DNA from: Antitrichia curtipendula
Lineage: Eukaryota; Streptophyta; Bryopsida; Hypnales; Leucodontaceae
Assembly (NCBI GenBank): GCA_951230915.1
Contig: OX579635.1
Coordinates: 40,858,001-40,922,000 of the forward strand
DNA length: 64,000 nucleotides
Direction: 5' to 3'
The position numbers and the translations under genes were made by a program. The notes beneath the pieces are model-generated. The model was not told the DNA's origin, searched no databases, and saw only the letters and a list, made by a program, of their open reading frames with translations. This document shows, one piece after another, positions 1 through 64,000 of this stretch (the stretch's first letter is position 1; each line of letters begins with the position of its first letter).

Positions 1-641
1 CTACCAAACTATGTATCCAAATGTCACATACTTTGATGCTTTAGAACCTCCTTTCATTTGCCAACAAGAAAATAATTATGAAAATTTGACCAATCTAATA
101 TTCTAACAATAATAATTAGGCACAGTAGCAAAAAGTGGTGGTTTGGGGGTGCCCACCTTAACCACATAATTTGTACATGCCAAACTTTTGTACAACCATT
201 TATATATCTGACACATACTAGTACCAATCAGTTTGCCAAATTACCTCCTCTTTTTTGTCCTCTTCAATTCCTTACTTTCTTATAAACCTAATTCAAAGTT
301 CTAAGGATACATCATGGTAGAGTGGTAGTAGGTCCCATTTCCACTTATTCATTCGTCTACAATCTTAGGACATGTCATTTCTTGGTTAACATTATAAAAA
401 TGTTGAGGCTTAAAAGTGTTCGATGGATGATTTTCAAGACCACTTTAAAAATGAACAATGCACCTATATATAATCTATTAATTTGGTCCAAAATCCAATC
501 ATTTTGGCAAAGTAACTTGGCTATAGGTTTCACTTTTCAAGGTTAAATCTTTTGGACACTATAATCTAGAATTACACTATAATGGATGGGAAAGAAACAA
601 CAAACCATTACTTATCTACTATCTGTATTCCTTGAGGCAAT

Positions 642-794
642 CATAGTTGCCACATTGGACAAGTTACTATTCATTTTATGTCCTATAGGACGAGTTACTA
701 TTCATCAAATGTACTCGAGAAGTACATTTGATGAATAGTAACTCGTCCTACAAGACATAAAATGAATAGTAACTTGTCTAATGTGACAACTATG
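642..794. mobile_element. 153-bp hairpin MITE with 8-bp target duplication
   Basis: The element starts CATAGTTGCCAC and ends GTGACAACTATG and is almost one complete inverted repeat, with arms of about 74 bp around a 5-base centre at 716-720. It is flanked by perfect copies of GAGGCAAT at 634-641 and 795-802. The paralogous R1 copy has a single GAGGCAAT at 15872-15879 and no insertion. An 8-bp duplication fits the hAT superfamily. Confidence 0.9.
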
Positions 795-1304
795 GAGGCA
801 ATGTAAGAAATGAAAAAGAAAAGCTATTTGAATATTGTAATAAAAAGTGCAAAAAAAATCAGTGCCATTTCAATCTTGTGTCCTTCAAATGATTTCACAA
901 AGGCTTTCTTCATCTAAATTTTGAAGACATTTATTTGAATGCAATTCTAATGAACATGATTAGATATTCTCTTATTGTAATATATTTTGACTTTTCTATA
1001 TTAATCACCATGTAGTGTGTTTTGAAAAATTCAAGCAACATGATCTTGATGTAAATTTGAATTGTCAAAATAATCATTTTTTGACTTAAGGCCCAACTAA
1101 TGAAATAAAACTAGTAAAGTGTAGTTTATATTAACTTATAATTTTTTATATATATATTTTAAAATAGAATACTTTATTGAAATTTGAATATTGGGCTTAA
1201 TATAACTACAATCTCTTGAATTTAATTATAAGAAGACACCATACTAAATATTTTTATTCTATACTATTGGAATTTTTTTCACTCTATTATACATTGCCAC
1301 AATA

Positions 1305-1469
1305 GGAAATTTCATTAAAATGGCATATGCCATATATCATTTTTGATTGTGCAGTCTAAAGTCTAAACTGTAACAGTACCATCTAGGACAAGTGTACACT
1401 TTAGACCACACCGTCTAAACCATGAAAGTGCCAAAGTTGCAAAATGGCGCCATTTTAATGAAATTCTCC
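1305..1469. mobile_element. Family A MITE (TIR with ATTTCATTAAAATGGC)
   Basis: The left end reads GGAAATTTCATTAAAATGGC, and the right end is its near-exact reverse complement, closing with ATTTTAATGAAATTCTCC. The inside has short motifs such as GTCTAAAC and AAAGTGCCAAAG that recur in the other copies. The copy at 16367-16529 lies at the same place in the second R1 repeat, so this insertion predates the R1 duplication. Related copies are at 2707-3032, 46411-46514, 54418-54734 and 55264-55428. Confidence 0.75.
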
Positions 1470-2272
1470 ATTATGAAAAAAATTTCAAATTCTTTTAGCA
1501 TAGTTTGATTTGATATGAATTTTCTTCACTTTTTCCTTACAAAATTTTAAAAAAATTCAAATTTATTACAAAAAGATCTGAATATTGTATGACTTACAAA
1601 AGACATATGTTTTCATCTGTTAAAAGTAAATATAAAATTTGAATGCATAAACAATTATAAAATGCAAATACATTGACTTATAGAGTGGCCATAAAAATTG
1701 ATCGAGTAAGTTTCAAAATTCCTTTTTGGCACAGGCAATGCTTGCAATATGTGATTACCATTGATGGCCAACTTAGCCTGTTGTTAACAACATTTTTTAA
1801 TTTGTGGCACTTGACCTTCAAGAACTTTTTAGACTTCATTGTCCAAAAATTTAAGAAGGGTCCCTATTGACAATATGGAAAGAAATCTTAAATTATTAAT
1901 ATTAACATTCAAATGGAATTGAAGCACATCAATTTTAAAAATAAAATTATTCTAGCAAAAAAACTAAATTGTGGAGACCTCTTATTCTTGAAAAATTATG
2001 AAAATTGAGTTTAAGAAAAATCTAACATAGGGTACTCAACTTTTTATATTAGATGTTGTGATTGCATAAAAAACAAGATTCTTTGCAACTTTCACATCAA
2101 TAATCCAAATAGAATGAAACAAAGATTTTCTTCAATGTAGATATTAAAGTCATATTCTATGAAAAAATTAAATTAAATTAATTTTGGTTTATAGTGATTT
2201 ATTTTTTAATGCCCAAATAGGCAAATAGCTATTTTATCCAATTATTTTAATGTTGGCTTAGCATAGTGTAAA

Positions 2273-2706
2273 TTACCATATTGGTTCACATTTTATAAAA
2301 TAAAAAATATAAACAATGTTCGGGAATTTACAAGTCCGGAAGTGTCAATAGTCTGGATTAAATTATAAGTACAAATGTCTATAGGAGACTTTGAAAATGT
2401 TCCTTATGGTAATTAAGTAGATTTTCATTTGATGAATTGCCATTTTTAACCCATTAATATTACAAGCTATGGCAGATTGGTGGGAGGCTTGAGAGCCTTA
2501 ATGGATATAATGCCAAGTCTAATAGTTCATTACAAATGTTTGTGTCTATACTTTTCACTAATCTAAAGGTATGCATTATGAGTTATAATACTTTTTTTGA
2601 CTATCCAATGGAATGGTAACAAATTTACTTTGAAATCCAGACTTTATATTATGTTCATGGAACATTCATTGCGGTTCATCGAATCATCATAGAACCTTGA
2701 TTTTAT
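2273..2706. other. AT-rich non-coding DNA
   Basis: No gene or structured repeat was recognised here; it lies between the end of R1 and the family A MITE. Confidence 0.5.
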
Positions 2707-3032
2707 GGGCAATTTTGTTAAAATGGAAAAATTCCTTAACCTTGGCAATTTTTACAGTTCAGACTAGGTGGCTTGAAGTGTATAACAACCCTAGATGTTT
2801 CAAAATCTAAATAATTCCTAGATGGTTGAAATCTACATTTATCACAGATGTCACTTTCACAATTTAGAGGATGCACTCTAAAATCTATACCTATCCTAGA
2901 TTTTTGAAATCTATAAAATCCAAGATTTCTAAAATCTATACCTATCCTAGATATCACTTTTATGGTTCAGATTTGATGATTTGAAAATGGCACATGAAGA
3001 CATGGAGTACAACCATTTTAATGAAATTCCCC
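2707..3032. mobile_element. Family A MITE, longer form
   Basis: The ends read GGGCAATTTTGTTAAAATGG and, in reverse complement, GGGGAATTTCATTAAAATGG. The interior carries several short hairpin-like motifs of the kind TAGATTTCTGAAATCTA (2790-2960), which recur in the copy at 54418-54734. No coding capacity was seen. Confidence 0.7.
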
Positions 3033-3589
3033 ATTTTTTGTAATAAAGTGTATGATTTGCACATGTCATTCTGCTTGTTGTAGCAGTTGAACCATTTCAA
3101 TAGATGATAAGGATTCGAGGGCTCACAGACAACTCATAGTTTCATATAATAAAATATTAGATATATTGAAATTTGAAATTGAATTAAAAGCCTAAACTGG
3201 ACTCTGAAACAAAGTTTGACCATGATATGGCATTGGAACTATGATGATCACGGAAACCTCAACGGTTGGCATAGAGTTCACAGAAAGATAATATAGCCTA
3301 TTAAGGTTGTCAATATACTAAACAATTTTCAAGCAAGATTTACAATGAACACACAATACTATCACTCACATTCAACAACACTGAACCAACCCAAATATGT
3401 ATAGACAAACTCTATTTGTTAGGAATACGAAGCACACAAATCAGGCATCGATCCTCAGCTCTAAAATAATCACCCCTATAATTAACTCATTCCTATAAAT
3501 AAATATTAAACTACAACAATTATAAGACGCTCAAATACATCTAAATAACCGATATTTCGTTAAAATGGGGGTAACCTTGAGTCCTTGAC
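3033..3589. other. Non-coding DNA, nothing recognised
   Basis: This is AT-rich sequence without recognisable genes or repeats, between the MITE and the conserved block downstream of BURP1. Confidence 0.4.
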
Positions 3590-3790
3590 TTGAACCAAGC
3601 AACCGACTTCGTATTTTCTTCAGAGAAAGCGAGCGGTCAAGTACGTTTTCTGAATCTATCTGTGGGAATCTGCGAGCTAGAGCAGCCCCCTTTGGCAGCA
3701 TGCTCTGTTTCTTTTCTTCATCACAGGTTTCGATTTCAACGAAGCTTTCCAGTGCCAGTCCTGGTATTATTAATAGAGGAGGTGTACACA
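3590..3790 (+). pseudogene. Decayed exon-like block, paralogue of 60050-60208
   Basis: Read on the plus strand this block resembles the minus-strand block at 60050-60208, sharing the start NQATD and the pattern (A/S)EK...FLN.(T/S)VGI. The 60-kb copy reads as a cleaner peptide. Here insertions and substitutions have disturbed it, for example extra residues after AEK. I do not recognise the parent gene. Both blocks lie about 1.4 kb beyond the stop codon of an intact BURP gene (BURP1 here, BURP4 there), so the block was copied with the BURP unit. Confidence 0.4.
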
Positions 3791-5190
3791 TCAACTTCAG
3801 GCCGGATGCATGAGCGTTACACTGGAAGTTCATGCATGAGTGCTAGCTCGAAACATATGCGAGATTGCCAATCGATCTGGCGAAGTTGCGGATGCTCTCA
3901 GGGATCCAATCATCTATTTGAGATTTTGAGTAGGGGAAAATGGAAATCTGAGCATAGGTAAAGGTTTCCATCAAGCCAGGCTGAATGATGTGAATACGTT
4001 CCTAACACCGGCGTTTCAATTCTTGTTAGTAGCACTGAATCTATCTTGATCGAGTCCTTCAAGGTGCAAACACAAATATCGGAGTAAACTATCTCTGGTC
4101 ATAAATGTGTGCATTGTTGAAGGAGCTAGAAAATAATAAATGTGGAATTGCAGTCACGATGGCGTGCAGCTTCGACCATGAGCACTTAACTTCCGAATTT
4201 ATGCAATTTCCGCGGGGCCAATTGCCTTGGGCATGTCTGCGGCATGTCACTAGTAATATAGAACTGATACGAGAGGCCGGAAATCCTCCGTCACAGCGTA
4301 CGTCACTGCCTATCTGCAAGCTGTATTCCTCTGGGAATTCAGCTGAAGCAAATGTCAAGCACGTACTCGCTCGCTCCGAACGAAGAACCTAGTAGGCTTT
4401 GCCACATGTGGAACATTATGAACTCCCGACTGAGTGTGATTTGTCACATTGACTACAAGCTAGATAATTTCAAATGCAAATTACAGCTCCTGCATGTCAA
4501 TCCATATTGTCAGAGGCCATATACATATAACAAGAACACACTTCCACTCGAAGTCATTAACAGTTACGTACAACAAAAAGGGGCCAGTTTATTCACGCAA
4601 AAGGAACTGAAGGGTGATCACAAGATCTGGTCCAGATGACTCACATCAGTCATACATGCACGTCATTAAAGGCTTAAATTGTCAAGCTCCGATAAAGAAT
4701 CCTTGCCACTATCCAAACTTTCAGCTAGGCAGGACTATCCGGCCTCTCGACTCCCATAAGCCTACGTACTGACGTACAGTTATTAAAACAACTAGTCGAC
4801 TCCACGAATCCCAGTCGCACCCATTCTCTTAGAAGGGCTCGGCAACCTCAATCCTAATCCTGACCGCCCCAGTCAGTCGATCTGTGGACAGTGGTTGTCC
4901 ATGCCATGGCAGGTGGATGAAAGCAACGGATTCGCACACAGTGCACATCACGTACACTGGAAGACGAAGAAATCGCGATGAAAGAAAAGACATCGCACAC
5001 ACAGAACGCATAATCTAACATATAAAACTTCACCACTCCCGCCACGTCCGTACGCACGGCACGAAGCAACGATCCTCACTGCTGCTGATTCTATCCCTCA
5101 GCCAGAAGGCAGCCGCACACATAATAGATAGAGCTGCAGGCGATGAAGGGAGTACATTTCCGATCAGCAGCCAGCGGTAGAATTGCTCGC
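3791..5190. other. 3' flank of BURP1, non-coding
   Basis: No separate gene is supported. Parts align with the downstream flanks of the other BURP copies (13411-14500, 46530-47809 and 58848-60000), so it belongs to the duplicated BURP unit. Open stretches at 5143-5754 on the plus strand are antisense to BURP1. Confidence 0.6.
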
Positions 5191-6567
5191 TCACTCCATC
5201 CGCGCATCGGCGTCGTCAGTGGTGGGTACGAAGACCAGGTCCGAATCGACCAGCCAATGGCACGCCTCGTCGCCGCGGGGAATGTGGAGCGCGTTGAAGG
5301 CCGGGTGGGTGCTCAGCCACAGGGAAGTGTCGATGTGGCACACGCCCACAGCTTGGATGGCGGCGTTGGAGGCGCTGGGCTTCAGCGTGGCGGTGATCAC
5401 TTTGGTTCCCGTCACGCGGTGGCAATAGTAAAGGGACGATGGGAAGTTGACAACGTGGCACACCACAATCTTCTGGCCCTCGGCCACGGAGCCTTTGCGG
5501 AAGTCCGTAATGCTGACGGGGGCCTTCGAATTCGCGGCGCCGGGAACGAGCTCTGGCGTGTTGCTGGTGGACAGCACCTTCACCTTGGAGCCGAGTTCGG
5601 AGGAGACGAACTTGGCCACGGCATCGCTGGAGGCGGCGCAGGTCATCTTCTCTCCTGGCAGTGCGCCGTAGCCGCACAAGTACGCGGCGGTGGCAGTGGC
5701 CGTGGCGAGTTTGCTGTTGAGAGCCACGCCGAAGTGGCGGAGGAGCGCCAATGAGTTGGAGGAGGTGAGTGCAGGCAACTGGCTGGCGGAGGACTCCGTC
5801 AGGAAGTCCCTCTTGGGGGCGGCGTCGCGTAGGTTTGCATCAAGCGACATCCTGCCGCCCACCACCAGTGCGGACTCCAGGAAAAAGTCTTTCTGGATGT
5901 CGTTAACGGTGCTGATGGAGTGGTCGCGTTGGACGCCGGAGGCCTTGGAGGACGTTGCTTGGAGGGTGCTGTCGGCGCAGTCCAGCCCATTGGAGCTGCA
6001 AATTGCAGCTACTTTCGCAGCGTCCGTTCGGTCGCCGGTGGAGACGGGTCTCGCTCCGGTTACCTGCCAGTATATGGAAATGGACATCACGATTAGTGAA
6101 CGGAACAAATTCGTTGGCTTCGCAACTCCATTGATCGACAGGAGCTTTCTATTGCATGCATGCTCACTGCTAATTATCACAAGCACCCAGTGCGCATGCC
6201 AGTGAGAGCAAATTGAATCAGCAAAATCGCATGACTGCATGGTTCGTTGACATTCAAATTTAGTTTCTAGCCCTTTAGCAATTCTTCGATTGAGAAAATG
6301 CCTGGCTTGCTAGCTACATGTATCCACCTCTTGAATTCGAAAGTGCTTGCAAAGTGCAGCTAGCTAGCTATCAGTTTACGGGCATGCATGCATCCTAGCA
6401 AGCTAGAAGCCAATCACTGACGAAAAGAAATGAATTCTAACTCGAATGGTATGGTATTCGTTGATGACTTCGATCCAGTGGGTGCATGATCGAATACTTA
6501 CAGTCGTGGCCGCGGCTATGATGAATAGGGCCTGCAAGACCACCAGCAAGCTCCAGTGCTCAGCCAT
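5191..6567 (-). CDS. BURP1: secreted BURP-domain protein (2 exons, intact)
   Basis: Coding exons are 6567-6502 and 6063-5191, giving 312 residues; the 438-bp intron has a GTAAGT donor and a CTGGCAG acceptor and is phase 0. Exon 1 encodes MAEHWSLLVVLQALFIIAAA, a signal peptide that ends close to the splice site. Exon 2 holds the BURP domain (about residues 81-303): it opens with FFLESALVVGG, has the conserved GEKMTCA stretch, and ends with the hallmark repeated Cys-His pairs, CH-x10-CH-x26-CH-x24-CHW. BURP proteins are plant cell-wall or vacuolar proteins; some are linked to pectin and polygalacturonase, and some are cyclopeptide synthases. No core-peptide repeat is visible, so a cell-wall role is the safer guess. 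It lies head-to-head with BURP2. Exon lengths match BURP4 exactly. No lesion was seen. Confidence 0.93.
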
Positions 6568-6733
6568 TCTGCGGACGAAGGGGGTGAAGTAGGGGTGTAT
6601 GCAGCAGCAACAGCCAACAGCCAACAGGCAAGGAATGATCGAAAACAAGCACAGTGAGGCGCAGTGCACTGAAGAGATGACAAGCTAGCGAAGTGAAGGA
6701 AGGCAGTGTGTTTGGGAATGCAGGGAGGCCTCC

Positions 6734-6741
6734 AATTTATA
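6734..6741 (-). promoter_or_regulatory. TATA box of BURP1
   Basis: TATAAATT on the minus strand lies 167 bp before the ATG at 6567. The following GGAGGCCTCCCTGCATTCCC is conserved downstream of the TATA box in the other BURP copies, which supports a shared core promoter and 5' leader. Confidence 0.75.
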
Positions 6742-7690
6742 GGGGATTTAACCGCCCTGAATTGGTTAATTACTAATTGTTTCATTTTCATTTTCGTGTC
6801 TTTCTCGCTCTTACTAGCTACTTGTGAAGGACTTCGTGGCTAGAATGGATCATTCATTCACGCCCGGCCCCTACTAGCGTGCTGCTTCCGTGTCCTGCAG
6901 GCGCTTGATCGATCATGGATCACCGATAATTTCGGGCCAGCCGGCCCTTCACTGCGTCAGAATTGACAGCGACTTTGAGACTGATCTGTTAGCGGCTAGC
7001 TCAGCTCCGGGACCCATCGCTCTGTTTAATTGCTGCAGACGATAGAATTGCATCGTGATCTTAGCTAAAAAGCACCGCCCTTGTGCAGGGCTGTCTTCCG
7101 TGATAGTTATGTTGATTCATTGCAGTGGTGCATGCGATTGGCCTGGGCGGCTACTGACTGTGGGTCATGGGGAGCAGCCACCCACCTGCATTGCTGTGTC
7201 TGATGGTTGATGTGAGTTCTGGTCGACCTGTCTCAGTGTCTGAATCTTCTTGCATTGTTTGATTCTTTGGGCTTGCATTGGGTTATTATCTATCCATCCT
7301 TGTGATCTGGCTGCATGCTGTCGTGGAGTTTTACCCTTAATTAGTTTGAATTGCACTCCTCCTGATCTATGTAGATATTAAATGCCCAATCACGTGATGT
7401 CTAGCGAGTTGCAAGACCACACGATTGAGGATCACTCGCTCTTTGCACAGATCAGAGTGAGCCTTTTTCAGTCCAAATACATGGAATCAGCCAGCTACGG
7501 TATGTGTGAGGACACTCTGTTTTGCAGTAAGTCAGTAACTGATCGAGTCAAAATTCAATTTGATGTCGACGCTAATCAAGTTGGCCATGAACTGGCAGAT
7601 ATATCTTCCGCTACGTACATTTCTAGCAGATTGAAAAGTAGTAAGGTACGGTCTACATGCTTGGGTCAACTAGAGTGATCGTTGGACAAT
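6742..7690. other. Upstream flank of BURP1
   Basis: This is non-coding and holds many GATC, GCATGC and CTAGCTAG motifs. It aligns with the upstream flanks of the other three BURP copies, for example the GGTCATGGGGAGCAGCCACC block near 7162, seen again near 49672 and, in reverse complement, near 11850 and 56930. It is likely promoter and leader DNA. Confidence 0.6.
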
Positions 7691-8700
7691 TTCATATTTT
7701 CATTCTTACAAAAAATATGTCCTTAAAATGTCAGTATTCCATAAACTTGGCACTTTTACGTGTTTGTTTTGAATTCTATACATATCAGTCCTAGACTTTT
7801 GAGATAAAAAGAAGGAATATGAATGAAAAATAGGATCAAATACCGCCATTTTAATTAATTTTTTTTGTCCACACACTAGAATGATTGGAACATGAAGTGA
7901 TCTATCAATGAAGCCAAACTTAATAAAATGGCAGTATTGAGTATTCAAGACACCATTTTCTATAGGCCCTTGAGATAGAAGGATCTTGTCATCTTTCATG
8001 ACATCCTAATGTTACAACGTGATACAACGGGGATGATCTAAAATTTAGACTAATTGGACAAGTGTATAACCACAAGGGCACAAGGTGTGATGACAACCAC
8101 ATGTCTACATATGGAATGATAGAAATATATTCTCCAGTGTTATATTTCAATATCTAACTTTGTCTCCCTAAACTTTCTTAAAACATAAGGTTTGAGGGGA
8201 TTAAATTACATGTCGAAATATAATATTTCAGGGGATAATGCCCTATTGATCTCCTTGTAAATATTGGTTTTGTATCTACTCTCTACCTCCAACTCCCCAA
8301 GGCCCAGGTACACAACTCCCATATTATGTGATTCTAATTGTAATCACTTATAAGTATGCATTTTAGTCCAAATTTAAGGGATATAATTTTCTTTAATGAA
8401 GCAAAATTATTGTAGCTCTTTTAACAAGCTAGGAATAAATCTTGTAGTTCATCTTGTAGTTTTTTGAAGACAATTATAATATTAAAAACCTAATTATATG
8501 AGATTTTCAATACATATATCATGGGACAAGCTATCCAAATTTTTGTGCATTTAATGAAAATTTAGGATTTTTTTATTATAAATAAAATACTATAAAAGAA
8601 TTTTTATTTTTAATATGGAAGGAACTTCTTGGATATTTTAAATTATGCAAAGGTGTTTCAATTTTTAATATATATTGTGAAGTTTTTTACTAAATGAGTA
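7691..8700. other. AT-rich spacer, part repeated inverted near 53-55 kb
   Basis: No gene was seen. A degenerate family A MITE probably occupies about 7690-7866. The stretch around 7920-8005 and the stretch 8513-8560 (ATGGGACAAGCTATCCAAAT) reappear in reverse complement near 55136-55210 and 53583-53632. Confidence 0.5.
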
Positions 8701-8701
8701 G

Positions 8702-9419
8702 TTGCAAGAAACACATGTTGTTTTCTGGCAAAAATGGCTTCAGTACTGGAGTACTATGACCTTTTGGAATAAATTGTTTTTAAATAAAATAAAATATGTA
8801 TAATATTTAAAGCTTTTAAAATAGTATATGGATGAAAATTCAGGCCTAAAAAAATTATTCTCTAAAAGTTATGCACAAAAAAAGTGTGATGAAAAAATAC
8901 AAGAAAATAGATACTTTTGAATTTGGTTTTTAGAAATTAGTAAAAAAATACAAAAAATTCTCAAAAATAAAGCCATTTTTACTAATATTAAGATGCTTCT
9001 TCTCAACCATTTTCATCTTGGAAAAAACAAAATTGTGTTCTTTGCGCATGCTCAAAGGTAGTGCACTTTGAGCACATGTGGAAGGTGAAAAATTTACGAT
9101 TTTAAGAAAATCCTTTGTGAGCTTGAGTAACTTTAGTACAAATCCTTATATCCCAATTTAGAGCTTCAAAATTGCATTTTTGGATCAAAAATAGGACTAA
9201 AAACCTCCAAAATGGCCAAGGTAGACATCCAATCGGGGGCAGTTTAAAAATATTAAGTAAATTTTTTTAAATTGGAAAAAATTAGAGAATGTGTAAAACT
9301 AGTACATGTACCTTCCTTTCAAATTTTATATAAAATGAGCATACGCTGCAAAAGTTATGAGCCAAAAAACACTTTTTTGAGACCAAGGGGACAAGAAATA
9401 GGACAAGTGTTTCTTGCAA
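8702..9419. mobile_element. Family B non-autonomous TIR element, about 720 bp
   Basis: The element begins TTGCAAGAAACAC and ends with the exact inverse, GTGTTTCTTGCAA. It has no coding potential. A sister of the same length lies at about 18504-19233 and shares the inner GGAGTACTATG motif close to the left end; a partial copy lies at about 14870-15175. No clear target duplication was found. Confidence 0.65.
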
Positions 9420-10640
9420 TCACCCAAATGTACATCATCGCAATCTAACATTTTAACATTTTCTTTATTTTGTTTTATTTTATTTGGTCTTCATCAAAAA
9501 TTTTGATCTTTTAATTTTATATACTGCTTTTCACAAAATTATCTTCTAACTTCTAAGCTATTTTAATGTCCATGACCTCTCTCAAACCCAGCACTAGCAA
9601 ATTTCTTAAAGGTATAGGGTCACTATAAAAAAAGTTTTTTCATTGTTTTTAGATTAAATTATTAAAATATAGAATAAATTTTTTTATGTAAAATATGAAA
9701 CCTCCACTTTCAGTCAATTACGGCATAACCTAGATATATCTTTTGTTTCTATTAAAATCTCAAATAATCTCAATACAAATAAGGTTTTAGACCTCTTCCA
9801 TTGTTGTTATTAGTACTCCAAACTCGAATGTCGGATGTAAGTTAGTTTTTTCTAAGGTTGTTATAACTAATGTGATGCATATTAATTACAAAATTTTAAG
9901 TAAAAATGTAAAATAGGATCCTTAAAATGATGCATATATAGTCTTTATTTCAAAGATGTATAGTGCAAATATATAGTGATGTAGTATTATAATTTACCTT
10001 TTTTTTCTATTGAAAGAATCTATTTATTCTTGAATTTAATACCCCCCTTAATATTATATAGTTATCTCAAGTGTATACACAAAATTACTATTAGTGCTAC
10101 TTAGCCCTAAGCCTCAAAGTAAGCCTTGCGTGTAATATAAAAGTTGCATACTTGGGCTTCTAGAGTTTTAGTCTTCAATAGTTCTACACTTCTACATAAC
10201 AATTTTTTTAAGAATGGAAAATAAGTTGCTATTTCTGAAAATTCTCCCTTAGTCTTTAGACTCTCAAATCTCAAGTCTCAATTCAATTCTCCACCATAAA
10301 TATTTTTTCCTCAAAATTTTGCAGTGTAAAATTCCAAGTTAAGGAGATTCAAAGTCTTGAGGCTGAAAACATTCAAAACGTGAAGGAGCATCCTAGTGCT
10401 TGTTTGATTAAAACTTATTCAAGTCATTATTTGTTTCCATAATTAATTGGTGTGGTTGGGAGAATCAGATATAGATTTTAATTTGGTTACACGCTGCGTG
10501 GCCAAATCAAATTTGCTGGTCTTCGCTGTTGCTGGTTAGTACTGCCTGATTGACTGTTTACAACATCCGTACGTGAAGTTCAAGGTGAAGACGGGGTTAA
10601 GGTGCAAGGGACTGAAAGTTTGGCGACATACATGTCCAAA
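9420..10640. other. AT-rich spacer
   Basis: No gene was recognised. The block 10040-10120 recurs in reverse complement at about 52680-52740, while a block at 10398-10445 recurs in direct orientation near 50826, so the spacer has been rearranged between the two BURP pairs. Confidence 0.5.
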
Positions 10641-12468
10641 AAATTGGCAGTCCAATCCACATGACCGTCTGGACCAAGGGTTTGATGCATATTGCAGGGA
10701 GGCGAGCCTTAAGAAGAGCTCGATCGGTGCACCTTAATTAATTAATTGGCACACGAACTCATGTTGACAAACTTCATTTCAGAAATATAATTTACTAGAC
10801 AGTGAATCAATCGACGGAGTAAAACAACAATAAACTCTGTGTTTCCATCACTCTAGTGTGTGGGAACGAAATAGTGCAACGAACATTCTAGTTGACAAAG
10901 GCATGCAGATTGTGTCTTTCGAATTTCAATCAGAGATGTGTATAAGAGCATGCCCACCCGTCCTGAGAAACGGATGACTGGTCCGTAGTGGCTGGCCCAC
11001 CCGCCTGGCAAACCGGATGGCTGGTTAAGCGGGCGGGCCTCCCAGGCGCCTCCGGCTTGCAAATGGGGGTCGTTTTGCCAGCTACGACCCGGCCTGCAAA
11101 ACAACAAACGACAAACAGATCGCAACACACGGCGGTTCTTCGCGCCAATCGTTGGCACCTCCTTGCATCTGTTCTTTTACTGCGGCCCATTCGATTTCAC
11201 CCATGTTACAGGTTGCATTCTTATTACAGCCACGCGCCAATTGTTGTACTGAAATTTTCACCTCCCGCATTTGTTTTTACCTGATCGGACCAGCCAACCT
11301 CCAGACGGGTGGGTCTCCTCCCCAGCCCGGCTTGCAAACTGGATGGCCGGGCATTATGCCAGCCAAATCCCACCTGCATTTTGCAAGCCGGGTGGGGATG
11401 CTCTAAGAGATGTGTAGAGGCTAGGGGAAATATTCATATCCCAATTGATGGTCATCTTAATTCACGTCGATATCAAATTGAATTTCGACTTAGTTCCTGG
11501 CATATTGCAAAGGGCCAAAGGGGGAGTGTCGACGTCATACATACCGTAGTAGCGTCGCTGACTCGCTGGCTGATTCCAGGCATGTACGTATTTGACGCAG
11601 AAAAAGGGCCACTCTGATCCGTGCAACAGGGATCGTCAATCATGTGGTCCCTGCAGCTAGCTAGACTTGACATGATTGGGCATTTCCACTAGGGTAAAAC
11701 TCCATGGCACCACGCAGCCAGCTCAAGTGAATAGGTAACATGGAGAGATAGATAATATACCAAGCAAAAAGAATCAAGCAAGAAGATTCAAAACTGAGAC
11801 AGGTAGACCAGAACTCACATCTCACATCAGAAACAGCTCAATGCAGGTGGGCGGCTGCACCCCATGACCCACAGTCAGTGGCAACCCAGACCAAACACAT
11901 GCACCAATGCAAAGATTCAACATAACTTTCGATCATGGAGACAGCCCTGCACAAGGGGGTTGCTTTTTACTTAGAACACGATGCAATTGTATCGTGTGCA
12001 TCAATTAAACTGGGTACCCAAGTTGAGCTAGCTGCTAACAGGTCGATCTCAAAGTCGTTGTCAATTCGGAAGCAGTCAAGGACCGGCTCGCCCGGAATCA
12101 TCAATGATCCATGGTAATCAATCAAGTGCCTGCAGGACGGGGATGCAGCACGCTAGTGGGGGCCGGGCTGAAATGAATGATCCATTCTAGCCATTCTAGC
12201 CATGACGCCCTTGACAAGCAGCTAGTAAGAGCTAGAAAGACAAGAAAATGAAAATAAAACAATTAATAATTAACCATTTCAGGGCGGTTAAGACACGCAT
12301 AAATTCAAGGCCTCCCTGCATTCCCAATCACACTGTCTTCCTTCACTTGCAATCTTGCACATATATCCACTTCAGTCGTCTCTTGAGTGCATTAGTTTGC
12401 TTATCAGTCTTCGCCTCAATGTGCTTGTTGGTGTTACATACACGCCTCGTTCACTCCCTTCGTCCGCA
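10641..12468. other. Upstream flank of BURP2
   Basis: This is non-coding and homologous to the upstream DNA of the other BURP genes; the block 10662-10745 matches 56266-56345. It is interrupted by the MULE-type MITE at 10943-11405. The TATA position near 12298 reads CATAAATT rather than TATAAATT, which fits the pseudogene state of BURP2. Confidence 0.6.
10943..11405. mobile_element. 463-bp MULE-type MITE with 11-bp target duplication
   Basis: The left terminus reads TAAGAGCATGCCCACCC and the right terminus, in reverse complement, TAGAGCATCCCCACCC. Perfect copies of AGAGATGTGTA flank it at 10932-10942 and 11406-11416. Paralogous empty sites resembling TTAGAGATGTATGTAG are present near 56493 and 55498. 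It is GC-rich compared with its surroundings. The long duplication and terminal sequence fit Mutator-like MITEs. The open stretches inside it are not genes. Confidence 0.9.
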
Positions 12469-13410
12469 ACCTACCTGAGCAGAGGAGCTTGCTGGTCGTC
12501 GTAATTACAGGCCCTCTTCATCATAGCCGCGGCCACGACCGTAAGTACTCGATCATGCACTCACTGGATCGAAGTGATCGAACGAATACCACACCAATCG
12601 AATTCCTTAATTCCTGCTAGCTACCATGCATGCATGTCCGTTAACTGATAGCTAGCTAGCTGCACTTTGCATGCTCTTGCGAACTCAGGAGGTAGATAGA
12701 TGCATGCTCTCATTTCATGTAGCTAGCGAGTTTGTACGTAGCATGCATATATGTTCTCGACCGATGAGTTGCGAAGATTTAGAAACGAAATTTGCTGTCC
12801 ACGAACCAGTCATATGATTTTGCTGATTCAACTTGCTCTCACTGGCGTGTGCAATGGATGCCTGTGTTATTGACCAGACAGCTAGTGGACATGCATGTAC
12901 TAGAAAGCTCCTATGGATTGATCGACGGAGTCGCAAAGCCAACTAATTTGTTCGTGTGTTCCATTCACTGATCACGATGTTTATTCTCATGGACTGCCAG
13001 GTGACGAAACCCATCTGCACCCGGGACCGAACGGATGCTGCGAAAGTAGCTGCGATTTGCAGCTCCAACGGTCTAACGTGCGCCCACAGCACCCTATAAA
13101 CAACGTCTTCCAATGCCTCAGGCGTCCACCGCGACCACACCATCAATGACATGGAGTCCGCGCTGGTGGTGGGCGGCAAGATGTTGCTCGAAGCAAACCT
13201 ACGCGACGACGCCTCCAAGAGGGCGTTCTTAACGGAGTCCTCCGCCAGCGAGTTGCCCGCACTCACATCCTCCAACTCGTTGGCGCTCGTCCGGCTTTCA
13301 ACGCGCTCCACTTTCCCCGCGGCGATGAGGCGTGCCACTAGCTTGTGGATTCGAATTCCGACCTAGTCTTCTTACCCGCCACTACCGACGCCGACGCACG
13401 GATGGAGTGA
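12469..13410 (+). pseudogene. BURP2: broken BURP-domain gene
   Basis: Relics of both exons are present: exon 1 about 12469-12540, with a kept GTAAGT donor at 12541, and exon 2 from 13001 after CTGCCAG to the old stop at 13408-13410. Damage: the ATG has become CTA in CTACCTGAGCAG; an early stop TAA replaces a glutamine codon near 13097; a small deletion has removed the FFLE block; and a large deletion of roughly 430 bp joins the LALVR segment directly to the AFNALHFPRGDEACH segment, removing three of the four Cys-His pairs. It cannot make a BURP domain. It is head-to-head with BURP1. Confidence 0.9.
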
Positions 13411-14869
13411 GCGAGCAATTCTACCGCAGTCTGCTGATCGGAAATGTGCTCCCTTCAGTGCCTGCTGCTGTATCTATTATGTGTGGGGCTCCCTTCTGGC
13501 TGGGGGAAAGAATCAGCAGCAGCTAGTGAGCGTACGTACGTGTGGCGGGAGTGGTGAAGTTTGATATCTTAAATGTCCGTTCACTGTACGCCATTACGTA
13601 GGCTTATGGTAGTCGAGAGGGTAGTCCTGGCAAGCATAAAGTTTGGATAGTGGCAACTGGCAAGGATTGTTTCTCGGAGCTTGACGAATTAAGCCTCCAA
13701 TGGCTCACATGTATGACTGCAGACGTGCGTGATCTCGGCCAGATAGATGATCACCCGTCATTTACTTGTGTGTGAATAAACTGGCCCCTTTTGTAACTGT
13801 CAATGACTTTGAGTGGAAGTGTGTTCTTGTGTTATATACAGTTGGCCTCTGATCGATTGACAGAAGCTCTAGCTAGTTTGCATATTTAAAATTTTAAATA
13901 GTCACCTTGTGGTCCATGAGAAAAATCACTCTCGTAAGTTGATAATGCTCAACCATGGCGAAGCCTAGGTACCTTTTGATTCGGAGCTACTACGTGCTTG
14001 ACATTTGCTTCAGTTGAATACCCAGAGGAATATATACAGCTCGAAGATAGGCAGCACTGGACGGAAGGTTTCCTCTCGTTTCAGCTGTATGTTACAAGCG
14101 ACCTGCCGCAGACATGCCCAAGGAAATTGGCCCCGGGGACAACTGGATTAATTCAAAAGTGCTTGTAGTTGATGAAGCTGCCATCGCGACTGCAATTCCA
14201 CATGCATTTCTAGCTCCTGCAATAGTGCACGCATTTTTTAACAGAGTTTACTCCGAATGATATTTGTGATTGTACCCTGAACTCCTGAAGGACTCGATCA
14301 ATAGTCAATGCTACTAACAAGAAACGCGCGTGTTGGGAACTTAGTTACATCATTCAGCACTTTGTTGGAAGCCTTTACCAATGCTCAGATTTTCCTTACT
14401 CGATCGAACAGATGACAGGCCACGTGCATCGCCACGTCACCAGAATGATATATTGGCAATCTCGCATGTACAGTATTTCGTATCATGAAACTTCCAGTGT
14501 AACGGTCATCGATCCGGCCTGACGTTACTGTGTACGCCTCCTCGATTAAAATAATACTTTCCATGGTTTAGAATGCTGATTTGAAACTGTAAATACGGTT
14601 CACTGGCAAGTTCATCAAAGAGGTACTTGGCTGCTAAATTTGATGATTTAACCCTAGAAGGGCCTGAAAGCCCTGTGCGGCCGTATATAATATGGTGGTA
14701 TTTGACCAGAAAAACATTGACCAAATATTGAATACAAAGTATAAAGTAAATTAATGATCATGGTAGTATCTAAATAATAATGTATCACAACTCATATAGG
14801 AAATCACAATTAAAGAGTTATAAGGCTAAATACAAGTCGTTAGAAGGGCATCAAAGATGGTTTGAAAGC
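13411..14869. other. 3' flank of BURP2, non-coding
   Basis: The sequence to about 14500 aligns with the flank downstream of BURP4 (58848-60000), including the TTATGGTAGTCGAGAGG block. No gene was recognised. Confidence 0.6.
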
Positions 14870-15175
14870 ATCAAAGAAAGTATTCTTTTTTTCACAAAAT
14901 CTCCTTGTCAATCCTTGTAAGGACCCTAAACCTCCCTAATGTCCAATTTGTGGCTTCCAATTTGCATTTTGGGATAAAAAATAGGACTTAAAAAGGAAAA
15001 AAAATCTCAAAATGCCCAAGGTAGACACCCAACTAGAGCAGCATAAAATTACAGAATGTTTGAAACTTTTGTAACTACTTCCACTCCAACTGGACAAAGT
15101 ATGCAAAAGTTATGAGCCAAAAAGTACCCATCCAAGGTCCCCTTGCAAGGAATAGGACAACTTGTTTTTTGCAAC
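14870..15175. mobile_element. Partial family B element
   Basis: The right part of the family B element can be recognised: the AAGGTAGACACCCAAC block matches 9219-9236, and the end reads GGACAACTTGTTTTTTGCAA. The left half is missing or too diverged. Confidence 0.5.
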
Positions 15176-16366
15176 TACCCATATATGTTTGTTGACAAAC
15201 CAAAAGCATCTACCAAAAAAAATTTGACACTTCATAACTTTGCATATAGTATCCAAATGTCACATTCTTTGATGCTTTCAAACCAGCTTTCATGTGCCAG
15301 TAAGAAAATAATTATGAAAATTTGACCAATCTAATACTCTAATAGTAGTAATTAGGCACAACCGCAAAAAGTGGTGGTTTGGGGGGTGCCCACCTTAATG
15401 ACATACTTTGTGCATGTGACACCAACCAATTGTCTGACACATAATACCAATCAATTTTCCAATTTACCTCTTTTTCTCCATCCTCTTCAATACTTTACTT
15501 TTTTATAGACCTAACTCATCACTCTATAGATCAATACATCAATATATCATGGATTCATAGTAGTAGGTTCCATTCTCATTGATTCATTCATCTACAATCT
15601 TACGACATCTCATTTCCAGGTTAACCTTGAAAAGATGTTGCAGCTCAAAAGTGTCTGATGGATGATTTTTAAGATCACTTTAAAAATGAACAATGCACCT
15701 ATATATAATATTATAACCTATTGATCTAAGATTCCAATTATTTTGGCAAAGTAACTTGGCTATAGGTCTCACTTTTCAAGGTTAAATCTTTTAGACTCTT
15801 GATCCAAAATGATCCTATAATGGATGGGAAAGAAACAACAAACCATTACTTATTAACTATCTAAATTCCTTGAGGCAATGTGAGAAATAAGAAAGGAAAG
15901 CAATTTGATTATTATAATTGCTAATGCAAAAGAATTTGAGTGCCATTTCAATCTTGTGTCCTTCAAATGATTTCACGGTGGCTTTCTTCATCTACAGTTT
16001 GAGAGGAGTTATCTGAATGCATTTCTAGTGAATGATATTAGATGTTCCCTTATTCTAGTATATTTTGACTTTTCTGTATTGATCACCATGTAGTGTGTTT
16101 TGAAAAATTCAAGCAACATGATCTTAATGTAAATTTGAATTGTCAAAATAATCATTTTTTGACTTAAGGCCCAACCAATGAAATGAAAATAGTATAGTGT
16201 AGTCTACATTAATTTATAATTTTTGATAATAGAATATTTTATTGGAATTTGAACATTGGGCTTAATATAATTGCAATCTCTTGACTTTAATTATTAAAAG
16301 ACACCATATTAAATATTTTCACTCTATGCTACTGAAATTTTTTCCACTCCATACATAGACATAATA

Positions 16367-16529
16367 GGGAATTTTATTAAAATGGCATATTCCATATGCC
16401 ATTTCAGACTGCGCAATCTAAGTTGTAAAAATGTCATCTAGGACAGGTGTACATTTCAAACCATTTGGTCTAAACCATAAAAGTGCCAAATGAATGTTGC
16501 AAAATGGTGTCATTTTAATGAAATTCTCC
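16367..16529. mobile_element. Family A MITE inside second R1 copy
   Basis: It starts GGGAATTTTATTAAAATGGC and ends ATTTTAATGAAATTCTCC, in the same position as the element at 1305-1469 of the first R1 copy. Confidence 0.75.
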
Positions 16530-17097
16530 ATCATGGAAAAAACTTCAAAGTCTTGGAGCATAGTTTGATTTGATATAAATATTCTTCACTTTTTCCTTAC
16601 AAATTTTTTTTTAATTCAAGTTTTCTCAAAAAGATCTGAAAATTTTATGACTTACAAATGACATATGTTTTCATCTCTTAAAAGTAAATATAAAATTTCA
16701 ATGCGTAAGCAATCACAAAATGGGAATATACTGACTTACAATCCGGTGAAAAGAGGCTGGTTGAATTTTGTGTGTTCATACCACCTCCCCTCACTGTGCT
16801 AAAAAATGACAGCCGTCGATTAAAAAAAAAATTCCCCTCCCCCTTCCCACACCGTTGATCTTAAAAAATTAAAAAGTACAGATACGGATATTGACATGGA
16901 TACGGATACTAGTACGAATATTAATATGAATACAGGATACGGTACGGGGTACATGATATGATATGTATTATACAAATTTGGATACGGATACATACAAATA
17001 TACAGATACGAAATACTATGGGATTTGTCCCATATCAATTGTCACCCCACCCTCCCCTGAAATTTATAAAGTGCGGGGGGTTAAAAACTTAAACCTT

Positions 17098-17262
17098 AAA
17101 TTAATTAATAATTTAATTAATTAATAATTTAATTAATTAATAATTTAATTAATTAATAATTTAATTAATTAATAATTTAATTAATTAATAATTTAATTAA
17201 TAATTTAATTAATTAATAATTTAATTAATTAATAATTTAATTAATTAATAATTTAATTAATT
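17098..17262. repeat. 16-bp AT-only minisatellite
   Basis: About ten copies of TAATTTAATTAATTAA follow one another; one unit is 4 bp short. No G or C occurs in the array, which is itself partly palindromic. Confidence 0.9.
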
Positions 17263-17319
17263 TTTAATTAATTGAGCTCAGCAGGGGGGATTGAAAAAAA
17301 AATCGATTTTTTTTTTTCC

Positions 17320-17357
17320 TTGAGTGCATTGTGACATCCGTGTCACAATGCACTCAA
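17320..17357. repeat. Perfect hairpin, 17-bp arms
   Basis: TTGAGTGCATTGTGACA is followed after TCCG by its exact reverse complement. It lies close to the right end of the 647-bp insertion. Confidence 0.9.
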
Positions 17358-17957
17358 AAGTGGCTGTACCAGCCAGACAGCCATCATACTTACAGAGTGG
17401 CCATGAAGTTGATCGTGTAAGTTTCAAAATTCCTTTCCAGCACAGGCAATGCTTGCAATATGTGATTATCATTGATGGCCAACTTAGCCTGTTGTCAATA
17501 ATATTTTTAATATTGTGGTACTTGATCCTCAAGAACTTTTTAGACTTCATTGTTGCACTTTGTCCAAAAAATTTGGAAGGAGCCCGTATTGACAAGATAG
17601 AAAGAAATCCCAAATCATTAATAACATTCAAATGGAATTGAAGGAAGTCAATCCTATAAATGAAATTATTCGAGCAAAGAATCTAAATTGTGTAGACCTC
17701 TTATCCTTGAAAAATTATGAAAATTGAGTTTAAAAAAAATCCTACATAGGGGTTTCAACTTTGCATATTAGATGCTTTGATTACACAAAAAACAAGACTC
17801 TTTGTAACTTTCACACCAATAATCCAAATGGAATGAAACAAAGATTTTTTCAATGTAGATGTTAAAGTTATATTCTATGAGAAAAATAAAATAAAATTTA
17901 TGGTTTATAATGATTTGTCCTTAATAGCCAACTATTTTTATGTTGGCTTGGCATAGC

Positions 17958-20250
17958 TTCTACACATGGTCAGGAATTGAAAAAAACCCTATCACATTTA
18001 CACAAAGTTAATTTGTGTTCTTAATTTAGCAAAATGTTTCGGAAACCATGAGCCCTACATTGATATTGTAGGCAATACTTGTCCAAAATTTTGTCTGTCT
18101 CTCAAGGAAAAAATCATAGTCCTTTAGAAATTAATACCTAAAGGACCGTGGCACATTTTGGACAAAATTTGTAAGAAAATTGCCACATTTTAGGATAGTG
18201 GGAGAAATGTAAACAAGTTTTAAAAAAAATTCAACCATACAACTTTGTACTAGACTACTATGTCAATGTGTGAAAAAAGTTTCACAAGCTTTGATTGCAT
18301 GGTCCATTGAAAAGTTATATTGTTTGAACTTTGAAGTTAGAAGAATTTTTTTTCCAACCTTGACCAACAAAGCCAAAAAACTTTAACTCCTCCTAAGTGA
18401 GATTTTTATACTGCTTACACCAATTTGTTTTTTACATTTGCATCTTGTATAATTCAAGTTATATATTTGCCAAATTTAGAAATAAAAGAGGAGTTTTGGA
18501 TCATTGCAAGAAATATTTTCCATTTTTAGTAGTATTTTGGCATAATTTGCATTTCAACCCCGGAGTACTATGAATACTACATAGTGGAACAATCTCACCC
18601 ATTGATTGTAAAATTTAATGGCTAAAAATATTGTTCCAAGTATTATGGACTACGTGCAAGTATTGAAACAATACCATAGGGAAAAAAAGACAGATTGTCA
18701 CAAAAAATAAAAACAATGCATTATAAGTTAATAAAAAATAAAAAATCATGAACAAAAAAATCTTAGAAATTAGTCATTTGTAAAGACTTGATGGCGATCA
18801 AATTTTACCAAAAAAATGAAGTTATCACCATCTTCAATGTTTAGAAGTGCTCATATAAGGGAGTCCTATTTGCATAGACCTAGAGGACATAAAATAATAA
18901 ATTTTTCAATTCTCCTTGGTACTTGATAGGCATATGTCCATCTAGTGTCAGTAGTGTGGAAATAGACCACCAAAATTTCAACTCCAGATCATCCAATTTG
19001 GGTATATTGAACATAATGGAAATCCCTAAACCTCAAAGTGTGACAAATCAACAAAATTGACTTTTAAATGTAAAATGATTTTTTTTAATTTCTAAAAATA
19101 AAAGATCAAATTACCATCAAGTTAGACATCTCTAATGAAAATTTCATGTTCATTAGACTTGTACTTCAAAAGTTATAGTGGATGATATCAACATCACTCT
19201 AATTGTAACAAAAAATAGGACAAGTGTTTCTTCAGTCTCATCTCTAGTGCAATGACCCTTTTGCACATACTGCCCCAAGTTGCTCTAATGTTCTTAACTT
19301 CTTGGCAACATAACTTTTGATTTAGACACCCGATTGAAAAAAAAAATTATATGTATTCTTAATAAGGAGGTACATGCTCAGGTATTCACACTTTGTGTCA
19401 AAATTTCATGAACATCTACTACCCAAAATTGACTTTATCCATAACTATCCAAGGTCTCTTACAGTGTGCATTGAACAATTACGTGGTCCTTTGGGGGTTA
19501 AGTTAATAATTATGCTTCTTTATATGTTGACATTCAAAGTTGTAGTAGTTTGGGTCAATTTTGTTATATGGGTGTGCTTTGGGATGCTCAAATTGTGACA
19601 TTCAACTACAAAAAGCTCTCAAACTAATGAGACAATTATAGCTTTATGTTTTAAGTCACCACCCAGCCACCTTGGAGCTCCTTGAAATTCTACTGAACAA
19701 ATTAAGAAACTTTTCATTAGCCCCACATAATGTGTAATCTTGGTACAAAATAACATTTTACTAATGATAGGAGCATATAGAAGTCTATGGTGAAAGATCA
19801 AATACTTCAAGTAGGTGGTCTTGTGATCTTAAGCATTTTGTATGAATGGTAAACTTGGTGGGCATCTATAATCTAAGCTATTGATGTCTACCTTCTTTAC
19901 AAGCCTTAATATGAAGAAGTTTCACAAAATGCCACTTATTTCATAATGGTTAAAGCTTACTAACCTTGGTTCAAGTAGGAGTTTAATGTGGCTATACTAC
20001 ATACTTTAGTTTGTTAGCTTTCAAAAAACCAACAATTTTAGTCCCTAAAAGAATAAAAGGCCCCTTGTCAAATCATTAGATGTACCTTATGCAAACTTGA
20101 TTGTAAAATTAAAAATATATTCTATTTATTTATTTGATTAAAAATAAAACTTGACAAGCTTTCTTCTATTTAATTTTTTTTTTGAATACATCCCAAAATT
20201 CAATAAGCAAAATTGCTATAATTGCAAGCTCTATATCAATTAATTAATAG
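17958..20250. other. AT-rich DNA left of the giant element
   Basis: No gene was recognised. It contains the family B element at about 18504-19233. The last four bases, ATAG (20247-20250), form the left candidate target duplication of the giant element. Confidence 0.5.
18504..19233. mobile_element. Family B non-autonomous element, second copy
   Basis: The left end reads TTGCAAGAAATA and the right end GGACAAGTGTTTCTT, matching the copy at 8702-9419 in length and ends. It is non-coding. Confidence 0.55.
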
Positions 20251-20278
20251 ATGCCACATTTAACTACTTCTGGACTTT
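20251..20278 (+). repeat. Left terminal inverted repeat
   Basis: The sequence is ATGCCACA followed by TTTAACTACTTCTGGACTTT. It matches the right end in reverse complement except for C against T at its seventh base. A second TTCTGGACTTT follows at 20288. Confidence 0.9.
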
Positions 20279-20311
20279 AGCGGGAATTCTGGACTTTGTG
20301 AAGGTTTAGGG

Positions 20312-22747
20312 CATCGTAGGATATCCTGATCTTATGTAAACTGAGGCCGCAATGCCTTTCGATGGAGGCTTAAACTGCCTTAGGATGTAGAGTCATCGGG
20401 AGATTGTTGATGCAGTGGAATTGTATCCCTTTTGGATTTAAAGTGTAGGAACAAATTGATGCATTCGTATTTAGGGTTGGCTTTAAATATGCGACATTAC
20501 AGATCGGGAGATGTCACGACATATTTCGCAGAGCATTACCCAAGAAGAAAGATGTGATGAGGCAAAACATTCATGCAGTTACGGACATTTGATAAGTTGT
20601 AATAACAGTGAAATACAGAAGGTGGATTCACCAATTCATAATCATCTTTTACTTTTTGGTGAAACGAATAGGGCGAACCCACTACTTGAAAACACGATAC
20701 AAAATAGCCAAAGCAATGACTGTGCACAACCCAAGTGATAACAAGCGAAAAGGACTTTATAATCATTTGAATGCAACAAATACATGCCATTCAAATCGAA
20801 TGGGTGCCAATCAAATAAGTGCCACTAGTTCCATGTGAACTTATGCTTATTTCTGGGCCCACGACCAATCAAAGCGCGGTCCTATAACGTGCACACATTG
20901 CCAATCTGAAGTATCTACATCATCCCTCACATGCAACGCCGGTTGAAGTAAATGCGGACGTGCCCAATTCAGAGGATTGAGAACAAGCATTACGACAGTG
21001 TCATTCAAGAGTACCCTGCGCGTCCGAGGATTACTTGAAAGAGTCCTCAGTAGTGCATGACACCGCGGATACAGTTGGTTCTTGCGTGGATTGTCGGATC
21101 CAGAAAAGAAAAGGAACCTTGAAAGAATCTCCAGCGATAGAATACGTCGAAGGAGAACAGCTAATGTCAAAGGTTGCACTGCCGCCCACAAGCCACAGTG
21201 AGTTTCTTCAACAAGATATCGCAGAAGATCGTGGAAGCCAGCCCGTATTTGTATATTCTGTGGAAGATCCTCCACACCGCCCTTAACGCAGAGATCCCCA
21301 GTCAGTACAAGGAGCATCGCCTTCTGCAAAGACCAAGTACATCTCAGCACACAGAAATGATGTAAAGACAGAAGAAGACGTCGAATGATCGTGAGATATC
21401 ACGATGAATATGCATTACTATAGAACCGCGTACCGAATAGAACTGGCGGATTAGAAAAGAGAACATCAAGTGAAAATCTCATTTGCAGATGAGCTTAGGA
21501 AAGTTAATATTACGTGTAGAATGTGACTGCAGTCCAAAAATGCAAGACTAGTGAGGCATGCAGATAAATGATTCTTTTAAACACAGAAAGTGGAATTAGG
21601 CATAAATAATATGAGATCCAAAAATTAATACAAAAGAAAAGAAGGATCTGCATTACATTGCAGCGAAAGAATTACAAAGTTCAGAGTATCCATTAGAGGC
21701 AAAGTCACACGACCATGAGATCTCCCGATCAAGCCATAGAGAGAAGATTACGTAAACAAATTCAACTCAAGACTTCAGCGGTTTTAGGGTGAAGTCTTGC
21801 TGACAATAGGAGGAACACGCCCAACAAATTGCATAAGCACAACTACAACTATCATCCCCTATTACATAAACCAAAATGGAGGACATTACGGGGACGAAAG
21901 ACGTACAACTGTTTGTACTATCGGACATGTACATGGTGATCCATTAAATTCCTTGGACGGCAAGAGGGAAGATCGTGCGATCTCCTGATTGAACTAAGCA
22001 GCTGAACATTATGAGGCCCACACTAATAAAATCTACTGAAGATACCGCTTCCCAGCATTCCCCCATCTTCGCGAGACATGATGGGACCTTACCATCGTCT
22101 TCAGACGTGATGGGGATTGCTGGAGTGTAGGTCCCCCACTCTGCTCCTTCACTTAGTCTTCATGTTTTTCTTTGCTCCATTCTCTTCATTTATCTCTTTA
22201 CTTGCTTTAATTTCTTAATGCCATATGTCATGGCTTCAATCTTGCTTACCATTCTAAATGCAATGATCCATCAGTTGTTTCGGAGAAACAGAAATAAAAT
22301 ACTTCAGAGTTAAATACAATTTCATTATCCCCAGCAACATGATATGCGATTTAACAAAAAGAAGAAGAGAGACTGACGCTGTGCACAATGAGTACGACAA
22401 CACATGTCAGTTAAAATCGCCCCTACAGTCCATCGTGAGATCTCACGACAGGAAATGAACTTGCATACTATACAAACACATCTTAGTATATTCACGCACG
22501 ACGATAATTACGGAGGTCAAAATTATCCAATTGAAATCATAACTCTAACTCACAAATGGATTTCATATATAACCATACAATAATATTTACAATGTGCCTT
22601 ACAAAATGAGTAAAATTTAAAATGACTCTTAAGAAATGGGAAAGTCAAGTATTTAAAAAATGCATTTACAAAATTCACAGTGAATCCAAGAGTATTAAAC
22701 AGTAAGTAATGAAGTATGATAGAATGAGATCGTGATATCTCCGGATC
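20312..22747. repeat. Palindrome copies in the left arm
   Basis: Copies of the 20-bp palindrome occur at 20312-20331, 20502-20521, 21387-21406 (GATCGTGAGATATCACGATG), 21712-21730, 21971-21990, 22431-22450 (CATCGTGAGATCTCACGACA) and 22728-22747. Those at 21387 and 22431 are close to consensus; the rest are degenerate in one arm. Confidence 0.85.
20847..21317 (-). CDS. Possible small protein of 156 residues in the left arm
   Basis: From ATG at 21317 a frame runs to TAA at 20847. The ATG sits just after CTTTGCAGAAGGCG, which looks like a splice acceptor, so this may be a last exon rather than a whole gene. The product is leucine- and arginine-rich, without a signal peptide or a motif I recognise. 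Base composition is more GC-rich than the surrounding arm, which suggests coding, but no homologue comes to mind. It points the same way as the large minus-strand gene and begins 1.46 kb beyond its stop. Function unknown. Confidence 0.35.
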   Translation of the reverse strand: MLLVLTGDLCVKGGVEDLPQNIQIRAGFHDLLRYLVEETHCGLWAAVQPLTLAVLLRRILSLEILSRFLFFSGSDNPRKNQLYPRCHALLRTLSSNPRTRRVLLNDTVVMLVLNPLNWARPHLLQPALHVRDDVDTSDWQCVHVIGPRFDWSWAQK

Positions 22748-22774
22748 CAGTCCCACGCAGAAGAATAACCACAT

Positions 22775-25700
22775 CTAAATTACACCCTTCAATATGTCAC
22801 ACCCCGGTCTGGTCAACGGGATCTCCGGATTCTGACCATGAGGAAGCGGGTGGGCTCTAACATACGCTGGGACAGCTTCTTGTGACTTGAAAAGTTGGTT
22901 GAGATAAGGAAACAGCTTCCCCATTAAGTCATCATCTCTCATGTCACCATCCCAAGTTCTGGGGAAGATGGCGCTATGACAGTCGTTCTGGAGGTTCTTT
23001 AATGGGTCGTCATCGATGAGTAGAATATTTTCCTGTGTCGGCAAATTCAGCTTACGGGCGAAGTGTGACAGATCCTTTAGAAAGTAAGGCCTGTCCGGAC
23101 GACAACGGTCTCTGTAAGACAAGAGTGTGCAGTCCTCCTGCGTGAGAACAGGCACATCCTTCGGCTTCACAACCGCCCCGGACAGCATCTGGTTCAAAGC
23201 GAATGTCGCATTCTGTTTTGTCATACTACTCCAGAATGCGAGCTTAACAGTCCTATGCACCCAGTCCAGGAAGTGTGGGCAACTCGGTCGCACAGCATAG
23301 CGACGTCTATTACGATCATCGAAAGTCTTGTGAACTAGAACTCCATTCAGGTCAAAGATCACAAAATACGGCCGCGGTTCTACCTTATTCAACGGCTTCC
23401 ACACCTCTTCACGAGAGACTTCAGTGACTCGACAACCTGCTGAAAATCCGACAAACAGCGCGTTAGAGTCCAGTTAAGAATCCGTTCTCAAGTATAAGCA
23501 TTATAAAAAATGGTTAACTTCTTACCTGGAATCCGGGGTCGGATGTATTTTCGGGGAGGCCCTTCTTTGCTCTTGTCGACACCCTGAAATGCTTTCTTGC
23601 CCTCATCACCGTCCCGTTGCCGATTTCCTATCTCGTCCTGAACCATTGGCCCTTTCCTCCTCTCGTCGCCGCGATTTTCCTCTTTCCCCCTATCGTCGCC
23701 AAAAATTGGCCCCTTCCCCTTTTCCATGTCGTTGTCGCTCTCTTGCTCTTCCTCATCGCCTTCCTCGTTGAATAGTTGATCCATTGGATCCCCTCCTTCC
23801 AGTCCTACACGCGGCCCATTCTGAAATGCCCAGTTAAACAATGGTTTGTACAAGAATCAGTGCACTCGCCTTACGGCTTGCGTATGCTGTTTCGTCTTTC
23901 GAAAAGGATCCTTAGGGTCGATGAAATCGAACGCAATTAAATCATTACTCGGAGATTCAGCAAGTGATTTGACCGCATCCACGACGCACAATTTCATTAT
24001 GTCTGCGGCCTCATATGGTAAGGCCTCCAGCACTTCTTCGTTAATTCCCTCACCGTTTCCAGGAGCCACTTCACTTGACACCGCCAATGCAACAGTGGAG
24101 GCGACAGAAGCAATATCCACAGTCACCTTCGGTCTGAATCTCGGACTCATGGGTACCAAGTCAACGAGGGTGTCCTCCTATTCGTCCACCGTTATTCCCG
24201 TGAGCAGAAGACCTCGCAAAGCGACCATCGTGATATCCCCCGATGTAGAAGTTCCTAACCCTACCAGATGTCCGTCAATATCCTCGCCAACTGCCTGATC
24301 AACCTGCGCCATGACGACCTCCGTTTCCTGGACGATCAGGGGATCCCACGATGCCTGTGTGCTCGCCCCAGCCTCCTTATCACGGTTTCCAGAGCCTGGT
24401 GCAGGGGCATCTGTTGCGGGAACCTCCAACTCAAGTCTGTTGGCGTCAATCCCCGGGAGGTCTCCACCAAGAATAAGATCTCGGCACCCTTCAGTTGATT
24501 GGCGGCCGGTGCTTTCATCTGAGTTTTCTAGACCCTTCACTATGTCCAACACAGTCCTTGTGTTCATCGTGGGATCCCCTGATGGACCTGGAATTCTTCT
24601 GACCTCCGTCTGATTCATCCCTCGGGCAGGTTCTGTCCCATCGGGCACATTCCTGATAACTCCATTGCCACTAGCTGTCTGCGGCACCTCCTCGTCGGGA
24701 ACGCCTAAATCGACAGTCTCCAGAGTTGACGGCCGGCAAGCACATGTCAGAAGTATGCCTGCCGCGTGTGATGCTTCGGGATTCACAATCCCAGTTGACA
24801 TCTGCGGATCTTGTTCCGCCTCGGCGACGTCCCTGTTTGGATTTGCTTTCGGACTGACCACCTTCCGCAGCTGCACTGCGGTTGCACTACCTTGCCGTCG
24901 TCGCTTCGCAGCCTTCTTCCCAGCAGTATTTCTTCCACAGCCAAGATACTTGGCCAGATTACTTCCAGTCTTCCTTCTGGATGTCCTCGGGTTCTCGAGC
25001 GGAGACCTTGTAACCTCATTGCTTGTTGAACTGTCGGACAGGAAATGCACTTGTCGTCCAACTCCTTCCGGCTGAGGAGCTTTCTGTGGTTGCTTGGCTA
25101 CATCTCCCAGCTGACTTGGTGCTGGCGGTTCAGAATGATGCTCCTGTTGCTCCACCATATTGCTTGGACCCGTTGGAGGCGACTGAACGTTGGGATCAGT
25201 GACGTTTACGTCCTCCGACCGTCCTGCGGGAGTTCTTGAAGGCGCATCTTCCTCCTGCGTCGAATCCAAAAACAAATCACTTGGACATTTAGAATCCCAA
25301 TCAAACACCAGAAATCACTAATGTGAGCTTCCCAAGATCAGGGGATCTCACGATGGTTCAGCAATTAACGCACACTAACCTCGTTGTGATCAACCGACCT
25401 TGTTCCTGTACGTTCATGGGATTCGTCGATGACCTCATTCACTATATTGTCCTCATGCTCGTCATGGCAATCTAGAGGATCGGATGGGTTGATTTCGTCA
25501 TTATCAGCCTCCATGTCCGATTGATCCTCGGCCTCGCCGGTGCCTTCTGGAACTGGAGGAGCTGCCGCGGGTGCTTCCTTGTCGTCCCAAATCTGTTTGG
25601 CGAAGACCTCACTTGCCGTCACAGCTTCAACGGAATGCACTACCTCCAGCACTTGAACACCTCCTAAATTCTGAAATACACCAATCAGTTGTTAGTGAGC

Positions 25701-28700
25701 CTGGAAGTGGCAGGACCAAAACATTGCGTTACTCGAAATGAAAGGAAGATTGTGGAGTCCAAGACCTTACTAGTCCCAGGTAGGTGAACTCGGGACCGCC
25801 GTTGACATTCACGAGGACAAGGTCGGTGTATGCGAGTCCTTTAAATATCTCCTCCGCCGTCTTGATCTTCAGGTACGGCACATGCGGTCGTCGCCAATAC
25901 GGATGGACATCCTTCATGTCTTGCGATCTGTAAGTCTGCTTCAGATCAGTTAGTCCAGGGAAGTAGGCTTTGAAGGAATCGTACTTGGTTCCGTGAGGGA
26001 TGTGCTCGAAGATGAAGACGAGAAAGACGTTGAACCCCTCCCCGGCCGGTGACATAGGGAAGAAGTCGTCCGGCCCAGCCATGTAAGTCACAACGTGCCA
26101 GTCCCACAACCTTGCTCTCATCTCCTCATCTCTTTTCTCGAGATAGCTCGCAATAGTGTGGAATCCCTCGTCATCTGTGATGAGGACGGCGCCAGCCTGC
26201 GGTGAGACAGTCTTGTCCTTAGGGTCGTAGAACTCCAGAGCATTGAAGAGTTTGTTCAGTTTTCCAAACTCCAGCATCTTCGTATGGGATCCATAGGATG
26301 CCTCCTCAAACATGAACCAGATGTAAAGGTGACGCTTCTTCTTTCCCCGCCATGCCTTAACGTCTGGGGCCGACAAAGTTTTGCTGATATCCCAGGTTCT
26401 CTCGTCCATCATTTTGCATAGATAGTGCTTCGAGAAATCCTGTACATGCGCCTGTGTCACTTCATCCTCCACAGCGGACATGAAGAACGACTCCCACATA
26501 TTAATGACGAATTCGGGGAGGTCCTTTGGGTCGAACGTCTTGTTCAATCCCTTTGTCCTTCTTCCCAGCAGGGACTTCCATGGCCTTGTTCACCCACAAA
26601 TCTAATTCGTCGCTTCCGATGTCCTTCTCGGTCGCGAAGTTCTCCCAAGTGGATTCCGGATATGGTACATACTCCATCTTCCTCATGGGTAGTAGTTGAT
26701 TTGTATAGTGTGCCAAGAGCTCGTTCTTCATGGCCCTCACCAGCCTCAATCTTGCACCAGCGGTATTGAGAGGGATGATTTTGAAATTCTGCCGGCCACT
26801 CTTCTGACCTGTCATCCTCGAACTCTTTACACAGAGGACGTTGGCTTCCACTTGATCCGCAAGGTAGTTTATGTCCTCCGGTCGAAGTCCATAGAGCGTC
26901 TTGAAGTCGTTCTGCGTTAGGGGTTTTTGCTCCTGCTTCCCGCATACATCGACTAGGCCCGTTCCATCAGGAAGATATCCTTTCATGAATTTCTCCTCAA
27001 TGTCGATCCACCTCTTTACGTCGGTGTCGTCCTCCAGGAAGAGCAGGGGTATTCGCAGTTCCGAGTTATCAACAGTCTTCACACCCGCAAAGATTGTCAC
27101 CAAGCACGGATGAAATGCCTGCACAACAGAGTCAAAGTGAGTACCCAATGATCAGGTTTACACCATGAATGGGATACGAAGTCGTGAGATCCCATGATCA
27201 TCGATAGTTACAGTAAAACAAATCGGCATAGCGTCAGTTGTGTGGGATAGACTAGAAAACCATCAGAGGATATTACAATGACGGCATTGTGAAGGAAATG
27301 GAAGTAGAACACAAACATGGACATCGTGGGATCATACGATTGATATTCCGATAGTTGATCCGAAAAGTCAAGAACAGGAATCCACAATACAATTCCTAGA
27401 AATGAAGCCAGAAACCAAATCACAGAGACCTTATTTCTGTCCACAGAGGATTTGAGAATGCTTTGCCGGAGCAATGGTGGAACCCACAGTGATTTCATTA
27501 CAATTTCGTCTGCTTATGTTTGTAAGTACAAGTCGATCATGGGATCCCACGATGACTGCTAAGTGTTCCATTCAGATGCAGAGTCAATATAAATATGAAT
27601 TGGAATCTTACATTATACTCTTGCGTGTGAGTTCTCCCCATTATGGCGGGCTGCGGACTTCCCATACTGCGCCATTTCATTCTTGCGTACAAAAGCTGCT
27701 TGGTGAAATTCATCTCCTTCTGTTCACCAACGAGATTCTGGTTCAGTGCCCGCGAGAAGTGCAGTAGGTCTCCGTGGTTGACCTTGGGTGTCCAGACTGG
27801 AATGATGTAGAACGTAGACGCGAGCTTTTTGTCGGCCTCGGGAATTTCATTAGCATCAATCAGGTTCTTGAAGGCCTTGACAGTGTGTTGTCCCCCAATA
27901 ATGAAGTATTGCGTCTTCGGGTCTTCAAAGATTTCTGGTTTCGGTGGTGTCTTCTCGTAGTGCGTCACCACGCCATTTGGGCCGTATGGGCCAACTTTAA
28001 GTGGGAGGACTATAATCACTCTGCTCTCTGAGTCATACTCTGGTGTGATACGTGCCTTCCTCGTGACTCTGTCCAGCCGTTCAGGATCGATGGCCCTGTA
28101 TACAAGCAGTGCTTTTGATGCCTCGTGCAGGCACTTCATGTTCACACGGATCAGCTCCCCATTTTTGTCACGAAGGGCTTTTCTTCCCCATTTGTAGAAG
28201 CCACTAAAGGATTTCTCATACAATGTCTTCATCGCCATCATTTGCTCCGGTCGCATCTTCTTGATCTCTGCTTCCCCCAGAGCGACAGCCTCGTGCAGCA
28301 AAAGCGGGGTCTCAGCTTTCTTCCTCTTTCCGGCTGAACCCTGTCCGACATCATCGTCATCGCCTCGAGCTCCAACCACTGACTTCCTCTTCTTGGTCTT
28401 CTTGGCCGGTGACGGTTTGGGAGCATCCTCTTCGACTGCCTTGGGGGCAGCACTCGATTCAGCCAAATCTTCCTGAATGATATCCCATTGGTTCTTCATT
28501 TCTTGAGGCTTCCAAGAAGGCTTCGTGGGATCCTTGCACATCAAATGCGCCTTGGCTGTCATGGTCTCACAGAGTCCCATGCTCATCGTCTCGTAGTCGA
28601 GGATGAAGCCATAGGTAATGGACTCAGTGGATAGGGGTACCTTCTCTTCTATGACAAGAAGCGCTGTTTTATTGTCAAGTCCTTGCACTTCCACGACCTT

Positions 28701-30000
28701 GAGACCGCCTGTTCCATGTCCCTTGTCGTTGTTCAGGATAGAGGGAAGAATCAAAGCTGATCCGTCATTGTCAACCTTCCAGACCAGGCCCCATTCCGTA
28801 ACGCTTTGGTCGCATCGGAATATAGCTCCAGGTTTATATGGACCCTTGTACTTGAAGTTGCGGATCCAGGAGTCGACAAAGTGACTAAGCTTCCTCGGTG
28901 AACAATCTTCCGGACTGTCATCAAATTGATGTTCTCTGTAGCATTGTAGACAGTGATGTTAGTGAGGGAGATGGAAAATCAATAGTCTTGCAATGCTAAT
29001 TCTCTCTATATGCTTGTATTACAAGCACGATCATGGGATATCACGATTGTTGATTTTATGACATTTCCTTGAGACGTAAGACATCTGTGATTCATTCTAA
29101 TTAGCAGTCGTTATGACGCCTACTCCTTGTTTTGGGACAATATAGAACGGGATATCGCCTAACTAACTGGATGGTGGAGTGTAAGGCTATCACGAGAGCT
29201 TCTAGATTGAAGGATATCACGATGGCATAGACATTGTAGGAAATCACGATGACCTCTTAAGTATGTCGGTCATGCTTTCGGGATATTTCACGGCCGCCTT
29301 CTATTAATGATTTTCACAGGGTATTGTCTACATCGATTTTGAGATCCCACGATGAGTAATCTTTGAGGCCTACTCACCTGTTCGTCTGTGTTCGATGAGG
29401 CGGCACACAATGATGCATCGTGATGTCCCACGATGTCGGATTTCGTTCCTTCCTCATTTGCACTTGAGGTTTGGTTTGCATTTCCTTGGAGTCTCTACGA
29501 CATTTCATCGGGGGATCCCACGATGTGGCGTGTTCTACTCCAGCGAGAACGGTCCTCGGGACATAATTAGGCTCTTCCATGAGCCTTGATCGTGGGATCC
29601 CACAATGGACAGTCCTCTAATATCTTGAAATTGTAACCTATCGTGATATCTCACGATGATTTTCAGTGCCAACTGACTAAGAAATGGCGCATCGTGGGAT
29701 CCCACGATGCATGGGTTTAGGGGTTCAAAGCACGGTAATAAGGTGGGATACTTATTACCGTGTATTGTTCTACTGATTTGTACTACCGTAACTCTCGATA
29801 GGGTTTGTAACAAAGAGTAAAGAGAGTGCAGAGTACCCTAAATCACAGGACAACAACAACAACCTTCACCCTAGTTTTAATTGCACTGTTCTAAAGCTTC
29901 GCATTGCATGCACGAAAAGGAAATGAGGGTTGCATTTAGAAACTTACGGGGCGTTCCAATCTACTTGACCTCCTGTACGCAGAGCTGAAGTCCCTGCCAT
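22775..30000 (-). CDS. Eight-exon gene: ParB/DGQHR-like motif joined to HAD (NIF/FCP1-type) phosphatase
   Basis: Proposed exons, 5' to 3': 30000-29948, 28935-27612, 27118-25771, 25670-25380, 25254-24265, 24177-23875, 23820-23526 and 23439-22775. All introns are GT-AG (1012, 493, 100, 125, 87, 54 and 86 bp) and phases agree at every junction. The product is about 1,755 residues if one surplus base near 26535 in exon 3 is skipped. Near residue 365 lies FIIGGQHTVKAF, like the ParB/sulfiredoxin-fold DGQHR motif; a lysine-rich, NLS-like KKTKKRKS stretch is near residue 195. Exons 4-7 are acidic and low-complexity, with a basic KKAAKRRR patch in exon 5. The last exon has FDLNGVLV, then WSS and LLIDDDP, the three sequence blocks of NIF/FCP1 HAD phosphatases; the second catalytic Asp of DxD is Asn, as in some plant relatives. 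Exons 1-3 and 4-8 could instead be separate genes, but no stop or start separates them. Confidence 0.7.
24226..24245. repeat. Palindrome copy in intron 5
   Basis: CATCGTGATATCCCCCGATG lies within the 87-bp intron 24178-24264 of the minus-strand gene. Recognising this intron also removes an in-frame TAG at 24178-24180. Confidence 0.85.
24334..24584. repeat. Two palindrome copies in coding exon 5
   Basis: GATCAGGGGATCCCACGATG (24334-24353) and CATCGTGGGATCCCCTGATG (24565-24584) lie inside the exon, in its low-complexity region, and encode SWDPLIVQE and PSGDPTMNT. They are the only close matches in coding sequence; a poor match is at 37355-37374. Confidence 0.8.
25336..25355. repeat. Palindrome copy in intron 4
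   Basis: GATCAGGGGATCTCACGATG lies inside the 125-bp intron 25255-25379. Confidence 0.85.
27180..27554. repeat. Three palindrome copies in intron 2
   Basis: Copies are at 27180-27199, 27322-27341 and 27535-27554 (GATCATGGGATCCCACGATG), all within the 493-bp intron 27119-27611. Confidence 0.85.
29029..29709. repeat. Palindrome cluster in intron 1
   Basis: Nine copies lie in 0.7 kb: 29029-29048, 29205-29224, 29232-29251, 29335-29354, 29416-29435, 29506-29525, 29588-29607, 29639-29658 and 29690-29709. The last, CATCGTGGGATCCCACGATG, is a perfect 20-bp palindrome. All lie in the 1,012-bp first intron of the minus-strand gene. Confidence 0.9.
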
Positions 30001-30566
30001 CGTACCGACAGCTTGCCCGAGTCCGGAATGCAATACAACTGTACAAAAATCGACGGATGCCAAAAAAAAATCATACAATCCAATCAGTACAACAGAATGT
30101 GAAGACTAGTTTCGACAGCAAAACAATATTTTCCAGATGCATTGGACTATCTTACTGCCATAATTCAAGCCTGATCACATTCAACACAAAACTAGAAATT
30201 GCAACCTTCAACGACGACACATTCAGGCCAATTGAAACCGAAAAGTCACGATACTAGGAAATTAATGCAGAACATGCCTAGTATCGATTTCAAAACAAGC
30301 AATGCCATGACTGTCTTACTACATGCATCATTCAAGAACTGAGAACATTCAAAATAATAATGTAAATGGGGGATTTCAGTCGAGAAGGGATGCGAGCTGG
30401 AAAGTGGAAAAAATAATTAGGAGCTCGAGTATAATTATGAAGATTGTCTAACGCCGCGCACTTGAATCGGTAGTTCTCTTCCTCTAGAAATGAAGCCAGT
30501 CTGTGCAAATGGAAATAAAAAACTCAAACAATGAACGTCGGCGGAAGAATGTGCAGGAAACTCACC
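29948..30566 (-). promoter_or_regulatory. 5' leader of the large minus-strand gene with possible leader introns
   Basis: The chosen ATG is at 30000 (context TACGATGG). Just upstream is TTTTTGTACAG, an acceptor-like site ending at 30039, and further up CCAGAG/GTGAGT, a strong donor-like site at 30566/30565, paired with a TTTGCACAG acceptor that leaves a 65-bp intron (30501-30565). These suggest non-coding leader exons. I could not join them in frame to the main gene, so I keep the ATG at 30000. Confidence 0.4.
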
Positions 30567-31187
30567 TCTGGAGTCAAGTTCGCGCTCACATTCGCCACAA
30601 CAAATCCGATGCGCAGCTCACGAAACGTCTCCTTCGGCAAATGCTTAGCCGCCAACTTCCACCACCTTGCGCGCCCGTCTCCACCAGCAAATGCTGGGTC
30701 GCCAAAACGAGGAATCTCACGCGCTTGTCTCCACCAACGACAGCTCCCACCCACAGACTGGAAACGGAATTCGATCGCCTCCTTCCCCTCCGTAAATGAC
30801 GACGCCCCACGCGCAACCGCCTTCAATGCTCCGCCCACAACTCCTGGACACTCGCGGCGTCAAACACAATCAAACTCGCGGCGTCAAGCACAATCAAACT
30901 TGCCCCGTCAAGCACAATCGAAATCGCGGCGTCAAACACTCATGAACCAGTCAAGTTCGCGCACACTCCGCAGCGGAACACAAGCTCTGCAAGGAATACG
31001 AAAGGGAACTCTCCAGCTGCACACAACATCGGGTGAAGGGGGAGAGCACTCGATATCGTGTGCACTGGGGAAGGGAAACCCAGCTCCCCCTGTCGACGTG
31101 GCGCTGTCAGGGGAGAGACGGCGGAGGAAATCACTGTCAGCCCTCCTCATCATTACTGAGAAATCTACGGTTTCGGATCACTCATGA
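30531..31187 (+). other. GC-rich block with an uncertain open frame and an 8-residue repeat
   Basis: This block is much richer in GC than the DNA to its right. A plus-strand frame of 218 residues contains four imperfect copies of SRRQAQSN, produced by the 24-bp repeat at 30851-30946. Its first part overlaps the donor-like site on the other strand, so it may be promoter DNA rather than a gene. No domain was recognised. Confidence 0.3.
30851..30946. repeat. 24-bp tandem repeat, four units
   Basis: The unit is CTCGCGGCGTCAAGCACAAT plus CAAA, with a few substitutions; the fourth unit diverges at its end. Unit length is a multiple of three. Confidence 0.9.
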
Positions 31188-31217
31188 CCCTAAACGAAGT
31201 CATAAGTGAATATTAAC

Positions 31218-31310
31218 TTACCATAAGTGAAAATGAAGTTATCATCATTGAAAATGGGATACCATAAGTGAAAATGAAGTTACCATGAACTTACCATAAA
31301 TGAGAATTAA
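31218..31310. repeat. Short tandem repeat
   Basis: About three imperfect copies of CCATAAGTGAAAATGAAGTT occur. Confidence 0.7.
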
Positions 31311-32344
31311 GTTACTCTCTTTTCCATTTATACTCATAGTCATAGTTACTTGCATGTCTTGAACTCTTCTATTAGTAAGTTATAGGCTTCAAATATGAAA
31401 GTCTAAATGCCCCAAAAATAAAACAAACTCTCAAATGAAAAAATAAAGTGTTTTCTTATAGAAATCGATTCTAATAAAATTCATGTAATGATTCAAATCA
31501 TATATAAAACCTTCAATCATAGGGTGATACTAAAAATATAAGAGTATAAGAGGGTTTAGCGATGTTAGATCCAGGAAAACATGAAGTCCAAAGTCCTTAT
31601 TCCCATCATAGAACCTTTCAAACAAACATTTTTTATGCCCCAAAATTGAAATTTTTGTTTTTAAGCACCGCAAGTTGACCATGTTTTAATACTATAACTC
31701 CGCGAGCGACTATGAGAACGGAGTGCAAATTATTAGATAACTGAAACTGCAAGATGCTTTCATTATATTGGAAGACAAAAAAATTTGAGACAGTCACCTC
31801 CCTCAATATATTTATTGCTATTAATTAGAAATACGAATAGCAAAGCGTGAAGACCCCAATTTCATGATCAAATTCATTTTTCTCGCTACCGGATTTAGGT
31901 CCTGCATTTTCTGGGTATATTGTGGCCTAACTTCAGTTGCATCCTAAATCAATGATAAATTTCCGGTGGCTTCCAATTTTGAGGCTTTAGCAAAGTAAAG
32001 TGCTTGCATTTAAATTGGATTGGCAGAGGGACAGCGGAGGATTTTCACTGAAACACCAAATTGGAAGGCAATATTGAACTTCTAAAAATCTGACTCAAAT
32101 TAGACAAAAACACTGTCTTCAAATTGTATAGATAATTAACTTAAGTTTTTAAGTAAAAGGTAGAAGTTGTAATACTCCGCTCATGAAGTTAAGATTCATG
32201 AGCAGAAATAATCCATGCACCTTTTCCCAAAATGGATCACGTGACTAAAAAATGGGACTCAAAACGACGACACATTCAAATGGGAGTTTTCCATTGAAAT
32301 GAGAGGTTATTTAAAAAAAACTCAACGAAAAGTATTATATCAAT

Positions 32345-32545
32345 TCAGCTAAAATTGAAAGGTTTTCTTGTCAATTTAAGTCGATTCGAGTTAAATTGAT
32401 AGAAAACCTTTCAGATTTGACCTAATATTGAAAGGTCTTATGTCAATTTAAGTCGATTCGAGTTAAATCGATAGAAAACCTTTCAGATTTGACCTAATAT
32501 TGAAAGGTTTTATATCAATTTACATGAAACCTCTCATTTTAAATG
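32345..32545. repeat. Tandem hairpin repeat, about 87-bp unit
   Basis: Two full units and a partial one carry TGAAAGGTTTT(C)T, then TCAATTTAAGTCGATTCGAG, then ATAGAAAACCTTTCA, so each unit can fold back on itself. Confidence 0.75.
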
Positions 32546-32625
32546 CGAGTTGTTGATTTAAGTTGAGATCAACATGATTATTTTGGGAGGTCCTCAATCT
32601 CCCAAACTAATGAATATAATGTTAC

Positions 32626-32985
32626 TCCCGGCATCTTGCGGTTCAAAGAAACCTCATTCTATAAGTCCTATTCAAAATAATACACGTTGGGATGAAAAAA
32701 AAAAAATGTAGATTGAAGTTGTAAATACTCTGCTCATGAAGTTAAGATTCATGAGCGGAAACAATCTATGCAACTTTTTCCCAAAATGGACCATGTAACT
32801 AAGAAATGGGACTCCCGTCCTGCAGTTCAAAGAAACCTCATTCCATAAGTCCTATTCAAAATAGTACACGTTGGGATGGAAAAAAAAATGTAGAAGTTGT
32901 AAATACTCCGCTCATGAAGTTAAGATTCATGAGCGGAAACAATCCATGCAACTTTTTCCCAAAATGGACCACGTAACCTAGAAGA
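32626..32985. repeat. Tandem repeat, two units of 170-190 bp
   Basis: The unit contains GGTTCAAAGAAACCTCATTC, ACACGTTGGGATG and the inverted motif CTCATGAAGTTAAGATTCATGAG. A half unit lies at 32160-32275. The first unit is 32626-32815 and the second 32816-32985. Confidence 0.8.
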
Positions 32986-34260
32986 ATGATGTAGTCCAAA
33001 TACAAGTTTACTTAGTGATAATTTCTAAATCATTTGTGACAAATCTCAAAATCCATTAAGCATGAATTTAGAAAACTTGAACAAAAAATTCTGGAACCGG
33101 TAATCCGAAAATCATCTATCTAAAATCAAAGACTCTAGAATTGACCACCCTAAACCATGAAGTATACACCTAAACTTTAAACCAATAACCATGACCCTGA
33201 AATGAATTAATCCTAAGCCTGAGCATTATTAGTCATGAACAATGCCCTCCTGAATGCTAAACCTTAAACCCAAAAATCATGACTCTTCACATGTTAAACT
33301 TCAACCATACAAGTGTGTACTTTGCGTCCTTAAACCGCGGACAATCGCCCTTATAACCGTGGAACCCAAACCTTAAGACTTCAGTCATTCAAATATAAAA
33401 TATCAAGTATGAACACCTGTGAACCTGAAATTATTGTGAATTCTTTTTGCAAATGAGAGGATTCAGGTGAAAATTAATCCTTCATTTAATAAAAAATGAG
33501 GGGTTCAATAGTTACCTCTTTTTTTGGAGAATTTGTTTTTGTTTGGGATTCCAATGCTCTAGAATTTCATTGGAAACGTTAACCTCTAAATACCAAAGGC
33601 CTGTTTTTTGCCTCTTTGAATTTACTCTATATTGAACTAGAGGCCAACCTTTTGATAAGTTGAATCAAATTTTGGGGTATTGTAACCATACAAATTCAAA
33701 CTACACATGTTAAATATCACATAGGAAACGGAAACACAACAACATCATAATTTGCATCAATTGAAAGATTGTAATGTTTGATCATCAGTGTGTTAAAACT
33801 ATGAAAACCTGTCATTCTCCTTCTGCATGTCAAATCTAAAACATTCAAGACCCCCAAAATATGAGGTTGAAGGGCCTAATCAAATATATAAGCCCAATCA
33901 TTTTATGACATCTCAAAATCTACACTACCAATTTTTATAAAGAATTCCTAGTGTCAATGATTTTTTCATTAAAATCTAGAGTATTTGAGGCAAATTTCCA
34001 AGACCCTTGAACAATACAAGAAGTCAAGATTGCAATGGAACCCTTTGCACAAATTTTGAATAGGAAAAATCATAATCATTCATGCCCCAAAATTGGTTTT
34101 TGGGTTTACGGTTAGACTTAAAAAAGAATCTTTCAATAATATTTTCTACTAAAAATAGGGATTTGGTACGGTTTGACTTTTAGTGAAATTCATTTGCATC
34201 TTAAGAAAGGGTTCCACAAAAAAGGTTCTTAGACACCACCTACGGGGGCCTTCACCCTAC

Positions 34261-34328
34261 ATCCTAAATCCTAAACCCTTAAAACCCTAAACCCTAAAAT
34301 CCTAAAAATCCTAATCCGTAAACCCTAT
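34261..34328. repeat. Telomere-like CCCTAAA motifs
   Basis: Several imperfect CCCTAAA or CCTAAA units follow one another, for example AAAACCCTAAACCCTAAAAT. The run is short and degenerate, so it is interstitial and not a chromosome end. Confidence 0.7.
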
Positions 34329-35127
34329 TTTTTGGCCTTGTGTAGCTCCATCCCTCAAAAATAAATGGGTTGCATCGAGCCTACTAGTATATGAAGAAAT
34401 TTAAAGAAAATTTAGATGACAATGCCAAATTGTTCTAATTTTTTTAAAATTTTGAATGAAAATGTCATGTATAAAGGACACTCATCGAAAAATGTGGATG
34501 AAAACATAACTCCATATAAAATTTAGCTGAATACTAAAATATTTGGCTAGAGCATTTTCTTGTAAGTTGCCACCTCAACACTTCTTCGGAAACCACCTAA
34601 ACCTAACTAGTGCCTTGGCCATTTAGGGGTTCCAGTACAGACTAATGATCATAGAAGTGGCTAAATTTTGCTCCATTGCTACTGAAAAACTTCAGGAGCT
34701 AAAAGTGTATTAAAAAAAATCCTTGAAAAAATTAGATTTTAGTCAAGATTGCAACAAACAATAGAATTTGGTAGGCAATGTGCAACTTCTTCTATATTGA
34801 AATTAGCAGCTATTTTGGTTGTTTTGTATTATAGTACTCCCAATGATTCTTTAAAACTTGCAAAATCCTATCTTCTTTATTTTTTCTAATACTACTCACC
34901 CTCAAGGTAGCCAAAATTGAGTCCCATTTGTCTTGAGGAGGTAGCATATTGCACTAAATCCTAATAATTTAGGTAACATGTTTCACTAAATTCAGTAAAG
35001 CAGTTCTGGGATCACTGGTACACACCCTAAAACCGCAGGCGGTCTGGGGCTAAGGAAAACAAACCCCCGCTCCTCGCCTAAACCGACTGACAGATTGAAC
35101 CAAAAAAAACCCTACCTACAGAGCACA

Positions 35128-36990
35128 TTAGGCACGGAACAGACCAGGGCATAGCAATTCTGGAACCGTTATGTTGGTATTTAGGTCATTAGATCGCCTT
35201 GAGGTGGAGGGACACAGAGTTACTCGTCCAAGTATTGACCTGGACGCGTGTGAAATCCGGGAAATGAAAGTCTGGAAGACCGAATCCTCTTTGCTCGAAG
35301 CATCATTGACTCCTCTGAAACCGTGCAGGGATACCATCCTTGAATGCGGCGAATTTCAGAATGCCAGTGAAGATCCGGAATGCAGGGAACACTGGAGCTT
35401 CGAATTTCCATTCACAAAGTCAAGAGCCCCACGCCCTCCCTCCTTGTGGTCGGAGCAGCGCGGACTTCGAAAGTTCATTCCACTTCCAAAGTGTAAAACC
35501 GCACGTACTCCACGTCTTGATTGCGGCTCGGCAATCTAGAACGCATCCAACCAACATTTGAAAAAAAGGAACGCTTGAAAATTTGAAAACTCACGGCGGG
35601 AATCCAAAGCTCTTGAATTCCAGTGCAGGTGTTTTATAACCCGAAACAAACCTTCAGCTTCTCCTTTTCGCTTGCACACGTGAACAAGTGGAGCACACTG
35701 CGGGGGAGTGGAGTCGGTGTCTACCGATGTAGGCAACGAGATTGGAGTGGAGGCGGACGATGCTTTGACCGGGCCGTTATTCACAAGGTAAGCAATGCAT
35801 TCCTATCAACTACACTGGAATTTCGAGCCTGAGTGTTTCATCAGTCGAATGCATGCCACTGCAATTTCGTGAAACGCTTCAAGCGCGTGTAGATTCAGAG
35901 TGCAGAAGAGTCTGACTGCGGGTGGTTGCTCCGAGCAATAGATTTACTTAGGATAAATTCACCTAGTGAAGCGATCACCACGCTCTGGTGACATGGAGGT
36001 TCACTTGGAGACGGCAGAAGACAGAGCTTAATGTGCCTGTAAATACAGCCACAGTGCCGTCGTATGTTGAGGACAAAGTCTAGATACGGTGATATACGAT
36101 AGAGTAGTACGCGTACGTATCAGACAGGATCGTGATATCCCACGATCGGTGATTCTGAAGTTTAGTGACTCCCGCTGATCTCTGAATGGAAGAAATCAGC
36201 GACCCAGAAATCGGAGGATCACAGGATTGTAGTATCGTGGGATCTCACGATCTTGGTTTCGTGGGATGCAATGATTCACTACACCAAATTTGGTTCTGGG
36301 TCTCGTTAACTCGGGACTATGTCTTCTTCGGTTCCCGACGACCAAGGGATCCAACTGTCTCTCTTTTTAATGAGCAGATCTCGGGATGTCTGTTTCGTGG
36401 ATCCTAGAATGTTTTGGTCGTGGGATCACATGACCGATTAGATATGAGATTGGGATCTGCCTGCATAATTATGTTCGTTTACTTGTTTATTAGCATTTCA
36501 CTCCCTCCAGGCGTAATTCGGTAGAAGGATCGTGGGATGCCACGATCTCTGAAAAGAGTGACCCAACGACCTGTGTGTCGTGGGTTCCAACGACGCATTG
36601 ATCCTTGGTGTGTGGACCTTTCTGTCTGGTTCCAGTGGCCTACTCTTCAATGTACGTACTGGCTTAGTGCTCCCTTTATGGGCATCGTGTGATCTCACGA
36701 TCGCTTGTGGACATCAGATGTTCTTGCGTACCTTGTCGGGGTACTCTATTCATTTGCCAAGACCTGCTATCCTTAGATTCCTTGACACTATTGTTGATGA
36801 TTGACTAGGTATCTTGTATATCGTACTGCAAGTGTTTCCTTAGTAGTCAGCCGGAACTGAAGACATTGTCGTCAGGTTCCTTGGCTACGAAGGGAACGCC
36901 GATCTTTTAACTAAACTAACTCCTGGTATAGTTCATGATTTTTGTAGGTTCAACAAATCTTCGAGATCTCTTCGCCATAAATCACCGAGA
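35128..36990 (+). promoter_or_regulatory. Leader and promoter region of the plus-strand gene
   Basis: TTCACAAG/GTAAGC at 35787/35788 is a strong donor, and TTTTTGTAG at 36949 or just before is an acceptor-like site 40 bp ahead of the ATG. Splicing them gives a leader intron of about 1.16 kb and a frame that stays open into the ATG at 36991, so the real N terminus could lie further upstream. The intron holds a palindrome cluster, mirroring intron 1 of the opposite gene. Confidence 0.5.
36128..36702. repeat. Palindrome cluster upstream of the plus-strand gene
   Basis: Copies are at 36128-36147 (GATCGTGATATCCCACGATC), 36233-36252, 36257-36276 (weak), 36392-36411 (weak), 36416-36435, 36528-36547 (GATCGTGGGATGCCACGATC), 36577-36595 and 36683-36702. 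Confidence 0.88.
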
Positions 36991-39900
36991 ATGGATTCAT
37001 TTAGTGAGTCCGCTGCTGATGCGATTGTTCCATATGTACGCGGTGAGCATGTGGGAAGTGGATCACAGGAGTCCAGCGATGAATCTCCATCGTTCTTGAT
37101 CGGTGATTGGTTTAAGCTGTTTGTTCCTGGATACGGTGAAGTCGGATCCGGGATTGTTAAGGAGGTTTGTCCTCAGGGCCAGTGGCTGGGTGTGCCTCTA
37201 CCTGTAGAGCCCTGGATTTATATTCTGGTGCAGCCTCATTCCATAAAGTTAGCGTTCCAGAACTTAAGATTTAACCCCCAACACAGGAGTTATAGAACAT
37301 TGTATGATGTTCAGGGATGTGTCGTGCTGTGGAGAATCGCCGACGTTGTAAGAGCGTCGAGGGATCCCCCAATGGATCCCTGTCCATATATTTGCCAAGG
37401 GGCCTGGTTTGCACTTGATGTTCATCGGAAAGACGAATGGGGACTCTACGTTTCGTCGGGCCGTATCATTTGCTGGAGGGCGGAGGATCATTTCCAGGAT
37501 GAAACACTTGGTGAGGGCTTCGTGGGTGTATTAGTCCTCGATGTTTTTGTGGGTAACGAGGAAGCCATAATGTCGCACGAGAGGTGGCCATTGTCGGAGT
37601 GCTGGTTTCCAAGCGGTCGGTCGTTGAAGGAGACTGTGGATCATTTTGCCGCCAATCCAGATATAGACGACCCTCTCGCTTATCTCGGAGGTAGAATGAA
37701 AGCACCATATCGCTTTGTAGTCCGTAAACCCAGTATAAAGCTGAAGGAATCACAGTTAGACCGGAAAACGGCAGACGAAGAGATCCGCAAAGTAAGCTCG
37801 CAAAAGTGCTGCAAACATCTGTGTTGTCAGCATTTTAACCAGGAGTTGACGCTGTTGCTTAGGCAAAAATACTACTTGAAGTCGTTCAAGGATCGTTGCA
37901 AATATGGGATTGCAGTGGGAGGGCAGCTCCACGAAATGAATAGGGATCGGAAGCGAAAATTCATCACACTACAGGGAGTGGAAGTTTGTGATACGGCGTG
38001 GTACATAATTCACGGAATCCCAAAGTCGACCTACCACACTTACATCGAGATGTACAATGACGGCGTGAATTCGGGGACGCACGGAAACAAAGGGATTAAG
38101 CGACCAAGGGCTCGGACTGTTCAGGTTACAGGGACTATGAAAGCCATTATTGACGAGAACGCTGATCAAATGCCCCACCAAATGCGCAGTATCAGTAATG
38201 GCCGAGTGGACACTCTTAAATATCTGCCTACAGGCAAAAACTGGAAACGAGTCCAAACGGATGCTAACGAGGTAAACCCATTGATTCTGAGTAATGCAGT
38301 TAGTGATCGTGAGATCCCTCGACTGGATCAACGATCGTTTCTCTGGAATAGTGTTTGTCATTTTCGTTCGCTGGCTCTTTTTGCTCGTACTGTTTCTGAA
38401 GCTTAGTCGTTCTGTTTTTCCAGTTGAATGCCGACTACGGTCTGCCGCCCGTTAGCCAGTCAACCATTAGTAGAATTAAGAAGGACCACTTCAACAATGT
38501 CCACATTAAGCCTGTTGGGAGTTCGTTCGCAAAATGTACCCTGTGCGACGATCTACAGCAGTACATCCTGAAGTCCCCGAAGGGAACCCCCCAATACGTG
38601 GAGTTCATGAATCAGAGGGCTCATCATCTGAATCACCAAGCGTCTTGCCGTCGTCTGTATGCCTCTTGGCGTGAGGAATCCAAACGAGATCCACGAAGAA
38701 TTTTATGTATAATTCACGACAAGATGGATACGGCGAAGACGGCTCTCCCTAGAATGCGGGTGACGACAAAGGCCACGGCGGGTTTGGGGCAGCTTCCCAT
38801 GAGCATCACAGGAATGGTAGCTCATGGTCATGGTGACGGTTCGTACGCCCATTATGCTCCATCATGTTGGCCGGCAGACTCCAGCTTCACCATTTCGTCT
38901 TTTGGCGAGGTTGTTGCGCCGACTGGAGGGTCCACCGATTCGAGAGGCAGGCGACCTCTTTCCATACCCTCCGGCGAATCCAATGTTTGAGGCACTGCTC
39001 AGAGGAAAGTCGAGATGTATGGACAGCCTGACTCTCACTGAACCAAGAGCTCAGGTCGGTAGGATCCCCCTTCCTGAAAAGTTATATCTTCAACTCGACA
39101 ACTCTGCTAAGGATAACAAGAACAAATACCTAATGGTGTTCTTGTCGTTGCTCACTGCACGAGGTGTCTTCAAGGAAATTCAGGTCGGGTTTCTACTAGT
39201 CGGACATACTCACGAGGATATCGATGCCTATTTCAGCCACCTTTCGAAGGCGCTCAAGACCAAGAACACTTTCGTCGTCGCTGACCTCATGAAAGCCTTC
39301 ATGCAGTCCCAAGAATTGTCATTTCTGCCGGAGTTTATACAGGAGGTGGGGGATTTCAAGGCGTTCGTGGAGGGTTACCAGACCGGTGGCTCCGAAAGAT
39401 TAATTAGATTGGGGGAGATGCACCTGTTCAAGTTCTACGTGGACACTGATGGGGTCCCCGTCATGAATTACAAGGAGTCAGCGGTTGATTCAAAGTGGCT
39501 TCCGTCTAATAAACCTTCTCAACGCATTTGGAGGAGAGATGAAAATGGTCGCCCCATGCTCCCTCACGGTTGTCCAAAGCTTGTTCCATTTAAGCCCATG
39601 TGGGGCAACAAGGTTCCCGTCGCGGGTGGAAATTAAGAGAAGGCAAGGGAAATGGCGCGGAAAGCTACCGTGAACAAGGGTTTCATTTTGGTGGGACTCG
39701 AGAAGTACATTCAGTACTGGCAATAAGGAATGTCAAAATGCGAGGGATTTGCAGCTGCATTCGGCCTTTACGTGGAATACTGGAAGTGCGTACTGGATGA
39801 GCTGAAAGAGCCACTACCTGAGTGTCCTCCGGAGTTGGTGGAAGGCTTCTGGCCACAATATGATTGGAGGGTAGCGCAGAATGGAGTTCCTCGTCAAGGA

Positions 39901-40353
39901 AATCCCATGGATGTGATTCCGGAGGAAGAAGAGGAACCCGAACCTTATTGCAGCCCCGCAAATGAAGCGCCAATGGAAAGATTCAATCCGTGGTTGGACA
40001 TACGACCGGACTCATGGGTACTTTTTAGGCCAGAAGTCCCGGAAACATGTGCTGTTTGGCAAGGAAGAGCATTGTCTACTGTATGCAGACTGGAAGGAGA
40101 TGCAAATTACGGGAAGTTTTTGATTCAGTATTGGCGACCCGATAACTCCGAAAGTACGCTGGAGTTGAGGTACCGGAATTGCTGGTACGATAAATGGGTT
40201 GTTGAAGATTCAGCCCCTACCTGGGTTGACGCAGCTGCTGTGGCGTATGCGAATTGGTCGAAAATAGTGGATCCGAAATCGAGGACCATTCCTAAGAAGA
40301 GTAGGGAGTCTGCCTTGGCAAATTTGAATCAGGCAAACGTGTTGGACCCGTGA
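36991..40353 (+). CDS. Putative DDE/RNase H-like transposase, DUF7869 type
   Basis: Proposed exons are 36991-38271, 38424-39612 and 39745-40353; both introns (152 and 132 bp) are GT-AG and phase 0. The product is about 1,025 residues if one surplus base near 38900 is skipped. Near residue 275 is a Cys-rich KCCKHLCCQH segment (possible zinc binding), then a stretch with VCDTAWYIIHGIPKST and HGNKGIKRP, then KCTLCDDL. Candidate acidic catalytic residues lie in IIHDKMDTAK, LYLQLDNSAKDNKNKY and GHTHEDIDAYFS, the order expected of an RNase H-like nuclease. I recall GHTHEDID from the DUF7869 family, common in seed-free plants and some animals; this assignment is from memory. The C-terminal exon is acidic with Trp-rich patches. 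Function as the transposase of the 21-kb element is inferred from position and motifs. It is divergent from the ParB/HAD-like gene. Confidence 0.72.
38305..38324. repeat. Palindrome copy in intron 1 of the plus-strand gene
   Basis: GATCGTGAGATCCCTCGACT lies inside the 152-bp intron 38272-38423. Confidence 0.75.
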
Positions 40354-40381
40354 TCAAGCGCCTTGTCCAAGAACAGTAATC

Positions 40382-41443
40382 CATCGTGAGATCTCCCGAC
40401 ATACGGTGGAGTAGCGCGCCTATCGTGATATCTCACGATGCATTGTGGGGGTTGTCGCGGCCATCATGTGATCTCACGATGCATTGTTCAGGTCGCTGCG
40501 GAAATCGCCTGATATGTGAAGTGCGGGCTGTTTTTCTTTCCTTTACTGAAATGGAAGTGGTTCATGTTTTTATCAATGACAAATACAGTGTTCGGATTAT
40601 ACATGCACAAAGATTAGTCTGAATACGCATTTATTTTTTTACCCTTTCAGTCCGTGTTGGAATTCCAGTCGACTGGGTTCTGCATGTTCAGAATTACGTG
40701 GACATCAGAGATTGGATGTATTTCAGTAGTGATAGAACCCTGATTTTCTCCACACAAACTGAAATACCTCAGATGGAATAGTACAGTAGCCGATATTCAT
40801 CAGTCTACAGATGTATGCTGAATGTCTGAGCACTTGTGACTCACTTGTCTACAGTCCTGTCATTCCACTGGATGTAGTGTGAAATGACAATGTTTCTTGT
40901 GTTAGCACTCCATCAGGGGATCTCCTGCTTAGATAAAAATGGTCTCCTTCTTCCCGAGAGGAAGTGCTTGTTTGATAATTCTGAAGTGATGTTTGGGACT
41001 TCCAGTGAATTTCAAGTTTTCTTCCATTAATGTATCTATAAATTGCACTGTCTACAGCACATGAATCAAACTATAGCGCTTCGACACAAAGATTGTCACT
41101 GAAGCTGCCGCATATTCGACAACCTTGTCAGGGGATCTCACGATGCATTCGTTTCAAACAAAACGGTGAGTGAGGTATTAATATAGGGCTCGGAGCCGTA
41201 TTTGCTTGAACTAGTTGTCATCGTGGGATCTCTCGATAGGTTCGGGGACGTGAGCTGTAAACGGGATGCTGAAATTATGGAAACCTGGTCCACAGATCTC
41301 CCAATCCAAACACGTGAACTCTGACACGGTCAACTACGGAACAGTAATTTACAAATTTTCTAGCATTTCCAAGCACACGAAGAAGCACTCTCCAAAAGAC
41401 TTATGAGTGCAGAAATTGAGGAAGATCGGGGGATTTCACCATC
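40382..41443. repeat. Palindrome copies in the right arm
   Basis: Copies are at 40382-40401, 40421-40440 (TATCGTGATATCTCACGATG), 40462-40481, 40911-40930 (weak), 41126-41145, 41219-41238 and 41424-41443. The rest of the arm (40354-41463) shows no gene. Confidence 0.87.
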
Positions 41444-41463
41444 TCTTTAATTCTGGACTATTG

Positions 41464-41491
41464 AAAGTCCAGAAGTAGTTAAATATGGCAT
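41464..41491 (-). repeat. Right terminal inverted repeat
   Basis: It is the reverse complement of the left end with one mismatch. An inward TTCTGGACT lies at 41451. ATAG follows at 41492-41495, matching the bases before the left end. Confidence 0.9.
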
Positions 41492-41495
41492 ATAG

Positions 41496-42063
41496 AATCC
41501 AATTACTCAATATACTAAAAATTTATCAATTAAACTATCAATTCCAAATTTAATAAAATAGTGATTAATAAACTTGTAGCAATGTTCTTGAACTTTAAAA
41601 AAAAAAACTCATGCATTTGATTGCCTTCAAATCTATCCCAACAACTACAAAATCAACCTCAAACAAAGTTTTGCATTGTCATCACTTACTTCAAACAATC
41701 TGCAGAATTTCATTTGCAAATTACAAATTGAATTTCAATTTACAAAAGAAGTCAATACAAATACATAGAGAAACAATTAAACATCAATTCTCTACAACAA
41801 CACATGCCACTATCATCATCAAAATTGAAACATAATTAAGGTAACTACACCTAATTTCAACCCCTTTCTAAAATTGACCCCTACATATTCTTTTCTAAAA
41901 TTTATTCCTACTATTTAAAGGAATCTAGGATCAATTTTAAAAACACCTATTTTCAATGCTTTGAATATTCATAGTTTATTCATATGGTGTCTGCAAAATG
42001 CATTCTAAAAAAATCTAGAATTCTCTTTTCACTACCAACAAGACTCTACTAAAACTTTTCCAA
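41496..42063. other. AT-rich DNA right of the giant element
   Basis: No gene or repeat was recognised. Confidence 0.4.
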
Positions 42064-43966
42064 TATAATAATGATTACTATGTTGAATTGCATATTTGAT
42101 CCATTTTAGGTGTAGTTATCTTATAATTTCTACAGATTCTTGGTTAATCTAGACAAAAATAATATTTTACAATTAATAATTGAGTTATTTTTAAGCCAAT
42201 TGTTTTACAATGTAATATTTTATTAACTAATCTTTTTTTTTTGTCCTAAAGAATTATCATTTTTCCTTATCATTTTTTTTAGAGTATATCATCTATATAT
42301 AAACCTCCAAATAGACTATTTGGAGGTTGGTAGTACAAAACATATTGTTGAGGAATGGTATAGGATGTTTTGGAATGGCAGGGTTATGTAAGATAGGAGG
42401 TCCATAAATTGTCCACCTAATAACTAAAATTGGATTTGGAGGAGGTAAAACTTCTTGAAATATATTTTAGTAAATTTTCCTTGAAAGACAAGTGGAATTG
42501 GCATCTAGCCCAAGTTGTTTCATATTTTTCTGGAGCTTTATAGAATTAGTTATGAAATTTTGAGGTTGAAATTACATACTTAGGGCTATAATATCACCCA
42601 CCTCCTAAAATTTACAGCCGGGTATTCAAAGCTTACAAACTGCGTTTTACAACCATTTAAAGATTTGTACATAATATAGGATAAAATTGTCTTTTTTTGT
42701 CTTACATAATTATCACCCAATTTTTATCCAATCCCAATCAACCATACTAGATTTCAGTTTCAAAAAAGCTTAATTTTATTTCTGGTGAATTTTTTTAAGT
42801 CAATTTTTTTGATTTTATATAATATTTTATTGAATATAATTTGTGATGAATTGTTTTAATTCGATTGTATGAATATTTAGGAAATATCCATATGCACATC
42901 TTTCATATTAAAAAACACTCCGTTGAGTAACAAAAACATGATCAAAGAAAAGTTCAATGAAAAGTGTCATATGACCAAACTTTGAAGAAATGATCATCTT
43001 TATATTTTAATTTGATTTTGGCAAAGTAATTGTACCATCATGCTGAAACGTACAAAATTAGTTATCATGTAAGATGCAAATAGAAAAATCTATTTACAAT
43101 AAAGAAATGTCTATTTTATAAAATTTGGATACAATCACTCTAACATTTAAATCTCTATAGATGGAATTTTGAAGTTTTTTTGGAGATGCTTGTTAGAAAG
43201 AAAAATGTGCATAAAAATGTTTCTTAGATATCTATGCAATCAAATTTTTAAAATTCATCACCAATAATTTTCAAACAATGATAATGTAAAATTGCAAATT
43301 TTAAATGAAATAAATTATCTAAAATAGAATTTTGCTTTTTTGGAACTTAAAATTTGGGTATGGTTGATTGGGATTGCATAAGGATGCAATGATAATCATG
43401 CTTACCAAAAAAATACCAATTATAATGCACATTTTACAAAAAAGTTAGAAGGTTTTCAAAAGGTACTTTGTAAGCTAACAATACTCGATTGTACACTGTG
43501 TACATTGATGAAGGCTACAAAAAAGCAACATGTACTAATAGTGTACATTTGAGGAGGTGGGCAAATTTAGAGCCTCCTACCTTAATTCTTTATTTTTTAA
43601 TGAATGCAAAGTCCTTGAATTCCAAAACTAAACTCCTGAAATGGCATGGTTTGAAAGTATGTTCATTGAAAAAATATTTAAATTGTTTGAACAATCTATA
43701 TGAAGACTTTTCTGAAGTTTTTTGGATTTGCTTTGGCTTTCACATCTTTTATAGTTATAGGATACCTATGTTTTCCACAATCAAAGGTAACAAAATTTTC
43801 TAAAAATCATTTTTTTTCAATTAAATATGACCACCTATTTTCAAAAACTTAATCTAAAATTCCATTGTTGGAGGGTCAAAATGTGAGGTAGAGGGCAGTG
43901 ATGACTACAAATTTTATGCAGACAAGAAGATTTGTCATTAAATTACCTCCATTTTTTGTTTTGCTT
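42064..43966. repeat. Repeat R2, first copy
   Basis: This AT-rich stretch recurs in direct orientation at 62106-64000, about 20.04 kb away. Both copies hold a short hairpin (CCTCCAAATAG/CTATTTGGAGG, at 42305 and 62345) and a degenerate open stretch near 43489-43803 and 63524-63787 that shares KSLNSKTK and KKYLNCLNN. I could not link this peptide to a family. It may be an old transposon or one side of a segmental duplication. Confidence 0.75.
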
Positions 43967-46410
43967 CTTTTCTAATTTAGTCACAAAAATTTGATATGTA
44001 GTTAAATATTTTTGGACATGTGACATCGCAACATTAAATTTTCTTTGGTGTGAAACTGTGAATTTTGAATATTTTTTGAGATTTTTTAGAGAAGGAAAGA
44101 TATGCATACATATGTTTTCTGCATATGTTTGCAATTAAATTTAAAAAAATCTATCATTGATTGTTTTCAATAAATTATCATTCAAATCTATGAAAGTTGA
44201 TTTAAAAATTTTACCAAAAATGGAGTATTGATTTTTTGAAATTGGATATGATCATTTTAAGCTTATATTCATTTTATTTTTAAAATTTCTAAAATGAATT
44301 TGGTAGGAAATATTGATTTAAAAAAATATATCACACCTGTGGTCTAGGGGTTAAGAATATTTTTGAGTACCATTTTTAAAGACTTTAGAGCTGACACAAG
44401 TTAGAAGAGATATTTTACTAATATAATTGTAGCTATTATAAAAATTAATTCTAAAAAATTAATTGCATATAATTGTGTTGATGACTTGATGTTTATAATG
44501 TGAAGTTGTGAACTTCTTTCAACATAATGAATGACAATTTCTATTGAGTTGTTACAAATGTTCAATTTTAATTTAGTTTTTAAATTTTTTTCTCTAGCTT
44601 TGACAAATTAAAACAAATTTTAGCTGATTTGAATGCATGGATTAGAGAATTATAATTCATGCAAAATATCAAAAGCAAACATGGAGTCTAACTTACTCTA
44701 AAGCACCTTGCACTGTAAAGAGATTGATGAATTGAAACATACTAGTCATTTTTTTATGATTTTTTATACAATGAATTTTTTTTAATTTGTATTCCAAATG
44801 GTAAAAAGTTAGAGACAAACATTTGGAATATGTAGAAAATTTTTCAATTACTATGGCCTCACACATTGCAAGATAATATATATGTCACGAAATTAGTAGA
44901 AAATGTTTTTCTTCAAAATTGGTCCATTATAGTGAATAAAGTTTGACTCCTCTTAGAATGTAATTTGAAGACTAAAATTAGTTTTTAATCAATATTATGT
45001 CATATTGTATGAGTGATATACATTCAAAATTTTAAAATTCAATAAAGAATTGAGCAAAAGTTTTTTGAAAGGTGCCTAAAATCCTAAATTGGTTTAGGAT
45101 TTTTCATATCTAACCGTAGGATCTTCCACTAAACTAGTTTTAAAATGTATGGAAGAATTTGAGAAAATTTGAATGCACAGAGTAAACCAACAATTAATCG
45201 CACACATCAAAGAACCGCACAACAACCGTTGCTAATTACCAAACAATTCAACTACTAATTCAATTGTAATGGGAACAAAATTTTGTGTCACCATCCAATG
45301 ATCACACTGTGCGGTGAAGGATTGTAAGGAATTTTTGACTAGATTTCAAGTGCATTGCCTTTAAGTTGCAATAAAATTTGAACAAAGGATTTTTTTTGCT
45401 TTCTGTTTTTTCAAGGTAAATCTTAACATGACATTTAATAATCACACCAAATTTCAAAATATGAAAATCTCTATATTTATGAGGAGAAGGATTTGAATTT
45501 TGTTTGTGTGGAGATTGGCAAAATGGCAAGTTTGCAAGATATTTGTATTTAAAGTGATTAGATTATAAAGGCTCTTTGAATCTTTTTGAACTTTAAATTT
45601 TGCATTATCATTTTTTTATTTAACCTTTTTTTGTATTGAAGAATTGAATTGCAAGTTGACAAAAATAAAATAAAAAACACAAACTTGATTTCTATTCTTT
45701 AAGAAATTATTAAGTAGAAGTAGATTCAAGATATATATAAAGAAAACTAGTTCAATTGTTAATAGTTCTAAAATGCATTTGAGACACACTAATCCCAACT
45801 ATGAGATTGTTCTAGTTTGATAACTAGTTAAGTACACCATGTAGAACTTCTATTTTTCAAAAATTGTAAGAATTGAAATAAAAAAGAATCCAATACATTA
45901 GGCTTATGGAAGATCCTTTCAAATTGCCCTCAAAATAAGATGCTATGCAATTTTCTCATTACTAATTTAAGTTAAATGAATTAAAATTCAATGTAGACAA
46001 AGTTAAATATTTTCTATTGGAAAAAACCCTTTTATTCCCAATCATTGACTAGAATCAAAACTATATTTTTTCATAGGTAATTTGTTTTCCCATCTTTAAT
46101 AAAATTCAAATTTTGATGCCAAAAATAGACATCATAGAAATTCTTCAAGACTTTCATTTGTTTAGGCTGGGGATATAGATTGGTCATTTTAGAGTTAAGC
46201 AATGCTTACATTAATAGTAATCACTCCAAAAAAATCCATACATACAAAATATAAAGCACAAGCAAATCTCTAAACAAATGATTCATCGGTTCTCAACATG
46301 TATTGCCTATAAAAGCCTTGTTTTCTTTTTCAAACTATATCTAGAAGATAAATTAAAGAAGATTACATTTTTATATAAAGAATCATATCTGGATTTGGAA
46401 GAACAAACAT
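43967..46410. other. AT-rich DNA, nothing recognised
   Basis: I see no gene, no strong inverted repeat and no tandem array in these 2.4 kb. Confidence 0.45.
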
Positions 46411-46514
46411 GGAATTTCATTAAAATGGCATATTCCATATGCCATTTTCATACCGCACGGACTAAACCATAAAAGTGCCAAAGTTGTGGAATGGTGCCAT
46501 TTTAAAGAAATTCC
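46411..46514. mobile_element. Short family A MITE
   Basis: It starts GGAATTTCATTAAAATGGCA and ends GCCATTTTAAAGAAATTCC. It adjoins the start of the BURP3 downstream flank. Confidence 0.75.
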
Positions 46515-47809
46515 ATTTCGAACAGCACGATATATATGCGAGATTGCCGATCTGGTGAAGTCGCGGATGCACTCAGGAATCCGGTTAGTCATCTATTGAT
46601 TCTATTCGAATAAGGAAAATACGACCATTGCTACAGGTTTTCACCAAGGGCTGAAACACCCGCATTTCAATTCTTGTTAGTAGCTTTGAACTTTGATCGA
46701 GTCCTTCAAAGCACAATCACAAATGTCGGAGTAAACTAACTCTGGTCATGAATGTGTGCATTGCTACAGGAGCTAGGAAATAATTTGGAATTGCAGTCAC
46801 GATGGCAGCTTCGATTATGAGCACCTCCGAATTTATTCAAGTGAATTCCCTCGGGGCCAATTTCCGTGGCATGTCTGCGGCATGTCACTTGTAACATATA
46901 GCTGAAGGAGAGGCCGGAAATCCTCTGACACTGCCTATCTTCAAGCTGTAATCCTCTGGGAATTCAACTGAAGTACTGAATTGTACTGAACTCAATTGAA
47001 ACGTACAGCACTAGCTCCGAAGCAAAAAGTACCTAGGCTTTGCAAAAGAACATTATTCACTCCCGAGTGTGATTGTTCTCATTGACCACAAGGTAGATAT
47101 TTGAAAACGAAAATTACAGCTTCTGTCAATCCATATTTGTTGTCAGGGGCCATATACATATAACAAGAACACGATTCAATTTGAAGCCACTGATAGCTGT
47201 GTACAACAAAAGGGTCCAGTTTATTCACACAAAAGTAACTGAATGGTCATCAATCTGGCCCAGATGATTCACATTAGTTATACATGCACCCCATTGAAAG
47301 CTTAAATTGTCAAGCTCCGACAAAGAATCCTTGCCAATATCCAAACTTTCAGTTAGCAAGGACTATCCGGCCTCTCGACTACCATAAGCCTAGGTCCTGA
47401 CGTGCAATTATTAAAAAAACTAGCCGACTCCACGAATCCCAATCGCAACCATCCTCTTACAAGGGCTCGGCAACCTCAATCGTGACCACCCCAATCACTC
47501 GATCTGTGGAAAGAGGTCGTCCATGCCATGGCAATTGAATGATAGCAACGGATTCGCACACACTGCACACCTCCAGACGTGCACTGAAAGACGACAAAAT
47601 CACACACACAAAACAATCACTTTTGACATATCAAACTTCACCACTCCCACCACAAGTACGTACTGTACGTGCGTGCGGTAGGAAGCGACGATCCTCACTG
47701 CTGCTGATTCTATCCCCCAGCCAGAAGGCAGTCCCACACACAATGGATAGAGCTGCAGGCGATGAGGGGAGTACATTTCCGATCAGCAGCCAGCGGTAGA
47801 ACTGCTCGA
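46515..47809. other. 3' flank of BURP3, non-coding
   Basis: It aligns with the flank of BURP1 at about 3840-5190, including TGCGAGATTGCC near 3858 and 46537 and the GGACTATCCGGCCTCTCGAC block near 4731 and 47361. No gene was recognised. Confidence 0.6.
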
Positions 47810-49110
47810 TCACTCCATCTGGGCGTCGGCGTCGTCAGTGGTGGGTACGAAGACCAGGTCCGAATCGACCAGCCAATGGCACGCCTCGTCGCCGCGGGGA
47901 ATGTGGAGCGCATTGAAGGCTGGGTGGGTGCTCAGCCACAGGGAAGTGTCAATGTGGCACACGCCCACCGCTTGGATGGCGGCGTTGGAGGCACTGGTCT
48001 AGAGTGTGGCGGTGATCACTTTGGTTCCCGTCACGCGGTGGCAATAGTAAAGGGACGATGGGAAGTTCAGCACGTGGCACACCACGATCTTCTGGCCCTC
48101 GGCCACAGAGCCTTTGCGGAAGCCCGTGATGGTGACGGGGGCCTTTGAATTGGCAGCACTGGGACGAGCGCTGGCGTGTTGCTGGTGGACAGCACCTTCA
48201 CCTTGGAGCCGAGTTCGGAGGAGACGAACTTGGCCACGGCGGCGCTGGAGGCGGCGCAGGTCATCTTCTCTCCGGGCAGCGCGCCGTAGCCGCACAAGTA
48301 CGCGGCGGTGGCCGTGGCCGTGGCCAGTTCGCTGTTGAGAGCTAGGCCAAAGTGGCGGAGGAGTGCCAACGAGTTGGAGGAGGTGAGTGCGGGCATCTGG
48401 CTGGCGGAGGACTCCGTCAGAAAGTCCCTCTTTGGGGCGTCGTCGCGTAGGTTTGCGTCGAGCGACATCTGGCCGCCCACCACCAGAGCGGACTCTAGGA
48501 AGAAGTCTTTCTGGATGTCATTAACGGTGCTGATGGAGTGGTCGCGTTGGACGCCGGAGGCCTTGGAGGACGTTGTTTGGAGGGTGCTGTCGACGCAGAC
48601 CAGCCCATTGGAGCTGCAAATAGCAGCCACTTTCGCAGCGTCCGTTCGGTCAGCGGTGGAGACGGGTCTCGCTCCGGTCACCTGCCAGTGCATGAGAATG
48701 AACATCACGATCAGTGAATGGAACAAATCCATCGATCGGTAGAAGCTTTCGATTGCACTCATGCCCACTGCTAATTATCACAAGCAATCGTTGCACATGC
48801 CATTGAGAGCAAACTGATCAGCGCAATCACATGACTGGTTCGTGATCATCAAATTTCATTAGTTTTGCAATTCATCGATCGAGAACATGCATGCATGACT
48901 TGCTAGCTACATGAAATGAGAGCATGTAGCTACCTTCTGAATCCTCAATAGTAGGCAAAGCACAGCTAGCAATCTAGAAGTCAATGGGTGTGACGAAAAT
49001 AATGGAATTCAGTCTATCCATCGAGTGCATGATCAACTACTTACAGTCGTGGCCGCGATTATGATGAAGATGGCCTGCAAGGCGACCATCAAGCTCCACT
49101 GCTTAGCCAT
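47810..49110 (-). pseudogene. BURP3: BURP-domain gene with frameshift and stop
   Basis: The exon structure matches BURP1: 49110-49045 (MAKQWSLMVALQAIFIIIAA signal) and 48681-47810, with the GTAAGT donor and CTGGCAG acceptor intact. Two lesions were found. One T is missing near 48165 (GTCCC where the others have GTTCCC), which shifts the frame before the Cys-His part. In the restored frame a CAG codon has become TAG at about 48000-48002, between the second and third Cys-His pairs. The first half of the domain remains open, so a truncated protein is possible, but it would lack the hallmark repeats. Confidence 0.9.
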
Positions 49111-49252
49111 GAAGTGCGTGAGCAAGGGGTGCAAGTAGCAGAAATAGACAAGGAATGATAAAAAACAAGCACACTGAGGCGCAGAGACGACAACCAAAGT
49201 GTACATGCAAGTAAGGGAAGGCAGTGTGATTGGGAATGCAGGGTGGCCTTGA

Positions 49253-49259
49253 CTTTATA
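49253..49259 (-). promoter_or_regulatory. TATA box of BURP3
   Basis: TATAAAG on the minus strand lies 143 bp before the ATG at 49110, at the same place as in BURP1 and BURP4, followed by the conserved CCTGCATTCCCAATCACACT. Confidence 0.65.
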
Positions 49260-51082
49260 GGTAACTTAGCCGCCCTCAAATGGTTAATTACTAGTTGTTT
49301 CATTTTCATGTTTCTTGGCTTCTTCTTGCTAGCTACTTGTCAAAGGCCAGCGTCCCAGCTAGAATGGATCATTCTTGGCCGGCCCCCTCTAGCGTGCTGT
49401 GTCCCCGTCCTGCAGCCGCTTGATTAATTGATCAGTCGCTTGATTGATCGACCATGGATCGGTGATGATTCCAGGTCAGAACTGCGTCAAAATTGACAAC
49501 AACTTTCAGATCGATCTGTTTGTAAGCTTGGTCAACTTTGGGGCCCAGTTTAATTGCAGCAGACGATAGAATTGTAGCGTGATCTGGGTAAAAAGCAATC
49601 CCCTTGTGCAGGGCTGTCTCCATGAGAGGTATATTGGTTCATTGCATTGGTGCATGCAGTTGGCACTATGGGTCATGGGGAGCAGCCGCCCACCTGCAAT
49701 GCCACCTACATTGCTGTTCCTGATGTGAGTTCTGATCGACCTGTCTCCGTTTTTAATCTTCCTGTTTGATTCTTTGCGCTTGGGATATTATCTATCCGGC
49801 CATGTGATATGGTTGCATGTTGTCATGCAGTTTTACCCTTGATTAGTTTAAATTGCACTCCCGATTGAGGTGGAATCAAATGCCCAATCACTTAATGTCT
49901 AGCTAACTGCAGGACCACACGATTGACGATCCCTCTTGTACGGATGATTCAGAGTGACCCTTTTTCAGTCCAAATACATGGAATCAGACAGCAATGGTAC
50001 TAGTAGGACGCTGGCGTTCGCAGTAAGCGCTTAACCTAAGTCAGAATTCAATTTGATGTCGGCGTTTGATGGTCGCCGTATTAAACTTGCACAGATTTAT
50101 TTTTCGCTACACAAGTTCTAGCTATAACAGGTCGAAACTCGAAAGGCATGCATGATCTGCATGCCTTGGTTAAAATTGGATGATCGTTGGATAATTTAAT
50201 TCCCACACACTAGATCGATTGGAACACAGAGCTAGTTGTTGTTTTACTCGTTTGAATCACCTGTCAAGTTTTATTTTTGCAATGCCGTTTGTCAAAATTA
50301 ATTAGTCCGTGAGCAAAAATTGTGACATTTAACTACTTAAAATACACCCAAGCTCTTCTTAAGGCTCGCCACCCTTCAAACACTGGATCGAGACGGTCAT
50401 GTGGATTGGACTGCAGATTTTTGTTTTGTTCAATTCCCGCGAGCTTACGGCACATGTATGTTGCAAAACTTTCAGTCCTTGGCACGTTAAACCCCATCTT
50501 CACCTTGAACTTCACGGACGGATGTCGTAGTGAACACTGTTTCGATCAATCAGGCAGTACTAACAACTCGATCGACTGACAACCAAGACTCTTAAATTAA
50601 TTTGAAAACTCGTATTCCAAGAGCTGTAATTGCAAAAACATCGGATCATAATTAAGCTGATTGTTTCTATCACTGGTACTTATACAATTATGCATGATTG
50701 AGGCAAATGTGGGCATTGGTTACCTTTGACTGTCCGAGCTTCATTGGAAATTGGTCGCAAGCATTTTCAATGATAACTGTGGCACTGATCGAGACAGACA
50801 TTAATATAATAATTAATGTTTGGTAAAAACTCATTCAAGTAATTACTTGTTTCCATTTTCTGATTGAAAGTGGCGACGTCAGATGAATTTCACTTCCAAA
50901 TGTTGACTGATTGCTATAATTATAATGGATAAGCGATCGCTTACACACACAACGTACTCAAATGGAGTCCCCCATAATTCCATCAACAGAAATTGTGTTG
51001 AGTGTCAAATAACTCAAATTAAATGATTACCTTTTGCACACAATTTACTTTGGAATCCGATGATTTATTTTTTTAGCACTTA
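49260..51082. other. Upstream flank of BURP3 and spacer
   Basis: To about 50250 it is homologous to the upstream DNA of BURP1. A block near 50826 matches 10398-10445 in direct orientation. No gene was recognised. Confidence 0.55.
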
Positions 51083-52241
51083 GGGCTGATTTATACTTAG
51101 GGCCGGATTGAAGGCCAGCTGAAACTCTCCAAGTTTGAAGTTTGAACCAATAGGATCACTCAATTTCTCTCAATCCGGCCCAAGGGATTTATACTTGAGG
51201 CCGGATGGAACCATCACTTATCCTACGTTTCGCTTTAGGTGGCATGATTTGGGTGCCAAACCATCCGGCCCCAAGGGACTGAAGGGAGCAATCGGGACGA
51301 GGTTTTGGATGACCCGAACTCCCATCTTAGGCTGGATGGAGCCCCTCCGTTGGAATGTACAAATCTCCACCGTCTATTCTTTTGTTTTTTGTTTTTTTTA
51401 TTACATGTTCTCAAGAAACTTCCTCCCATCTACATTGCTGAAATTTTGGGGCTTTGCTGTCAATCCTAGGCTTGCTCAATTTAGCAAGCTGCATGTACAA
51501 TAATATGTCAAGAAGCAAATTATTACCCTGTATTCAGAGGCTTAACTGAAGTTAAATTGCAAGCATTATGAAAATGTAAGACCTAACAAGTTTACCAACG
51601 CTGTTTAATATTTGACTGAGTTTGGTAAACTGAATTGATTTAGGTTTTCATTTCAGTACCACATTTTAACTAATGTAACAATAACAATAAGGCCACTTTC
51701 TAACTGGAAGTCAAGCACACTGATTAAATTAATACATAATCTATATTTGCGCACACCAAAATTATTTTATTGTAAGAAGAAAAATGAAAAGTTTCAAAAA
51801 AAATTTAAAAAAGTCACTTCTTCATTTTTGAACTAATAAAAAATAGGAATAGAAAGGATAAAATTATTTAAAGATGAAAAAAAAATTCTATTTTTGAAAT
51901 ACAATAGAAAAAATAATAATAATAATAAATAAACTCTAATATTTTTTTGAAATAGAAAAGAACAAAAGAGAAAAGAAAACATGCATATTTATATATTTTT
52001 TAATTGGGCATTGAGAAAATTCAAGAGTACATGAATTGGAAATTGGACCCTAGAATCCGGCTCAAGGGCTTTACATTAGTTGAAGCCGGATGGAAGAATT
52101 GGAAACTCGGCCCTAGAATCCAACCCAAAGGCTTTACACTAGTTGGGGCCGGATGGAAGAATTGGGGCCAGATTGTGGGCCGGATTGAAGGCAAATCTGG
52201 TTGGCCTTCCATCCGACCCCATGCCAAGTATAAACCGGCCC
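51083..52241. mobile_element. 1.16-kb Harbinger-like element with TTA duplication
   Basis: The left end is GGGCTGATTTATACTT and the right end, in reverse complement, GGGCCGGTTTATACTT. TTA flanks both sides (51080-51082 and 52242-52244). GGCCGGATTGAAGG-like motifs are repeated next to both ends and at 52060-52190. Three-base TTA duplications and G-rich ends fit PIF/Harbinger MITEs. No transposase was seen. Confidence 0.75.
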
Positions 52242-52244
52242 TTA

Positions 52245-55200
52245 AAGTCTATGACCCCAAAAGTTCTATAACCATGCTTTTCACCAAACATCACTCCAAA
52301 TCTGTCATTTTTATCGCAAAAAGCAAACCTTTCAAACCTTTTGTTTCTTTTGCATATTTAGTTGTAGGATCTTGCACTAGTATGAGAATTTGGGAAGAAA
52401 TTTCAAAGGCTTTGACTATGTGAGTTGCAAGATTTTCACCTTTATAGTAAAAAACAATTTTTTTCCCCTATCCAAATTAAAATATAAGATTTTGAATCTT
52501 TTTAATTGGAACTTTTGCACTATAAATTTTGAAATAAGAAAATTTATGGAGGAGAATTGAATTGATAGCTAAGGAAAAAAATAATGCAAAAATAGAAATT
52601 TATTTTTCATTATTTAAAAAATTGCTAAGTAGAAGCCTAGATACATAACTCTTGTATTATATGCAATTACACAAAGGTCAATTAGGGCTAAGTAGCACTA
52701 ATGATAATTTTGTGTATACAAGTGAGAAAATTCCATAATTTTAAGGAGATATTGTTTTTAAATTTAATTTTTAAATAGATTCGTTTAGTAGAGAAAAAGG
52801 TAAATTATACCATTATATAGTATTTTATATTTCATTTGAAACAAAGACCATGCATCATTTTAAGTAATCTATTTTAATCTATTAAATTTTAATAATAATG
52901 CATCTCATTACAAGTGAACCTTGGAGTGAAGTCAATGAACTTACATCCAAAATTCAAGTTTAGAGCATTAATAACAACAATGGCCAAGGTGTCTAAAATC
53001 AATAAATCATACTTGCATTGAGATTATTTGAACTTATAGTAGAAACAAAAGACACATTTAGGTAATCGACTGAAAAAATAAATGTTTCAATGTTTCATCT
53101 ATAGAAATCCACCCTTATTTCACTCTAAATCCTATATTTTAATCTAAAAATAGTTAAAAAAATTCCTTTATAGTGACCTTTTCTTTTTAAGCCCTTTGTA
53201 ATTTTGGTGTACTAATTTATTTCTACATTGTTCAAAATTTTTACTTAAACTAATAAAAAAGGTCTTATTTTTTATCGCACATTGTTTCCAAAAATTCACC
53301 AGTATCAACATCAAGAGGGATCATTAACATTAAAATAGCTTAAAAGACAGGTTTTATTAAAAGTTAGATGAAGAACAAATTAAATTATTTTAAATGTAAA
53401 AAATGTTGGATTGCAATGTTGTATAATTAGTAAAAATAACTTCACAATACATATGAAGAATTGAAACACTATAAATTTTTTTCAAATATCCATACAAAAA
53501 ATTTCCTAACTACATTCTTCTTATTAAAATTAAAATTTATTTGTAGTATTTAGTAATAACAATAAAATCTTAAAATTTTATTAAATGCCCAAACATTTGG
53601 ATAGCTTATCCCATGATATTGAAAAACTTCATGTAATTAGGTTTTTAATGATGTAATTGTCATCAATAAATATTTATTTCATGTGTATGATTACATTTTT
53701 GGATTCCTTCTTAACCGCTAAAGCACCATTGTCCCTTTGGAGGACAAATTGGATTTTGAGCATATACCTATGGTCTCAATTTTTGAAACATTTTATAAAA
53801 ATAGAAAAAATGATTGTCTTTGTGGGAATGTTTCTTTTTTTTCATTTGGTGCCTAGGAACAAAAGTTATGCCCAAATAAGCTCAAAACAAAGGAAATCGG
53901 GCACCAAAAAAGAAATTCAAAAATTTAAATTTTTTAATTTGTTTTTCTTGTAGATTATATTTTAGTCTAAAAGAGAAGCTTTGATTCATTTCATTTGAAT
54001 AACTGATGTGAAAGTTATGGACAATCTTGTTTTTTTGGAGAATCTAAGCATTTTCTTGAAAAAATTACTTATAGGATTCATTTATAAATGCAATTTTTAA
54101 AATAAAAAAAACTAGCTCCACATGATTAAATTTACTTGCTAGAACAATCTCACCATTAGAGTTAGTGCGTTCTAAATCCATCTTATCTATAATTCCATAT
54201 TAACAATTTAGATTTTTATTTTATCTTGTACTTTTTTTTGCTTAACAATTCTTTTTAAGAATGAAAATCAAGTTTTTTTGAAATAAATATTATTTTAGAC
54301 TATCAACTCAATTCCCCAGCATAAAGATTTAAATTTCAAAACTCTATAGTGCAAAAAATATAATTTAAATAGGTTCAATATCAAGAAATGAAGTTTTGCA
54401 ATGTTCAAAATAACTATGGGCAATTTCGTTAAAATGGCGAAATTCCGTAACTTTGGCAGTTTTCATAGTTCAGAGCGGCCGCTCTGAAATGTTCAACTAT
54501 CCTAGATTTCTGAAATCTAAACCTCTTATAGATGTCTGAAATCTACAATAGTCATAGATGTTGCTTTCAAAGTTCAGACCACACGATTTGAAATGTACAT
54601 TGGTGCTAGATTTATGAAATCTGTATAAGACAAAGATTTATGTAATCTATACCCCTCGTAGATGTCACTTTCGCAGTTCAAAGTGGCCGCTCTGAAAATG
54701 GCATACGGAATATGCCATTTTAACGAAATTGTCCATAACTTCTTTTTTTCATTTTAAATGCAGATATCTTGCAATTTGAAATCATTCCATACATTCCTAT
54801 AGTAGTTAGGTATAAAATACTATGATTAGATGTGCCAAAAATCATTTTCAATTTCCTTTACTCTTTGCAATAGAAATAGTAGTGTAAAGTGTTTTGGGGC
54901 CCAAAAAAGGCAGTGATCCTTTAGGGGTTAAAAAAACTATTTACAAGAGTTTTTTACATTAAAACAAATTATATCCTTTATGATTGAACTAAAATGAATT
55001 ATAAATGATTATCATTAGGATCATGTAACATGAAAATTCAGCACCCAGGTCCCGGGAGTAGAAGTAGCTAGATACAAAATCAATGTTGTTATGATGCCTC
55101 ATGGTTATGCACTTGTCCAATTAATCCAAATTAGGATGTCATGAAAAATGATGATATCCTTCAAACTTAAAGTCTATTGAAAAATGGTGTCTTAAATACT

Positions 55201-55424
55201 GCCATTTTAATTTTGAATTGATCACTTTGTATTAATATATTCCAATCATTCTAGTGTGTGAATGGAAAATTTCATTAAAATGGTGGTATTCCATTAGTAC
55301 TACACCGTTTTCCATTCATTTCCCTCTTTAGCTCTAAAGTCTAAGACTGATAGAGACTTCAAAAAGCACTGTCTAAATGTAAAAGTGGCAAGTCTGTAGA
55401 ATACCTCCATCGTAATTAAATTTC
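52245..55424. other. AT-rich spacer, largely inverted relative to 7.8-10.2 kb
   Basis: No gene was recognised. Inverted matches include 52680-52740 with 10040-10120, 53583-53632 with 8513-8560, and 55136-55210 with 7920-8005. Two family A MITEs interrupt it. Confidence 0.55.
54418..54734. mobile_element. Family A MITE, longer form
   Basis: The ends read GGGCAATTTCGTTAAAATGG and CCATTTTAACGAAATTGTCC. The inside has GAGCGGCCGCTC and several TAGATTTCTGAAATCTA-like motifs, as in 2707-3032. Confidence 0.75.
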
Positions 55425-55428
55425 TGTT
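55264..55428. mobile_element. Family A MITE
   Basis: It starts GGAAAATTTCATTAAAATGG and ends close to CCATCGTAATTAAATTTCT. The right end is diverged and sits at the start of the BURP4 upstream flank. Confidence 0.6.
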
Positions 55429-57205
55429 GTGGGAATTAAGTTGTCCAACAATCATTCAAGTTGACCAAGGTATGCAGACTGTGCCTTCCCATCTCTTAGA
55501 GACGTATGTCGCGGAAAATTTGTCTGTGCCAGTTGATGATCAACTTAATTAGCGTCGACATCAAATTGAATTCTGACTGACTAAGTTACTGGCTCACTGC
55601 GAAGGCCAACGTCCGGATACATACCGTACTAGTACGGTCGCTGGTTGATTCTTTGTACTTGGACGAAAAAAGCCTCACTCTGTATGATCCGTGCAAGAGG
55701 GATCGATGATCTTGTGGTCCTGCAGCTCACTAGGCATGACGGAGATTGGGCATTTAATTTCTACCTAGATCAGGAGAACTGCAATTCAAACTAAAATTAA
55801 GAGTAAAACTCCATGACAGCATGCAGCCAGGTCAGTTGCAAGCACAAAAAATCAAGCAGGAAGATTCAAAAATGAGACAAGTCGACCAGAACTCACATCA
55901 GGAACAGCAACGCAAGTGGCAATGCAGGTGGCCATGACCCACAGTCAGTGGCAGCCCAGGCCAATCCCATGCACCAATACAAATGAATCAACACAACGAT
56001 CTTGGAGACAGCCCTGCACAAGGGCGGTTGCTTTTTAGCGAGATTACGATGGAACTCTATCGTCTGCAGCAATTAAACTGGGTCCCGGAGCTGAGCTAGC
56101 TAGCTGCTCACAGATTGATCTCAAAGTCGTTGTCAATTTTGAAGTTGTCAAGAGCCGGCTGGCCCGGAATCATCAATGATCCATGATCGATCAATCAAGC
56201 GCCTGCATAATGGGGACAAAACAGAATATTGAACGAAACAACAAAAATTGGCAATCAGTTCAATCCACATGACCGTCTGTACCCAGGTTTGATGCATATT
56301 GCACGGTGGCAAGCCTTAAGAAGAGCTCGGTGCACCTTAATTAATGGAGTATCACAATTTTGGCTCAAGGACTTATATTGACGAACGTTCGTCATTCCAA
56401 ATCTGTGTTCCGATCAATCTAGTGTGTGGAAATCAAATTGTCCAACGATCATTCTAGTTGACCAAGGCTTGCAGACCGTGCCTTTCGATCTTAGAGATGT
56501 ATGTAGCGGAAACTATATCTGTGCCAGTTTATATTATGAGCATCTTAATTAATTAGCGTCGACATCAAATTGAATTTTGACTTAGCTACTTCCAACCGGA
56601 ATGTAGTCATACAAACCGTAGTAGCGTCGCTGGCTGGTTACATGTACTTGGACTAAAAAAGGTTCCCTCTAATCTGTGAACCTCGCCAGACATGGCGTGA
56701 TTGTAATTGGGCATTTGATTTCTACCTCGATCTGGAGGAGTGAAATTCAAACTCAGGGTAAAAATTTATGACAGCAACCAAGCAAGCAAAATCACATGGA
56801 TAGGTCACAAGGATGGATAGATAATATCCCAAGCACATATTGAAGAATCAAGTATAAAGATTCAAAAATAAGACAAGTCGACCAGAACTCACATCAAGAA
56901 CAGCAATGCAGCAGCAATGCAGGTGGGCGGCTGCTAGCTCCCCATGACCCACAATCAGTGGCAACCCAGGCCAATCGCATGCACCAATAAACCAAATCAG
57001 CATAACTCTCATGGGGACAGGCCTGCACAAGGGGGATTGATTTATACGTAGATCACGATGCAATTCTATCGTCTCCAAGCTAGCTAGCTGCTAACAGATC
57101 GATCCCAAAGTCGTTGTCAATTCTGAAGCAGTCCTGATCCGGAATCATCAGTGATCCATGGTCGATCAATCAACCGCCTGCAGAACGGGGACACAACACG
57201 CTAGC
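55429..57205. repeat. Tandem duplication of the BURP4 upstream region
   Basis: Two direct copies of an upstream block follow each other: about 55429-56235 and about 56425-57205. Shared points include GTTGACCAAGG (55459 and 56457), the GCGTCGACATCAAATTGAAT block (55551 and 56555) and GAATCATCA.TGATCCATG (56169 and 57141). The linking 56236-56395 matches 10640-10760 upstream of BURP2. The other BURP genes have one copy. Confidence 0.75.
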
Positions 57206-57328
57206 GGGGGCCGGGTACTACATGAAAGATCCGTTCTAGCCAGGACAAGTAGCTAGCAAGAGAAAGCCAAGAAACATGAAAATGAAACAATTAGTAATTA
57301 ACCATTTCAGGGCGGTCAAGCAGTTACC

Positions 57329-57336
57329 TATAAATT
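57329..57336 (+). promoter_or_regulatory. TATA box of BURP4
   Basis: TATAAATT lies 151 bp before the ATG at 57488 and is followed by AAGGCCTCCCTGCATTCCCA, conserved with BURP1 and BURP3. Confidence 0.78.
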
Positions 57337-57487
57337 CAAGGCCTCCCTGCATTCCCAATCACACTGCCTTCCTTCACTTCGCTAGCTAGTCGTCTTTTCA
57401 GTGCACTGCGCACAGTGTGCTTGTTTTCGATCATTCCCTGCCTTTTGCTACTACATACACCCCTCGTTCACTCCCTTCGTCTGCAGG

Positions 57488-58847
57488 ATGGCTGAACAGT
57501 GGAGCTTAATGCTCGTCTTGAAGACCCTCTTCATCATTGCCGCGGCCACTACCGTAAGTATTCGATCAAGCACTCACTGGATCGACCGTAATCATTCACA
57601 TTCTTTTATTTTTGTCACGCTGATTGATTTCTAGCTTGCTACCTGCACTGTGCATGCTCTTGAGGATTCAGGAGGTAGCTTCATGCTCTCATTTCATGTG
57701 GCTAACAAGCCATTAGCCATGCATGCATGTTCTCCTCTTCTCGGTCGATGAATTGCGAAGGAAACTAAATTTGATGTTCAGGAACGAGTCATATGATTTT
57801 GATGATTCAATTTGCTCTCACTGGCGTGTGCAACGATTGCTTGTGATAACAACCAGACAGTGGGCATGCATTTAATAGAAAGCTCCTATCGCAGACGGAG
57901 TCGGAAAGTCAACTAATTTGTACGTGACTGTGTTTCATTCACTGATCTTGATGTTCATTCTCATGCACTGGCAGGTGACCGGAGCGAGACCCGTCTCCAC
58001 CGGCGACCGAACGGACGCTGCGAAAGTAGCTGCTATTTGCAGCTCCAATGGGCTGGTCTGCGCCGACAGCACCCTCCAAACAACGTCCTCCAAGGCCTCC
58101 GGCGTCCAACGCGACCACTCCATCAGCACCGTTAACGACATCCAGAAAGACTTCTTCCTGGAGTCCGCTCTGGTGGTGGGCGGCGAGATGTCGCTCGACG
58201 CAAACCTACGCGACGACGCCCCAAAGAGTGACTTCTTGACGGAGTCCTCCGCGAGACAGATGCCCGCACTCACCTCCTCCAACTCGTTGGCGCTCGTCCG
58301 CCACTTCGACGTGGCTCTCAACAGCGAACTGGCCACGGCCACGGCCACCGCCGCGTACTTGTGCGGCTACGGCGCGCTGCCCGGAGAGAAGATGACCTGC
58401 GCCGCCTCCACTGACGCCGTGGCCAAGTTCGTCTCCTCCGAACTCGGCTCCAAGGTGAAGGTGCTGTCCACCAGCAACACACCGGTGCTGGTTTCCGGCG
58501 CCGCCACTTCGAAGGCCCCCGTCACCATCACGGGCTTCCGCAAAGGCTCGGTGGCCGAGGGCCAGAAGATCGTGGTGTGCCACGTGCTGAACTTCCCGTC
58601 ATCCCTTTACTACTGCCACCGCGTGACGGGAACCAAAGTGATCACGGCCACGCTCCAGACCAGTGCCTCCAACGCCGCCATCCAGGCGGTGGGCGTGTGC
58701 CACATCGACACTTCCCTATGGCTGAGCACCCACCCGGCCTTCAACGCGCTCCACATTCCCCGCGGCGACGAGGCGTGCCATTGGCTGGTCGATTCGGACC
58801 TGGTCTTTGTGCCCATCATTGACGCCGCCGACGCGCGGATGGAGTGA
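57488..58847 (+). CDS. BURP4: secreted BURP-domain protein (2 exons, intact)
   Basis: Coding exons are 57488-57553 and 57975-58847, with a 421-bp phase-0 intron (GTAAGT donor, CTGGCAG acceptor), giving 312 residues. Exon 1 encodes the signal peptide MAEQWSLMLVLKTLFIIAAA. Exon 2 has FFLESALVVGG at residue 82, the GEKMTCA stretch near residue 159, and the BURP hallmark CH-x10-CH-x26-CH-x24-CHW from about residue 224. The charged, Thr/Ser-rich link between signal and domain is short (about 60 residues), so the protein is close to a minimal BURP type. It is secreted or vacuolar by family precedent. No lesion was seen. Its length equals that of BURP1, and these two are the working members of the four-copy cluster. 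Confidence 0.94.
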
Positions 58848-60049
58848 TCGAGCAATTCTACCGCTGGCTGCTGATCGAATACTCCCCTCATCGCCTGCAG
58901 CTCAATATATCCATTATGTGTGGAGCTGCCTTCTGGCCAGGGGATAGAATCAGCAGCAGTGAGGATCGTCGCTTCCTACAGCGCGTACAGCGCGTACGTA
59001 CAGGACGTACTTGTGGCGGGAGTGGTGAAGTTTGATATGTTAAATGTATGTGCGCTCAGTGTCAGTGTGTGATATGTTAAGTAAATGTACGTCATTCCGT
59101 AGGCTTATGGTAGTCGAGAGGCCGGATCGTCCTGCCTAGCTGAAAGTTTGGATAGTGGCAACTGGCAAGGATTCTTTGTCGGAGCTTGACGAATTAAGCC
59201 TCCAACGGCATGCACGTATGACTGATGTGAGTCATGTCGGCCAGATCGATGACCACCCTTCAGTTCCTTTTGTGTTAATAAACTGGCCCCTTTTGTTGTA
59301 CGTAACTGTCAATGACTTTGATTGGAAGTGTGTTCTTGATACATATGGATGGACTGACAGAAGCTCGAGCTAATTTTCATTTTTAAATAGTCACCTCGCT
59401 GTCAATGTACTTGGAAAATAAATGACACTCGGGAGTCCATAATGTTCCATGGCACAGCCTAGGTACTTTTTCATTCGGAGCTAGTGCATGACCTTTGCTT
59501 CAGTTGAATTCCCAGAGGAATACAGCTTGACGATAGGCAGTGACTGAAGATTTCCTCTCGTTTCAGCTGTGTATGTTGCAAGTGACATGTTGCAGACATG
59601 CCCAGGAAATTGGCCCTGTGGAAATTGGATAAATTCAGAAGCTAGTGCTTCGTGAAGCTGCCACCGTGACTGCAATTCCACATTTCTAGCTCCGGCAACG
59701 ATGCACACATTCTTTAACAGAGTTTACTTCGAATGATACTTGTGAATATTGTGAAGGACGCGATCAAGATTCAATTTTACTAACAAGAAACGCGGGTGTT
59801 GGGAACTTCATTACATCTGTCCTTGGTGGAAACCTTTACCAGTGCTCAGATTTTCCCTAGTACTCCAAATCTCACATAGTTGTTTCAAATCTGGATCCCT
59901 GAGTGCATCCGGGACTTCACCAGGACAGCATTCTCGCATATATATATTTCGTGCTGGCACTTCTCATCATCATGAAACTTCCAGTGTAAGTTAATTAACG
60001 GTCATCCGGCCTGCCGTTAATGTGAACGCCTCCTCTATTAATACCAGGA
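58848..60049. other. 3' flank of BURP4, non-coding
   Basis: It aligns with the flanks downstream of BURP1, BURP2 and BURP3 in the matching orientation. No gene was recognised. Confidence 0.6.
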
Positions 60050-60208
60050 CCGGCACTGGAATGCGGAATTCTTTGTCGAAATCGAAGCTTGTGATGAAGA
60101 ATCAGAGCCTGCTGCCATAGGAGGCTGGATTCCAACAGTTGCATTCAGAAACTTGACCACTTTCTCTGCAGCCAATGCTAAGTCGGTTGCTTGGTTCACA
60201 CCAAGGAT
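60050..60208 (-). pseudogene. Exon-like block of an unidentified gene
   Basis: The minus strand reads as a clean peptide with VNQATDLALAAEKVVKFLN followed by a Ser-rich stretch (DSSSQAS). A paralogous but more decayed block lies at 3590-3790. No start, stop or domain could be attached to it. It is probably a captured exon that travels with the BURP unit. Confidence 0.4.
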
Positions 60209-61101
60209 TAAGGGAATTCTGACGGTTATTCTGAATGCGAACAATTTCGCTGAATTCTGAAGGCTATTCTGAAGTTTATTCAGAATCTTTGGTGTACATG
60301 GAACTTGCACCAGTTCTGCTTTAGCAAATAATAAATAACGCCTGAAAATCACAACATTTAAGACCACCCCCATTCTAATGTTTCTCAATAACGAACCACT
60401 TTGGAAGTGCCGAAGTGCGAAGTATATAATAAGTTCTACCGGTCTTGCTTACGGTGGAAGGAATATCCATGTTGCTCCTGGCGTTGTTATCTGGTTCAAC
60501 ATCAACCGGCTTCTGGAGACATGAATCACAATTGATTTGCGCTGTGCTTTTGGGCTCACAATTTCACGTCAGCTGCCTTTTGTAATATCATCCCACTTCA
60601 AGGGGACAATTACGCAGTGCATCCCAAATCCTTTCTTGCTTGAGCTAAGTTGAGCTCTGTGCCGGCAGAGCGAGCTACCGAATGCGGCCAACAATTCAGA
60701 TTACAATTCGGGCTAAAATTCGGTCTATACTTGAGCCCAGTTCAAGCTCCTAACGAGAAAGGAATTAATTAGCACATTCTGAAAAAAAACCTGAGCATAT
60801 TTTGATTTTGATATGAATTTTCTTCAGCTTTTCCTCAGAAAACTCAAAATAATTTCAAATTTTCACGAAAAAATCTGATAAATTTGTGACTTGTAGAAGA
60901 CATCTCTTAAAAGTAAATTTAAAATCACAAGCATAAACAATCACAAGATGGCAACATTCGGAGGGACCAAGTAGTTGACTTTCAAAAAAAACTTTCAGAG
61001 GCCCGTCCTTTCAGGAGTAACCCCGTCAACAAACAATTGAGTTCAAATAGTACATGAAAACTGCCTTCTGCAGGTTCAAAAACATCAATGCCGCATTTCT
61101 G
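60209..61101. other. Intergenic DNA
   Basis: Nothing firm was recognised. Several GAATTC...GAAT motifs occur at 60210-60290. Confidence 0.4.
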
Positions 61102-61856
61102 TCACTGTCTCTTCCCTTTTTTTCTCTCTGGTGTTCCATGAATCTGAGAGGTATATCCAAACTCCTTCCTTTGAAATTCTTCGAAAGCTTCACAGACAGC
61201 CTCAACCTACAACTCCAGAAAATCAGCTCAATTAGTGCCTCAACGAGGAAACTTGACACAGGAACTTAGCAAATAAACTGTGGTTCTAGGGGACAAAGTT
61301 CACCATCAGCAGAAATATACAAGGCCGAGTGTGACGGTCACTCTGACCCTAAAACCGATCCGTTCACAAATGCATTATTTATAAAGGAATTTGATTCTGT
61401 AGAAATCGATTTTGCACCTTCTTGTCAATTGAACAAAATGAGATACTCCCAAATTAAAGTGATGATCTCGGAACTTCATGAAAAAATGCTCAAGTACATG
61501 TTCGGACAAGCTACATTACATGATGAACAAGCCAAGAAGGCAAGAAGCTATAAAAATAAAAGAGCCATACATGTTCAGGTTTCTTGGCATACACCCGAAT
61601 GATTCTGTCTTGAAAAGCTTCTGGTAGAATGTGGCTGATACGATCCTGCGGTATGAGGAACTTTTCTGTGCTCTCAAAATCCTGCTCAATCAACACAGAA
61701 CTCACAGTAAGAACTAAGAAGCAAGGGACTCGCTTCCTGAAAGTAATGATCTTGGAGGTTCATGAAAAACAGGTTTCATGCTCTCCATACATCTGCACAT
61801 GCCTCACTATCAAGTACATTGACACTGCTCGTGAGATTACCTGGAAGAAGTGAACT
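61102..61856 (-). pseudogene. 3' end of a SAMHD1-like dNTPase gene (partial)
   Basis: Two clear exons read on the minus strand: 61681-61571 (37 codons) and 61206-61102 (34 codons and TGA), with GT-AG introns and phase 0. The first contains RISHILPEAFQDRIIRVYAK, which matches the conserved C-terminal segment of SAMHD1-type HD-domain dNTP triphosphohydrolases (the plant homologue is VEN4); the second has VEAVCEAFEEFQRKEFG and a Lys/Arg-rich tail. A possible 16-base exon at 61856-61841 would encode VHFFQ before it. The catalytic HD domain is absent: repeat R2 begins at 62106, so the gene is cut off. In the whole enzyme this part helps allosteric dNTP binding and tetramer formation. This piece alone cannot be active. 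Confidence 0.75.
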
Positions 61857-62105
61857 CTAAAGTATTGTTTACACGGAATCAGGCAAGTAATCACACTTAG
61901 TAAACTCATGTTTAGTACACACTTGGAAGCCTCCTACATCGTCCTACATTGTTCAAAACAGTCAACTTCACAGACAAGGGAGGCGGGTAGTCATAGCGCC
62001 AGACGAGAGAGACGATAGGATGGTCTTCATCAATATCAAGAAACATCCATATCAGAGTTTCATCGACAACGAAGCTGTCAACAAGTTATTGCTTAGACTA
62101 CGTTC
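61857..62105 (+). other. Short unassigned open stretch
   Basis: From about 61978 to 62098 the plus strand reads without stops, including VVIAPDERDDRMVFINIKKH. The wording looks protein-like but no family was recognised; it is broken off by R2. It could also be chance. Confidence 0.25.
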
Positions 62106-64000
62106 ATAATGGTAACTGTGTTGAATTGCATATTTGATCCATTTCAAGTGTAGTTATCTTATAATTTCTACAGATTCTTAGTTAATCTGGACAAAAATAA
62201 CATTTTACAACTAATAATTGAGTTATTTTGAAGCAAGTTGTTTTACAATGTAATATTTAATTAACTAATCTCTCTTTTTTTCCCCTAAAGAACTATAAGT
62301 TTTCCTCATCATTTTTTTAAAATATATCATTTACTTATAAACTTCCAAATAGACTATTTGGAGGTTGGTAGTAAAAAACATATTGTTGAGGAATGGTTTA
62401 GGATGGCTGGGAATGGTAAGGTAGGAGGTCCATAAAGCGTCGATCTAATAACTGAAATTGGATTTTGGGGAGGTAAAACTTCTTGAAATATTTTTCATCA
62501 AATTTTCCTTAAAAGATAATTGGAATTGGCATCTAATCCAAGTCGTTTCATATTTTTTGGAGCTTTATAGAATTAGTTATGAAATTTTGAAGTTGAAATT
62601 GCATAGGGCTCTAATATCGCCCACCTCCTAAAATTTATAGCTAGGTATTGAAGTACTGAAAGCTTACAAATTGCCTTTTAGAGCCATTCAAAGATTTCTA
62701 CATAATATAGAATAAAATTGTCATTTTATTGTCTTACATAATTATCATTCAAATTTTATCCAATCCCAATCAAGCATACTAGATTTTAGTTTCAAAAAAG
62801 CAAAATTCTATTTTTGGTGAATTTTTTAAGCCCATTTTTTTGATTTTATATAATATTTTATTGAATACAATTGATGATGAATTCTTTTTAATTCCATTGC
62901 ATGGATATTTAGGAAACATCTGTATGCACATCTTTCATATTAAAAATCACTTTGTTAAGTAACAAAAAGATAATCAATGAAAAGTTCAATGAAAAGTGTG
63001 AAAGTGTCATATGACCAAACTTTCAAGAAATGGATATCTCTATAATTTAACTTGATTTTGACAAAGTAATTGTACCATCATGCTGAAATGTACAAAATTA
63101 GTTATCATGTAAAGTGCAAATAGAAAAATCTATTTACAATAAAGAAATGTCTATTTTACAAAATTTGGATATGGTCATCCCAACATTAAAATCTCTATAG
63201 ATAGAATTTTGAAGCTTTTTGGAGATGCTTGTTAGAAGGACAAATGTGCATAAAAGATGTTTCATAGATATTTATGCAATCAAATTTTAAAAATTCATCA
63301 CCAATAATTTTCAAACAATGATAATGTAAAATCAAAAATTTTAAATGAAACAATTTATCAAAAATGGAATTTTGCTTTTTTGGAACTGAAATTTGGGTAT
63401 GGTTGATTAGGATTGTATAAGGATGTGATGATAATTATGCTTACCAAAAAAATATCAATTATAATACACATTGTACTAAAAAATTAGAAGGTCTTCAAAA
63501 AATCCTCTGTAAGCTTCCAATACTTGATTGTACATTGTTTGTACATTGATGAAGGCTACAAAAAAACAACATATATAAATAGTTTACATTTGAAGAGGCG
63601 GCCGGATTTAGAGACTCCTCCCTTAATTTTAATGAATGTAAAGTCCTTGAATTCCAAAACTAAATTCCTGAAATGGCATGGTTTGAAAGAGTGTTCACTG
63701 AAGAAATATTTAAACTGTTTGAACAATTCATATGAAGACTTTTCTGAAGTTTTTTTGGATTTGGTTTGGCTTTCACATCTTCTATAGTCATAGGATACCT
63801 ACGTTTTTTACAATCATAGGTAACAAAATTTTCTAAAAATCATTTTTTTTCAATTAAATATGACCACCTATTTTCAAAAATTTAATCTGAAATTCCATTG
63901 TTGGAGGGTCGAAATGTGAGATAGAGGGCAATGATGACTACAAAATCCTATGCAGACAAGAAGATTTGTCACTGGAGTACCTCCATTTTTTGTTTCTGTT
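62106..64000. repeat. Repeat R2, second copy (runs off the right edge)
   Basis: This is a direct repeat of 42064-43966 with small indels. It begins sharply next to the SAMHD1-like fragment. It has no gene; the open stretch at 63524-63787 is the counterpart of 43489-43803. Confidence 0.75.

Follow-up and report, generated by a model that had tools for sequence, protein, structure and literature searches.

VANDALs are plant DNA transposons of the MULE type; their element-encoded protein VANC binds the family's own motif, with loss of methylation. In the VANDAL21/VANC system of Arabidopsis, a short element-specific motif is dense in introns and upstream regions and rare elsewhere; the motifs differ between related families and form tandem arrays (excerpt of PMC5735166). 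Fungal DNA transposons, including KDZ elements with a target-site duplication (TSD) of 7-8 bp, carry a TET/JBP accessory gene thought to counter silencing, and the CMCT clade (CACTA/EnSpm, Plavaka, ESTA and others) has CA...TG ends, a TSD of 2-5 bp (3 bp in EnSpm) and a C(2)C motif between the second D and the E (excerpts of PMC12730594). Ginger elements possess TGTNR ends and CCGG- or CCGT-type targets, and Ginger1 is 2.6-7 kb long (excerpt of PMC2836005). The ParB-CTPase fold is frequently associated with mobile elements (excerpt of PMC12704722), and the ParB-derived protein VirB loads at specific sites and counters silencing (excerpt of PMC10770331).

The window, a 64,000-nucleotide stretch of Antitrichia curtipendula DNA, contains at positions 20251-41491 one copy of an autonomous-type giant DNA transposon family of 20-22 kb with terminal inverted repeats (TIRs), an assignment that is close to certain. 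Its boundaries are as follows.

20251..41491, unstranded: whole element, 21,241 bp; ends and 4-bp TSDs here and in nine other copies, palindromes confined inside
20251..20278, + strand: left TIR, 28 bp
41464..41491, - strand: right TIR, 28 bp, one mismatch to the left TIR
20247..20250, unstranded: left copy of the TSD ATAG
41492..41495, unstranded: right copy of the TSD ATAG

The element termini read ATGCC...GGCAT, and the targets are mostly A+T-rich. The two repeats, reported in the initial annotation as 28 bp with one mismatch, are confirmed at these positions, and the 28-mer has no other match in the window within nine mismatches. In ten shuffled windows, inverted repeats with no more than one mismatch reached a maximum of 18-23 bp. 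By the same measure, the real window contains inverted repeats of up to 119 bp (952 bp in another search), the longest of which derive from duplicated BURP genes. The flanking ATAG duplication is not mentioned in the initial annotation.

A giant TIR transposon family had been proposed, with the absence of a second copy counting against it. Other copies are present: across the 400-Mb genome, the left end occurs at least 40 times at 97-100% identity, the window copy included. Both ends were examined in ten copies; 11 of 20 candidate right-end regions lacked a full right end and were left uncounted. All ten are 20.0-22.0 kb in size and flanked by perfect 4-bp TSDs, with nine different TSD sequences and unlike flanks. 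The multiple copies, their matching ends and the TSDs of 4 bp at ten places thus establish the family. The apparent completeness of the window copy holds for its structure and not for its genes, as the transposase gene and the giant gene are both broken here. The duplicated flank begins 577 bp to the right of the element, and a search through paralogous flanks within the window found no empty site.

The predicted transposase-like gene is present on the + strand and encodes a DUF7869 protein.

36991..38271, + strand: transposase exon 1, N-terminal half, 427 aa; putative ATG, with relative P0001 reaching the same splice site
38424..40353, + strand: transposase exon 2, encoding the tail and, before it, the catalytic DUF7869 region; disrupted in the window copy
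38775..39483, + strand: DUF7869 (PF25273) domain, from Pfam, in two pieces owing to a frameshift

Exon 1 is 75% identical to P0001, and the GT/AG of intron 1 is conserved in seven of seven copies. Exon 2 contains a frameshift and two in-frame stops in the window and is open end to end in three of seven copies. A second intron in the first gene model was ruled out, the other copies being contiguous there. The longer DUF7869 piece matches Pfam with an E value of 6.9e-37 and 127.3 bits (cut-off 26), and the shorter piece with an E value of 0.0092. The family had been called a candidate undescribed one; no paper containing DUF7869 was found among the open-access papers searched, a result that does not exclude database entries or articles in subscription journals. 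The structure model of a transposase relative displays an RNase H-like integrase/transposase core. Foldseek returned no match for this model at E <= 0.001, and absence from the structure match list rules out no known transposase family. The DUF7869 protein, a putative DDE transposase of RNase H fold, would bind the TIRs, excise the element and reinsert it with a 4-bp stagger. This would make DDE-type transposition the likely function of a domain labelled as of "unknown function".

The element differs from each of the described groups. DUF7869 is the sole Pfam match above cut-off for the transposase gene, in place of a MULE transposase. With the CMCT clade the element shares TIRs, a DDE-type transposase and a weak TNP1/EN/SPM match at the N-terminus of relative P0016 (E 0.043, below cut-off). 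However, its ends are ATGCC...GGCAT, and relative P0002 has no Cys between the putative catalytic residues D241 and E280 and hence no C(2)C motif; the 4-bp TSD fits the range of the clade, but not EnSpm. Ginger1 and Ginger2 likewise combine a 4-bp TSD with an integrase-like catalytic core, whereas the ATGCC ends, the size of 20-22 kb and the mostly A+T-rich targets set the element apart from Ginger1. Like the fungal TET/JBP transposons, it is a DNA transposon with a putative anti-silencing accessory gene. In contrast to KDZ, it has a 4-bp TSD, another transposase and no TET/JBP domain in the ten ORF pieces scanned.

The divergent giant gene of the initial annotation is also present, on the - strand.

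29948..30000, - strand: exon 1, predicted start; splice model
27612..28935, - strand: exon 2, GGQH (ParB/DGQHR-like) region; open in the window copy
27879..27902, - strand: IIGGQHTV motif, invariant in five aligned sequences (window and four relatives)
25771..27118, - strand: exon 3, frameshifted here
25380..25670, - strand: exon 4; splice model
23875..25254, - strand: exon 5, one in-frame stop in the window copy
23526..23820, - strand: exon 6; splice model
22775..23439, - strand: exon 7, NIF/FCP1-type HAD domain at 22883-23365; Pfam PF03031 and PDB match

Exon 3 is 1348 bp long in the window and 1361-1362 bp in the other six copies. The product of the giant gene had been described as a ParB/DGQHR-like plus HAD phosphatase protein, of which the HAD-phosphatase-like part stands through the Pfam NIF match (PF03031; E 3.1e-15, 56.6 bits, cut-off 21.8). 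The nearest solved relative of the domain in the PDB is TIM50 (E 6e-5), which is not known to have enzyme activity. HAD phosphatases usually carry the catalytic motif DxDx; the sequence at about 23342-23353 is DLNG, with Asn at the second acidic position.

The ParB/DGQHR-like part is putative, drawn from the motif and from weak matches. Exon 2 has four relatives at 30-59% identity and 95 scored places in its own genome. PHROG phrog_1033, a ParB-like family, matches one of five sequences weakly (E 0.04), and Pfam, NCBIfam and PADLOC contain no convincing ParB or DGQHR match for the GGQH region. The structure model of this region, with a pLDDT of 38, is too poor to support the fold. A PDB sequence search with profiles gave nothing useful. 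The full giant protein recovered none of 7986 candidates, perhaps because relatives are stored as single exons; the queries used for the relative search, the alignment and the full search had one residue wrong and the exon 1/2 boundary off by one base. No relatives were found among viral contigs or plasmids. Three of 72 pattern stretches from prokaryote genome contigs lie in short contigs of three MAGs and are most likely eukaryotic contamination.

The block had been described as unlike its flanks. This is borne out by its gene content and by a dispersed 20-bp palindrome, sATCGTGrGATCyCACGATs (motif 1), present in 42 copies inside the element and in none in 42.8 kb of flank.

20312..22747: seven palindromes 3' of the giant gene, at 20312, 20502, 21387, 21711, 21971, 22431 and 22728, 20 bp each
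24226..25431: five palindromes in the giant gene, exonic at 24226, 24334, 24565 and 25412, intronic at 25336
27180..27554: four palindromes in giant gene intron 2, at 27180, 27261, 27322 and 27535
29029..29709: cluster of nine palindromes in giant gene intron 1
31200..35000, unstranded: A+T-rich, palindrome-free centre; tandem repeats of 72 and 178 bp, one telomere-like stretch
36128..36702: cluster of eight palindromes upstream of the transposase
37355..38324: two palindromes in the transposase, at 37355 in exon 1 and 38305 in intron 1
40382..41443: seven palindromes from the transposase stop to the right end

The palindromes, the strongest feature of the element, are absent from the initial annotation. 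They are mostly noncoding and depleted from exons. Their common sequence is limited to the 20 bp, the adjoining bases vary, and the sites are spread over 21 kb. Transposase intron 1 carries a palindrome in all three families read (the window family and two others). A hairpin reading was rejected, as the halves show no covariation beyond column make-up. Shielding from methylation-type decay was likewise rejected: CpGs inside the palindromes are not protected, with 44.6 private changes per 1000 compared to 38.3 in other noncoding DNA. The present copies therefore look methylated and silenced.

The palindromes are very probably the sites of a candidate binding protein encoded by the element. The best overall explanation, held with good though not full confidence, is a transposon family whose palindromes are bound by a dimeric protein of its own and serve in anti-silencing. 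The giant GGQH/HAD protein is the somewhat favoured putative binder, and a second candidate is the transposase's N-terminal half, which diverges fast. Bound to these 40-odd sites, which lie within introns, 5' of the transposase and close to the ends, the protein would counter host silencing and leave copies of its own family accessible for transcription and for the transposase, as does VANC for the VANDALs of Arabidopsis and ParB-derived VirB in bacteria. The HAD domain may act on the transcription machinery or merely dock to it. Anti-silencing, rather than assembly of a transposition complex, is tentatively regarded as the main effect. Against the overall explanation stand the unprotected CpGs, the lack of a Foldseek match for the transposase model, and the Asn of the HAD domain together with its relationship to TIM50.

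As putative binding sites, the palindromes most resemble those of VANC/VANDAL anti-silencing. Both systems combine a plant DNA transposon with a dense, family-specific noncoding motif and tandem arrays. However, the motif here is a 20-bp palindrome, whereas that of VANDAL21 is 9 bp long and in one orientation. The element also differs in its DUF7869 transposase, its 4-bp TSD and its putative binder, with no VANC-like protein recognised. VirB is a bacterial regulator; the protein here carries a fused HAD domain, and its ParB fold is putative.

En/Spm and Ac contain subterminal repeats. On this model, the palindromes could instead be cis sites of the transposition machinery, at which the transposase or a helper pairs the ends of a 21-kb element and silencing is uninvolved, a possible but less favoured explanation. 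The first 2.5 kb of the element and its last 1.1 kb hold seven palindromes each, the outermost being 61 bp from the left end and 48 bp from the right one. Between families, identity is 57-66% in the N-terminal half of the transposase and 81-85% in the catalytic part; the faster divergence of the N-terminal half fits this explanation as well. In addition, L072, a third family in the genome, includes a 239-bp gene-less MITE with a 4-bp TSD that retains the ends and palindrome-like sites, and is thus easier to reconcile with a role in transposition than with anti-silencing. However, 23 of the 42 palindromes sit well away from the ends, in introns or 5' of the transposase. A related family carries a different palindrome (motif 2), CATCTGGA-N4-TCCAGATG, partly as tandem arrays, and these arrays too are located 5' of the transposase as well as deeper within the element.

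A ParB-parS-like system proper, in which the palindromes would be the loading sites from which CTP-dependent clamps spread, for segregation or replication-linked retention, is improbable. The invariant GGQH motif, the single weak ParB match, the parS-like palindromes on the same element and the frequent association of the ParB-CTPase fold with mobile elements are consistent with it, but the ParB fold of the GGQH region is itself putative, an element integrated in a chromosome does not obviously require partition, and the ten ORF pieces scanned contain no ParA-like domain. Slightly less probable still is that the palindromes are passive leftovers of a repeat that multiplied within the element through slippage or gene conversion, and that no protein binds them. 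The tandem arrays of motif 2 would agree with such an origin, whereas the dispersal and exon depletion of the window sites, their likeness across the 20 bp only and the palindrome in the same transposase intron of three families argue against it. A host gene pair within a segmental duplication, as the duplicated BURP gene cluster in the flanks might suggest, is already refuted by the 4-bp duplications of nine different sequences in all ten two-ended copies with unlike flanks.

To return to palindromes bound by an element-encoded protein, families would escape each other through palindrome change. On the contigs listed, exact forms of motifs 1 and 2 are always separated by more than 22 kb. Against the best explanation, none of 18 giant-gene matches on C1 and C2 lies near a motif-2 element, with 95 of 517 candidates scored, and the stretch read of L074 (C8 family) contains no such match. 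Giant-gene matches only about 50% identical to that of the window still adjoin motif 1, so motif changes and protein changes do not go hand in hand. With two motif types present in a single genome, and their exact forms apart on the contigs listed, an exchange of sites between families would directly test what reads them. A more specific version is possible but less likely than not: a eukaryotic transposon superfamily with a diversifying address code, in which an element-encoded, ParB-derived protein fused to a HAD/FCP1-like domain would load on dozens of family-specific palindromes across the 21-kb element and shield only its own kin from silencing, while families would split through palindrome switches. 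The locus adds a family of 20-22-kb DNA transposons that carry a second giant gene. It may also offer a second, unrelated case of transposons evolving sequence-specific self-recognition.

L072 is not cleanly separate from the other families, which also counts against the best explanation. Nine of its sites fit the form CATCGGGAGATCTCCCGATG, but six match the window motif and two match motif 2 within three mismatches, while the L072 form has 23 fits in the window element. One copy of the window family, at C6:28.90 Mb, sits inside the end of a related element; by-eye comparison over about 23 bases gives a candidate empty site in L072, where that end is uninterrupted.

The window element is bounded by inverted repeats that differ at one position, as the initial annotation described:

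20251-20278, left terminal inverted repeat, one mismatch to the right repeat
41464-41491, right terminal inverted repeat, one mismatch to the left repeat

The longest comparable inverted repeat in 10 shuffled windows is 18-23 bp. The sequence ATAG borders the element on both sides, just outside the repeats. The annotation had suggested a transposon family, and a search of the 400-Mb genome (window at C3:40858001-40922000) with the element's left end confirmed further copies. At least 41 matches to its first 150 bp were found (40 scored of 173 candidates), at least 40 of them, the window's own included, at 97-100% over 148-150 bases. The expected right-end places of 20 copies were inspected; nine contain the full right end, and the other 11 were excluded from the count of target-site duplications (TSDs). 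Together with the window copy, these ten two-ended copies span 19,965-21,972 bp. Their left end reads ATGCCAC in all ten, and their right end GGCAT in nine and GGCGT in one. Each has a perfect 4-bp duplication, in nine different sequences (atag, atat, acct, acaa, aagg, ttaa, aatt, aaat, aaaa, and atag).

The ends and TSD do not match the criteria stated for CACTA/CMCT and KDZ in the relevant part of PMC12730594, or those for Ginger1 in that of PMC2836005. No published account of the family was found in the open-access papers searched. Among seven complete copies, pairwise identity is 95.9-97.8% and most distances are near-equal, a sequence pattern as after a burst. The copy at C6:28.90 Mb interrupts the end of a related element, and the intact form of that end is present in L072, a stretch of the same genome (short comparison, by eye). 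Four copies (L037, L033, L005, and L045) share a 45-bp match to the right end, placed 511 bp beyond the left end in each; this is either a recurring head-to-tail layout or a repeat that hitch-hikes with the element.

The element is densely populated by a 20-bp palindrome, sATCGTGrGATCyCACGATs (motif 1). With a PWM over 9 bits, 42 palindromes occur in the element and none in 42.8 kb of flanks; 30 shuffles give a mean of 0.7 and a maximum of 2. Counting up to 6 mismatches instead, 37 lie inside and one outside. A search for any palindrome family returned 40 in the element, 15 (poly-A/T) and 8 in the flanks, and at most 7 in 20 shuffles. The outermost palindromes are 61 bp (first) and 48 bp (last) from the element ends. 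Coding sequence holds only 5 of the 42, though it occupies 8,567 of 21,241 bp (p 5.6e-5); introns and the region upstream of the transposase hold 23, and 14 lie past the genes' 3' ends. The two halves of the palindrome vary independently of each other. All seven copies contain 42-45 palindromes. The exact motif 1 core occurs at 202 places genome-wide, against 0 for the reversed control. Among the first 50 places listed, 39 are within 25 kb of a family match and 11 are not (random expectation: mean 0.9, maximum 5 of 500). The A+T-rich centre (31200-35000) carries 7.0 private substitutions per 1000, against 11.4 in other noncoding DNA, partly because it has few CpGs; it also contains a telomere-like (CCCTAAA-type) stretch at 34254-34327.

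The motif differs between families. Motif 1 is absent from L073 and L074, stretches of contig C8 that represent a second family. These stretches instead carry CATCTGGA-N4-TCCAGATG (motif 2), with 13 and 11 sites, respectively, at up to 3 mismatches; it has no site in the window element or in 10 shuffles of L073. Some of the motif 2 sites form arrays: one, with a 28-bp period, precedes the transposase, and another, with a period of about 116 bp, lies further upstream. Genome-wide, exact motif 2 occurs at 264 places, against 0 in the control. In a third family (L072), nine sites match CATCGGGAGATCTCCCGATG, a close variant of motif 1, within 5 mismatches. This family is not cleanly separate by motif sequence, because six sites match motif 1 and two match motif 2 within 3 mismatches. 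The first transposase intron contains one palindrome in all three families, of the window type in the window and L072 and of the motif 2 type in L073. Exact motifs within 22 kb were compared on contigs C1 and C2, where the motif 2 matches listed reach C2:52.96 Mb. Among the matches listed, 16 transposase places comprise six with motif 1 only, five with motif 2 only, none with both and five with neither, and 18 giant-gene places comprise 13 with motif 1 only, none with motif 2 and five with neither; no motif 1 site is found less than 22 kb from a motif 2 site. L072 also contains a 239-bp gene-less MITE (L072:9105-9343) with the family's ends, a 4-bp TSD (TTTT), and palindrome-like sites, a short way from the right end of a full element.

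The transposase-like gene and divergent giant gene of the initial annotation recur as a pair. A scored exon 2 place lies within 30 kb of 33 of 67 transposase places (500 random placements: mean 1.3, maximum 5). The giant gene is upstream of the transposase on the other strand in all 33 pairs; the two-gene layout is therefore an old trait of the element group. The other 34 have no partner among the matches listed, which may reflect incomplete scoring, as 95 of 517 exon 2 candidates were scored (44 at 88-100%, one at 71%, and 50 at 46-59%).

The giant gene has seven exons on the minus strand with GT-AG splice sites, encoding a protein of about 1,785 residues. For every exon, one or more of seven copies is open (one for exon 3, two for exon 5, at least four for each of the rest; stops counted, best of three frames), and none of the seven has all exons open. 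Four relatives of exon 2 share 30-59% identity with it, and the stretch IIGGQHTV, invariant in all five sequences, resembles the DGQHR/ParB signature and makes this a candidate ParB/DGQHR-like region. However, it has no such match in Pfam, NCBIfam, or PADLOC, and PHROGs gives a ParB-like match (E 0.04) in one of five alignment members; its predicted structure is poor (pLDDT 38). Exon 7 encodes an NIF/FCP1-type HAD domain (E 3e-15), but its activity is uncertain, because DLNG stands where active members carry DxDx.

The two named transposase relatives are both from moss species, at 39% in Physcomitrium patens and 40% in Ceratodon purpureus. DUF7869 genes also occur in L001, L002, and L003, contigs filed as bacterial MAGs but most likely eukaryotic contamination. 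Residues 14-62 of the relative P0016, at its N terminus, weakly match TNP1/EN/SPM (PF03017, E 0.043), which may point to a remote relationship with CACTA.

In VANDAL elements, VANC target motifs are bound by the element's own protein, which lifts silencing (PMC5735166, PMC10398659). As described there, they are likewise dense, noncoding, element-specific, family-dependent, and in tandem arrays. Because the palindromes share this pattern, we propose that a dimeric protein encoded by the element would bind them and counter its silencing. Several observations count against the proposal. CpGs within the palindromes change no less often than other CpGs (44.6 and 38.3 private changes per 1000, respectively), and C>T and G>A make up 1239 of the 1644 private changes, so that present copies look methylated and dead. 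No giant gene lies near motif 2 elements among the matches listed, and giant-gene matches at about 50% identity still accompany motif 1. The gene-less MITE, which keeps the ends and palindrome-like sites, suits a direct role of the palindromes in transposition. The N-terminal half of the transposase, 57-66% identical between families compared with 81-85% for the catalytic part, is the other candidate palindrome reader.

The flanks are a duplicated BURP-domain gene cluster, with a PF03181 match in all three ORFs scanned, which very probably marks the host as a land plant:

5161-6112, BURP-domain gene copy
about 12-14.5 kb, further BURP copy, by DNA similarity only
47780-48725, BURP-domain gene copy
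57926-58877, BURP-domain gene copy

These copies lie on both sides of the element. Within the right flank, 42068-43961 and 62106-63995 are 88% identical.
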